Assembly (NCBI GenBank): GCA_013368315.1
Contig: JAACJM010000002.1
Location: 992,001 to 1,056,000, forward strand
Origin: Tetrapyrgos nigripes
Lineage: Eukaryota; Basidiomycota; Agaricomycetes; Agaricales; Campanellaceae
Length of the DNA stretch: 64,000 nt
Direction of reading: 5' to 3'
Notes under the pieces: generated by a model
Told to the model about the DNA's origin: nothing
The model's database searches: none
The model's input: only the letters and a program-made list of their open reading frames with translations
In this document: piece by piece, positions 1 through 64,000 of the stretch
How the letters are laid out: every line of letters starts with the position of its first letter
Position numbering within the stretch: position 1 is the stretch's first letter
Program-made: the position numbers and the translations under genes

Positions 1-1544
1 ATCGATCCTACACTAGCTGTGGTGTTCCTATCCTCCAGGACACTGGACCATTCACTCAAACACCTCAAAATCTCTAATGGTAGATTTTCTCCTCTTTTGT
101 CCCTTTCGTCCATAGAGACAAGAGTATGTTTCCTTGAACCGATACGTGGTTGGACGGGGGCACCCCATTTGCGCTGATTTGATTCACTAGGGCAATCAAT
201 CCAGTAAGCACGATGATTGTTGAAAGGCAAAAGGCAAAAGGAAAGGCGAACTACACACCTATCAGCCCAAGCATTCGTTGGCAATGTCTCATACCCATCC
301 TTCCTCTTCCTCGTAAACAACCTCTTAATCGACGAAAATGCTCCAGCGAAAGGAATAAGATTGCCGTCCACCTGACCCATCACGTCCTGAGCAGGAGGAT
401 TAGGATTCCTGCTTGGAGCAAGGTCTTGATGACGAGAATGAGCGGACCCATCCGAATGGGAGGATAAAGACGAGTTGGATCTCCTAGCTGCACGGATGGA
501 TCCTCTAGGAGAGGTGGTTTGAGGGAATGTCCCGTATGCGTTAAACCCAGGGTCACCGTAGTGGACGGAACCGGAATTGGAGCCGAGGCTGTTTTTGCTG
601 CTTTTGCCTTTGGGATGGGGATTGGGATATTCGGAAGGCGTCATTGCAGGTGTTGGGGAGTTTCTTGCTCTGGGTAAGGAGGGATTGGATGCGATACGAT
701 GGGGGCGAGAGGGAGGTGCGAGGGCACTAGTCATTGCTGCAGCGGCTTTCTGTTCGAGGGTGTGGTCGTGGTCGTGGAGAGGTCGGACGAGGTCGTAGAG
801 GTCTTCGTAGTAGATACCGGTTTCGCCTCGAATGTGGTGTTTGAGGGCGACGGCGAAGCTGATGATATGGAAGACGTGTTAGTTGGGGTATAGGAAGCCT
901 AGTATACAGAAACATACCCTTCAACCAAATCCAACGCCATTCTCTTCTCTGCCATGACTTTGCTCATTTCTCCGACACTCCTCAAGATTTGGTTGGATGC
1001 GGCTTCTTCGGGAGTCTTGGGAGTGAGACGAGGGGGAACATGGAACCAGATGAGACGACCCATAGTACGCGAGTTGCGGATAATGTCAGACCAGGCGGTA
1101 CGGCCCATCCAGTAGCGATCATAACCAGACATGGCACGATAAGAGATAACGAAACCGATGACCACACCTGCAAAAGAGTTAGGGAAGTGAATGATAAAAG
1201 TCGTTCTTTGTACGTACCAAGCACCGTCAACATGACATTAGGAATCCCCAAATGAGTGAAGTGACCCTTCTCCACTAACGAGACAACTCCTGCTGCGAAA
1301 AGGGTGTGTAATAGAACTGCTGGCCATATCTTCCATATCTATGAAGGCTGTCAGACGCGCTAGACACGGTGAGACACGACTAAAAACGCACCACGGAGCC
1401 CCTCCCAAACGTCCACGCAATCAGACTGTATGCTGGTTGCTGAGTATACTGCGCCAGAGGGATGTCTGGCCTTATCGCCGGTAATAAATTACGCTGACTC
1501 GTAAAGGAGCGTTGGCCTTTCAAACGGCTGGTTACTGAATCCAT
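1..1544 (-). CDS. Bestrophin-like (UPF0187/RFP-TM) anion channel, 3' end beyond window
   Basis: The spliced minus-strand product starts at the ATG at 1544. Exons are 1392-1544, 1218-1338, 918-1167 and 858 down to the window edge; introns of 50-60 nt have GT-AG ends and keep the frame. The conserved family core is visible: RGSVIWKIWPAVLLHT, then GFVISYRAMSGYDRYWMGR and the segment NSRTMGRLIWFHVP. After a low-complexity Ser/Pro/His loop the protein resumes with the family block LPLEILRCLSEWSSVLEDR. Members are multi-pass membrane proteins proposed to act as anion channels. The C-terminus and stop lie outside the window. Family assignment is firm from the motifs; channel activity is inferred from the family. 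Confidence 0.87.
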
Positions 1545-3032
1545 GGGATCGACTTGAAGTGGAACAGTGGATAATAAGAGATAATCGAAGAGGAATAAAG
1601 AAAGAAGGAGTGTGCGTCGTTCAGCTGCAAGCTAGAACTGGGAAGAGATAGATAGATTGGGAGGGAAAGAAAGGGTTTAGCAGCGATGAAGGCTTTTGAC
1701 AAGTCATGGTTTTATTTTTGCACGGGCGCTGGACGCTTGTCACTGCCAAAGAGATCAGCTAAATCTCACGTGGAGCGTCGCTTGACACAATTTCGGACAT
1801 ATGGCCTCCGTTCCGCAAGGGGTACGTCGGATATAGAGACTAGGAGACTCTATACTTGGTTTCGTAGGTCCTCAGAGGCCCAAGAGTCCAAGAAAAGCAG
1901 CAATCCTCTCTGCTAGGAGAGAATCAGCTTTAGAGGATTAATAAGGGATTGTCAATGGATCGACGCGCGCGTAACTAGCATTGTCAATGGCATGTATTAG
2001 CGTCGTTCCATCATTCAGAAGACGATAAGAAAAATAGAATGATTGGACTGTTCACCATATGAAGACGGAAATGGGCGCTGATATCACCACCAATTCGCAG
2101 TGCATATCATGTAGGCTCCCAGCCAGTTGAGGAGCATAAGCTGATATACGTATTTAATGACTGCCAAAGTAAATACAGGACGTCCACCAAATGGCCCGGG
2201 CAGGCCACCTAGCTGAGGCATTACCGGAAGAAAGCTGGAATGTAGATGACGGAGGGATTGCTCATCATCTAGTATGTCTAGAATGACAGAAACGGGCGCT
2301 GATATCATTTCCTAATTCGTGTTGAAGTATGACCGGAGTGGACGAGTGCGGAGGTTGGTTGACATGGCATTTACATATTTGGAAGATGCAATTCTGTGGC
2401 TTACAATTGCTGGATTACTTCTGATTCTGAAAGTTACTAGTTCCTGAGCTATGATCAGCTATCACCCTATCGAAGGTAATTGATTCGCTGGAACAGCGCC
2501 CAGAGCCGAAGGGAACAGAGCCTCAGCTTGATATGAGGTTTGGTCATGCATCGAAACAGGAGAATCGAGATATTTGGCAGCCGGTACACTCTGACAATAT
2601 AAGTAGAAAGGGCTCTGAGTGCACAGTCATGGCTCTGGATCCATTCAAGCTCCAGGCCCTCACAAAAGGTTGATTCTGGGGCTCTTGGGTTACCTGGCTC
2701 TCGATCCATTCAAGTTCCGTTCCAATTTGATTCCAATTTAACCCCCGAGTCGCTGAAGCTTCATTCTAGGGTTCTTACTAGTAGGTTGTCCTCGAGTGGT
2801 TTTTTTGATGTTTTCTCCAGCTCCTCTGTGCTCGAGTCAGCTAATGCCTTCTAAAGCCATGGAATTATACATAGATCCTTATTCGACTCATCATTAGCAT
2901 GTATGCATGGGGAAGAAAGCTATACACTGGTACAGCTCTACACACTTCAGCGGTAATTTGGTACGAATAATATCATTATGCCGATCTTGGGGTCTCCTTT
3001 TCGTCCGAAGATCCTGGAGGTATTGTAAGGAG
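1545..3032. other. Intergenic region, no supported gene
   Basis: This holds the 5' flank of the bestrophin-like gene and AT/GC-mixed sequence with short, non-conserved ORFs. Two imperfect direct repeats stand out: GGGCGCTGATATCA with its flanks at about 2068-2100 and 2289-2319, and GATCCATTCAAG with its flanks at about 2634-2657 and 2695-2717. No RNA gene or domain was recognised. Confidence 0.5.
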
Positions 3033-3456
3033 TTAATAGTAGAAGCCCGAATTCCGGCCAAGAGTTCGGATTCGATAAATGTTTCCAACCTCACTGAGAA
3101 GATAGACGAACTCACCGCCAGGTTGATAGTAGGATACGTCACGGTACACGAGTCCTCCGGAAAGTACTAGCGTTTCGTCATCCTCATCCAGAACTAATAA
3201 ACAAGTAAATACGAGGGTCACTTGTGCATCGAAAGCTGACAAACTTGTGTGATCGTCACCTACCTCGAGCACCCATTACCCCTCCTCCCCAGTTTTCTTT
3301 ATAACCAATTTCTTTTTCTTCAATCGGAGCACAGGCTACGCCTACGCCTACGCTTGACGTGTGGAGATTCGCAGAGCCAAGGATTAAGGAAAGGCCTAGT
3401 AGTAGGGTGAGGATCAACTTTTGACGAACTGTACATGCCACTGTGGGAGTCGGCAT
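3033..3456 (-). CDS. Small secreted protein candidate (hypothetical)
   Basis: A reading frame starts at the ATG at 3456 with a short polar start followed by a strongly hydrophobic stretch (LILTLLLGLSLILG), which looks like a signal peptide. The frame continues to a GT donor at 3263. Joining to the acceptor at 3194-3195 removes a 70-nt intron and keeps the frame into a segment reading VLDEDDETLVLSGG and then GLVYRDVSYYQPGG, stopping at 3033. A further intron after PGG is possible (GTGAGT). About 110 residues in all. No family was recognised. It could be a real small secreted protein or a gene remnant. Confidence 0.35.
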
Positions 3457-3531
3457 TATTGACTCGGAAGATATCGATGAAAAGTGAGTGTCAAATGAAT
3501 GGAGGGCCCTTATCTCAGTGGCATTTTGTCA

Positions 3532-3920
3532 GTTCAGTTTTATACGTGGCTGAAGTGCTAACTGCTAACTTGAGTAAGCTTGGAGGGCAACCCTATGCAT
3601 CGAGATACATACGCAGGATTTCCATTAGAGCTATTGAAGCCGCGACGCACCAACCGTAGATGTCGATCATTGACAATCATACTAGATAATACACATACAG
3701 TTCATCGGCGTACTAGGATCTAAACTCAGTTCGGTTTTATACGTGCCAGCCGAAAATGCTAACTGCTAACTTGAGTAAGCTTGGAGGGCAGTTGAATATT
3801 CATCGAGATATGTTTGATTCCCATTAGAGCTAGTGAAGTCCATGCACCAACCGCAGGCGTCGACAATGATACTAGATAGTACAAATACGTCTGCAGCTCA
3901 TAGGTGTACTGGGATCTAAA
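3532..3920. repeat. Tandem imperfect duplication, unit about 190 bp
   Basis: Two adjacent diverged copies at about 3532-3724 and 3727-3920. Both begin CAGTT(C)..TTTTATACGTG, share CTAACTTGAGTAAGCTTGG, and end at GGATCTAAA. Differences are substitutions and small indels. No coding potential is conserved between the copies. Confidence 0.8.
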
Positions 3921-4405
3921 ACAGTGGGTACAAATTCGAAATTCCTGCACTGTTAAAAGGGCCTCGTAAAAAGGGCCTCGCCATTAGGGTTCACCTTTTC
4001 TGGGTAGGGCGGCTTGGTTGGGACGGCGTGATCCAACCAAAAAAAAAGCCGAAAACATATCCTGCTTCTACATTGGCGTTTGAAATATCTGCCCCAGCGA
4101 ACGAAGAGTGAGAACCCTTGCCATAGTAGTCAGGACTCGAGGGTATGCCTTTGCGGATAGACTCTTCAATGGCCAGTTTGCAAAGCGTGGCCCTGGGTAT
4201 GCTGTGCTAAAGAGGCCAAGAATAAAATCTGACACTTTGGTCATTTTTCAGTGATTTTCTACACTTTCTCAAGATTTTCATGCTCTGCCGACACTTTCAA
4301 GCGTCGAACTTTCAGCGTGACGTGACACTGGTCCTTTTCCGAGATCTTTGTGAGCTACTTTCGATCACTTCAACACATGTTGTAGACCGAGAGTTCGACA
4401 CCATC
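3921..4405. other. Intergenic region with no recognised gene
   Basis: Starts with a short doubled motif AAGGGCCTCG (about 3957-3982) that resembles the right-end motif of the small hairpin-ended elements elsewhere in the window. Otherwise nothing was recognised. Confidence 0.4.
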
Positions 4406-4612
4406 CACGGCGGGGGTTAGTGGATATTTTGACACAGTTTCGAGTGAGCAAAAATCTCGTGTATTTGCTCGGCGCTGGACCTACTCCATATAGAAGGTCG
4501 GCTACAAAACGGTCCCATATGGAGTAGGTCGGCGACTGCAAAAACTCTTGCAAATATTCGAGATTTAACAATGCCCAATATGCCCAATAAACATGCACTC
4601 ACCCCCGCCGTG
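4406..4612. mobile_element. 207-bp MITE with CAC...GTG TIRs and 3-bp TSD (CACTA-like)
   Basis: Terminal inverted repeats read CACGGCGGGGGTTAGTG at the left and, as the inverse complement, CACGGCGGGGGTGAGTG at the right. The trinucleotide ATC flanks both ends (4403-4405 and 4613-4615). The interior holds another inverted repeat around CCTACTCCATAT / ATATGGAGTAGG. CAC termini plus a 3-bp duplication suggest a CACTA-type non-autonomous element. It sits immediately before the Helitron-like element at 4614. Confidence 0.7.
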
Positions 4613-4613
4613 A

Positions 4614-6391
4614 TCCCCGACTCCGACCGAAGGGAGGAGAGGGACGTGGTCCACCGATCGATCAGCCGGTCCTGGCAAGGGGGGTTTAAAATTTGAAACG
4701 GAGATTTCCGCATGAGGTCATTTGTTTCCATCGCGTTCCATCGGCTTCTTCACCGTTGCCACCAAGACTCTACGCTCTATTCGGGACTCGTCGAGCTGCA
4801 GCTGCAACCCCTCTATTCCTTGCTCTAACCGTTGGAACATTGCAAACCTCTCCAGAGTCTGGGGAGATGACCTTTTTCGAGACCTTAGTAGGATAATAGA
4901 TATAATCAGTCTGAACCAACGACGTCATGATTCCCAGCATGGTTGTTTTTCCCATCTTTTGTCTTCACCCCGACACTGGGCGCCAGCGCGTTAACGGGTT
5001 TTCTCCTCTTGCTAGCCCAGCTCTTACTAGAAACTTGTAACTTGATCCCGACATGCACACTCCTTCAATCTTGGTTGCAACAGTATATAATGCAGAAGCT
5101 TCAAGACGAAGGTTGGAGGACAGGAAAGATAATGAGTGCTATGATTTCCTTCGGCATGCCTTTGCACTGACTGGCGCTTGCGTTGTCTCTTTCGCAGGCA
5201 AACATTAACATCAAATCAATATGAAGGTTCCTCGGAAGCTCGACAAACTGTTTTCCGTCTGTCTGAGTCGCTCTTGCTGGCTACGCGGTTCATGCAGCTG
5301 CCTAGCATGTGCATGGAATATACTTGGAGAGACTCAGGTGAGTTAGCATGTTTTGTGGCCAGCGTATCATTGTAACTGACTCGTACTTCAGTTCATTGTT
5401 CTCCCATTTTAGCTCTTATGAGAGAGGTGTCCAATTGGCGCAGTATAGGCACCTGACTGCCTTTTGATCAAAGGGGAAGGAAAGAAACACATCCAGCAGT
5501 AACAACAAAGACATCTTGAATCATGGTGAGTGTTTAGGCTTACTGGAAGTTGAAAAGACCTATTCTCAACTAATTTCCAGCATAGAAACCTATCATTTGG
5601 TTTGGAGTTTTTGAGGTACGTATGGTGTTTACTTCTCCTCTTCTTCCGTTAACTCACCCTTGTTTGCATGTCCCTTTTGTACAATGATCAATCATACAGA
5701 TCCAATACAGATTGACGCTGTCCCGACAAATCAACTGCTAGTATCTGAGTCGCCACGCTACTTTTGAATTTTGAGGCTCTGCCGCCCTGTTCTGTCATCC
5801 ATTTTTACCATGCATTGTTGTCTGTACATCAACTTGCCCATTCATCATGTTTATAATATTACTGGCTCCATCTTTTAATCTTTTATTAAAGCAGGAAGGG
5901 AGCAAGGGTTGGAGAGCAACAGTGGACACTAGATGGAGACATTGAGTCACAGGAGAGCGGCTGCAAAACTCAACATTAATGTGTTAAACATCTTTCAATA
6001 ATGCTAAATTGGCGGTAAAAAATGCTTTGTCTCCTCATATACTGTAAAGTATTTTCAATGACATCCCTTGTAGTAGTATCATCTCAACTTAAAAAATCCT
6101 TTCATACATTCTGAATCTGACAGTGAGAAAGTTGCTGCCTGGCTGATTAACTACATAGGTGACATTACTAGGAGAGTACTTATACCTGCTGTATACTTGG
6201 CTCAATGACTGAAGTTCAAAATATGCATGAGGAGTTGTGGCAGATTATCAGTATTCACTAGCCTGGGGGCCGATCAAGCTGAGCGGTTGGATTCCAGGCT
6301 AAGTATTCAGTATAGAAAACATTTCTTACAGACTTTGAATACTAGAAGAATTTGATGGAGTCAGGGATGGCGCACCACTGTGCGCTGCTAA
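4614..6391 (+). mobile_element. Helitron-like non-autonomous element, copy 1
   Basis: Begins TCCCCGACTCCG and ends with the inverse complement of that motif (GGAGTCAGGGA, 6357-6367), then a hairpin GCGCAC-CACT-GTGCGC (6370-6385) and CTAA (6388-6391). A 5' TC, a sub-terminal inverse of the 5' end, a 3' hairpin and a final CTRR are the layout of Helitron/Helentron-type elements. The first 130 bp are shared with copies starting at 6405 and 28488. No intact ORF lies inside. The exact ends are inferred from the shared motifs. Confidence 0.6.
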
Positions 6392-6541
6392 GATAACAAG
6401 AGAATCCCCAACTCCGACTGGAGGGAGGGGAGGGACGTGTCCCACCGATCGATCAGCTGGTCCTGGCAAGGGGGGTTTAAATTTTGAAACGGAGACCTCC
6501 ACACGAGGTCATTTGTTTCCATCCTGTTCCATCGGCTTCTT

Positions 6542-7615
6542 CAGCTCATGGCACATGTCCAGTCTGCCAGAGCTCTCACCCTTTGGTGAGGCTCCCTGAT
6601 GCTATCCCTCTGTATTCTGAGGTACTATACAGTTAATATATGATTTTGAGACATGTGTAGTATGCATTATAAGCTTTGGTGTAGCGTGCAGTGGGAGAAT
6701 CCAGCTTTGATCCCTAGAACCCTTACTCGCTTGGAATTTCCTCCTTAGCTGCGCTCGTAGTTGAAAAAAACTAGGCTACTTACTAGGTATGAAAGAAAAC
6801 TAGTCTTTTCCCTGTCAATGTCTTGATTTAGCACTAATTCTTCAGGTCAATGGTTAAATGATAGAATTTTTGTGTTACGAGGCCTCTTAAAGGCTGAGTT
6901 AACTTATGTCAACCTCGAAAATTTTACCATGACCTCAAACTCCCACCCCTTTTCATTGCCATAGCTGGTCTTTGCCCTTCCTGACAACCGGAATGTCCAG
7001 ACTCGGTCTGGACCAGATCCAAGGACTGTTGATGTCAATAACCACAATGTCATGCTAGCGTGCCAAATTGGTCTGCTTAATGCCCTTCTTCCCTCTTGCT
7101 TTCCACTGATTCTCCCTCCCTTCTGCATAACCTGAGTTGGACTATGTGAAAGGGCCTCGTAATTTGCCACGTGAAGTGATGGCCCTTTGCCCCAGTACTC
7201 ATTGTCTGTGGGATACCTGGTCCAATTTGGCCACTTACTTTGATTCTGCAGCCTCAAGCATACTTCTTCTTCTTCAGTGTCATTTAGTCATGCTGTGAGA
7301 AAAATCAGTGGGATTGGCAGAACCTTACTGTTTGATATCCTGTGTGAAGCGCAGAAGAAAAATAGAATTTTAATAAAAATAAGTCTGTAAAACAGATGTC
7401 AAAGTGTATGGAGGTATACATCAACGATGCTTTGATTCTAGGGGGTTGCCTAAGGTTAGCAGAGAACAGACAGAGGAGCAAAATGATAGGATATGACTGG
7501 GAGCTTGCAGTGGGAAAATGATAATCTAACCACTTTGTCAAACAGCAATAATAAAAGGGCACTTACATGCCACTTGATTAATCTTGATTAATGTCCAGAC
7601 ATGTGCCATGACCTG
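6542..7615. mobile_element. 1.07-kb TIR element nested in Helitron-like copy 2
   Basis: Terminal inverted repeats: left CAGCTCATGGCACATGTC, right (inverse complement) CAGGTCATGGCACATGTC. The target sequence CTTCTT(CA) is present on both sides (6536-6543 and 7616-7623), giving a 6-8 bp duplication depending on where the element is taken to start. The uninterrupted target can be read from copies 1 and 3, confirming the insertion. A hAT-like origin is possible. It contains a second, smaller element (6873-7187) but no recognisable transposase. Confidence 0.65.
6873..7187. mobile_element. Small hairpin-ended element (family of 20742-20977)
   Basis: Left end GTTACGAGGCC (about 6874-6884). The inverse complement GGGCCTCGTAA lies at 7152-7162 and is followed by a hairpin GCCAC...GTGATGGC. 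The same arrangement, inverted motif then hairpin, is seen at 20742-20977, and its right end alone at 18207-18245. It resembles non-autonomous Helitron-like termini. Confidence 0.45.
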
Positions 7616-7634
7616 CTTCTTCACTGTTACCACC

Positions 7635-8578
7635 ATGACTCTCTCCCAATGTCTTCATCTCGCTGCCAATGCTTGCCCTTTGTTTCTCTTTCCAATGTTG
7701 TCTGAGTCTTTACAATGTTTGTCTGTTATAGACCTTCTCCATATTCACCAGTGTGTTGACCATAGTGCACCTAAAAAGCAATCAAAAGTGTTGAGAGCTT
7801 GTTTCATTGCCAATTTTATTGCTGAAAAGCTGGCTCTTGCTGAGAACTCATCTATTGTGACTTTGTCTGCCCATGAGTATCAAGCCAAGTGTCAAATAAT
7901 AGACTATGAATTCAGTGAGTCATCTTCTCAGCTAAAAGATTTTATATTTAATGGTTCAATCTGGGGCCGTCAAAGGCTTCAAACATTGGCTAACAACCCC
8001 TGCCGCTGTTGATGTCATGGTCCATTCTTTTGACTCTCAATCATTTCAATTTCTGGCTGAACTTGTAATTTCTATTCCAGTGGCTACCATAATGAAGAAT
8101 GATTTAGTTGAATATCATATTCAGACTGTAGGTTTTCAAGGAAAGTTCAACTCATTATCTGTTGTCCTTTCCCATTTTTTTTATCACTCAATTGAGAATG
8201 TTGTTCAGTTTGTCTGACGAGGATCTGGCTCAACTTTTTTTATTCTATAGGCCCAACAGTTGTGTTTCTACATTTGGGGATGAAGATTGTGTAACCGTGG
8301 ATCAAAAAATTTTGGCCAGTTTGTTTGGCAGCATTGTTGACATTATTTTTGACCATCCAGAAGTTGATTCAGACTCCTCACAAAATGTAAATTTTGACCA
8401 GATTGATTTGTATTGACTGCAGTTTTTGGAGGAAAGAGATCAATGGCCTGAGTTTGTCCCACAAATGAAAGGTATTGAAACAAATTTGAATACCTTGACC
8501 AATTCTCTTGACATATATGAAGAATATCAAAATGTAACACAAGTGGGTGTCAATTACGATGATAAGGAGTTGAAATAA
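7635..8578 (+). pseudogene. Decayed ORF of the Helitron-like family (unknown protein)
   Basis: Begins MTLSQCLHLAANACPL and continues for about 310 codons across all three frames (frame changes near 7960 and 8190) to a stop at 8576-8578. The same start (MTLSQCLGLAASACPL) is found at 28630 and the same tail at 39590-39780, so this is a conserved element-borne protein, not a chance ORF. An in-frame TGA after IDLY (about 8414) is CGA in the copy at about 39719. No domain was recognised. The charged, acidic C-terminus ends YDDKELK. Confidence 0.5.
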
Positions 8579-8645
8579 GGAGGTTGAGCCCGTGAAAGAG
8601 CAGCCTTAGCCTGCCGCTTCATCGTCCTCCAATCCAATCTTTGAC

Positions 8646-9147
8646 ATGGAGAAGCTCTACACCTTCTCTCCCGGCACTCCAATGTTGGACACCGTAGATG
8701 CTGTAGACCTGTCTTCCTTCTACCCGTCTCCTCAAATTCCCAAGTCCAAGGAATTCTCTCCTACTTCGACTTCGGCTGCTTGCAAGACTCATTTTACAGC
8801 AACGGGCACGAGGAAGAACATCACTACCGCCAACCTCGTTCCTCTCAACTCTCCTACACAAGCGAAACAGGTCTCAGGCATTCGGTGATGAGAAGGACGA
8901 GTTCGCTGGTGAAGATCCCGGTCCCAACGCTTCCGAGAAGGAACAGATCGAGTGGAAACGATGCCAGAACACCTTGGCGGCGAGGAAGTCTAGGAAGCGC
9001 AGGCTAGAGCATCGACAAATGTTGGAGAACAAGGTGGACAATTTGATGGTTCAGGTTGAGAGGTGGAAAACCAAGGCGCAGACGCTGGAGCAGATCTTGA
9101 GGAGCCATGGGGTGCCGTTCTCTTTCGATGAGGATGAGTCGACGTGA
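8646..9147 (+). pseudogene. Gcn4/CPC1-type bZIP transcription factor fragment, copy 1
   Basis: The C-terminal half is a clear bZIP: basic region NTLAARKSRKRR with the invariant N-x7-R spacing, then a leucine zipper (LEHRQMLENKVDNL and following heptads), ending GVPFSFDEDEST at 9147. The upstream part (MEKLYTFSPGTPMLDTVD...) is in another frame and joins only through frame changes around 8800-8875. The 5' end stops abruptly next to the Helitron-like ORF at 8578. Members of this family bind GCN4/AP-1-like sites and control amino-acid biosynthesis. As it stands this copy is probably not functional, although an unrecognised intron could rescue part of it. Confidence 0.72.
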
Positions 9148-9689
9148 GCGGCCTTTGGCTGACTCTTCCGGCTCATGATACCCATCCACTCTTCTCATCG
9201 TCGTCATCGCTCGCTTGCACATAAAGCTCTCCTTAACACCACATCTCGTATAGAGAGTGTACCCGTTTCTCAGCCTCATAATCTCACTTTCAAGTGTCAC
9301 AAACACTAGCAGATAGTCACCCGAACTACTCAAACGATTCAGTTGGAATTCGGGACCTTTTGATGAAAGACCCCGGTCATCTTCTCCATCCCTGACGGTT
9401 CTTTTCCCTTTGAACCCCACAAGAAAAACTGCTGATGTCGAAAACTCGTTCTTGGATCGCTCTTTCCCAAGAAATGGCTGGGGGTGCTTTGCCTTTGCGT
9501 GGTGAGTCTTTTTTTTTGTTCTTTTTCCTCATTTTGCCTTGCCTGGGCGAGAATGCAGCCATGACCCTGGGGCAGCAGAAGGCGTCCCGGGCACTGTTCT
9601 GTCGTTTTCTGTTTCATGGAATTCACTCCTCTCTACTTCCGGTACTAAAGCACACTCAAGCTAATTGTTCTCTTTCTTTTCCTCCTCAC

Positions 9690-9989
9690 GCTCTACCAAT
9701 ACCATCTCCGCCTCCCTCTTCCTTACCACCTCCTTCCTCAACAAACAGACCGTGTACAAGGAAAAACATCACTGCCGCACGCCTCGTACTCCCTCTGCAA
9801 TTTCTCGCAAGGTACCTGCTGTCTTCGCTCGCAGCTCGCTTGTGTTACTCTGTTGGCGGCGATAAATCTTAGAGAAGACTAGAGCGTCAACACGTATTGG
9901 AGAATAGGTTGGAGAAGGAAGGCAAAGGCACGGATACTGAAGCGGAATTTCGGAGAAGCTACGGGGTGCCGTTTGTTCTCACCAGTTGA
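9690..9989 (+). pseudogene. Gcn4/CPC1-type bZIP fragment, copy 2
   Basis: A second, more decayed copy lies about 0.8 kb downstream in the same orientation. It shares the RKNIT block of copy 1 and adds TPSAISRKVPAVFAR, which is typical of the region before the basic domain. It then jumps to RRLERQHVLENRLEKE and ends RRSYGVPFVLTS at 9989, which aligns with the zipper end and final residues of copy 1. Most of the basic region is deleted. Upstream sequence (9150-9690) shows nothing else recognisable. Confidence 0.6.
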
Positions 9990-10171
9990 AGTCTTTGGCT
10001 AGGTACTCGTTGTTACTCATATATGTATATTAGAGAGTTTAGACAAGTCGAAGTTTCATTTGAGTCGTCCGAAATTAGTCCACGTCAGGACCGCCGGGAT
10101 TTCCCGTACTTTAAGTCAGCAAATCAATTGCCACGTCTCTTTGACTCAAACCACATCGTACCATTGTTCCC

Positions 10172-13100
10172 TTGCCACGTCTCCGCACTATGCTCATCAC
10201 TACTTCTTTCTACCTGATTTGCTCAGTGCTCCTCACTGTCTTACACCGGTTTCAGAGTGCAAGTCCTAAAAAAGTGTATACGGCACCCATTCCTGCTGAA
10301 ACACTTTCAAGTCCAGAGGTTTGTCATTTGTTCTCTACAGCAAATTTTTGTGCACCAACGGTATTACAGATTGCATTTAATCTCTCTTTGCACCATCCAA
10401 TGGAAACTGCCCTGGAAATTGATTTTACTCTTACTCCAGAAATTGATTTTACTCGAGAAATTATTTTGCATGTATATAAACCAACAGGTACATTTATGCA
10501 TCATAGTTATGTTAGTGCTTTGAGTTTCCTGAAACCTCATTCAATTAAAAATATATATGAGATCCAAACAGATACTTTCGTCAGGGATAATAAGAACCAA
10601 AGTCAGCAATATTGCCGTGTTACAGACAAATTCAATCATATATTGACCCTTAAATATGACTTCCTGCACTGTATTCGTGATCTGAAGCTTGAAATTGTTT
10701 TGCTGTTCCTATCAATTATGAGATTTTTTTTGCGCAGACATGATTATCAGAATCTATGCAAGCGCGACACTCAAAATCCCTGCTTGCTTTTGAAGAGAGT
10801 CTATATCTCTAGCCTAGTAGGTGGAGGGAAGCCCAAACCAATAACCTATGAATTGCTAAAGCCTCATATCGCTTTTATGCAGCTGGAAGAAAAAACTAGC
10901 TTGTCAGATAAGTCTGAATTTGAACTAGCTGATGTAGTCCAGCAATCAATTCAAGCTCCTCAATATACAAACTATATATTATGTGATAATATTCCACTGC
11001 ATCTAGTTGTCACACAATTACCACTAAAGAAATTGCACATGCTAGCAAAAAAGCATAATGTTATACTACCAAAGAAATCCTTCATTGAAGCTATCAGACA
11101 GGTCCCTTCTACTCACACATGTGGAGTTTCATGCAGTGCTTTCCACTATGTTTTTGTACCTAAACTAAAAATATATAAGGAAATACAGAAAACTTCTACA
11201 AAAAAATCTGTTCAACATGTGGGAATGATATACTTGACAATACTCTTTGTAATGAACAAAGTGCACATTTCCCTCCAAATCCACCAACTTTCAAGTTACA
11301 ACATCAAATACTCAGTGGTATTGCTAAGTTCTGTTCACCAGGGAATTTTGAAGAGGCTGGATGTGCTATTTGCGGTCAACTAAAACTGTGTTCTCAGATG
11401 CAAACTCTTGATGAATCAGTATTTGATAGAGATTTGCTAATCCGGCCCTATGTGACTAGAAAGGAACGGAAACATATTAATGAGACGGTGGAAAGTTTGA
11501 CTGAGCCAATATTAGCATTAGGATGTAAATTTGTTTGTGCTGAATGTAATTTGTCTCTCAAGAATAATCGTGTTCCACTCAAAGCCCTTGCAAATGGCCA
11601 GTGGATTGGAGAAATTCCTAATGAGCTCAAAAACTTGACTTATGCAGAGTCACTTCTTATAGCACGGATTAGACACAATCAATGTGTAGTTCGAGTCAAA
11701 TCTGGACAAGGGAAACTTATAGCAAATGCAGTTATGTTTGCAAATCCTACTGCAACTATTCATCAGGTCTTACCACCATCAAGAAAGGAGCTGAGCGAAG
11801 TTCTTGCTTTTGTCTTCATGGGTCCAGCAAAGCCTACAAAAACTGAATTGCAAAGGATTCCTTTATTAGTTAGAAGAAATAAGGTTGCAGATGCATTGAC
11901 ATGGCTGAAATTGAATCACAAAGACTATCAAGACTTGAACATTTCACAAAGAAATTTGTCAACCTACCCAGAGTATGGAATTCCCATTGAAATTCAGTAT
12001 ATGAGATCGGAAAATGAGGAACTTATGAAAGATCCTTTAACAATGAGTGTTCATGACACAGATGAAACAGAAGGTACAGATTCAGGTCCTTGCCCATTTG
12101 TTGTTCATGGTCTCAGTGGTCAAGAGTACACAGATGCTGATGTCAATAAGCTGAAGGCATTTGCACTCTATCATCTACATACCGGTGGAAAGACTTTAGG
12201 AATTGGATCAGATCCTACACCACAAAGCATATATAATAATCCTTCATTATTTCCAAGCATGTCTCCGTGGCTCTTTCCATATGGCTATGGTGGATTCGGA
12301 AATGAATTTATTGAAGGTAGGCTTAGCGAAGAATCACAAATTCAAAGCAAGCTACAATACTATGATAAAAGATTTCAAAAGGATCTCTATTTTCCAATGA
12401 TAGCATTTAATATATGCCAGATCAGAAATGCATCTACTGGCAGCTTTATCCTTACCAAAAGAAAAAACTTCAAGTCTGTTGTTGAAAGACTCATGACTTT
12501 AGATTCCTCAGTTGTGAAAACTATAACTCAAAGAATGATTGATGGTGAAAAGGTTATACCTGCTAATCCTGAAGAGACTAAATGTTTCAGTATATTGAAT
12601 GACATTGATCATGTTAGTTGTCAAGTGCAGGGATCTTTGACAAGTAAGAAAAATATGCGAAACGAAATCTGGTCCTTGATTTCTTTCCTAGGCACTCCAG
12701 TGTGGTTCATTACACTATCTCCTGCTGATCATCTGCATCCTATCTCTTTATATTTTGCTGATACCAAAACAACATTCAGTCCTGAACTCAGATCCTATAA
12801 TGAGCGTTATAAATTAATTGCCGAAAATCCTGTGGCAGCTGCAAAGTTCTTCAACTTTATGGTTGAAATGTTTCTACTTCACATTTTAGGTGTAAAAGCT
12901 GGACATACTGGTATATTTGGTGATACAGCAGCATATTATGGAACTGTTGAGCAACAAGGGAGGCTTACACTTCATTTGCATCTACTATTATGGATCCGTG
13001 GAGCGCTAACTCCTCAACAAATGCGTGACAGAATCATGAATAATGATTCTGAGTTTTAGCAAGCACTAATTGATTATCTAGAAAGTGTACATAGAGGAGA

Positions 13101-16100
13101 GTTTCTAACAGGTAGTCATGCTGAAGTCAAGGCAAAGATTCCACATGTGCGGACAGCAAGAACAAATATCCATGATATAGTCACCGAACAGTCTTTTCAG
13201 GCATCAATGAACTATCAGGATCCTACACAAACATTACCAGATATGCCACCAGCATTTTGTGACTGTAGTGCAAACAGCAAACAAAATATTAGTCAGCCCT
13301 GTGAGAAGTGTCTTGAATTAAAAAATTGGTGGTCTAAATATGAGAAAACAGTTGACGATATCTTACTGCGCTCTAATATACATACATGTAAATCAATGTA
13401 TACTGAGGAGAATACTATAAAGCCAGGGGACAATGCTAGTACTATAGCTATAAAAAGAAGTGCTTATAGGGGTTGTCAAAACAAGGAAGGCGAATGTGTC
13501 AAACGCTTTCCACGGGACACGTTCTCAGAAAGTCATTTTGATATAAAAGATGGTCATTTTAATCTTAAAAAGCTAGAACCTATGATGAATACAATTACTG
13601 CTGAGCTGACCTATGCTATCAGGGCAAACACTGATGTTACTAGCTTGATGTCAGGTACTTCAGTCAAGGTAATAGTGGCGTATGTTTCAGATTACATCAC
13701 AAAGCAGTCATTAAAAACCCACCAGATTTTTTCATTATTATCTGATATTCTGGAAAAAAATGTAGAGATTCTTAACACTACTGAAGATCCTGAATATACT
13801 ACACGAACACTTCTAATGTGGCTGGTTAATAGCTTACAAACAAAACTTGAAATAGGAAGTCCTCTTGCTTCACTATATTTGTTAGGCTTACTAGACCACT
13901 ATGTCAGTCATTCCTTCGTTGACTTTTGGTGGCAAACATATGTTGCAGCTATCCAGCTTGATCTTGAAGCTGATCTTGAAGCGGGCACAGTAAAGAGCTG
14001 CACTTTAAAAGATATGTCAAACAATATGGCTCCATCTCAGTATACACCCCCTCATCCAGAAGATTCACAAAATGCTGAGAAAGTAGTATTGAAAACAAAC
14101 CAAAAAAAGATTTTTGGAACATCGCAAGTTAGTAACTACAGATTCAGACCGAGTGAGTATGAATACATGAGTTTATATGAATGGATACAAACTGCTAAAG
14201 TCCAAAAACGTCCAAGACTAAGAAAAACTCACGTATCTGATGAGGCTACAATAAACGAAAACTATGCTATATCTAAAGGATATCATAGATTTCAAAGTGA
14301 ACATCCTCAATATTCAACACACGAAGTGTCTTGTGATCCTAGCAGACAGCAGAACATTATTCCAAACTTCAAAGGTGCCTCCTTGCCCCGGAAAAATCAG
14401 GGAGATGAGGATTTTTATTTTTTAACCATGCTATGTTTGTTCAAGCCATGGAGACATGGGAATGATTTCAAGTTTTCAAATAAAGATTGGTCAGAGAGCT
14501 TTGCACAGTTTGATTTCACACAAAGACAGAAAGAAATAATGAATAACTTTAACTTAAAATATGAATGCTATGATGCACGAGATGATTTTCATTTACAGCT
14601 CAAAAAAAGTGGATTTTCCTTTGATTCCTTTTCAAAATCATTAAATAGTATAATAAATGATCCAAGTCATGATTCAGCAGATCACTATGGAGAGTATGAA
14701 GAAATGGATGATTATGGTGATGTTGATATGCTAGGACCTCAATATATTAGACATTGTCAGCAGAGCAAGGATGTGGAATATTGGCTTCAGCAGATTGGAT
14801 GGTTTGGTAAAGAATCAAATACACTGTCTTGTGACTTGCCACCAAAAATGTTTCAGCCAACAGAAAGGCGAAATGGCTTAGAATGGGATTCAATCATAAA
14901 ACAGCTAAAGCAAAAAATAAATGATACTCGACTTGCTCAAATTCCATCACAATCCTTAATACCACCAAACCTTCCCCCAATGCTACCTCCACAGTCACAA
15001 GTGTCAATAACAATTCTTCCAGCTGCATACTTTATGAAAAATTATACTGCAGCTTTAGCAGACTCTCAAGAAAAGATTGAGTCATGTGTAAAAAAGTTCA
15101 TGTTGAACAATGATCAGCAAAGAGCATTTCGAATTATTGCTAATCATATCAGCAGTCCTCAAACAGAGCAGCTAAAGATGTATCTAGGGGGAATGGGTGG
15201 CACAGGCAAATCACAAGTAATTAAGGCTCTGAAAGATCTTTTTGAAGCTAGAAATGAACACTACAGATTTGTCTGTTTAGCACCAACAGGAACTGCTGCT
15301 GCATTATCGAATGGAGCTACTTATCATTCTGTTTTAGGTATTAGAAATAATAATAACAAAGAAACTGGTTTTTTACATGAATCTGCCTCCATTAAGCAAG
15401 TTCAGGAGAAATTGAGAGGAGTTGAATACATTTTTTTGGATGAAATTTCAGTGATCAACTGCCATGATATGTACCAAATCAGTGCTAGACTTACTGCAGC
15501 TAAGAACCAACCAGAAAAGCCTTTTGGAGGAGTAAATATCATACTTGCTGGCGACTTTGCGCAAATACCTCCAGTAGTAGGCCCTTATTTATATCATCCA
15601 ATTGAAATGGAAATTAATCCAAGAATGAAGCCTAAGGAACAAGAACAATCTCTGGGAAAATCTATTTGGCAACAAGTTACAACAGCTGTGATTCTAAAAG
15701 AAAACATGCGCCAAACGAAAGAATCACCACAAGATACTGCTTTAAGGAAAGCACTTGAGAATATGAGATATGGAAAATGTAAACCTGATGATATCCAATT
15801 TCTGCAGAGTCTTACTGCTACTCCACAAAACAGGGGAATCTTTTTAAAGGAGGAATTCCGAAACACATCTATCATAACTGCATGGAATGTACACAAAGAT
15901 GCAATTAATCAAAAAGGAACTGCACGATATGCATCTGATACAAATCAGAAACTTGTAGATTTCTTTGCAATTGACTCTATTGTCTCAAGTTCTACGCAAG
16001 TTGGAGATCAAAAGAGGAAAAAAACGAACTAGAGAAGGTGTGCTTAAGCACGGAAAATTTGACTCAACACATCAGGATTTTCTTTGGAATGCCATGCCTT

Positions 16101-17794
16101 CTACAACAAATAATCATATTCCTGGAAAATTAAGCCTGTGTATAGGTCTGCCTATAATCATCAAGCAAAACTATGCAACAGAATTTTGCATTACAAATGG
16201 CCAAGAAGGAACTGTATATGGTTGGCAAGAAAACATTGGTCCACAAGGACAGAGAGTGTTAGATACATTATTTGTCAAGTTAAAAAATCCTCCAAAAGAC
16301 ATCTTTCTACCAGATCTTCCAAAGAATGTGGTTCCACTATCAAGATCATCTCAGACCGTGAAATGTACCCTTCTAAATGATACTTGTCTTACAATTAAAA
16401 GAGAGCAAGTGATGATTCTACCTAACTTTGCTATCACTGATTATGTGTTACAGGGAAAAACAAGAATTCACAATCTTATACATTGCAAAAATCTCAAGAA
16501 CCATCATGCTTATTATACCGCATTCTCACGAAGCAGCAATGCTGACGGAACAGTGCTCCTGGACCAGATTGACTCAAGAAAAATTGAGAGTGGAATATCA
16601 GGATATTTGAGGCAAGAATTCAGAGAACTTTTGTTGCTAAATGAAATAACTGAGATGCAATACACTCAAAGGCTTGATCCTAAAGTAACTGGAAAAACGA
16701 GAAACCAATTGATTAGAAGTTATTTTGATTACAAAGGAGAAGACTATATTCCCATTGATATGCCTGAAACTTTGATAGAGCCAGGAGATAAACTAGTCCC
16801 TTCCATTACAGAGAATACACCATGGCAATTGGTAGTGCATACTAAAACACTGAGAAAAAGAAAAAATGATGAACAATCAGTTTCAAGCAAAAAGCTTAAG
16901 CCTGACACAGATAGTAGACAGGAATCAATATCTACATTATCCCTGCAGGGCATGATTTGGAATGCCCAAGATTGGAGCTGTCCTTATGATACTATATTCA
17001 CTGTAATATTAAATCTTTGGCGAGAGGATAAGGAAAAATGGAGTCTATTCTTCAATCAATTAAATAGATTTTCAGCAGGATTAATCACAAACTTTGTCTT
17101 AACTGAGAAAAATGTGCAGACATTAGAAAATGGACGTAATATTGTGCGACAACAGCTTCATAGCATAGACCCAGAGAGCTTCCCTTATGGACAACGAGGA
17201 GGTCATATTGATGTACTTGCACATCAAATGTTTGGTACACTCTCATATTCTAGAGCTGAGTTACTATGTCTGATGTGCCAATCATTCGTACAAGTAAATG
17301 AGACATTTGGTCAGATTGTTCTGAAGTCAGTTATGGACATCTATCCGGATAGAACATGGAAATCCAAGTTCAAACACCCATATTATATCCAAGACTGGAT
17401 GCATGACTACATGACTGGTAACCTTCACAATGGAGGTCTTTCATGTATCTGTGAAGGGAATCCACCTCTTCAATCAGTAATAACAGAAACATCTCCACTT
17501 ATATACTTCAATATTTTTGACACACAAATGAATCTCAACCAGAAATTGACTATACCAGATGCGACTGGCACAGTGATAGGATTTACACCTAGAGCAATTA
17601 CATACATGGGTGGGCATCACTTTACATGCCGTTTTATAACTCCAAACGGCTCAATATACTGTCATGATGGTATCACTTGTCAAAGGAATTTCCAGCCAGA
17701 GAATTGCAATATCAATGATGTCAATGAGACTTACTTTAAAACCGCAGATAATGAGAGCAAAATAATGATAGGAGTGCTATATGTTCGGGATTGA
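10172..17794 (+). pseudogene. Helitron Rep/PIF1-type helicase with C-terminal protease-like domain, recently disabled
   Basis: One long reading frame of about 2,500 codons, broken three times: a frame change near 11,215, a TAG at 13057-13059 (GAG TTT TAG CAA, probably from CAG), and a frame change in an A-run near 16,020. Domain order: a Cys-rich N-terminus (CAICGQL, then CAECNLSL with ALANGQWIGEIP, as in DUF6570); a Helitron_like_N region; the Rep HUH motif HLHLLLW (about 12975); the paired-tyrosine motif YVSDYITK (about 13680); and a PIF1/SF1 helicase with Walker A GGMGGTGKS (about 15190), DEIS, GDFAQIPP and YTAFSRS (about 16510). Last comes a Cys/His/Asp protease-like segment. Function: rolling-circle transposition. 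The start codon is uncertain because the first 40 residues look non-family. Confidence 0.9.
16940..17794 (+). other. USP/OTU-like cysteine protease domain at Helitron C-terminus
   Basis: Part of the Helitron protein. A cysteine block WNAQDWSCPYDTIF (about 16960) is followed about 210 residues later by a histidine block GGHHFTCRF (about 17610) and an acidic block YCHDG (about 17655). This Cys...GH.(Y/F)...D order resembles the catalytic boxes of ubiquitin-specific (C19) proteases more than the usual OTU domain of Helentrons. The fold is inferred; activity is unknown. Confidence 0.5.
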
Positions 17795-17888
17795 CAGAAA
17801 TACTTAATCTCTAACATGATATCTTCTAAGCAGACTCATGCCCCATCTGGTAGATAATTGCTTTTTACAGATACTGTACTATTTTGAC

Positions 17889-18042
17889 CAAGTATTTGCG
17901 TAACGCGTAGCGATCCCCCATGAACTCCGCTCCAACTAATAGTGTAACGCGATTTCTGTTGCCAGTTTTGGCTAGTATCTCGTAACGCATTACCAGACCC
18001 TTTGAAATTTCGCGTAACACATTCAAGTGACCAAACACTTGG
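17889..18042. repeat. Inverted ends with four GTAAC(G/A)C motifs
   Basis: ACCAAGTATTTG at the left and ACACTTGGT at the right form an imperfect inverted pair. Between them GTAACGC/GTAACAC occurs four times (near 17900, 17942, 17982 and 18013). It lies in the 3' flank of the Helitron ORF. It may be a small MITE or part of the Helitron's sub-terminal region. Confidence 0.35.
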
Positions 18043-18206
18043 TTGAAATACTACATACAGTATACCAGTACCACTTCATTTTGGCATGACCTTAATTTTG
18101 GATTATAAGTACCAAATTTATTCCAAGTAAGTAATACAGTAATGAGAGTTACTATCAACAAGTGGAGTGGTGGCTTAGACAGCAGGTCTACTGTCAAAAT
18201 TACAGT

Positions 18207-18245
18207 ATATGAAAGGGCCTCGTAACTTGCCACTGTCCGCAGTGA
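18207..18245 (+). mobile_element. Candidate 3' terminus of the Rep/helicase Helitron
   Basis: GGGCCTCGTAACTT is followed by a hairpin CACTG-TCCG-CAGTG. The same motif-plus-hairpin forms the right end of the small elements at 6873-7187 and 20742-20977. It lies about 410 bp after the Helitron stop codon. The matching 5' end (GTTACGAGGCC) was not found immediately upstream of 10172, so full boundaries cannot be given. Confidence 0.35.
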
Positions 18246-18498
18246 CAATAAGCAAACAGAAGCGCACCTGCATTTAGATATACAGCAATAAGATACACCC
18301 CATTGTACAACCTTCCACTGGGAGTGAAGCAAGATATCATTTGGTCAGGGGATTGAATGGGGCTGGGTAGGTTATTTACCAGTGAAAAACGTTTGGGAAT
18401 TCCGGCATCCACGTGATCTCGTTTATTCTTTAAAACCCACGTGTCACTAATTTGACCTTGTCCTTCACTTCCACCAGTCACCTTCAACGAGTCTGACT

Positions 18499-19150
18499 GT
18501 GAGTTTTCTTTCAAACTCCTTTACTGACGCATTTTTCCCTCAGAGATCTTTTTGCCTACTTTCTTTCAGATGGGTATCTTCTACGCCTACAATAACATTA
18601 GGTACACTGACACCTGTGCCCATGTGTATGCCCACCTACATCGACATTAATGTCAATATCAATGTCTACACTTCTCAACACCTACAACTACAACTCTCTC
18701 GCCCTCAGCTGACCACCAGCCGTCCTGTTTCCTTTGTCAACTGTGAGCTCCCCACCGAGTTATGTGACAGCCATGGATTTGGAAAGGAAGGTACGTCTAT
18801 CTCTTTACGTTCTCTCCACCCTCTCAGCCTAGCTTTTGTTGACATTATTGTACTACTATCAGCTCGTCTTCAAGAAGGCAGAAAGGTTCTTTGCCGAGTT
18901 CCAGAAGAACCAAGCTGCGACTTCGCCAGAACCCACTCAAGTTGATGCTCTGGGCCCCAATCTCTTCAGCTCTCGAGAGGTGGATATGCTACCATACCTC
19001 ATGCAGCTGAGTTTAGGTGTTCTGAGTCCACTCAAAACTTCAATGACATCGCATTTGCAGGCCAATAAGTGTGGCTGTGCATGGATTGTTGGCATTGATT
19101 TGTGCACAGCCACAACGTTACATTGGCTCATTCCACCTGGGATGACATAG
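18499..19150 (+). CDS. Hypothetical protein, possibly spliced
   Basis: A frame from 18499 runs to a GTACGT donor near 18791; an AG near 18862 leads into LVFKKAERFFAEFQKNQA and then SSREVDMLPYLMQLSLGV, ending at 19150. No family was recognised and the splice choice is a guess. It may equally be transposon debris. Confidence 0.25.
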
Positions 19151-19355
19151 GCTCTGGCACTGTGTATGAGGAAAGTGGTTGGAGAAAGGACTGCGAATGA
19201 CGTAGTACCACAAGGAAAGCGGCTGGAAAAGGGAACTGTGAATGACATTGTACCATGAGGAAAGCAGTTGGAAAAAATTTACACCATTTTAGATAGCTCC
19301 TTTCCTTTAAAAGTGGAACGCCTACCGCTACTACTTCACTTGTCCCCTCCTACCA

Positions 19356-19465
19356 ATGCCTCAGGCTGCTGCATTACCCCCTCAGAATCAGCCTGCACAA
19401 ATCATCCCCCTCCCCCAGGGCGAGTGGGCAATTTCATTCAACCATCCAACAGAGCATCCACTGCC
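19356..19465 (+). pseudogene. 5' piece of the reading frame that received the 22.6-kb composite unit
   Basis: Reads MPQAAALPPQNQPAQ, then EWAISFNHPTEHPLP up to the left 9-bp repeat. Joining its last codon to the sequence after the right repeat (42087) keeps the frame (PLP then ARWKENRS). The protein is unknown and rich in Pro and Gln at its start. Confidence 0.4.
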
Positions 19466-20410
19466 AGTTGTCCACTTTTCGCCCTCAACATGTGATGTTC
19501 TCACAGACAGAAAAGGAAGGTTATTTGTCCTCGGCAAAAGGCGGCTACATTTTGTCTCGAACAAATAAAGATTATTCGGACGAGCTCTGGAGCTCCTAAA
19601 TTTGAATACATTTGTACAACAGAGTATCTACTCAAGTACGTGGGCCCGAAGGACCAGAAAACTGTCCATAAGGCATGTAATAATAGGGATAAGGAGGATA
19701 ATAATGAGTATAATGTTGAGAAGGTGTTGGATACACCTGGGTTTGACTTGGGTAAGGTAAGGCTATATGCGGAGCGGCAACAGCAGTGGGAATAGGAGGT
19801 GCAGAAGAGGGAGGTGCAGCAAGTGGAGCAGGAGCAGTGGAAGGTAAAGGCAAGGATTGAGAAGATGAAGTAGATATACTAGCTGACGCACCCCGGTTCT
19901 GCGAAACGACTCACCATGACCCCACTCATCCCTCGCCAACAAAGTGAAATGAGCTTGTCGTCCTCTTCTCGTTCTAGCCACTCTCGGAATTCTTCCATTG
20001 AGCCCCATGACATTGTGTAGTTGTGGCATGAATCGTATTCGAATGTTCCGGGGATGCTGTACCTGTCCCGATCGCAAGAACTGAATTTAGAATTGGCGGC
20101 GTGTGTCTGCTGATCGTTGATGGCATCAACGGGTATAGCGAGGCTCGGAAAAGGTGGAGAGACATCGGGAACAGAGGTTTGGAAGCTGGAGAACATTGCG
20201 GACGATGAGGAGAGGAGGTGAAAACGGTTGAAAGTCCAATTTTCCCAATTGGGAACCTAGTGGTCCAAGTTCTTTTGTTCTCCTTTCTGGCTTCCGGACC
20301 ACCGAGAAATATTATTCACCGAAAACTTGCTGAAAACTACAATATCTCTACATGACATAAGCACCTGCCTAATCGAGACGTCACGTGTTGAGGGCGGAAA
20401 GTCAAAACCT
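19466..20410 (-). mobile_element. MULE-like TIR element, copy A
   Basis: A 945-bp element whose ends share a 30-bp imperfect TIR (core CGCCCTCAACA(C/T)GTGA). The outer end starts AGTTGTCCAC; the inner end, read inward as the inverse complement, starts AGGTTTTGAC. The 9-bp flanking duplications and the protein it encodes suggest the Mutator-like group. It is non-autonomous, with no transposase catalytic domain. It is the inverse of copy B with only scattered substitutions. Confidence 0.75.
19632..20196 (-). CDS. Protein of MULE-like copy A (FAR1-like N-terminus, Pro/Tyr-rich tail)
   Basis: Starts MFSSFQTSVPDVSPPFP at 20196 and reaches SMEEFREWLEREEDDKLISL, a helix typical of the start of FAR1/MULE-type DNA-binding domains. 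A GTGAGT donor after GMSGVM joins an AG near 19880 and leads to STSSSQSLPLPS, a Pro/Ala-rich stretch and a Tyr-rich end (YYPPYPYYYMPYGQF), stopping at 19632. The ORF is open in this copy; copy B carries stops. The rest of a FAR1 domain and the DDE transposase are absent. DNA binding is inferred only. Confidence 0.45.
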
Positions 20411-21171
20411 GTGTACCACGCCATTCTCTATTCCTGGATCGCACTCTACCTGCAAATTTATTCCCTCGGTAAGTCATCTACGCAAGTATGAGTGTCTCGC
20501 CCAGAATGTCCATCCTTTGTCAGTGCTTTCGCTCTTCCTTCAGGCCAACTCTTCATGATTGCGAACAATCAGTCCATCATCTATGATATCGACACCGGTC
20601 TAGAAACACCTCTTCCTGACATTCCTAACGGTGTACGCGTCACGAATCCTTTTGACGGAACCGCCGCTCTTCTTCCTCTTCATCCTCCGTACTACATACC
20701 TCGTATCCTTGTTTGCGGAGGTACCAAAACCTCAACCGACGGTTTACGAGGCCCTTTAGGGTCTCGTTCTTATAACCTGACGTTTCTGCGTGTGGCTATG
20801 CTCGATAACTCGACCGGTCCCCGGTGCCATTTGATCACCGTAACCGGTCATCGGCCGTTGCCGCAAAGACGCGTGATCTGCAACGCTCATCATCTTTCAC
20901 CCTTACTCATCGCTGCTCACCATCCATGAACTGATTACTTGGGCCTCATTACTGCCACGCGAAGCGGTGGCCCACAGCTCCTTCATTGACCAATGCCCCC
21001 GAGGATTTGAAGAAGCTCAATTCGCAGGATCCAGCGACTGATCAATGTACGACGATAGAATTGACGAAAGAGGGGATTGAAAAGGGATGGGTCATGGAAG
21101 ACAGTATGCCGGAGGCGAGGGTTATGCCGAATGGGAAGGTATTGGTGATCAACGGGGCAGAGACAGTCCTC
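20411..21171 (+). pseudogene. Glyoxal oxidase, 3' part (continuation of 40735-41129)
   Basis: Begins at GTGTACCAC and reads on from the other half: RHSLFLDRTLPANLFPR, a 54-nt intron (20469-20522), then [35 protein letters not shown] and [13 protein letters not shown] small element at 20742-20977 interrupts it; removing it restores APSLTNAPEDLKKLNSQDP and ATDQC, then MPEARVMPNGKVLVINGAE. It is cut off at about 21171 by an LTR fragment, so the copper-site C-terminus is missing. The family is clear and the gene is dead. Confidence 0.75.
20742..20977 (+). mobile_element. 236-bp hairpin-ended element inserted in glyoxal oxidase without TSD
   Basis: Starts GTTTACGAGGCCC. Its right end has GGGCCTCATTAC followed by a hairpin GCCAC-GCGAAGC-GGTGGC and CCACAG. 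Deleting 20742-20977 restores the glyoxal oxidase frame exactly (GAC G|CT CCT), with no duplicated bases. Inverted motif plus terminal hairpin plus no TSD fits a Helitron-like non-autonomous element. Confidence 0.65.
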
Positions 21172-21309
21172 CAAATAACAAGTTTTATACTTAACCCACA
21201 TCGCTCTACAAGCCTCTAAACAAGCCTAACAAGCTATCTCTTATCCCCAGGTAAGTAGCGTAGTTGCCACTGCGTTTAGTAGTGTACAAGCCGTACCATG
21301 CCTGCTTAA
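21172..21309 (+). mobile_element. LTR fragment related to the copia LTR at 28899
   Basis: Shares with the copia LTR the stretch CATCGCTCT...CTCTAAACAAG, TCCCCAGGTAAGTA, and the end CCTGCTTAACA. Only the 3' half is present; it truncates the glyoxal oxidase 3' part. Confidence 0.6.
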
Positions 21310-22240
21310 CAGTGGTGAATGTGAAGTTTGACCCACTTATGAGCTTTCATCTTTGGTTCATGATCATCTCGGCCCTCGAGTGCTGATGAGATTTCACCTC
21401 GTAATTATAATGATGTCAATATCCGAAACGGTTGTATGACAGATGATATCATTTCGATGATCGGTATTCTACCACCTCGTCCACCTAATCATATCAGGTC
21501 CAACGACCGTGCGCCTCAGTCTAGGCAGAGTTTAACTTATGTAGTGACCCCACTTTTGCGACGCATGCACATCTAGAGTTAGTGAGCGTAGTTCTTGTGT
21601 GTTCTGTAAATATCATGGAGGAAACAGCGAGTCGTTCAATCAGTCCTGACAAGAACCCTATGAAAATATTCGAGATTTACGCCAGCCCGAAAAATATCCA
21701 CTTTGTATCCACTGATCCGTGTGTTGCGTGTCAGCTTCGGGTTGTACTTGTTATTCCCGGAAGCCTATAGCTTCACACCTCTGGCATTCGGCAAAGGAAC
21801 CAGCTTTATCATCGAGAATTGGGAGAAATACTTCTTTACGACTTTACTAGTCTCTCGGAGACCCCTACGTTGAAAGTGTTGAGTAGGGTTTACTCATCTT
21901 CTGTAGGACCTAGGTCTTTTGACCACTCTTGACTCAGACTTATCTTACCAAGTACGAATCCTATTTATAGGACGAGTCTTATTGTGAGCTCAAATGGCCG
22001 CATTTTTTGTATCCTGGGAAAATATATCCTATTCTGTCAGACTCAGCACGTGCCTAAGCACCTTCTACGCAAATTCTCTGCTATTCTCTGTCCAGCTTTC
22101 ATCAAGCAACGAATCAGTGCCCAGTGCCCAGTCCACGACACACATCTACCTCTTTAGAATCAATTCATCAGTAAAACTCAGTGCGTATGAAATGAGGACT
22201 CGTACCTGCCGCCAGTGTATACAGTGGCCCTCACCGACAT
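21310..22240. other. Unassigned sequence inside the composite unit
   Basis: Short ORFs only, none with a recognised domain. No RNA gene or clear repeat was seen. Confidence 0.4.
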
Positions 22241-23617
22241 CATCAGTAAAACGGCAAACTGGCTTTTTGCAACTTTTACGCGACTTTTTCCGATCCGCAC
22301 CATACTTTCAAAAGTCGCCAGAAAAGCTGCTGGAAAGGTGAAAGGAAAGCTACCGAATAGCATTAGCCAGAACCAGAAAAGGATGTGCTCGCATTGCTCA
22401 CACCGCCCAATAAAATGGATTGAAAAAAAGTATGTATTGCATAAACTATCTGTAGTAGATACATGAACTTGAAGAAAGTACTACTAGTCTACATGGTGTG
22501 CCCTCCGTAACCTTTGCCCCACAACAATCTGGAATAACCACGCCCCCCCCCCCCCCCCCTGACTCTCCCTGGAAAGTGCCATTTTGTCCTAAGTAAAATG
22601 TCAGCTTCTGTAGCACATGTCAACAGAAGGAGTCACATACCAAGAAAATGAGAACCAACCATGGACAGGGCAATGGCCAATGCATAAACTGACTTTCCAT
22701 CCATGCTGATCAAACGAGCAGAATTAGTGCAGTGTCAATTTCTAAGGGGAAAAATGACGCACCAGAAAAATGAAGACTATCCTTCCAGTGTCCTCGCAAT
22801 GCAACCAATGGTTTCTGAAGGATAGGGCCGGGTAAGACTTCTTGCTGAGCAGAGGAGAAAAATAAGTACCTTGAAGCCACGTCCTCTTATTGTCATCACC
22901 TGGCAAATAGTTCGGGCTGGCATAAAGAACCTGAAATGAGTTGGACAATCCGCTGGTCAGCAGGTTTATAAACACGTGACAAAAAAAACATACTACATGC
23001 CACAGCAGCACTGAGAAAAGTCTTCATGTAAGTAGAAAGGAAGGCAATGAGAGAAAGGTGTATGAGGTTGAGGTGTAGGGGATAGACAGGGATTGGACAA
23101 GGAAGATGGATGCGCAAGTTTGTCAACCACATGTGATCATGGATAACTATATAGTTTCAGAACGGAGTCTGAAATTGCCAATGCTGTGGCCGCGTACTCA
23201 GAAAATTCCAAGTGCGACCAGGCAAACCCTCCTCTCCATGCCAGATTGCTCTATGTAGCCTCTCCTGCAGTCTTCTGACCATGCTGGCTTAAATTATCAC
23301 CAATCTTTGCTTGATCTTTGCACATGCAGCAGCCCTGGAGTGCCCCAGACCTCACGTTGTGTACTACATGTGTTTTGGTATGTACTTTATGTATACTTAC
23401 AGTAAATAAACTTGTAGGTAGAAAAAAGTCCTCCTCCGAAGTTGTCATAAAAGTTGGCAGAAAAGTTGTTGAAAAGCTGAAGCTGTCCGGACAAAAGTAA
23501 AAGGCGGGAAAAGCTTTGGTCAGAAAAGCTGATCAAAAGGCTTTACAGTAAAAAGTTACCGAAAGCTCCAAAAAGCCGGGAAAAGTGGGGAAAAGTCAAT
23601 TTGCCGTTTTACTGATG
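22241..23617. mobile_element. 1.38-kb TIR element (CATCAGTAAAACGGCAAA ends)
   Basis: The left end CATCAGTAAAACGGCAAA is matched by its inverse complement at the right end, with AT on both outer sides. Sub-terminal sequence is rich in GAAAAGC / AAAAGTC motifs. A right end of the same family lies at about 49500-49650. No transposase; it contains a run of about 18 C near 22544. Confidence 0.6.
22742..23027 (-). CDS. Possible small secreted protein (hypothetical)
   Basis: A minus-strand ATG at 23027 begins MKTFLSAAVAC, which looks like a signal peptide start. A GTATGT donor follows, and an AG near 22934 continues SLCQPELFAR. Further splicing is unclear. It lies inside the TIR element at 22241-23617, so it may be captured debris. 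No family was recognised. Confidence 0.2.
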
Positions 23618-23851
23618 ATATTCAGTTTTCGAGTAGTTGGCTGTACCACCGTTTGAGATTACTGAGCGAGAAGAGTAGCTTACAAAGGTATTTAGGTCCA
23701 GAGTAGTATAAAAAGCCTGTAAATTAAAAGTACGTAGCAAATCTCTTCATCTGACCGGACTCAGAGATACCTCAGACATGCAGAAGCGTATGACGTCACC
23801 TCAACACAAACTCACATGATCTAGGCTCGCAAACTTCAAGCTTCAGCATAC

Positions 23852-24202
23852 ATGACAAGCCTATCTGAAGACGCGTCCAAATCTACAGAGCGCTTGTCCC
23901 CTGCTGGCCTTGCCTTCCTCAAGCCCGAGTCCAAAGGCGTGCTGAACAACCAGGTTCCTGCTGGTCCATCTTCCCCTGGTGGCATGACCACCGACCCTAT
24001 AGACCCCACGAATTTGATTGACAAGCCCAACCCAGAGGAGGAGAAGGAAGACCTCATCAGCCAACGCCTTCTAACAGCAAGAACTATGCTCGGACATGCC
24101 TTCAAAATCCGTCGTCTCTGGCCTCACAACCCTAAAGGGCCTGACTTGTACCCCACTGCCTACAGATTTGGAAAACGCGCCCTCAACACACACGAATTGT
24201 AG
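23852..24202 (+). CDS. Hypothetical protein, 116 aa
   Basis: An uninterrupted frame from the ATG at 23852 to 24202. It has a Ser/Pro-rich N-terminus (LSPAGLAFLKPESKG, VPAGPSSPGG), an acidic NPEEEKEDLISQRLL segment and a basic end (FKIRRLWPHNP). No transmembrane segment or known domain was recognised. It precedes the kinase-like gene by about 0.4 kb on the same strand and could be a remnant of a larger gene. Confidence 0.35.
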   Translation: MTSLSEDASKSTERLSPAGLAFLKPESKGVLNNQVPAGPSSPGGMTTDPIDPTNLIDKPNPEEEKEDLISQRLLTARTMLGHAFKIRRLWPHNPKGPDLYPTAYRFGKRALNTHEL

Positions 24203-24613
24203 AGTGCAAGTCTTAACTGACTGTTTCTGACCCAGAGTATGCCTCCAATGCCAGTGCAAATGGCTCCGGTTCAGTGAGCAAGATGGCGGGGAGATTGGTG
24301 AAGTGGATTCTGCAAAGGAGGAAATAGAGGAGGCAGAATCGGAGGGGAATCCGAGAAGGAGAGAATGGGCCGATGTCAGGAGGATCTGGAGGGAGAGAGA
24401 TTGGGTAATCAGAGTGGGACGTGAAGGTGTTAGTGCAAGGGTTGATGGTGTTCATGCTGAAGCCGTTGGGGTATGTTGTCGTTCTTTCTACGTTAGAGGA
24501 CCATACTCATGCAGCTGCAGTTGAACATAAAACCCTTCCACCCCGAATCATACCCCTTCCCCTGGCCAATCTGAGCATTCAGCACCAAACCTTATAAACT
24601 TCAACAGTCCATA

Positions 24614-26295
24614 TCTTTCCGTCGTCTGCCCGAGAAGTTGATTGTACATGATCTGTATGACTTACTACACGTTTTGAATGGTGAAGACCGTGTCGAAGCA
24701 CAGAACTTGAAGGATCAAATCTGGCCTAAGAACGCAACCAAAGACAAGACCTACGCATATTGCTTGAAGCTCTCACCTTCGACTATCAATGCTGTGGAAA
24801 GAAAGCGCGAGGAGTTGAGGAAGAAGGCCGAGATAAGCCAGAACTCGGTCAAGGTATTAGAATTCCTCGTTGACGCGGAAGGACAAGTAGTGCAATCCAA
24901 CTCAGCACAGATTGAAATCGACTCTCTGGAGCCAACCAAGAAGACAACATGTGTAGCAGTAACTGTACCTCCATCGCCCTCCCTATTGTCTCCATTTCAC
25001 GCTCATCTATACCTATCACCGTCCTGCAAACTCGGAGAGGGGCACCATTCGCTGCCAGGCTGATATACGGTGCCGAGTGGGAAATTCCAAGGGATATATT
25101 CGTCGACAACCACGATGAGTATCAGGATGATTACGAGGAAGGATGGCCAATTTATGATGAGTGCGTTAGGCTGGAGGGAGAAAGGACGTATTTGGAGAGA
25201 CTTCAAGGTCGCATTGACAACGGGGTAATGGGTACTGACTCTGAGCTGGAGACCGAGACCACGATACTCATTGAGAATGTTCCTTGGTATTGTCATGGAA
25301 CCGATATATGGCCTTGTGAGCACGCTGATAGCTTGCGTACGTCTTCTCTTTCTCCTCCAAGTCTATAACTCGGTCTTAATCGACATCTTCTCCTAACTCT
25401 AGTCAACGCCTCCAGTGACATGCATGCATCTGACCCTCCTCCGATTCATCCATCAACTTCCCTTGTTCACGTCATAGCCAAACTCTCCATCCCAAACGAC
25501 AATCATCTCGCTCGTGAAGCTGTAAATTATCAACGTTTCCCAAAGCACATGAGTGAACATTGGTCCGGGTTGACATGTGCGTATCCTGTCAAGGACCCGA
25601 CAAGATGTGGGGCAACTGTGCCTACTTGGTATGGCTTTTACGAGAGGGAATATAATGAGGATGATGAGAATAGTAGCTCTGAGGATGAGCAGTACTTCAG
25701 CCCGATCATGTTGATGGAGGATTGTGGAAAGCCAATAGAGTTGAGAAAGCTGGATGGGCATGACGTGTACGTGGTTTCTCTCTCTTGAGCTGCCACCCAT
25801 CTAATACAAATCTTGCGCACCAATAGAGCTGAATGCACCGCCCTCCTAACTGGCTTTCATCACTACGGTTGGATTCATGGCTCATTTGCTCTGAGAAATA
25901 TACTCATGTCATATGGGGATCATAGCCTTTACCCTCAAGAGCACGAAGAGGAGGTCGACGAGGCCAAGGGGCTGCACAAGTTGGGTATCCCTGGGACTAT
26001 GGATCTGAATGAGGACGATCAAATGCCGGACTCTCAGAGGAGGTTTCGGTTGATTGATTTTGGAAGATCGGAATGGATGAGTGATTTTGTGAACGAAGGT
26101 AAGAATAGGGATCGATTTTATCGTATGAAAGAGTATTTGGAGATTGAGGGTGATCATGCTGGTGGTATGAAGGTAAAGGATAGGGAGTTTCTTCGGGAGA
26201 TAAAGGATACGTATCCTCAAGATTGGCGTAAGTGGGACGAAGAGAGGTTCTTCGAAAAGAATGAAATTTTCAAAATCCTCAATTATCTTTGTTGA
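24614..26295 (+). CDS. Protein-kinase-like protein with atypical HGS catalytic loop, possibly frameshifted
   Basis: The first exon-like part reads LPEKLIVHDLYDLLHVLNGE. A frame change near 24945 leads to SIPITVLQTRRGAPFAARLI, EWEIPRDIFVDNHDEYQDD and RTYLERLQG. After an intron near 25340-25402 come LVHVIAKLSIPNDNHLAREA and ILMEDCGKPI-like sequence; after a second intron (about 25769-25827) comes FHHYGWIHGSFALRNIL with FRLIDFGRSE. The HGSFALRN loop replaces the usual H(R/G)D aspartate while DFG is kept, as in a basidiomycete-expanded kinase-like family. It may be inactive as a phosphotransferase. The first frame change is unexplained by a clean intron. End at 26295. Confidence 0.6.
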
Positions 26296-26299
26296 TTTT

Positions 26300-26960
26300 C
26301 TTGTCTGTGTGGGGTTGTGATTATATAGGTTCTGGACTTGTGTGAATAGATTCTATAGACTAAACCTTCGATTCATGTTATACATCGGTATAGTGACAAT
26401 GCAGTGACCCTATCCTATACAAGTGTGAATGCTAACCTCGTTTTTTGTCAAAACCAGAACCACGAAATTCAAAACAACATAACCCACCTCGACGAAATCA
26501 GACTAGAATAATCTGTTGCTCCGCTCAGTTATACACGGACTGCGCCTCCAGGGATAAGAGGAGACGATCAGGTTCCTGTGAGTGGTAATCTTTACTCCCT
26601 TTTGTCGCTTTTGATTCGTCTCTCCGTCCAACGTCCAACTCGTCCCTCTATAGTCATACTGCGATTATTGGTAGACTGGCTAAAAAAGACTGGTGCTCTT
26701 AGTGCTCTTCTTTCTTTGTATACCTGTAGCTCTCTTTAAAAAACTACAGAAGTATCTTTGACACCTACCGTATTTCTCTGCACAACCAAACAACACCTTC
26801 AGAACAGTGCTCAAGTTTCCATGGTGACTGCCGCTGCCTACTACATAGTACATGGTGATCTGATGAACGTTTGAAGGTACGTACATAGCCTCTTCAATAG
26901 ATGTGATAGTCATCTTTGAGTATATCAATGCGCCTGTTCTTTGCCCTTTCTACTCAAAAA
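26300..26960. other. Intergenic spacer, nothing recognised
   Basis: AT-rich spacer between the kinase-like gene and the next spliced gene. Only short ORFs on either strand. Confidence 0.4.
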
Positions 26961-28272
26961 ATGTCGACGCAACTGCCTAGGTAAGTGCAATCCATAACTT
27001 CCATTGTTCTATACTTGTAGCTAACACAGAACACAGTTATGTCACCCTTCCTGACCCCGAAACTTCACAACCGCTTACGCAACGCACGATGGAACCAATC
27101 CCTGAAGTAGTCGACAGAACATTGGAGACCACTGCTTCTGTAGACCCCCAAGGTCTACTGAGATGGGCATGGCATCCTCCAAGTCCTCAGGCTTCTGCTG
27201 CTGTTGAAGGACAGCCTCTTGACAACGATAATCATCACGTCCCGTTTGGAGCACCACCAGGGTAAGTTTATTGCCCATCATCGTTCTCGACGTCAGGCTA
27301 CATTGGCAAAGCTATGGACTGTTCAATTATTGATGCTGTCGATATAGGTATACTAGAGCGGAAAGGCCAGAGAATAATGTCACCTACAGCTTAAGTGCGG
27401 GAGAAGCTCCAAACATGTATCTGTTGGTTCTGTCTGTGGATTCTCCAAATACAAGACCACGGTTTCATGCAACTGTTGGTAGGTTTCATTTGCGTTTTCC
27501 ACCTTGATATTTGCACCAAACATGAATTTAGGAATGGATCTGATGAATCCCTTCTCGTTCATCACGAGTACATTCTAAGCTGGATGTCAAAACATACTTA
27601 TCTTGATGTGTCTAGCCATTCGTCAAGGAGGGCCAGAGAACGGACACTTTGTCGGTGAATTTGAGTAAGTGTCTCCGAGTATCTTGCCTATGTTTTTATT
27701 CATTGTGTTTATCTTGCAGAATGGGCCATGCTCAACTTGCATCCAAAACAACGGATTGGATTACCTACGGTGATCTCCAACGAAAACAACTTTCGCATGT
27801 AATAACCAAGCAGTACTGCACAACGAAGGACCACAATATGCGGCTCAAGTATTCTGGGGTGAGTATCTACTCTTTTCACTTACTTGTACCCATAAGGACT
27901 GATGTGAATGGAACGACGCAGAAACCACATCGATGGAGGTATAAGAAAGAGGTCGGTCATCATCACTCTAGAATCTCTAAATTCCCACTGATGCATTTAT
28001 AGGAGTTCTACTGGTGGTGGACGCCCCTCGCAAAGCAACCCGTACAATGGCGTTGCTACGCCATGGCAGAGGAAACTGTCCAAAAACAGGAGAAAGCAAA
28101 ATTATACGCAACTTATACACCCTTGCAGCAAGTGCGGCATGTTGCTCAGGTGGAATTGCTTATGAGGCAATTGGAAGTGAATCCGGAGGCTCATGATTTC
28201 CTGGACCAGATTCTAATTTTGTTGTTGATAGTTGAACGGAGGAGGCTTGCTCCGACGTTTCCTTCTGGATAA
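26961..28272 (+). pseudogene. DUF6593-like hypothetical protein, multi-exon, probably damaged
   Basis: Exon 1 is MSTQLPS (26961-26980); exon 2 is 27037-27261 (YVTLPDPETSQPLTQRT...). The next exon reads YTRAERPENNVTYSLSAGE, NMYLLVLSVDSPNT and RFHATVG, then GMDLMNPFSFIT joined to IRQGGPENGHFVGEFE and WAMLNLHPKQRIG. A frame break follows near 27810 (NFRM then stops). Afterwards HRWRYKKEEFYWWWTPLAKQ and EAHDFLDQILILLLIVERRR lead to the stop at 28272. The W/Y-rich middle and the final hydrophobic '(V/L)..ILI..(I/V)E' helix resemble DUF6593 proteins of mushrooms. Function unknown. Confidence 0.45.
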
Positions 28273-28629
28273 GGTGGGAGTGAATGAAACAGTGTGCTGT
28301 AGTAAGTAATAACACAGAGGCTATTTCGCAGCGGAAGCCTTGGCTTTCACCTCGGGTCTTCCGACCGCAGGCAAACTGGCCAAGCTACTCGTGCAACTAC
28401 AGCACATGTACATTCCCGCTCCATGTCAACTGTTATGATCCCCTAGACTCATTCCCAGCCGGTTGGTAGAAAAGCGCCCTGGCGGAGTCCCCGACTCCGG
28501 ACCGAAGGGACAGGAGGAGGGACGTGTCCCACCGATCGATCAACAAATTCGGGTTCTGAAATTTTAAACGGCGATTCCCGCATGAGGTCATTGTTTTCAG
28601 CGTTCCATTGCCTTCTACGCTTTACCACC

Positions 28630-28895
28630 ATGACTCTCTCGCAATGCCTCGGTCTTGCTGCCAGCGCGTGCCCATTATTCCTTGCTCAACGTCGTCAGAG
28701 CTCTTGCAACTTTTGTCTGCTATCGACCTATTGCATCTCCACCAGCGTGTAGTAGACCATACAGCTCCGAACAAGCAATCTAAAATATTGAGAGCTCGTT
28801 TCAAAGCCGATGTTATTGCTGAAAAGCTACTTTATTCAGAGAATTTCGTCTACAGCTTTCTTGTTTGCTCACGAATATGAAGCAAAGTGTCAAGT
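28630..28895 (+). pseudogene. Decayed Helitron-like ORF, 5' part (copy 3)
   Basis: Starts MTLSQCLGLAASACPLF and keeps similarity to 7635-7900 (APNKQSKILRARFKADVIAE) through frame changes, until the LTR insertion. The remainder, also decayed, is at 39564-39780. Confidence 0.5.
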
Positions 28896-28898
28896 AAT

Positions 28899-29182
28899 TG
28901 TTGAATTGGCGAATTAGTAAGCAGCCATCAACATTAGATTAGATGTAGATTAGATAGTAACCTAGTTAGTTACACTTACTTACATCAGTAGTTCTTAGAT
29001 AAGTAGTCACATGTACTATCTAGAACAGTATATAAGGGCTCGTAGATTGCCCTACAACAATAAGGATTTCCCTTAACACTCATCGCTCTTAACCTCTAAC
29101 AAACCGCTCTAAACAAGCACTTTTACATCCCCAGGTAAGTATGCAGCTGCCGCTACATATATAGAACATAGCCTGCTCAACA
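28899..29182 (+). repeat. 5' LTR (284 bp)
   Basis: TGTTGAATTGG...CTGCTCAACA. Contains TATATAAGG near 29031 and a GTAAGT donor near its 3' end. By eye it differs from the 3' LTR at 5 positions (about 98% identity), 4 of them transitions. Confidence 0.93.
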
Positions 29183-29196
29183 GGTTATGGGCCCCG
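29183..29196 (+). other. Candidate primer binding site
   Basis: GGTTATGGGCCCC directly follows the 5' LTR. It is close to the complement of the anticodon arm of initiator tRNA-Met (loop CAU), which would imply half-tRNA priming as in the Drosophila copia element. Confidence 0.45.
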
Positions 29197-29456
29197 CAAG
29201 CCCTGGACATCGCGGCATCACTGGCAGCCGTCCTAGACTGCGTAATACCTGGTAGCGCCCCTGCGGCTGCTTGAACATCGCCCTCTGAGGCAGAAGTTCT
29301 TTACATGCGCCTTCATGGCTGCTGTATGTGCTCAGTAGCGCCTTCATGGCACACCGGGGATAATAGCCAGTTTGCGTTCTCGACTACGTGCGAAAATGCG
29401 CCAAACAACGCGCGTAGACCTACCACATAGCATCTTGTACCGCTACATACTGCAAC

Positions 29457-30657
29457 ATGCCTCGTACTCGACGCCAGACTGCACAGATCCCACAAGAACC
29501 TGAGTCGTCTGAGTCTCCAGAACCTGAAAGTTCACCGTCTAGCCAAGCTGAGAGCTCCGGTGATGAAGGATCTGGGACCGAGGATGAGCACACTTCTGCT
29601 GATGAAGCGGACCTCGATGGGGATAGCCAACTTGAAGACATTGGTACCAACTCAAAGGCAGGAAACCGTCAATCTAGCAATTGGTTACCTTGGCAAGACC
29701 GCATGCTAATCCAGCAAGTCAACAAAGTATGGCCATTTGAAGCGAAGGGAAAGTCTGGTCAGAAGTGGGAGGAGGTGTCTCATGATCTACTGCAGTCTCA
29801 GTCGGAGGATGGAACGAAGAAGACACCAATCCAACGCTCAGGCCAATCGTGCAAGAGATGGTTTAACCGGCTCATCGAAGCCCACCAGGTGAGTTACTAC
29901 TCTCTCTTCTGAGGGTAATATATCTAAAAGGGTTACAGCGTGGTGAGTCAGAGTCTCTTCAGAAGACAGGAACCAATGAGGAGGTGACGGGCCATGTCCA
30001 GGTATTATTTGTTTCTTTAAATGTATACCACGCTCATTTTCCATGTATATTTAGCTTATGGCGGAGATATATTCCCTCTTCATCGAGAACCAGTCAAATG
30101 TCAAGTCATTGAGCGCTAAGGCACAACAGAAGGTCCAGAATGAGGCTAATGCAGGGCTGGAGTTGCGAGAAGCCTCCATGAAGGGTATGGTGCCCCAGGA
30201 AGGGCTCACTGATGTTGCTGTTGGGAATGCCACTGTACGAGAGCGTCAAGGGCAACGACGGTTCGGTTTTTTTTTTTTTCTTTTATTTTTCCCACTTGTT
30301 GATAGATTTTTTTCTAGTCGGTGTGTGGAATCCGACTCGGACTCTGATTCCGACAACAAGGAAAATCTTGAACCAAAGCGCAAGCGAGTCCACACCAGTG
30401 TTGCTACGTCTGTCAAGGATGCTATTCAACAACATCTCGACAATAATGATTCCGCCGTCCAAGAGGCCCAAGAACGTGAGTCGAAGAGGCAGGAGCAGAC
30501 CGAAGCCCTCTTGACGAAGGTGGTGGAGTCAAATGACAAAGTCGCCGAGTCAGTCAGTCAATTGGTTAATGCTGTTAACACCATGGTCGACACACAGCAG
30601 AAGGAAAATGCAAATGGGCAATCAAAGTTACTTGATGCACTTTTGAGGAAGATTTGA
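29457..30657 (+). CDS. Myb/SANT-like accessory protein of PIF/Harbinger
   Basis: Exons 29457-29888, 29939-30001, 30055-30260 and 30318-30657 give about 346 residues; the last intron (57 nt, polypyrimidine-rich) is also open as coding. The N-terminus is acidic and Ser/Glu-rich. The trihelix-like domain reads WLPWQDRMLIQQVNKVWPFE, then GQKWEEVSHDLL and SGQSCKRWFNRLIEAH, with regularly spaced Trp. The C-terminal part is a Gln/Glu-rich coiled coil. In this superfamily the protein binds the element ends and helps bring the transposase into the nucleus. The frame is intact. Confidence 0.75.
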
Positions 30658-30703
30658 GGTGAGTACACTACAACAGTTTTGGTCCCTATGATACTGAACT
30701 AAT

Positions 30704-31879
30704 CTACTCATCGACCTCTCCAGTCCACCAACGAGGGTCGTCTTCGTCTTCAGATTCTTGTACATCCATTTCACCCCATGGTGATTCAGCTGCAGCACGC
30801 ATAGCCCATTCCTCCAAGTCAGCATCGTCAACTGGTCCGCCGTGAAAGTATTCTTGTAGGGACGGCGGTGGACATTGAAAGTACTGTGGGATTTGTGGAT
30901 AGTGGAGGATAGTATGTGCATTACAGAGTAGAAGTCCAACGAGATAGAATAGTCCACAGGGAGATAGCAGTACCTTCTGATTTTGTGCATAGTTTAGATA
31001 TCCAAACTGTTTCGACATCTCACCAAACAACCACTCCACAGGTTCCCGAATGCGGCTCATTGCTGTATTCCACCTTCTCTGATCCTGTGATACACTAGCC
31101 CCTTTGAACGGAGACATCAAGTGGTCTCCGACACCATATGCAGGGTCTCCATACACGAAGAGATTTCGTCCGTCTGGGGTCCAAAAATGCTCATCCAGAA
31201 GCCGAGCAAGACCGCTCTCTTTATACAAGGTTTTGTTGTGGCAGCGGCCTTCCATCGGTCCATAGACATGGATGACAATCCCGTCGGGAGTAATCAGACA
31301 GTGGAACTTGAGAGCATGGACTCGTTTCCAGCCATTGTACAGAATGCATTGGTTCCTGACAGGCCTAGCAACCCGATGAAGAGTCCCATCGATGATTGCT
31401 GACATGACTCCGAGAGGACAACCTTTCTCCTGAATGGTCAGGGCAAACTGCTCCAGGACCACCGGAGTCAAGCGTGTGGGGTCAAAATGGAGTAGATGTT
31501 TCCAGCGGTTGTATATCGTTACAGCTGTGGTTCGTGTGATTCGAGAAAACCGACTGCGCTCCCAACCCAACTGCATTTGTATGTCAGACAAATGAGCTGG
31601 GTATGCGAGGTGTTGAAGGAGCATGCATAGAGCTGTAACTCGCTCCTCTTTAATCTGGTTCTCTTCACAGCGTATGACGGGGGGCAGGTCAAGGGTCGTC
31701 GCAAGTTGGTGCACTTCTTTTCTCGTGAATCTGCAGAATACTTGAATGAGATACTACCATTGATCAGAGCTGATAGCATACCGGAACTGTACCAACCAGA
31801 CAGTATCTGACAGCTTCTCCAAGTCCACTGGCCCTCCAGGCCGAGTAGCACCTTCTCCGTCCTTCTCGTTTTCTTCCAT
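30704..31879 (-). CDS. PIF/Harbinger transposase (DDE_Tnp_4), intact
   Basis: Two exons (31782-31879 and 30704-31730) joined across a 51-nt intron give 374 residues. Catalytic motifs: IIDGTLHRVARP (first Asp), GDPAYG (second Asp), and IREPVEWLFGEMSKQF (Glu). An N-terminal helix-turn-helix-like region (LSDIQMQLGWERSRFSR) precedes them, and the tail is acidic (ESEDEDDPRWW). An in-frame TAA lies 14 codons into an alternative upstream start at about 31945, so the ATG at 31879 is chosen. It acts by cut-and-paste with a TWA-type 3-bp target. No lesion was seen. Confidence 0.88.
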
Positions 31880-32242
31880 GACATCCAGAACTTGCAGAAG
31901 AAGTTACTGGAATTGCCATCGTTGTTCTAGGAGGAGCACTTCCATGGTGATAATGAGTTGTAATATTTCAAGTTTTTCGAGATGTACAAGCTAACAAAGG
32001 TCTTTATTGAGAGGAAAACGAGGACTACACGGGTTGTTTGGCGCAATGCAAATTTTCGCCTTAGGCGTTAACGCACGTGCCATTTTCGCATGTAGTTGAG
32101 AACGCAAACTGGCTAATCACTGTCATAAGTGCGCTAGCCGCAGCTTTTCATTTATTTTATGGCGTGTCCTTAACGCCGCTACTTATCTTGCATATAGGAT
32201 GTTATGCTGACAGTTTGATTATATCCCCAGATCACATTTGAA

Positions 32243-33268
32243 ATGTCTTCCGGATCAAGCTTTATGTCCACCTTTCCAGAACTCACTGGACCAAACTATA
32301 CCCTTTGGGCTAGTAAGTCCAAATCTTGGCTTCAATCTCAGGGCATCGCCTATGTCCTTAATACTCTCAAACCTGGAGAAATCCAAATCATCGGATCCAC
32401 ATCTCCTGTACCGGCTCCTCCCACGCCTCCCGCCGGAAGGACTGGTGGCACCACTGCTGCAGCTGCTGGCGCTGCCACAGATGATGAAGGATCTGACGCT
32501 GGTAGTCCTTCCCCTCACTTCATTGCTGGTAGCGTTGCTGATTGGGAAAAGGATAACAACAAAGCCATGGGTGTCATCAAACTCCGTGTCACTCAAGCCA
32601 TTGGTGTCAAAATCGAAAATATCACCACCGCTAGAGTCATGTGGGATACTCTCAAAAATCTCTATGGTACACCTGGAGCTGCTGAAATTTTTCAGAATTT
32701 CAAATGGGCTATGAATGTCGAGATCCCACGTAACGCTCATCCCAGTCAAGCAATTGATCTCATCAAAATGTACCTAACTCGTATCACTGACACAGGTGCT
32801 AACACCGAGATCCCCATGTATCTCCAATACATGATCGTTATCAACAAACTCCCTCCTGACATCTATGCCTACATCATTGCCAGAATCACTCAGGACGACG
32901 TCGACGACTTTGAACATGAGATGCTTGATAGTCTCCGAACCCATGTTGTTAACACCTGGGAGGCTCGTGGCGGAAAGAAATCTCAATCCGCCAACGCCAC
33001 CAAAATCACGGCAATCAAATGCAAAGGCAAACCCCCTGTCTTTGAGAAACAGCAGCAGCAGCACCATAAAGGCGGCAGCAGCACTTGGAGAGGCAAAGGC
33101 CGAAGACGTGGCGACTGGCGAGGCCATGGAAAACACGTCAGTGAACAAACACGCCAGAAGCAACAAGCCCAGAGCATGGGTCCTAGTTCTTCAAGGAAAC
33201 TCCGACCATCACGGTCACGGAGCCCTCTACCAAAGATGTGCGTAAACCATTCTTTAGCGAGTCGGTAA
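32243..33268 (+). CDS. Copia gag polyprotein
   Basis: A 341-residue open frame. It starts MSSGSSFMSTFPELTGPNYT and holds the copia gag core: LTGPNYTLWASKSKSWL, MWDTLKNLYGTPGAAEIFQN, then LPPDIYAYIIARIT. The C-terminus is basic and Gln-rich; no CCHC knuckle is evident in this frame. It overlaps the next frame by 30 nt (33238-33268). Intact, unlike the rest of the element. Confidence 0.8.
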   Translation: MSSGSSFMSTFPELTGPNYTLWASKSKSWLQSQGIAYVLNTLKPGEIQIIGSTSPVPAPPTPPAGRTGGTTAAAAGAATDDEGSDAGSPSPHFIAGSVADWEKDNNKAMGVIKLRVTQAIGVKIENITTARVMWDTLKNLYGTPGAAEIFQNFKWAMNVEIPRNAHPSQAIDLIKMYLTRITDTGANTEIPMYLQYMIVINKLPPDIYAYIIARITQDDVDDFEHEMLDSLRTHVVNTWEARGGKKSQSANATKITAIKCKGKPPVFEKQQQQHHKGGSSTWRGKGRRRGDWRGHGKHVSEQTRQKQQAQSMGPSSSRKLRPSRSRSPLPKMCVNHSLASR

Positions 33269-34678
33269 AGCCTTTTGACAGATTTTTCTCATCTGTTCAG
33301 AACGCCTTTAAAACCACTCGTGATAATGGGTTAAAGCCAACTGGTGAGTCCCTCAAAGACCTTGAACTAGCACACATGTCTGATTCCAAAGCCTCTACCT
33401 CTCTCCCTTGTCCCTCTATCATTTCCGATGGTCGTTCTTTCATGGAACGATATTATTGGCAAAATCTCGTCGCCCCCTATCCTGAAGGTCACACCTTCTC
33501 TCACACCGATTCCAACCCCGCTCACGATGACAACCACTGGTTTGCCATCCGCAACAATCAATCTACCTCCGACCGTTGGGGTGCCGCCAACTGGGGCACT
33601 CCACAACAACAGGAGGTGTGGAACAACTTCGGGTGGGTGCAGGACAAGTGCGTGGGAACGGACGACAACACCGAAATGGCCGAGGAAGATGACAGGCTGT
33701 CGGACAGCCTCATTTCCAATGTGGGGAGCATGAACTCGGAGGAGTTCGAAAGGGAAAAAGAGGAGTCAACCAAGCGCCTCAGAATGTGGGAGGCCGGTCT
33801 CGTCGACATGGGGGATTCCGACAAGGAGAACGTCGACCCCAACCCCAGAATGCTTGAGGAGCGACTTCAAATGGTCAACGACAAGATGACGCAAAGGTGG
33901 TATTCGGGGGAGTTCGACAGGGAGTACAACGAGGGCCTCGACCAGATGAGTGCCTCCAATTCATCGGGGTGGAGCCAAGCATGGTCGGTTACCCCCTTAT
34001 TCGAGGAAATCTCCACATCCCCGCATGCTTCCAACTCGGATGCCAACGGGGATGCCGACTCCCTACCGGACCTCATAACACCACCGTCGAGTTCTCTGGA
34101 TATGGACGTTATATCCCTCGGGTCTGACTCCGAGGAGGAGATGATTTCCGAGAGTTGGAATGATGGCAGGTACTACAGGTACGCCACACCCTCTTTCTCT
34201 TCCATTGTGAATAGAGTATCTGACACTTCCCATACAGTGCAGATAATGAGCCCGGTCGCATGTGAATTATTATTATCACATGCTTGTAACATATTTATAC
34301 ATACCGCTCCTCTGGATTCTATTAGCCCCTCTATTTATAATGTACCAAATATATTATGTCCCTGTGGGACTTATTATTCATCTTGTGTGAATTGTAAGGG
34401 AAAGAACACTCTCATCAACCAGAAACATTATGACAACGCCTGGTTACTTGACTCTGGAGCATCTGCTCATTATACTTTTGACTTAACCGATTTCGTTGAG
34501 TCACATAAAGTAGATCCAATCTCCATTCAAACTGCAAATGGAGTTACCAAAACCAATACCACCGGTACTGTCATCATACAACAGGGATCTCGTTACTTTA
34601 AAGTTGCCCCTGTTTACTATGTTGCCAATCTCAATCAACAGTTACTGTCACTTGGCACATTCCTACAGTCAGACAGAG
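33238..34678 (+). CDS. Copia pol 5' part with aspartic protease
   Basis: The open frame from 33238 has a long acidic region (MAEEDDRLSDS, DSDKENVDPNP), a Cys cluster (CPCGTYYSSCVNC), and the protease motif AWLLDSGASAHYTFDL with SIQTANG and NLNQQLLSLGTFLQ. It runs into the hAT-like insertion at 34679. The acidic insert is longer than usual for copia elements. Confidence 0.7.
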
Positions 34679-35833
34679 AAGGGCTTCGCACCGTCCAGTA
34701 ATACTGGTACGGTATACCCGTCCTCGTATTCGTACTGGTTCATCTAGAAGCCTGTACGGTACTGGACGGGTACAGGTATGGCAGTAATACTGGTTACGGG
34801 GTCATGCTGCTGCAGCTGGAAGAAATACTACAAGCGACACACCTTTTACTGACTTCGTGTTGTTTTTAAGACTTGTAGAACTGAACTGGAGGTCAGAAAC
34901 TAGTGTTATGCACATCACCATAGCTCTCTGAAAGATTTTCACTTGGCCTTTGTGACTCACTGACATCTGAACAACAGCTCATCAGCATCTTTTTCATCAG
35001 GATTTGCACAGATCAAGCGCAGATATATCCTTCGGGCTTGGATTTTCACCTCGCTTCGACCACTTCATGTACAAGAATGACGAAAACTTGGTGAAAAGGA
35101 CTAAAATTTAAGGAAAAGTCATTGCCGGGGCTTGACCGACCCGTATACCGTACCAACCTGTATGATGGCCGTGAAGGAGAAGGTGATATATGGGTTATAC
35201 CCATACAGTACAGTCCCGTATTTTTTCTCCAAATCTTGCTATTGTCAAGGTTGTCGGTACACTCAATAACCACCCAAGTCACACAATGCGAGAAAGCCGG
35301 TTACAAGAGGATAGATTGATCAAACGAGATAGAGAGATAGAGAGATAGAAAGAAAGTAAGCTGACTAGGCTCTACACTGCGTAGTGAAAGTACGGAGCAG
35401 AGACGAAGTGAATGAACTAAGGAATAGGTTACAAGGATCATAGGTATATAAGTAAAATGTGAACAGATGGGAAAGAGTAAGTAACAATAGACAGTATCAT
35501 GTGGAAACATCAAGAGCGAGAGAGTAATGAGTTAAATATGGATAGATGAAGGTACTGGATCATAAGGAATGATTGACAGTGAGAATGTCCGTGGAGATAG
35601 GAAGCGGAGGAAATAAGAGTGTGAGTCATAGATATATGGGGATGGTAACTATAGATGATGATGGGAAATGGTTGATGTTTATGGGGTTAAAGTGGGAAGT
35701 AGGTAGTAAAAGGAAAAGAATAGAAAGGAAATGAATAGGCGGGGAGCGATTCATGACAGCTATAAAGTACGGGGTCGTATTTCCATACGGTTCCCGTATA
35801 ACTGTATGGATACTGGTACAGTGCGAAGCCCTA
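34679..35833. mobile_element. hAT-like non-autonomous element in copia pol (1155 bp)
   Basis: Ends (A/T)AGGGCTTCGCAC in inverted orientation. 8-bp flanks AGACAGAG (34671-34678) and AGACAGTG (35834-35841) match at 7 of 8 positions. Sub-terminal inverted sequence includes GTACCAGTA / TACTGGTAC repeats. No transposase; a GATA/GAGA-rich stretch lies at 35320-35720. Confidence 0.7.
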
Positions 35834-36985
35834 AGACAGTGACAGTTCATGGATTAGACCAAATGATTATGCTGATGAAGCATGAAAAAATGACAGATGT
35901 AGATGGACATGCAATGCATTGTTGTTGGTTGACATTCACCAAACGATCGCCGGAAGATACCATTTACTATCTTCCACATACCAAAACTGACGTCGCCTCC
36001 TTGGCAGACGCTATGATTTACGAAATCAACTTTGACTTAGCACATCAACGCGCTGGTCACCCTTCTTGTGATGTTCTCAAACATCTTCAAACACATACCG
36101 ACGGCTGGCCTGAATTCAATATTCCTTTACAACCACCTATTTGCTGCGGATGTCTCGAAGGTAAAACACCACAACGAGTTTACCCACCATCAGAAAGTCG
36201 GGCGTCGCATCCCTTTGAATTAATCCATTCGGATCTCAAAGAATTCTCCACTGAATCATACCACAAGTTCAATTACATGATAATCTTCTTGGACGACTTT
36301 ACATCTAATGCATGGGCCTTTCTATTGAACAATAAGAAAACGCCAGTACATGTAACTCGCCAATGGCTCGCCATGGTTGAGAATCAATATAAATCTAAAG
36401 TTGAACAATGGATGTCCAATGCAGGGGGAGAATATATCAAAGGTGCCTTCAGAGAAATGTTGAAAGACAAAGGCATCAAGATCCTACAAAGCACGCCATA
36501 CACCCCCCAACAAAATGGTCGTGCTGAGCGCCTCATGCGCACTATAATGGATAAGGCTGAGGCGATGCGCAAACACGCGTGTCTTCCTGATAGCTGGTGG
36601 GAATTTTGTGTTACACATGCAGTGTATTTGTATACACACACTCCGATGCGGCGACATGACTGGATAACACCATATGAAGTTCTGGAAAAGAAAAAGCCTC
36701 GTATGGACCACTTACGTGTGCTTGGCTGCGGAGCATATGTCTTCGTTCCCGTGAAAATTTGAAAGAACAAACTCGCTTCCAAAACAGAACTTATGACCTA
36801 TCTTGGTCCCGCCCCTGGTGGACATGGTGATCTATTCATGAGAAAAAACAATGCATTATTCACTGCACCACAAGCAGTATTTGACGAAACTCTGTTTCCT
36901 TGATGTGACAAAAGCACAACAAACTCAAAAGACTTCCTATAACGTCAAAAGACGTTCCAAATGATCCTAATGAGGATGTTCCTCA
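35834..36985 (+). pseudogene. Copia integrase, mutated
   Basis: Zinc-binding region FDLAHQRAGHPSC...CCGC, then the rve core: HSDLKEF (first Asp), WMSNAGGEYIKG where copia integrases have D in 'SDNGGE' (second Asp replaced by Asn), and PQQNGRAERLMRT (Glu). Ends VLGCGAYVFVPVKI with TGA in place of an expected Arg codon (36760-36762). Further TGA and TAA codons and a frame change follow by 36940. Catalytically dead as read. Confidence 0.8.
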
Positions 36986-39159
36986 AATGTTCGGTGAAGA
37001 TGAAGACGAACATTTTTACATACCAACCAACGCACCTTCCAAAAGGAGACCTGATGTTCGGCATGACGATGCTGACAGACAGAGTCTGCGGAGATTGCCA
37101 CCAGAAACGCTGCCCCTGAGATCTGAATCTGAACCTGATACACCACCTCAGCTTCCACAGACACCTCCGAGGCGACCAAGGCAATCACTGAATCCGCCTC
37201 CTGCACCCAGACGAACTCAACGTGACAGGAGAGCACCGAAAACATTTGTACCAGACTCTAATCAAGCCTGGAGACAGGGGAGCACTCAGCCCCCTGGCGT
37301 GTGTGCACGCGATGCAGATAAACAGGTCGCAGCTGATAAACGCGACACTGATAGAGCCGCAAGAGAACATGAGGTATGGCAAGAGCTAAACCAGCCACAT
37401 GCGCCTGCAGCCGCAGAACCACAGGATCCCGGTCCTAGTTCCACAGGACAAAGTGACTCAGGAGACGCTGATGAAGGTCTCAGGCCACATTTGTCCACAT
37501 CAGACAATGAGAATTCTGCATCTAATACAGATGGAAACGATCTTTTAGAAGATCAGGCACAACTATGCCGGGAAGGGGGAGTACAGATGATAAATCTCTT
37601 GCTTAATAATGCAATTGACTCTAAATCTCCCCACAAATGGACACTCCAAGAAATATCACTCTTACCAGATAAGGAGCAAGAGGAATGGAAAATCGCTTGC
37701 TGTGAAGAACTAGAGATACTTCGCAGGCACGGACCTTTCCAACTCGTAGATCGTCCTGAGAATAGGAAAGTCATAAAAAACTGATGGTCGAAAGAAGGCG
37801 AGACTCGTCACTAAAGGTTTCTCACAGATTGAAGGTCTAGACTTCGATCAAGTCTTCTCTCCAGTTGTTCGCTTCGAGACGGTGCGCCTAGTCTTCGCAT
37901 TGGCAGCCCTCAATAATTGGCACATCTCAGGTGTCGATGTTCGTAGTGCTTATCTTTATGGCATACTCGAAGAAGAGATCTATATGGAACAACCAGAAGG
38001 TTTTATAGAACCTGGAAAAGAACGCAAAGTCATTCGGATACTTTGCACTCTATATGGACTTAAGCAAGCCGGTCTTGCTTGGTGGAAAGGTCTTGACAAG
38101 TCCATGACAGAGCTTGGTTTCAAGCGAATCAACTCTGATGCCGGAATCTTCGTATATAATCAAAATGGTTACATTGTTATTGCCGTCGTCTACGTTGATG
38201 ATGCTCTATTCTGTGGAGCAGACAAGCAGTTAGTACTCAAACTGAAAGCGAAATTTATGAAGAAATGGGAATGCAGGGATCTTGGTGATGCCAAAGAATT
38301 TCTTAGGATGAACATTGTCAGGAAAGGCAGCAAGATTTATCTTGATCAATGCACCTACCTTGAAAAGGTACTAGAACGATGTGGGATGCAAAACGCGAAA
38401 GCTTCTGCTACTCCATTACCTGCAGGATATTATCCTATAAAAAACAAAGCCCCAGTAAACCCAGTCCTTTGACAGAAATATCAAACTGTTATCAGGTCTC
38501 TTCTTTACATCATGTTAGGAACTCGTCCTGACATCGCTTTTGCCGTTACCAAAATGGCACAACACGCTGCAAACCCTTCAGATGATCATTTAGCCAAAGC
38601 TCTCTGGATTTGTCGTTACCTTCTCAGTACTCGACACTATGCGCTAGTGTACGACGGATCTAAGAAAAAGATCACTGAATCAGATCCATTAGGAACTGGT
38701 CTTGCTGCATACACAGACTCTGATTGGGCATCAGATCCAAACGATCATTGATCACATACTGGCTTCTTCCTAACTTTGGCCCGTGGAACTTTCTATTGGG
38801 CCTCTAGAGCTCAAACCACAACCGCGTTAAGCTCTACTGAAGCTGAGTATATGGCACTTAGTGACTGTAGTCGCCAAGTTATCTGGATAAAAGCTCTCTT
38901 AAAAGAACTTAACATCGAGATGAAAGCTATCGATATCTATGGAGACAATCAAGAATCTATATTCATCGCATCCAATCTTGTTACAGAACGACGTTCAAAA
39001 CACATTGCTGTCAAATATCACTTTATCCGTGAACATGTAGCAAATGAGAACGTAACAATAAAGTTCATAGAAGGAAGCGATAATCCTGCTGATATGTTTA
39101 CAAAGAACCTTGGCAGACAAAAATTCGAGAAATTTAGATCACAACTAGTTGAACCTTAG
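36960..39159 (+). pseudogene. Copia reverse transcriptase and RNase H, broken
   Basis: A Pro/Arg-rich linker (36987-37784) ends EEWKIACCEELEILRRHGPF. A small deletion and frame change remove the usual 'RWVFD' block before DGRKKARLVTKGFSQ. RVT_2 core: VDVRSAYLYGILEEEIYMEQ, LYGLKQAGLAWW, and YVDDALFCG. RNase H: AYTDSDWASD, SSTEAEYMALSDC, YGDNQESIF. TGA replaces an expected Arg codon at about 38470 and again at about 38749. Ends at 39159, about 100 bp before the polypurine tract. Confidence 0.85.
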
Positions 39160-39262
39160 TACAACGTATGATAGAACCATGGTACAACATATCTCAAATA
39201 ACGAAGATGAACCTCAGCTGCTTATAGCGCCTTTATGCTTACGCACACTAACGGTGCAGCTT

Positions 39263-39274
39263 AGCAAGGGGGAG
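39263..39274 (+). other. Polypurine tract
   Basis: AGCAAGGGGGAG lies immediately before the 3' LTR, the expected plus-strand primer site. Confidence 0.8.
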
Positions 39275-39558
39275 TGTTGAATTGGCGAATTATTAAGCAG
39301 CCATCAACATTAGATTAGATGTAGATTAGATAGTAATCTAGTTAGTTACACTTACTTACATCAGTAGTTCTTAGATAAGTAGTCACATGTACTATCTAGA
39401 ACAGTATATAAGGGCTCGTAGATTGCCCTACAACAATAAGGATTTCCCTTAACACTCATCGCTCTTAACCTCTAACAAACTGCTCTAAACAAGCACTTTT
39501 ACATCCCCAGGTAAGTATGCAGTTGCCGCTACGTATATAGAACATAGCCTGCTCAACA
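39275..39558 (+). repeat. 3' LTR (284 bp)
   Basis: Same length as the 5' LTR, ending CTGCTCAACA followed by GTAAT. Confidence 0.93.
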
Positions 39559-40044
39559 GTAATGGACCGTGCTTTCGGTGAGGGCTTTTGTCGTCTGTTT
39601 GGTGAAAAGGTTTTATATTCAATGGTTCAGTCTGGGTGCTGTCAGAACTGATCAATTCATTCCGACTCCGGATGTAACCAACAATCATCACAAATCCTAA
39701 TTTTTGATCCCATTGATTTGTATCGACTGCAGTTTTTGGAGGAATGAGATTGGTGGCCTGAGTTTGAAGATATGGAGAGTAATGGTCCTATACTGCGGAG
39801 TGTTAATTGGTCAATTGCATGGGCTGCTTTATGGTGCATGAGTGGAAATGTTTTTGGAGCTACGCTGCTAGTATTGAGTACTAGTACTGTCAGGGTCCAG
39901 GGAACTTGCATATACGTCTGACCCAGTTTAACACTGTGACCGAATGACTTGATTTTCGAACCTCAACTTGATGAACTGCTGCTGAGTTCAATTGGGCTTA
40001 CAATGGAGTCGGGGACTGGCGCACAAGTTGCGCCGCTAAGAATT

Positions 40045-40734
40045 TGAATGGGGGCGCGATCATTCTGTCAAACAACCAGCAGAGTTCGAACTGAACGGAT
40101 GGAACCGAGCCTAATGATCCCCCATCAAGTACGAGAATCTCGAAGTCCCTCGGACCCTTCAAGAACCACTTGGCAGGGCCCCACCTTGTCCCGTTCTTTC
40201 CGATATTATCTGACTGTCTCTCTCCTGGCTCCTAGTGCATGTCCAACATCTGAGGACAGATATGGTATGGGGATCTCTTGTTATCGAACACCCATCAACT
40301 TCACTTCAAGGGATAGACTTGGCATGAATCTCTTGTTGCTCAAGGCATCGCCAACGACATTTTTGAAGCATTTTGAGTGACTTCTTGAGGTGAATCAATT
40401 CATTAGCAGCAACAATGCCAGACCTCGTTCGTTGTCTAGCGTTGACAGTGGCACTATTCCTCTAGTGGATACCCAACGGCTTCAATTAGTCGTGCTTTGC
40501 GCTGGTTGATCGCTGGAAAAAAGTGGATTCTAGACAGGTAAGAGGAAAGGCCTTAAAAACCTTGCACTGAAGGACACTCTCCTTACTTTTTGCTCCCATT
40601 CTGTAGCGACGCTCGCTTCTGTTATTCTGAACTGCTGCTGTTAGTTCTCCTCCTTGAAGGTATATCATCGATACCACGCTCTAAATCTCACTGGAACTTT
40701 CTGAATCTCATATATTATTTCTTTCAGGTCAAAA
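40045..40734. other. Spacer between Helitron-like copy 3 and glyoxal oxidase 5' part
   Basis: Holds the probable upstream region and a GTATAT...TTTCAG intron-like stretch (about 40660-40730) of the glyoxal oxidase gene. The ORF at 40048-40380 has no recognised domain. Confidence 0.35.
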
Positions 40735-41129
40735 ATGCGTCCCTTTGCCTCGCCATCTCTCATCTCGTTTATGCTATTCCTATCGGTCGCTTCTGCCTTG
40801 ACTGACCAAGGTCTCAGTTGGCATTTTCAACGGGCGAATCAGACATCTGGCATCATAGCTTTAGAAGCTATGGTTGTTTCACCAACTCTCGTCCTCCTCT
40901 TCGATCGAGTTGACAGAGGACATCAAGCTTGGGGGGCTCTATGCGTTGAGAATTTATGATGGTTCCTTGGTGTGGTTCTATGTCGTTGATCCCCTTCTTG
41001 AAGTCACGTTGCTTTGACCTTCCTAGATAATCATCGGAGGCGTCTGTAACAGCATTCCATTCTTCAACGACCCAGAGTTATCCGCTAGTACCTTCGAGTT
41101 TTTCCCTCCCAAGGACGGAGGTGTACCAC
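40735..41129 (+). pseudogene. Glyoxal oxidase (AA5 copper radical oxidase), 5' part
   Basis: Signal peptide MRPFASPSLISFMLFLSVASA at 40735 (20+ residues, hydrophobic core), then the family start TSGIIALEAMVVSPTLVL and a damaged HQAWGAL. After a large internal loss the frame resumes at about 41027 with IIGGVCNSIPFFNDPEL and STFEFFPPKDGGVP, ending exactly at GTGTACCAC. Glyoxal oxidases are secreted enzymes that oxidise aldehydes and make H2O2 for lignin-degrading peroxidases. The 3' part is at 20411. The gene is disabled by deletion, an early stop and the split. Confidence 0.7.
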
Positions 41130-42077
41130 AGGTTTTGACTTTCCGCCCTCAACACGTGACGTCTCGATTAGGCAGGTGCTTATGTCATGTAGAGATATTG
41201 TAGTTTTCGGCAAGTTTTCGGTGAATAATATTTCTCGGTGGTCCGGAAGCCAGAAAGGAGAACAAAAGAACTTGGACCACTAGGTTCCCAATTGGGAAAA
41301 TTGGACTTTCAACCGTTTTCACCTCCTCTCCTCATCGTCCACAATGTTCTCCAGCTTCCAAACCTCTGTTCCCGACGTCTCTCCACCTTTTCCGAGCCTC
41401 GCTATACCCGTTGATGCCATCAACGATCAGCAGACACACGCCACCAATTCTAAATTCAGTTCTTGCGATCGGGACAGGTACAGCATCCCCAGAACATTCG
41501 AATACGATTCATGACACAACTACACAATGTCATGGGGCTCAATGGAAGAATTCCGAGAGTGGCTAGAATGAGAAGAGGACGACAAGCTCATTTCACTTTT
41601 TTGGCAAGGGATGAGTGGGGTCATGGTGAGTCGTTTCGCAGAACCAGGGTGCGTCAGCTAGTATATCTACTTCATCTTCTCAATCCTTGCCTTTACCTTC
41701 CCCTGCTCCTGCTCCACTTGCTGCACCTCCCTCTTCTTCTGCACCTCCTATTCCCACTGCTGTTGCCGCTCTGCATATAGCCTTACCTTACCCAAGTCAA
41801 ACCCAGGTGTATCCAACACCTTCTCAACATTATACTCATTATTATCCTCCTTATCCCTATTATTACATGCCTTATGGACAGTTTTCTGGTCCTTCAGGCC
41901 CACGTACTTGAGTAGATACTCTGTTGTACAAATGTATTCAAATTTAGGAGCTCCGGAGCTCGTCCGAATAATCTTTATTTGTTTGAGACAAAATGTAGCC
42001 ACCTTTTGCCGAGGACAAATAACCTTCCTTTTCTGTCCATGAGAACATCACGTGTTGAGGGCGAAAAGTGGACAACT
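41130..42077 (+). mobile_element. MULE-like TIR element, copy B
   Basis: A 948-bp element, the inverse of copy A, with the same termini. Its left end (AGGTTTTGAC) abuts the 5' part of the glyoxal oxidase gene at GTGTACCAC, and its right end (GTGGACAACT) abuts ACCACTGCC. Confidence 0.75.
41344..41911 (+). pseudogene. Protein of MULE-like copy B, two stops
   Basis: The same product as in copy A (MFSSFQTSVPDVSPPF at 41344; Pro/Tyr-rich end at 41911). It is interrupted by TGA after FEYDS and by TGA within FREWLE(*)EEDD, where copy A has CGA. The second difference is a direct example of CpG to TpG change. Confidence 0.6.
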
Positions 42078-42342
42078 ACCACTGCCTGCCAGATGGAAGG
42101 AGAATCGAAGTGAGTAATTCCATCTAACATGGGCAAGGTTGTTAACTTGATGAAAACTCGTAGCTAATACCTACAACTCTATAATGGAAGTCCTGAAATA
42201 TAACAGCATTGGTCACCGCAGATATCAATGGGCTCAACCACCTTACAAACAATCCACCACCCACCGAAAGGAGCACTGGGGTGAGTAATTTGATCTAACA
42301 TGGGCAAGGTTGTTAACTTGATGAAAACTAGCTCACACCTAT
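42078..42342 (+). pseudogene. 3' piece of the interrupted target gene, with two near-identical introns
   Basis: Continues the frame broken at 19465 (ARWKENRS) and reaches a GTGAGTAATT donor. Two intron-like stretches, 42112-42165 (54 nt) and 42272-42322 (51 nt), are almost identical, each GTGAGT...AG with a CTAAC branch-like motif. The short similarity around them suggests a tandem exon-intron duplication. The protein is unknown. Confidence 0.35.
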
Positions 42343-44456
42343 CAAGCCTTTCATCGTGACTTGAAAACTCGATGTAGAATGACTGTTTGACGCTAGTAGT
42401 ATATGTTATGCACCAAGGCAGATTATTACAATCTGTGGATGAAGGAGATACGGTGTTTATCTTTGTGAAGTTGATTCAGGATTGCTGTGCTTTTTTTTCA
42501 GTCAGAAGCTGCAGTATGGCGTGTATATGCACTTATAACACTACCGACTTTCTACAAAAATGCTCAATATATTACTTTGGCCCATGCTTACAAAGCAATG
42601 AACTGAACACACTCACTGTCACTACTTGTCCTTCACCAACCCAAACACCATACACCTTTGTGAACGACAACCCCTCTGCCAACGCCTTTCCTCACCCAAC
42701 AGCTCCATCCTTCAGCAATGCCAGAACCGAGACTGGTACCATGGATCACTCGCTCATTCAAGGAGGTGAGTTCTCTTGTTCTCCTTCATAACACCACCTG
42801 ACAGTGATGGAAGCTACTGCTGGACGAAATTTGGACCATAATCTTCCTAATGGTCCTGCATACTCAGCATAAAAGGTCTCTACTCTGGTTGAATAGTTCA
42901 TCTAAGAAACTGAGGGAGTTGTAAGTGTTTTTTTTTCCGTATGTCGCTGCCAGCCCAAGTGAAATCATTTCATGAAGTCTGGTGCACTTCACATTCGAGA
43001 GGATTCATCTATCTAATCCTGGATGCCTGGATCGTTCTGCACTACCGACCATTTCGATAAAGCTGTTGTCAAATTTTTGACGCTATGCAACGCCATCACA
43101 ATCAAGGAATCATACCCCATGCTTTCGACAGTTTTCCAGGATACAACATGTCTCCTTACCCATCTCGAACTCTAAGCCCCACTTGACTCTGCCAGTGACG
43201 CACACCACTTGCATCAGCTTCGATTTCCTGTACTGTGGGAATATTGAGGTGATATTTCACATATATGCGAGGCAACAGGAGATGCTTTCACTGGTAACAT
43301 AACATCTACTATGTGGACTGGATTGCATACATCGCTACCCTGTACCTCCATTCTTCATTCACTAAACTTGCACATCTCATGACTGGAGAACACTTTTGTT
43401 GGCAGGGGCTGGTGCAGCTCAGTTCCTAAGAGATGCATAGATTCTGTGCAAGGAAGAAGGGTTGGATTTGGAGCCATTGGTATGGCACAGATGCCTCATG
43501 CAGGTGAGATGTGGCATTAAAAGAGAAGACAATGAAGGAAACAGTGAATTGGACTTCCTGGTTGTTGAGTTGGAGCAGGGCACAGAGTTTCCTGTCTTTC
43601 TGGGAGTGTCACCGACCTTTGTGAGGAGCATGGAGAAGATAGCAAAAGCATGATGGATAAATATGTAAATACGTCTTGACGGAGCGTCTCTGTGGGTTGA
43701 GGCCAATCAAATCGTCGACAAGTACTGGAAGGATTGCATGACAGAATGAGAGAACAAAGAGTGGACCATTGTAGTGAAAGGAGTGTGTGTACCTTGCGCG
43801 TGCCGACATGGATGACTTGACGCTAAATTGATTTTTTTTTTCTTATAGGCTGCTTCTGCGTAACTTGCTGGCTTGGGGGTACATGTGGTCTTGATATTTT
43901 CATTTGCACTGGACACTGTATAGGCCTGTATCTACATATATGACTCCATCGGTGGGACCCTCATGGCCAGGTTAATGCTCCTCTTCCTCCTCCTCCTCCA
44001 TATAACAGTTGTACCTATTTTCCAACATAATGTGATCTAAGTAGATTTTTGACTGTGACCACATTGCCTTAGTTAGTTTGGAAAACAACTATGACAGTAG
44101 GCAAACTGGACAGCCAGCAATCATGAGACCAGTCTGACTCTTCGCGCACACCACAAACCCCTCTCTCTCAGTCAGGACTAAGCCGCTCAAATGGCTGATG
44201 AGTCACACTTTCAGCCTGGGTCAATTCAGCTCCTCCATGAATTTCCACTGGAGAGTGCTCTAACTACCTTGTCATGGCAGAAACTGATAGACCTCCTCCA
44301 TGAATTGTACCATGTATGCTGTCCACCCTTCATCAGCCTTGGATTAGTCTGATTCCCTTCACTCAGAATTTTTTGCTAACCGTCTGAGGCAAAGGAGAAA
44401 TAGAGTGGAGATGTTGGTCATTCACATAATGCATTCCCCAATAGGTCCACAAGGGA
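42343..44456. other. Low-information region with short ORFs
   Basis: Contains a Thr/Pro-rich ORF (42387-42791) and other short frames without recognised domains, plus a TCCTCC microsatellite near 43984. Probably decayed transposon sequence. Confidence 0.35.
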
Positions 44457-45330
44457 TTGGGTAACTTGAGGGAGCAAATACATGACAACGTCTACCATAG
44501 GCTCTGGACTCACATGTTCGAGATTGCCCTTGGCCTGCACATGAACAGTGGAATTGGATGGATATTGGAAGTTTTTATAGAAAATGCTCGGGAATGGATG
44601 GAAAGCAGTGATGATCCTTGTTGTTGGGGGCGGACTTTTTTCAATGGAGGTCAATCTCCTTAACTCTTTTCATACACATCTTCTCATACAACTGTTTCAC
44701 AGCTTCCTCTGACTTTCTGAAGGAACATGCATCAAAAATATCAGAAAACCAAACTGGTGGCAGCGAGGTGCATGAACCAGCTTTGCAGTCATCAAGTAGG
44801 GCCTCTTCTGCTGCTCCAGGTTCCATCAACCCAGATGACAGTGGCTTATCCCACAAACGTCAGAAGAGGGCAGAGTTGGTCCTGATTGCAAGAAACACCA
44901 CGTTGTTACTCCTTCCCCTTCTCCTGAAGTATCCCCTTCCCTCTCAATCATTACTGACCAGGACATTGACATTCATAGTCAAGCACCCTCTCCTCTCTCC
45001 CCCATTATCAATGAGGATGGTGATGACCAAAATCTCCAGCAGCAGTTGTCATCTAGCCAGGACATCCCCATGGATGGAGACATTAGCACAGACAAGAATG
45101 AAAGTGAGGCTGATGATGAAACCCAGGTCATCAATGAAGCAACAAAGCCAAACTGCAAATCAGCCAGAGTCACTGGCAGCAACAAAGCCAAAGCACCTGC
45201 CAAATCCCAACCGTCTACGAAAAAGAACGCTTACCGCCACAAGAATACCACTAAGAGGAGTGCTAAAGCTGGAAAATTTGATGGCATCACAGAGGCGAAA
45301 CAGATCCAAGCTTTCAGGGTATGTGTTGTT
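44457..45330 (+). pseudogene. Hypothetical protein remnant upstream of gypsy integrase
   Basis: Fragments HMFEIALGLHMNSGIGWILE and, after intron-like or frame breaks, HEPALQSSSRASSAAPGS with NPDDSGLSHKRQKR. A frame shift leads to an acidic stretch (EDGDDQNLQQQLSSSQD, DKNESEADDETQ) and a basic one (KKNAYRHKNTTKRSAKAG). It reads like a low-complexity nuclear or gag-like protein. Not identified. Confidence 0.3.
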
Positions 45331-46850
45331 ACTAGATCCCAAATTCTTCAGAATTCAAGCTACAAGACCAGGTACAGTAGTTGCAATTGGAGATGCTGAA
45401 CTGAGAAGACGAATTAAGGAATGTCTGAAGAAGGATACTGAAGTTATCTTAAACAATGGTCCATGCTCGTTGGTCAAGAACTTGCAGGAATCATTCTATT
45501 TCAAGGAAAAGTCTACGTTCCTAACGACCAGGATCTATGAAGAGATATAGTCAATATGCATCATGATAGCCTCATCACAGGGTATCCAGACTGATTTAAA
45601 ACGTATGAACTGATTAGTAGGGAATTTTGTTTGTTCACGATTATCTTGAAGGATGTGCTACTTGCCAATTGACCAAGGCGCAAAATCATCCATCACATGT
45701 ACCATTAGTCCCAAACAAAACTCCAGAAAGACCTTTTGGCATGATTACTACCAACTTCATTATGGATCTTCCAGAATGTGACAGTTTCAACACAATCCAT
45801 GTAACAGTAGACCGATCAACCAAGACTGTAGTAATCTCACCATGCTGAAAAGATATTGACAGTGACGGGACTATTCTGGGACAAAATGATTTCAGATTGA
45901 GGACCCCAATTTGTGAGCCAGGTCATGAGAGGGATATATGCTAAGTTAGGTATCACCTCAGCTCTTAGTACAGCTTATCACCTGCAGACAGATGGTGAAA
46001 CAGAGAGGTTCAATCAAGAGCTTGAACAATACTTATGAACCTTCTGTAACTATCGCCAGGATGATTACGCTGAGTTTTGCCATAATACTCAAGTCCACTC
46101 AGCCACTGGAAAATCACCTTTTGAATTACTCCATGGATATCTACCTCGACTCTTTCCTTGTGTTTTAAATGGGATTTACAAAAATCTAATCATTGTGGTA
46201 AGTTACTCTCCGAATTTCCATTTCTCACAGGACCCCAGGGCTGTCCATTGCTTTAACTACGTGAAGAGTTGAAAGCAAGTCTAACGACTGCTGCAGAGCT
46301 GATGAAGAGACAGAATATGGACCACATAAAAGAAGGAGTGAAGTTCAAAGTTGGAGATAAAGTGTTATTGGATGGAAAGAATTTGAAAACAATGAGGCCA
46401 AAAGCTAAGTTGGCAAACTGTCATCATGGACCATTCTAAATCACTGACATGATTGGTGAAGTTAACTGTCGTCTCAAACTGCCAAACACCTGGCGAATTC
46501 ACCCAGTCTTTCACACTTCATTACTATCACCATACAAAGAAACTGAAGCTCATGGAGTGAACTACCCACTACCAGAAGATAACAAGTATGACGTAGAAGC
46601 GATTTGAGATTTGAAACCAACTAGGAATCATCCAAATGGTTAGATTACTCAGACTCTGAAAATTCATGGGAACTAGCTTCAGGTTTGACGAAATTGAAAG
46701 AGATGATCAAAACTTTCCATCGAGAACACCCAGATGCATATTGCCCACCAAACCTGATATATGAAGGATCCACAGTATGGTCAATGGGAATTAGTTTCGA
46801 GGATATTTGGAGAAGTACATGTGTGCTCCAGGCGAAAGCACAACTTAAAG
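45331..46850 (+). pseudogene. Ty3/gypsy pol remnant (connection, integrase, chromo-proximal region)
   Basis: From LLDPKFFRIQATRPGTVVAI the frame-broken product runs through the zinc-binding region (MHHDSLITGYPD, FIHDYLEGCATCQLTK-like block: HDYLEGCATCQLTKAQNHPS), then the integrase core ([37 protein letters not shown]) and a C-terminal part ([30 protein letters not shown]). Many TGA/TAA codons interrupt it. Reverse transcriptase and gag are missing, so the element is 5'-truncated. Confidence 0.8.
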
Positions 46851-46858
46851 AGGGGTAA

Positions 46859-47330
46859 TGTCACAAACTGCTACAGTTCTTTGTCCTCCTTCTTCTTCTA
46901 CTTCACTATTGAACCCATTTTCTGATCATTCGTCTATTGCATTTCCTCAATAAACCTTTTAAACTTTATATTACTGACTTTGAAACCTTATAGAACCTGT
47001 CAAACTCTATAATAACTGTCAATCAATCTTCTATTCTATCAATCCTATCTTTCCCCTATGTTTATCCACTTTCTCCTATGTTTCTCCTATTTCTCCTATC
47101 TTTTTCCTATCACCTATTCATTGCTCTTCTATATAAACCACTAGACATTCTAGTTAGTCCTTCACTTTGTTCACTTTGTCTCTGCTCTGTACCATATTAT
47201 GCAGTGTAGAGCATAGTCAGCTTACTTGTTTCTCTTTCTCTACCTCTATCTCTCAATCAATCACTTTGTATCTGTCCTCAAACTGTGTGACTTGTGTGGT
47301 TATTTGAGTGTATCAACAACCTTGACACCA
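46859..47330 (+). repeat. Putative 3' LTR of the gypsy element
   Basis: Starts TGTCACAAACTG just after the pol remnant and ends ACCTTGACA. TG...CA ends with TGTCA/TTGACA inverted tips and a TATATAAACC box near 47131. No second LTR in the window, so boundaries are tentative. Confidence 0.55.
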
Positions 47331-47419
47331 TACAGCTTGTGCCAAAGAAGCATAGCTTTAAGGAGGAATTAGTAGGGCTTCAAAAGTATGTTTCCTCTTA
47401 TACTTGGAGTAATACAGAG

Positions 47420-47770
47420 CTAATTGGGCTCTTGCACTAGGGATGTTGTTGACAACCTGGAATGTGATGCAGAAGAGAAGGACCAGTCCAAGCACCGAAA
47501 GGATGAGCTTGATGAGCAAAGGCAATTTCTGGAGGAGCGTAAACTTTTGCTAAAGGAGTTTAACGCGGGGTTGTAGTACACCAAGGATGAGTACACTTGG
47601 AAGAGTGCAAAGCTCGAGGCTGACTTGGAACGACACCAAGTGTTGTTCACTTCTACCAATCCCATAGCATCTTCAACCTCTGCTCCTGCAGCCCCTCCTC
47701 ATTCTCCCTCACCTGCATGGGACCCAGAGCTGTAGGCACGTGATGAAGAAGGTCCAGAGCTCTAGGTACT
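47420..47770 (+). pseudogene. Coiled-coil remnant, possibly Harbinger accessory protein
   Basis: DVVDNLECDAEEKDQSKHRK and EQRQFLEERKLLLKEF, interrupted by TAG, then KSAKLEADLERHQVLF and a Pro/Ser-rich tail. Its position convergent to the transposase at 47890-49192 parallels the Myb-like/transposase pair at 29.4-31.9 kb. Confidence 0.35.
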
Positions 47771-47889
47771 TTGTAGTAATCTGACTCTTACATTCCTTTT
47801 ATGTTCTATTTAATCACATTCCTTGTTTATAACTATCTTCTTACTTACTCCCTCCGTAATCTCCTTGCCTCATTAATCTCCCATACCAG

Positions 47890-49192
47890 TTACCTTTGAT
47901 TTGCTTCACCTGCATCTTTATCTTCACCTACCCACTCTGGCTCTGGCATCATTCCCATTGCTGGCCTTCCTTCAATACCTGGTTCCGAATAGAACTGTGT
48001 AGTATTTGATACACCCTCCATGTCAATAACAGCATTGTGCAAAATTATTGCAATCATAATCCACTGGCATGCTTTGACATGCTGTTCCTTTGTCCCAATA
48101 TCAACTCGTAAACCCTTCAGACACCCCCACCTGCCCTTCAGAGAACCAATGCAGTGCTCAGAGTGTACCTGAAGATGTGAAAGAGTTTTGTCGTAGACCT
48201 GATTTTCAGGAAGGTCAGCTGCAGGTCACTTGTGGATACATTGCATGATTTCTGATGTAGCATAGGCTGAGTCTCCCCAACTGAACTCACTGTCCTTGAA
48301 CAGAAAACCAGGGTACTTGTAAGCACAAGTGTGCTCAAATGCGCAGGCATTGTATGCAGATCCAGTGGGCCCATGTGAGAAGTCAACGATTCGTAAATTG
48401 GAAGGTGCATTGCCAATCTGTGTCACCTATCAGGAAATGGGCCTCTAGATCCAATGAAGTGCATACCTGGGCATTTAAACCATAGTTTGACTTTCTTGTA
48501 AAGTAGGTGGACCCATCAAGACTGGGCTTGAAGTACAGTGGGACAATTGTACCATCATACATGAGATAGCCTTCCCTCCATAGACCTTTGAACCCTATCT
48601 CAGAATCTATCCACTGCTTCTCAACCTCCTTCTCTTCTTCTGTGAGTGGTCATACAAAAATTGGGAGCAGACTCTCAATTGCATCAAAGCAACACTCAGT
48701 CCAAAGCTCCACACTGTCCTCTGAGATCCCTACCATCCTTGCTGCATTTCCATATTGTCCCATTCGGTAAAGTGTTACTGCAGCTTGTGGGTTGTTGGAG
48801 TCATTGAAAAAGATGGGATGTCCCTCAATGAGATCAACAAGTACCCTGAAGACCTGAGGGATCACTTGGACCATAGAAACAAAGTGTTTGTATCTTTCAT
48901 CATTTGGGCTCAAGGTGTAGTCTGCAAGAAGGTCCAGCTGACCGCATTTGATAACAGGGTTACATGGGCAAAGATATCAGGTGTTATGGATCATTCATAG
49001 GGCTTTGATATCGACTTGGAACTGCTGCTGCATTTGTAGAAGCATTTCCTCATATTCATCAGTAGAAGATGAATCAGAGGAGCTGGAGCTACTGGAAATT
49101 GAGCTGGAGGAGTGGGAATTGGAATCAGAGCCACTGCTAGAGGAGCTTGACTTAGAACCCTCTGACTTGGAGTCAGAGTCAGACAAGTCCAC
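47890..49192 (-). pseudogene. PIF/Harbinger transposase, inactivated
   Basis: Starts at 49192 with a Ser/Asp-rich stretch. After two stops it reads VIKCGQLDLLADY, NPQAAVTLYRMGQYGNAARM and VGISEDSVELW. The first Asp is in YDGTIVPLYFKPSLDG; a 40-nt intron (48427-48466) is followed by WGDSAYATSEIMQ (second Asp) and VHSEHCIGSLKGRWGCLKG (Glu). All three catalytic residues survive. TGA codons replace expected Arg after LPIFV (about 48656) and after CIHK (about 48226). A different lineage from the intact Harbinger at 30.7 kb. Confidence 0.8.
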
Positions 49193-49489
49193 AGAAAGGT
49201 GCAGGTAATGGCATGCATAAGGTAGGCCCTTTCATATTGTGCATGCACATTGAGTTTTCATGGCATAGTGAGGTAGATAGTAGTGTAGAACTTTATTGAT
49301 TGTACACTACATGATAATCTATGGTTTTCAGTGCGTGATTTCCTTTTTAAGACAGCGTGACATTGGTAAGCAAAAAAACGAAAAACAAACAATGGGTGCT
49401 AACTTCTACCTTCAACTTTGAAGGTCCCTATTGTACTACTTGAGTCTATTTTACCCTTGACATGTAGAAAGTGAGCACTGAGGTTGTCC

Positions 49490-49650
49490 AGAAAATCTTG
49501 GCAAAAAGTCATTGGAAAGTGGATGCCATTCAGAAGAAAGTAAAAGACAGAAAAAGCTTCCCTCAGAAAAGCTGATCAAAAGGCTTTACAGAAAATTTTT
49601 ACCAAAAGCTCCGAAAAGCGGGGAAAAGTCAATTTGCCGTTTTAGTGATG
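49490..49650. mobile_element. Right-end fragment of the CATCA(G/C)TAAAACGG TIR family
   Basis: Matches the right end of the element at 22241-23617 (AAGCTGATCAAAAGGCTTTACAG, split: AAGCTGATCAAAAGG then CTTTACAG; GTCAATTTGCCGTTTTAG). No left end was found. It abuts and truncates the monooxygenase fragment. Confidence 0.55.
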
Positions 49651-50054
49651 TGCAGGAGGTTGGTTGTTAGGGAGGTGTAGAGGGGAGCTCACGGGAGTGG
49701 ATGTACTTCTGGATAAGAAGCAGGTGAGGAAGATGGGGACGGTAGCCTGTTCACAGAGAATGATCATTAGCATGAAGATAGACAAAGATATCGATATGCA
49801 AGTAACAAACACAGAAGGGAACACTCACCCCCACCTATCCCCTCTCTAGCCTCATATTCTATGACCATCCATGGCCCGCGTTTGAACTCAGGAGAAGAAA
49901 GGATGGATTTGAGAGCTGCAAGACCACCTGGACCACCTCCACCTATGATGCAGTCTTGATGCAATCTCTCACGAGTCTCCCAAGTCCGAAGTGAAGGAGT
50001 CATCTGTTGGAATTCTATATAATTAGCCACATATGCACCACTCACTTTCCACAT
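49651..50054 (-). pseudogene. FAD-dependent monooxygenase (FMO-like) N-terminal fragment
   Basis: Reads TPSLRTWETRERLHQ, the FAD-binding fingerprint CIIGGGGPGGLAALKSI, then GPWMVIEYEAREGIGG, followed by an 83-nt intron-like stretch. The next segment (LPSPSSSPASYPEVHPLP, TGA, APLYTSLTTNLLHIT) follows the pattern of fungal flavin-containing monooxygenases before the TIR fragment cuts it off. An in-frame TGA and the truncation make it non-functional. Confidence 0.65.
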
Positions 50055-52005
50055 TACTCCATACTTACATAGCTACTTATATCATTACTCCAAACTGATC
50101 TCAGACATTACATAGTAGTATCCGCTTAGCACCACTTTGTTCTATTTACAGATTTGCTCAGCCACAGTAGTATATAGTATAAAAGCTTGTAAAAGTAGAT
50201 ACATCATCATGCGATTGCAGTAAGCTGCAAGCGCAATACATTATTATCAACTCCATATTATGTGGTCTATGACTTCACTATGAATTACTTAATTGTAATT
50301 CCTACATCATCGAGACAGTTGATGACTAGAGGGAAGAAAGATGGATTAGTACCATGGATCTACCTCATACTTCAATAAGTAGAGTACTAACCTGCGAATC
50401 GAACCAACCTAGTAGGCCAGTAAGAGTAGCTTGCCGTAAGAGGGTATAAAGTGGAAGACACGCAATGGACCAAAGGCCAGAACTTCCATCTCCCAGTTTC
50501 CTTGCTTCAAATCTCACTCTTTGCATTCCTCAGTCCTCTGAGTCTGTCAATTCTGGTAGTAATATGGTGGAAACCACAGCCAGTTTGAAGAATCTGCAAA
50601 ATACTCCCCATCCTGACTAGAATTCACTTGGGGCTTTGGGGCTGGGACCAAGGAGTATAGAGAAAGAAACAGCTGCTGCCTGCACCTGGGACTGAGGTGG
50701 ACCCTCCATCTCCTCATGCTGTTCAGTCTGCCAATTGATTTTCTACACCTTTCTCACATTCTTACTAGTCATGCAGTAGCATTTACTCATATATATGTAT
50801 GTAGTTTGATCGAGTACTATTCCTGAGAATATATCTGTATTGCTAATAATAATAACAACTGCATGCGACTTTCTTCTGCTCGTGTCCATGATCAAATCTA
50901 GTCAGTCTTAGCTGCTCACTGCAGGCCCACTGCAGGTGAGTCATCTTCCTCTCTACCCATTATTTTCGTCCATCGTATAAACATAAGGTGACTGTGCGGG
51001 GTTGCCTTTTCCCCCAGTATTGAAGAAGTAAAAGTTTAGTTCTAAAAACTGTGACATGTCATGCAGATGTTTCATGTCACAGGTCACAGCCAAAGCGCCT
51101 GTTTTGGCATGTGTGTGACCTGGTGTATCAGTGATCCGGAAAAGCCGGTTTTACGGTTTCTCACTTGCACTGCACATATCTCCTGACGTAATTTTACATG
51201 TATATACTTTCAATAGTAGGGTATCTTATGATGTACATAACTCCAGTAGATTCACTCTCAAATTGCTATGCCATTGCATTTTCATTTTTGGTGTATCGGT
51301 CAGCGGTGAAATACTGTATCCATATGTGACTCTTTGTAACCCTGAAACAAACCTCAATGAAGACTAAGTCTCAGTACCATTCATAATATACATACATTTA
51401 CATGGACAATGAGTCTATGGTTCGACCGTGTGAGACAGCTGTCAAGGAAGAGATCCCAATTCAAGCATAATCATGGACACTTTGAATCATAACTTAAGGC
51501 AGGGATAGTCTAGTTATCTAACATACATCTACTTTAGTAGATCGTCATCTAGGAGAGACTAAGGCAGGGATACAGGGACAGTATTGGCTACTTCTTGATT
51601 GCTGAAAAGCTTTTATAAAAGGACGCACTAGTTGAGATGGACAAAGTCCTTCCCCATTTCTGTTTTACCGAGGATTCCCTTCCCTCTTCCCTCGAAACCA
51701 AAGTGATCTTGTCGTAAAATCCTGAGGAAGGTATTATCACATCATTATGGATCAGGGTAGCAATCCCAGCGTTGATATTGTCAGTATTGAAGGGCAGATG
51801 TGAGTAGCTCCATTCTATTTGTTCTATCTCATTGCCCATTCCCTTTCCAGTTTGTTGCATGGTGGTGCACATTTCTGATACGTACTGATCCTAATACTCT
51901 GCTGGTCCGCAGAATGGTTCATAAATATATGTACCTCCTAGGTATCAGTACGTCTTCTTTGCAAACTTTTTGACATGGACGCTTTTGTAACCCACAAATG
52001 CAATG
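50055..52005. other. Spacer, no gene supported
   Basis: AT-rich sequence with scattered short ORFs (for example 51588-51872 minus, 94 aa, no domain). No clear repeat ends. Confidence 0.4.
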
Positions 52006-55000
52006 CACTGGAGGCGAATCCCTGTAAATCATCTACCATACAGAGGTATTACAGAGAGAAGAATTTTCCAGAGTAATGCTGTTAGACTGCTGTAGGACAA
52101 GTTGTATTACAGGGACATTTCAGAGGGCAAATCCCTGTAGATCCGGTGCCCTACATAGGGATTACAGCAACCTTACACCAAGCCATTCAACAAGTAATCT
52201 GCGTTGGATTACAGAAGTATTACAGAGAGAAGAAATTTTCAGAGCAATGCTGTAAAACTGCTGTAAGACAAGGTGGATTACAGGAACATTTCAGAGTGAC
52301 ATGGTGTCACAGTAATACATTGGGTAATGCAGCCAAGAAATACAGAAGTATTTCAGTGACAAGAAGTCACAGTATATCTTCCAGTAATTGATGTACAACA
52401 TTCAAGTATACAGTAAATCTACAGTGATGGCAAATGTTTTACAGGAGACTTACTGTGACATTTCAGTCACAGTAATATTGGGGTAAGTCAGCCAGGATTA
52501 CTGAAACATTACAACAAAAAAGAAAGAATATATCTGAAAAATTAAATGTATTGATGGAAAATATATAATGTCACATTTAGGTGACAGTAAGAGGACTGGA
52601 TGCTTGGACACATTCTGCAACTTGCGCACACCACTCTGGATGCAACCTGCATGCACCATGGAGGCAACTTGCACGCACTCTGGACGCAACCTGTGCGCAC
52701 TCAAGATGGATGCAACTTGCATGCACTCTGGACACAACCTGCATGCACCTACATGCACCATGGACACAACTTGCATCCATTCTGGACGCAACCTGCACCC
52801 ACTCTGGAGGCAACCTGCGCACACTCTGGATGCAACCTGCGTGCACCATGGACACAACTTGCATGCATTCTGGACGCAACCTGCATGCACCATGGACGCA
52901 ACTTGTGTGCACCCTGGACGCAACCTGCACAGACCCTGGACGCAACCTGCATGCACCCCTCTGGACACAACCTGCGTGCACCATGGACACAACTTGCACG
53001 CACTCTGGACACAACCTGCATGCACCATGGACAGAACTTGCATGCACTCTGGATGCAACCTGCACACACCATGGACGCAACTTGCGTGCACTCTGGACAC
53101 AACCTGTGCACACTCCAGATGAAACTTGTGTGCACTCTGGATGCAACCTCTGTGCACTCTGGACGCAACCTACATGCACCATAGACACAACTTGCATGCA
53201 CTCTGGATGCAACCTGCATGCACCATGGACGCAACTTGTGCACACCCTGGATGCAACTTGCGTGCACTCTGGATGCAACCTGTGGACACAACCTGCGCGC
53301 ACTCTGGACATAATCTGCACACACCATGGACGCAACCTCCACACACCCTGGACACAACTTGCGCGCACTCTAGAAACAACCTGCATGCACTCTGGACGCA
53401 ACCTGCACACACCATGGATGCAACTTGCGTGCACCCTGGACGCAACTTGCACACACCCAGGACACAACTTGTGCGCACTCTGGACGCAACCTGTGTGCAC
53501 CATGGACACAACTTGCACGCACTCTGGATGTAACCTGCATGCACTCTGGATGCAACTTGCACGCACCCTGGACGCAACCTGCACACACCCTGGACGCAAC
53601 TCGCACGCACTCTGGAGGCAACCTGCATGCACCATGGACACAACTTGGATGCACTCTGGACACAACCTGCATACACCCTGGACGCAACTTGCACGCACTC
53701 TGGACACAACCTGCCTGACCCTACATGCACCATGGATACAACTTGCATGCACTCTGGATGCAAGCTGCACACACCATGGACGCAACTTGTGTGCACTCTG
53801 GACGCAACCTGCATGCACCATGGACACAACTCTGGATGCAACCTGCGTGCACTCTGGACGCAACCTACGTGCACCATGGACACAACTTGCATGGACTCTG
53901 GATGCAACCTGCATGCACCATGGACACAACTTGTGTGCACCCTGGATGCAACTTGCATGCACTCTGGATTCGCACTCTGGACGCAACCTCCACACACCCT
54001 GGGTGCAACTTGCATGCAATCTAGAAACAACCTGCATGCACTCTGGATGCCTCTGGACACAACCTGCACGCACCATGGATGCAACTTGCGCACACCCTGG
54101 ACGCAACTTGCACACACCCAGGACGCAACCTGTGTGCACCATGGACACAACTTGCACGCACTCTGGACGCAACCTGCACACACCATCCAGAGTGCATGCA
54201 GGTTGCATCCAGAGTGCACACAAGTTGTGTCCAGGGTGTGCGCAAGTTGCATCCATGGTGCGTGCAGGTTGCATCCAGAGTGCATGCAAGTTGTGTCCAT
54301 GGTGCATGTAGGTGCATGCAGGTTGTGTCCAGAGTGCATGCAAGTTGCGTCCAGGGTGTGTGCAGGTTGATCCAGGGTGCGTGCAAGTTGCGTCCATGGT
54401 GCGTACAGGTTGCGTCCAGACTGCATGCAGGTTGTGTCCAGAGTGTGTGCAGGTTGCACGGATGCAACTTGTGCACATTCTGGATGCAACCTGTGTGCAC
54501 CATGGACACAACTTGCACGCACTCTGGACGCAACCTGCAGGCACCATGGACGCAACTTGCATGCACTCTGGATGAACCCTGCGCGCATGCACCATGGACA
54601 AAACTTGCCTGCACACACCATGGACGCAACTTTTGCACACCCTGGACACCACAACTTGCGTGCACTCTGGATGCAACCTGTGTGCACCATGGACACAACT
54701 TGCACCCACTCTGGACACAACCTGCACGCACCATGGATGCAACTTGTGGGCCCTCTGGATGCAACCTGCGCGCACTCTGGATGCAACCTGGCGCACCCTG
54801 GACGCAACCTGCACGCACCCTGGATGCAACCTGCACACACTCTGGACACAACCTGTGTGCACTCAAGATGAAACTTGCATGCACTCTGGATGCAACCTTC
54901 ACGCACTCTGGACGCAACCTGCACACACTCTGGACGCAACCTGCACACACCAAGGACACAACTTGCACGCACCCTGGACGCAACCTGCACACACCCTGGA

Positions 55001-58000
55001 CACAACTTGTGTGCACTCTGGACACAACGTGCACCATGGACACAACATGCACGCACTCTGGATGCAACCTGTGTGCACTCTGGACGCAACCTGCACGCAC
55101 CATGGACGCAACTTGCACGCACTCTGGATGCAACTTGCACGCACTCTGGACACAACCTGCATGCACCTACATGCACCATGGACACAACTTGCATGCACTC
55201 TGGATGCAACCTGCACGCACCATGGATGCAACTTGCATACACCCTGGACACAACTTGTGTGCACTCTGGATGCAGCCTGCATGCACCAATCTATGTGCAC
55301 CATGGACGCAACCTACATGCACCATGGACACAACTTCCATGGACTCTGGATGCAACCTGCATGCACCATGGACGCAACTTGTGTGCACCCTGGATGCAAC
55401 TTGCGTGCACTCTGGATTCAACCTGTGCGCACTCTGGACGCAACCTGCACGCATCATGGATCCAACCTGCACACACTGTGTGCCAGAGTGCATCCAGAGT
55501 GCGTCCAGGGTGCATGCAAGTTGCATCTGGAGTGTGCACAGGTTGCCTGGACGCAACCTGTATGCACCATGGATGCAACTTGCATGCACCCTGGACACAA
55601 CCTGCACACACCCTGGACGCGACTTGCACCCACTCTGGACACAGCCTGAATGACCCTACATGCACCATGGACACAACTTGCATGCACTCTGGATGCAACC
55701 TGCACACACCATAGACGCAACTTGTGTGCACTCTGGACGTACAACTTGCACGCACTCTGGACGCAACTTGCATGCACTATGGACACACCCTGTGTGCACC
55801 ATGGACACAACTTGCACGCACTATCGGTCCAGAGTGCACGCAGGTTGTGTCCAGAGTGCATGCAGGTTGCATACATGGTGCGTGCAGGCTGCATCCAGAG
55901 TGCATGCAAGTTGTGTCCATGGTGCACACAGGTTGCGTCCAGAGTGTGCACAGGTTGGGTCCAGAGTGTGCACAGGTTGGGTCCAGAGTGCATGCAAGTT
56001 GTGTCCATGGTGCATGTAGGTGCATGCAGGTTGTGTCCAGAGTGCGCACAAGTTGCATCCAGGGTGTGTACAGGTTGCGTCCATGGTGCATGCAGGTTGC
56101 ATCCAGAGTCCCTGCAGGTTGTGTCCAGAGTGCGCGCAGGTTGTTTCCAGGGTTTGTGCAAGTTGCCTCCAGGGTGTGTGCAGGCTGCGTCCATGGTGCG
56201 CGCAAGATGCATCCAGGGTGTGTGCAGGCTGCATCCATGGTGCGCGCAAGTTGCGTCCAGGGTGTGAGCAGGTTGTGTCCAGAGGGCACACAAGTTGCAT
56301 CTAGAGTGCACGCAGGTTGCGTCCAGACTGCACACAGGTTGCATCCAGAGGGCACGCAAGTTGCCTCCAGGGTGCATGCAGGTTGCATCCAGAGTGTGCA
56401 CAAGATGCGTCCAGGGTGCCTGTGCATGCAGGTTGCGTCCAGAGTGCATGCAAGTTGTGTCTATGGTGCATGCAGGTTGTTGTTTCCAGAGTGCACGCAG
56501 GTTGTGTCTAGGGTATGTGCAGGTTGTGTCCAGGTTGTGCACAAGTTGCATCCATGGTGCGTGCAGTTTGCGTCCAGAGTGCGTGCAAGTTGTGTCCATG
56601 GTGCACACAGGTTGTGTCCAGAGTGCACGCAGGTTGCATCCAGAGCGCACGCAAGGTGTATGTAGGTTGCATGCAAGGTGTATGCAGGTTGCACGCAAGG
56701 TGTATGCAGGTTGCATCCAGGGTGCGCGCAAGTTCCGTCCATGGTGCATGCAGGTTGCGTCCAGAGTGCGTGCAGGTTGCGTCCAGGGTGTGTGCAGGTT
56801 GTGTCCAGAGTGTGCACAGGTTGCATCCAGAGGGCATGCAAGTTGCGTCCATGGTGTGTGCAGGTTGCGTCCAGAGTGTGTGCAGGTTGTGTGCATGTTG
56901 CGTCCAGAGTGCGTCCAGGGTGCGTGCAGGTTATGTCCAGGGTGTGTGCAGGTTGCATCCATGGTGCATACAGGTTGTGTTCAGAGTGTGCACAGGTTGC
57001 ATCCAGAGTGCGTGCAAGTTGTATCTGGAGTCCACACAGGTTGCATCCAGAGTGCGTGCGGGTTGTGTCCAGGATGCACACAAGATGCGTCCAGGGTGTG
57101 TGCAGGTTGCGTCCAGAGTGTGTGCAGGTTGTGTCCAGAGTGCCCGCAGGTTGTGTCCAGAGGGCATGCAAGTTGCGTCCAGGGTGTGTGCAGGTTGTGT
57201 CCAGGGTGTGTGCATGTTGCGTCCACGGTGCGTGCAAGTTGTGTCCATGATGCACATAGGTGCATGCACGTTGTGTGCAGAGTGCGCACAAGTTGCGTCC
57301 ATGGTGCGTTCAGGTTGCGTCCAGACTGCGTGCAAGTTGTATCCATGGTGCATGCAGGTTGTGTCCAGAGTGTGCGCAGGTTGCATCCAGAGTACGTGCA
57401 GGTTGCGTCCAGAGTGCGTGCAAGTTGTGTCCATGGTGCCTGCAGGTTGCATCCAGAGTGGTGTGCGCAAGTTGCGTCTGGGGGGGGTGCATGCAGAGTG
57501 TGTCCAAGCATCCAGTCCTCTTACTGTCACCTAAATGTGACATTATATATTTTCCATCAATACATTTAATTTTTCAGATATATTCTTTCCTTTTTGTTGT
57601 AATGTTTCAGTAATCCTGGCTGACTTACCCCAATATTACTGTGACTGAAATGTTACAGTAAGTCTCCTGTAAAACATTTGCCATCACTGTAGATTTACTG
57701 TATACTTGAATGTTGTAAATCCTTTGTAATACAGACTTGAATTACATGAAGATATACTGTGACTTCTTGTCACACTGAAATACTTCTGTACTTCCTGGCT
57801 GTATTACCCAATCTCCTACTGTGACACCATGTCCCTCTGAAATGTTCCTGTACTCCAACTTGTCTTACAGCAGTCTTACAGCATTGCTCTGAAAATTTCT
57901 TCTCTCTGTAATACTTCTGTAATTCAACACAGATTACTTCTTGAATGGCTTGGTGTCAGGTTGCTGTAATCACTATGTAGGGCACCGGATCTACAGGGAT

Positions 58001-58117
58001 TTGCCCTCTGAAATGTCCCTTCTGTAATACAAGGTGGATTACTTATTGAATGACATGTTGTCAGGTCACTGTAATACCTCTGTATGGCAGATGATCTACA
58101 GTTATTTGCCCCCGGTG
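52006..58117. mobile_element. 6.1-kb CACTA-like element with long arms and minisatellite core
   Basis: Termini CACTGGAGGCGAAT and, inverse complement of the right end, CACCGGGGGCAAAT. The 3-bp flank ATG occurs at 52003-52005 and 58118-58120. Arms of about 600 bp are inverted copies with internal repeats of CATACAGAGGTATTACAG-like and TGTCACAG motifs. CACT ends, a 3-bp TSD and sub-terminal repeats are marks of CACTA (EnSpm/CMC) elements. No transposase is present; the interior is almost entirely a tandem repeat. Confidence 0.7.
52605..57505. repeat. 22-bp minisatellite, about 220 units, with orientation reversals
   Basis: Unit CGCAACYTGCRTGCACYMTGGA, alternating between a CACCATGGA and a CACTCTGGA form. 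Orientation is as written at about 52605-54185, reversed to about 54457, forward to 55487, reversed to 55547, forward to 55828, then reversed to about 57505. Because 22 is not a multiple of 3, 66 bp encodes a 22-residue repeat in every frame. This explains the many long overlapping ORFs (up to 761 codons) on both strands; they are not treated as genes. Confidence 0.9.
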
Positions 58118-58210
58118 ATGTTTATAGCGATTCTTTTTTGGGATTATCTTATCACTTTCAGCGAGTTCCACCCAACTTCTACCTAACTTCTGAGTACTCA
58201 GTTGTTGACC

Positions 58211-59897
58211 ATGATGTTTTCACATCTGAATGATATCATTTCAGGCGATGAAGTCAAGTACATCTGGACATGGCCTAAAATCCTATCCTCTTATTGCTTC
58301 CTAATCATCCAATATTTGGGTTTGGCTGGAACAATTCCTGTGACGGTGGTGAAGTTTTCGATGATGAGTACTAGTGTGAGTCTATAACCCTTCATTTCAT
58401 GCATCATGGGCTTGTTCTTTAATTATATGTCAACGCCATGTCTGTGGCTCTGAACACTAATCTTTGTGCTTTTTACTTTCCAGGCGTCAGTAAATTCCAA
58501 TCGAGATAAATCCTAGATCTGCCCTTTGATTCTGAACTGGCTTGTTTGTATCTAGGTGCATGCAATACTATTCCTACTGGGTTGTCGTGGAAGTTGTTAT
58601 TGTAGATGGTAGGTATACTTCAAAGTTCTAACCCCCAAATCCTCCTATGGCACAGTTTACCTGATTTACACTCACGCTGGCCCTGATAGTCACCCTCATC
58701 TTGCATGTATACACACTTTATGAACGGAGTCGTCCAATGTTGTTTATTATGGTTACCACAATTTTGTCAATCATGGGGATTGTTACAGTGAGTGATACTT
58801 CCTTTATTCAAATAAGTTCAATTTGTTGATGTCTATGCCTCTATGCTACTCATTGCCATACGTATACATACGTATATTTACATCTACAGTGGAAAGGCTT
58901 TGATCAAGGTAGTACACAGATAGAAAGGCATCTCAAAGGGTCCATGGTCACTGTACCTCTCGATACGTGAGTGGCCTCGTTTCATCTCAGCAAAGATAGC
59001 TTCATGTTGAACGCTCATCCTTGTCTTTGTCTTCTCAGTGTTTTCCGTATGTGTCTCACCTGTACCTACTTCAAACTCGTGTTCAATCTGATTGGTCATC
59101 TTGTTCCTTCTACCACAGAGTGAATATTCCCATGGATACTAAGTCTAGCCTTTGACTCCCTCATCTTTTTGTTAACACTGTGGAAATCCTGGTCAATGAG
59201 ACATTATCATGGTTTCAATGCGCAGTTGCTGGATCCGTTGATTGCGTTGTTATTTAGAGATGGTGAGTGAGTTGTTTGCTTATAGTCTAATCTTTGATGG
59301 ATGTATCTGTCCTTTCCTCAATTGTGATTCATCAAACAGGTGCCCTGTACTATGTGTAAGTGTCAACACTGTAGAGGTCTTCCCATACTTCATCTACTGA
59401 GATATTGAAATATACCAGGTTCAAGCTACTTTCCACACTTGCGAGTATAATCACATACTATGTAAGTTAGCCTTCCTCATGCGCATGCGTGTCTACTTAC
59501 TTACCTCTGTGGCTTAGTCTTCCAGGGTAGGTACCACATTATTCACCTTGTTTTTCAACTCATTCGGCTTTTTTCTTCTTATCTCAGTCCTTCACCTCGT
59601 ATGCCTCAGGCCTACACTACCAAACCCCTATCCACATTCCCATTCAACTTCTCCACAATAATGGTACTGCATATGCTCCTCAACCTTCATAAATCAGTCG
59701 ATGAAGGAATTCTCTCCCCTCAAAGGCTGACTGATATTGATTTTGTTCGCACCATTCCATGCTCAGAAAGTTGTGATATAGAGCTTGAAATGGCCCTGAG
59801 TCTGAGGAGAAGGAACGGTTGTATTGGTGGGATTATAATATTGGATACTATAGTGGATTTGGATGATGAGATATCAGAAATAGAAAGGGACAATTGA
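58211..59897 (+). CDS. DUF6533-type integral membrane protein, many small exons
   Basis: Exon 1 from about 58211 reads LNDIISGDEVKYIWTWPK and ILSSYCFLIIQYLGLAG, matching the DUF6533 start (D.....EV..IW). Later exons give YYSYWVVVEVVIVDG, LIVTLILHVYTLYERSRP (the 'LR.YALY.R' block), CLTCTYFKLVFNLIGH, LTLWKSWSMRHYHGFN with PLIALLFRDG, ALYYVFKLLSTLASIITYY, and a last exon with FNFSTIMVLHMLLNLHKS, ending at 59897. Introns are 40-110 nt. This is a seven-helix-like membrane family of basidiomycetes, function unknown. The exact exon borders, and whether the second exon is intact, are uncertain. Confidence 0.65.
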
Positions 59898-60151
59898 TTA
59901 TTCCCAATACTTTTGCAACAATATCATTTCAACAAATTTCACGTGATCTATATCTCACGCCTTCAGGACACCACAGCCTTGAGGCTCTTGCTATAGACCA
60001 GTGCCAATTGCGTCTTCACCTCTGTGCTTCCTCTGCTCAAGAACGGGCACAGAACATCTCCTGATTCCAAAATACATCAGTAATCAACTAGGCACAACCC
60101 AAAATCCAGCATTGTAGATGGTCAAGCCCTCTTCCACAAACACAAAGCAAG

Positions 60152-60164
60152 TTCTTGAACATTC
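60152..60164 (+). promoter_or_regulatory. Heat-shock element upstream of HSP20
   Basis: TTCTTGAACATTC: three alternating nTTCn/nGAAn units, a full heat-shock-factor site, about 295 bp before the HSP20 start codon. Confidence 0.75.
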
Positions 60165-60317
60165 CAGTGCAATCTTGTCTCTTCTTGCTCTGGTGTCATA
60201 TGAATTGCATGGTACTCATTGCCAATTGCTCTTTCAAAAGTAGAAAGTACTTGAAGTATCTGACCATGTATCCTGATATATTCTGACGCAAGCTCTCATC
60301 ACGATCTCAGACTCTCT

Positions 60318-60350
60318 GAATGTTCCAGCAATCTTTCTGCAGGTATATAA
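60318..60350 (+). promoter_or_regulatory. Proximal HSE and TATA box of HSP20
   Basis: GAATGTTCCAGCAATCTTTC (60318-60337) contains alternating GAA/TTC half-sites. TATATAA follows at 60344-60350, about 108 bp before the ATG. Typical inducible promoter layout. Confidence 0.65.
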
Positions 60351-60457
60351 GCTGTGCCCTTTGTCTAGCAATAAATCATCGTCGACAACTCACTTCTTCA
60401 CTACATCTTGCTACAAGTTTACAACTCTCCAAACTTTGCTCTTGATTGACTTCTACT

Positions 60458-61073
60458 ATGTCTGTCTATTACTACGAACCCTTCTACAACTTTGACTGCT
60501 TCTTTGATGAATTCCTCAATGCACCTTGCTCTGGTAACAACCAGCAGAGGATTCAACAAGGTGGCCAGGGTGAGGGTGGTAATGCTGTCGCTCAGGCTCT
60601 CAAGCCAAGGTAAGCTATTGTGCTTCCCCCCATTCACATACAGCTTTTGCTCACTCTACATCTTGCCTTATAGAATGGACCTCCACGAAGACTCTGAAAA
60701 AAACATTGTCACTGCCATCTTTGAGCTCCCTGGCATGAAGAAGGAGGACATCAACATTGACGTTCACAACAGTCGCTTGACTGTCTCTGGTGAGACCAAG
60801 GTGTCCGAGGAGCACCAGGACTCCAACAGGTGGGCTGTGAGGGAGAGGAGGTTCAGCAAGTTCTCAAGGACTTTGAGATTGCCTCAGGGTGTCAAGGTGA
60901 GTAATAGACGCTAGTCTAATCCGTCTTTTTTTTTTTTTTTGTTAGATTGGTGCACTGACGTGACTTTCCTGCAGGACGACGAGATCAAAGCCACAATGGA
61001 CCATGGGGTTTTGAATGTAACCTTCCCCAAGGCTGCGCCTGAGGCTGCTCCCAAGAAGATCTCAATTTCTTGA
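60458..61073 (+). CDS. Small heat-shock protein HSP20 (alpha-crystallin family)
   Basis: Exons 60458-60609, 60674-60896 and 60975-61073 give 157 residues. The N-terminus is aromatic (MSVYYYEPFYNFDCFFDEFL). The alpha-crystallin domain is clear: ATFELP-type start IVTAIFELPGMKKEDINIDV, then LTVSGETK, RRFSKFSRTLRLPQGV and ATMDHGVLNVTFPK. Ends PKKISIS with the C-terminal I-x-I anchor (ISI). An ATP-independent holdase in the cytosol that oligomerises and binds unfolding proteins. Both introns have GT-AG ends and keep frame; the promoter carries heat-shock elements. Appears fully functional. Confidence 0.93.
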
Positions 61074-61706
61074 ATGATGGATGAAAAATGATTTGAAGTA
61101 AAATGTAAAAATGGACAGTACATACATGGGCATCTTGATATCTGTATCATTAGTACTCACAACATTGAAAAGGGTTTCTGATTGTTTTGACTTGGCATTA
61201 CTTTTTAAGTTGTACAATCAGAAGGCCGAGGAGCTCACTACCACTCAACTCGGGGGGCCTATGGGCCCTACGGAGCTTGTTATTGTCGAGTTTTTTCACA
61301 AGTTGCTCTGTAATTAGTATGTGTCAGTTCAGAAAGGTAACAACAAAGAGATTAGACTAGAACAAACCTGTCCTGTAGGAACAGACATCATTTGAAGCAC
61401 CTTGCAGTTGATGTAGATAGACATGGGGAATTGTAGGGGCATAACTGACTCTGACTTGTGGTTTTGTTCATATGTATAATTCTCTAACATCTGTAAGGAT
61501 TTGTCTTTAGATGATCAACCACCGGCAGCAACAGCGGTTCGTACTGTAGATATACCACCGTTTTGTTTTACGGCTTATAACTTTCTGTCAATGGTCGTAA
61601 AGCATTAGAATTAGAGGGAAGGTTAATATTTTGTATGAAGCTTTTAGCGTGAACGCTCTGTATCAGGCCTGGCGTCCCCATTGGCGGCGCGCTAGCTATA
61701 TGAATA
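61074..61706. other. 3' flank of HSP20, no gene supported
   Basis: No domain-bearing ORF or RNA gene recognised. Confidence 0.4.
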
Positions 61707-62420
61707 GAGAGCTTGCGCAGAGCGGTTGGCTCGAAGTTGTGTGCGCAACCCAAACGCAGCCATATATCACTCGTCAGTCCAACAACTGCCATTCCTTCTC
61801 TTCTATCCCCATTTCACATCACAACCAAGGCCTCAGGGAACTCACTGTGTAGCTCCAAGTGCTATGGTACTGTAGGACACGTCAGAAGTATGGCAGGAAC
61901 ATTTGTGCTTTCATTAGGATACACAGGTGTGTATGCCGCTTTCTGCGTATTTTTTGGGTCTAAATTTGATTTAGGGCTGCCTAGAATGGTCCAGTCCCCC
62001 GCATATCTGAGCTGGCTTCAAGCAATGATGCTGTTATCCATTCTCCCTCACCACCCTGCGCTTTCTCTCCAGATATCCTCACCTGTTGCCCTCTTCTTCC
62101 CATCAAACATACTTTCTGACACCAGCATCCTTTCCAATTCACCTGTCTGGTGAGAAAAGCCCATCATTTCTCTCACAAGCTCTCATAGTTCATGTATGTC
62201 AAATCTCTGTTATGCCAGTTTTTATACATCATATCCTGGTTTTTTTGTGCTCAAACTATTCCTGGATGCTCCCTTCATTACTTCCTATGGTTTTTTCTCA
62301 TGTACTTGCTGTAGGCACCTTAATATACACTTTGCAGCTTGCGCACACAATTTTGAGCCAACCACTCTGCGCACACTTACTAAGCCACATGTGGCTTCTG
62401 GTGGCTCTGCGCAAGCTCTC
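61707..62420. mobile_element. 714-bp TA-flanked MITE (Tc1/mariner-like)
   Basis: Ends GAGAGCTTGCGCAGAG in perfect inverted orientation, flanked by TA on both sides (61705-61706 and 62421-62422). A second inverted block, GGTTGGCTC...TTGTGTGCGCAA, lies directly inside at the left and about 35 bp further in at the right, where a GCCACATGTGGC palindrome intervenes. No transposase. Confidence 0.75.
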
Positions 62421-63098
62421 TAATATCATGATTCGTCCTTTGGAATGAAGTTTAGTCCAAACCACTTCATTACATCTGTAATTACTTCCTTCAGGCACAA
62501 TTACACCTACAATCAACGGAACAACCTGCTACCTACATACCCCTCAATCACCCAGACCAAACCAAACCTGGACACCCAGAAAAAAGTGGCAATTTTTCTC
62601 TCAATCAATTCATGAAACTTGAAGTATACCTATAAAGTTCCTCAACGGTCACTATATGTGGTGAGCTTGATTCCCCAAAATGTTGCCTCAATCAATGGCT
62701 TCTTCCATGGTCTACTAGTGTAAGCAGGAGGCTTTGCTCTCGCCACGCAAACCGATGGCCCACAGTCCATTGATATCAAAAACGAGCAAATTACAAGGTT
62801 CTAATTGTACTGTGAGCTTCCTCAGGGAACCAAACGTGTATGAAAACAAAACATTCCTGCGATAAGTATAGTAAGACTTATGAAGGAAACAAATGAATAT
62901 GCCCTGTTGAGACGATTGGTCTAGGTACTCTGAACGTGTTGCTAGGGTAATCTATTCTCAACTGCAACTGCAACTAAGCTACTGTTCTTTCAAAGCATGT
63001 ATCACGAATATTCAGAGCAGTCAGGAGCCCAGGAAGATGGAAGAGAGTGTCGCCGATCCTTGCTTATACCCTGGCTGTCAAGGTCCCACATCCACTTT
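62421..63098. other. Spacer, nothing recognised
   Basis: Contains a partial match (CGCCACGCAAACCGATGGCCCACAG, split: CGCCACGCAAACC then GATGGCCCACAG; near 62735) to the hairpin end of the 20742-20977 element. Otherwise no feature. Confidence 0.35.
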
Positions 63099-64000
63099 CT
63101 ATTGACCTGCCTGCATAGACAACTTTTTATAATCACCTTGTCTGGCCGCTCGTCCCACATCATAACACTCCGCCGAATGACAAATTGAATCCCGGTCCCA
63201 ATTTGGATGAGATAGACTGATTATGCCCTCTGATTCTGACTCAGAGTTAGATTCAGAGTCAGAGGCAGGGAGAATAAGAGTCTTTCTGGCTTCATCAGCC
63301 TCTTGAACGTCTAATCTCCATCCCAGAGTATTCATATATGCTATGGCAGCCTTGGCCACCTCGCGATCAGCACAATCAGTTGTGTGGAACTTGAGTGAGG
63401 CACTGGTTATCGGCGTAATTCTGTCATGCATCAAGTCTGAATCTGACGAGTCACCGGAGTCTGAGTTACTAGGTATATCTGGAGAAAAGTAAGTGAGAAT
63501 TTAAACACACTTAATTCCAATTCACAAGCCTCACCTTCGGCTTCGAAGCGACTTTTATTCCAAATAAATTCAAATGTTGGCATTCCATGTTCCAAGCTGT
63601 ACGTTTTTGTAGATGGATCATGCCCACAGTTTCGCTGATAGTCACATACAGCCCAGGACAATGGAGGCTGAAAGGCACAGTGCCTTATAATGGTCTCTAT
63701 TTCAAATTCCGGTAGTCCAAGAAGTTTGCCAGTCTTTAGAGAGATTTGGGTGGAGCCAGAGCTATCAAAAGACCAGTAGGGAAGTTGTAGAGTGTTAGGA
63801 AATAATAGACGCTGGCCCTCTTGTATCTGTTTGAAGGGAGGGAGGGAGAGAAATATCTTCTGTTGTGGCAAGAAAAAGGTGTCTTTGTAGTTATCGAATG
63901 TATCTGATTCCCAAGAGAATCTGTAACAGATTCGGTCCGTAAAATCTGTCAATTGTAAAATCTGGATGTCTTTTTAAATGAACAAATCGGGAGAGAATAC
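63099..64000 (-). CDS. Hypothetical protein, 5' end beyond window
   Basis: Two exons on the minus strand: one from the window edge region through YRFSWESDTFDNYKDTF, LPYWSFDSSGSTQISLKTG and WAVCDYQRNCGHDP. An intron of about 57 nt near 63477-63533 leads to SDSGDSSDSDLMHDRITPI, AKAAIAYMNTLGWRLDV and an acidic Ser/Glu run, ending at 63099. It looks like a family of basidiomycete proteins of unknown role (YWS(L/F)D..G block). The start codon was not seen; no catalytic motif recognised. Confidence 0.5.

Follow-up and report, generated by a model that had tools for sequence, protein, structure and literature searches.

In the bacterial replicative cointegrate, a cargo circle comes to lie between two direct copies of an element. 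For maize Ac/fAc, the primary paper on permutation by reversed-ends transposition (RET) is reportedly that of Zhang and Peterson (2004). According to the accessible text of two papers (PMC4270019, PMC3744419), the segment between the transposons is circularised in RET, and the products include deletions, inversions, permutations, duplications and translocations; that text names permutations without describing their formation. The end pair used in maize RET is given there as a 5' plus a 3' end (PMC3744419), and the target duplication (TSD) of Ac as 8 bp (PMC4270019). An Ac macrotransposon of 28 kb is reported for one allele in the available part of PMC9910405. The available part of PMC4334395 puts the TSD length of MULEs at 9-11 bp and ascribes the 'dissimilar' 9-bp TSDs of the citrus element CitMule to a rearrangement. 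No account of reversed-ends transposition in basidiomycetes was found among the open-licence papers searched.

Herein, we describe a unit in Tetrapyrgos nigripes, lying in a stretch of 64,000 nucleotides (the window), in which two copies of a short element, A and B, enclose a cargo that holds a copy of a glyoxal oxidase gene. The element has distinct ends, L (AGTTGTCC...) and R (AGGTTTTG...); both L ends lie outside the unit and both R ends inside. We give about an even chance to the reading that a single DNA transposon family produced A-cargo-B through two alternative transpositions, by which the segment would have been circularly permuted. As in maize Ac/fAc RET, in so far as the accessible text presents it, facing ends of two nearby elements, a circle and ends re-inserted with a TSD would be involved; unlike RET as presented there, with its 5' plus 3' end and 8-bp TSD, the ends here are R and R, the TSD is 9 bp, the elements are whole and inverted, and the host is a fungus. 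Ac macrotransposons, as the available account has them, resemble the unit in that a large segment between two element ends moves as one transposon, but the outer ends of A-cargo-B are alike, both being L. CitMule shares 9-bp TSDs mismatched through rearrangement, yet it appears in the accessible account as a single element with a 2-Mb deletion and no permutation. A cargo circle between two element copies is also what the bacterial cointegrate offers; the preliminary description had already set the classical cointegrate aside, rightly, since A and B are inverted rather than direct, with like ends outside. The elements and their flanks are as follows.

19457-19465, + strand: left copy of TSD1, TCCACTGCC, present as a single copy in both empty-site paralogues
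19466-20410, + strand: element A, L end outside and R end inside, 945 bp, with 6 changes against the nine-copy consensus
20411-20419, + strand: left copy of TSD2, GTGTACCAC, identical to the right copy
41121-41129, + strand: right copy of TSD2, GTGTACCAC, identical to the left copy
41130-42077, - strand: element B, R end inside and L end outside, 948 bp, with 13 substitutions and a 3-bp insertion against the consensus
42078-42086, + strand: right copy of TSD1, ACCACTGCC, its first base differing from TCCACTGCC

The assembly (98,461,257 bases in 587 contigs; match counts are lower bounds) was searched with element A, which gave at least 45 matches, nine of them near-full and 36 short and covering ends only. 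The near-full copies are A, B and seven others with at least 98% identity to A, and the aligned family element measures 945 bp. That A and B are inverted copies of 945 and 948 bp, as first described, was borne out by exact borders and 97.7% identity over 951 aligned columns. Given that the two have no derived change in common and that each carries private ones relative to the consensus, they are separate copies, and neither arose recently from the other. No transposase gene was recognised in the 945-bp element; in the favoured reading, the copies belong to a DNA transposon family with short terminal repeats. The first 35 bases of the L and R ends agree at 27 positions and have a 16-bp core in common, which makes a pairing of like ends plausible.

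Each of the seven further near-full copies (L002-L008) is flanked by its own perfect 9-bp TSD. At A and at B, the left and right own flanks match at 1/9 positions each, but the cross flanks match at 8/9 (A-left with B-right) and 9/9 (A-right with B-left). The two outer L ends of the unit thus have a common TSD, TCCACTGCC/ACCACTGCC, as do the two inner R ends, GTGTACCAC. In the wider family of elements sharing these ends, A and B apart, the TSD matches at 8/9 or better in 20 of 24 copies; the remaining four are the inner element of L012 (3/9), L017 and L022 (2/9 each), and L087 (7/9, read with a one-base shift). The TSDs of L010 and L087 were read with this shift (1/9 and 3/9 unshifted), and the count leaves aside L013, L024, L025, L026 and the outer element of L015 as duplicates of L012, L011, L017, L022 and L012, respectively, as well as L019 (the same as L087), L027 (a single end found) and 15 further end matches. 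Random pairs of 9-mers from the window agreed at 9/9 in 11 of 200,000 draws and at 8/9 or better in 59 of 200,000, and when flanks of 26 family copies were compared across loci (1300 comparisons), 8/9 was reached by A/B and by the duplicated locus L012/L015 and nowhere else.

Within the window, GTGTACCAC occurs at exactly two sites, 20411 and 41121, on the same strand, which upholds the perfect inner repeat that had been noted. CCACTGCC occurs at 19458 and 42079 and at a third site, 24153, beside an end-like 12-mer (24153-24189); we ascribe this third site, which falls within an open frame, to chance, unusual as the 12-mer match is. The mismatch in TSD1 concerns one base, adjoining the element, in which T is changed to its complement A, and this could hint at end processing instead of a clean insertion. 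The preliminary description had proposed a search for other loci with inverted pairs of this kind; the loci scanned yielded no further L..L or R..R unit having a common TSD. R..R and L..L pairings in L012 and L015 proved to be nested elements without a common TSD.

The outer TSD interrupts a host repeat, H.

18533-19456, + strand: left half of H, homologous to L032 and L033, both of which run on into the right half
42087-45326, + strand: right half of H, homologous to C106 throughout and to L033 up to 42945

Compared with the right half, C106 has one extra stretch. A search with 566 bp of the left flank gave 49 matches, and the full query was covered by two besides the window, L032 (96%) and L033 (84%, with indels). 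Both are uninterrupted through a single TCCACTGCC and homologous on both flanks, and so represent the empty outer site; identity among the window, L032 and L033 is 95.6-97.0% over ungapped columns, with 2 to 108 gap columns. The unit bounded by L..L therefore sits at a normal 9-bp target, at the 8/9 repeat reported to flank the pair, and, as in a macrotransposon, a single TSD surrounds the whole and two paralogues lack the insert.

The inner TSD lies in the glyoxal oxidase copy.

20420-21160, + strand: 3' part of the glyoxal oxidase pseudogene, with a PF07250 match; paralogue L086
20744-20986: 243-bp repeat within the 3' part
21161-21312, + strand: dispersed repeat of about 151 bp, LTR-like by inference, at which the recognisable gene stops
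40735-41120, + strand: 5' part of the pseudogene; paralogue L086

The 5' half of the gene with its upstream flank has a single other match in the assembly, 73% identical, on C31 (L086). L086 aligns to 41019-41127 and 20431-20473 of the window, the matches being 73% and 79% identical, and they are separated by 13 nt, which is the window value when GTGTACCAC is counted once; there is no indel at the inner site. L086 is collinear across GTGTACCAC. Two R ends broke the gene at this 9-bp target, where it was closed again. The earlier claim that the two gene halves join at the 9-mer holds in this respect, but the gene copy is a pseudogene. This call is based on about 0.5 kb of the gene middle that is absent relative to L086 (introns counted), on the 243-bp and roughly 151-bp repeats, on a PF07250 match (profile positions 177-243, E 3.2e-7) under the curated cut-off, and on PF09118, for which none of the 38 genome matches falls on contig C2, which carries the window (C2:992001-1056000) and where a decayed domain could escape. 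A C-terminal orphan of glyoxal oxidase was sought in the genome as a donor remnant, with an ambiguous outcome. A reading of the gene end near 21165 as a cut-off LTR that might mark the circle junction was dropped in view of the repeat of about 151 bp found there, whose genome matches are sharp-ended, several of them paired about 6.7 kb apart.

The rest of the segment is made up of the following features.

22241-23617: TIR element of 1.38 kb with a 2-bp AT duplication
23850-26295, + strand: unclassified gene with open frames and no Pfam match
26657-28303: old dispersed repeat, two copies found (79% and 82%)
28488-28898, + strand: left part of a 0.9-kb dispersed repeat that resumes at 39564
28899-39558, + strand: copia element of 10.7 kb with the 5-bp duplication GTAAT on both sides
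29364-32115: DDE_Tnp_4 element nested in the copia element
39564-40043, + strand: right part of the 0.9-kb repeat, joined to the left part in L083, with further copies elsewhere

Other copies of the 1.38-kb TIR element (L065, L066, L070) have 2-bp duplications too. The copia element sits in the 0.9-kb repeat, unbroken in L083, which itself sits in sequence unbroken in L085. Its two LTRs are separated by 5 substitutions over 285 columns, leaving out a gap at the cut end; per lineage, this divergence is similar to that of A and B from the consensus, so that the copia element may have entered before or after the permutation. It makes up about half of the 20.7 kb between A and B, and the segment may have measured about 20.7 kb or about 10 kb when it was permuted. 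The circle of about 20.7 kb in the preliminary description agrees with the present distance, but about half of that length is an element with a TSD of its own. Scanning the window for Rfam families and tRNAs gave no match.

The reading by two alternative transpositions would start from A and B inverted around a segment with the gene copy. In the outer event, the two outward L ends would delimit a single large transposon that inserts at TCCACTGCC in H. In the inner event, the two inward R ends would be cut as a pair and the segment between them would close into a circle; the R ends would then re-insert into their own circle, within the gene at GTGTACCAC, leaving the segment permuted between A and B. 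We infer this re-entry into the excised segment, and either event could have come first. The transposase would have to accept both L+L and R+R pairs, as the same-end pairing suggested at the outset implies, and this one locus points to like-end pairing in the A/B family; maize RET pairs a 5' and a 3' end, and here like ends are needed twice, which counts against the proposal. When the products of five arrangements were written out by rule, only R+R insertion into a circularised segment gave the observed order; an independent circle yields the same order, so that the check does not separate the two sources. Both inner junctions are alike, and the orientation of the segment is therefore uninformative. 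As in a RET permutation, both inner ends have a common TSD inside the inter-element segment, but they are both R instead of a complementary pair. The staggered 9-bp events at both sites and the circular topology of the inner segment were correctly recognised in the preliminary description. Its circle carrying the gene stands as topology; a separate molecule is compatible with the data but not needed, as RET itself makes a circle from the inter-element segment. The predicted old junction of the circularised segment, with an excision scar, was sought but not located, nor was a donor site found.

Recombination between elements leaves every flank attached to its original end, and independent insertions leave their own TSDs, so that a joint like-end insertion or an exact end swap remains. 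Independent insertions of A and B followed by homologous recombination or inversion would fit two separate copies with private changes and no derived one in common, but own TSDs are absent at both elements and recombination does not lead to a target with an L end on either side; the TSD sharing contradicts independent insertion, and we hold this history extremely unlikely. End identity and TSD sharing led us to reject homologous recombination, inversion, recombination with a circle and independent insertion alike. An end swap would begin with one element in H and another in the gene on a circle, the natural R1/L2 pair being cut and the flanks exchanged. The analogy is the hybrid joint of V(D)J recombination. 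Natural L+R pairs would suffice for such a swap, and the sole TSD mismatch, a base replaced by its complement, adjoins an L end; against this, a circle is still required and three of the four junctions are base-perfect. Junctions made by usual end joining are not typically base-perfect. We consider the swap rather improbable.

An independent extrachromosomal circle with the gene, serving as target of the paired R ends or as carrier of the elements, gives the same junctions and topology; it was proposed, in cointegrate-like form, in the preliminary description. If both empty sites were contiguous, either a circle or a duplication of the gene must be assumed. Such a circle must, however, meet the paired ends, where reversed-ends transposition supplies one itself, and the assembly holds no second close copy of the gene 5' half at a donor locus; we regard this origin as unlikely. 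The 3'-then-5' order could also be reached without a circle, by tandem duplication of the gene region, flipping of an element in place and macrotransposition, but additional events are required and the 5' half has no close duplicate left, which makes it very unlikely. Mis-assembly across repeats deserves thought in an assembly of 587 contigs with many nested repeats. Nevertheless, the paradox lies in four local junctions and not in long-range order, and the levels of the inner nest all agree (GTAAT, the 0.9-kb repeat in L083, its target in L085); an artefact of this kind is scarcely probable.

The name 'MULE-like' given to the elements in the preliminary description is unproven, resting as it does on TSD length: the 9 bp of the A/B family fall within the MULE range. 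The MULE domain PF10551 has at least 26 matches in the assembly, the nearest to a listed end match being about 12 kb away (C77). No transposase-bearing copy with A/B ends was found among the copies examined, and the end-match and PF10551 listings may be incomplete; an autonomous partner may exist among the further end matches. The sole long end-sharing copy examined, L087 (5.8 kb), is a short element with an unrelated hAT/DUF659-type insert at about 518-5690, the gene of which is flanked by other, CAGTGTTGTCA-like ends. A hAT assignment through L087 was accordingly dropped, the long copy being a 670-bp-type element with a nested hAT-type element; a dimerisation-domain match in the hAT reading was below its cut-off, and the 9-bp TSD of the family differs from the 8 bp of hAT elements. 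A transposase-type frame of the genome has 27 protein relatives, the named ones being from Tetrapyrgos, Mycena, Termitomyces and Moniliophthora.

If two alternative transpositions did shape this locus, A-cargo-B preserves, down to the base, a natural case of cargo permutation, an outcome described, in the accessible text, from maize Ac; the unit looks like a fossil of the unusual transposition reaction studied there, and like-end pairing is the new part. The locus suggests that, in a fungus, a segment with a gene can be both mobilised and rearranged by a short non-autonomous element, apparently through pairs of like ends. Since any genome can be screened for the signature (like ends whose TSDs match across the pair but not at either element), the frequency of alternative transposition becomes measurable. 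That the A/B family pairs like ends regularly (L+L, R+R), so that any two inverted copies form a cassette that jumps and permutes its cargo, is distinctly doubtful; were such pairing regular, genes would be broken or rejoined without homologous recombination.

Several further repeats were noted in the window and in one long copy of the family that shares its ends with the inverted elements A and B.

10145-17794: Helitron-type element with large open frames, adjoining the host repeat H
28443-28487 and 40044-40063: further repeat, into which the 0.9-kb dispersed repeat inserted
52006-58117: densely packed block of diverged repeats, both direct and inverted; each strand carries long open frames
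L087 (long family copy), 518-5690: hAT/DUF659-type element with CAGTGTTGTCA-like ends, inserted within a 670-bp-type element

Two of the large open frames in the Helitron-type element carry DUF6570, Helitron_like_N and PIF1 helicase domains. At locus L085 the repeat at 28443-28487 and 40044-40063 is uninterrupted, and the 3' end of the 0.9-kb dispersed repeat bears a hairpin that, judged by eye, looks Helitron-like.

The family loci L012 (contig C195) and L015 (contig C140) represent a single locus in two copies, with flanking blocks 99.4-99.5% identical, in which one short family element sits inverted within another. In C195, the outer element lacks approximately 130 bases within 3 nt of the R end of the inner element, as in an adjacent deletion. 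Matching target duplications are lacking (2/9 in each case) in two other family copies, L017 (C2:1292095-1292720) and L022 (C221:27574-28245), and both are possible candidates for additional rearrangement partners.
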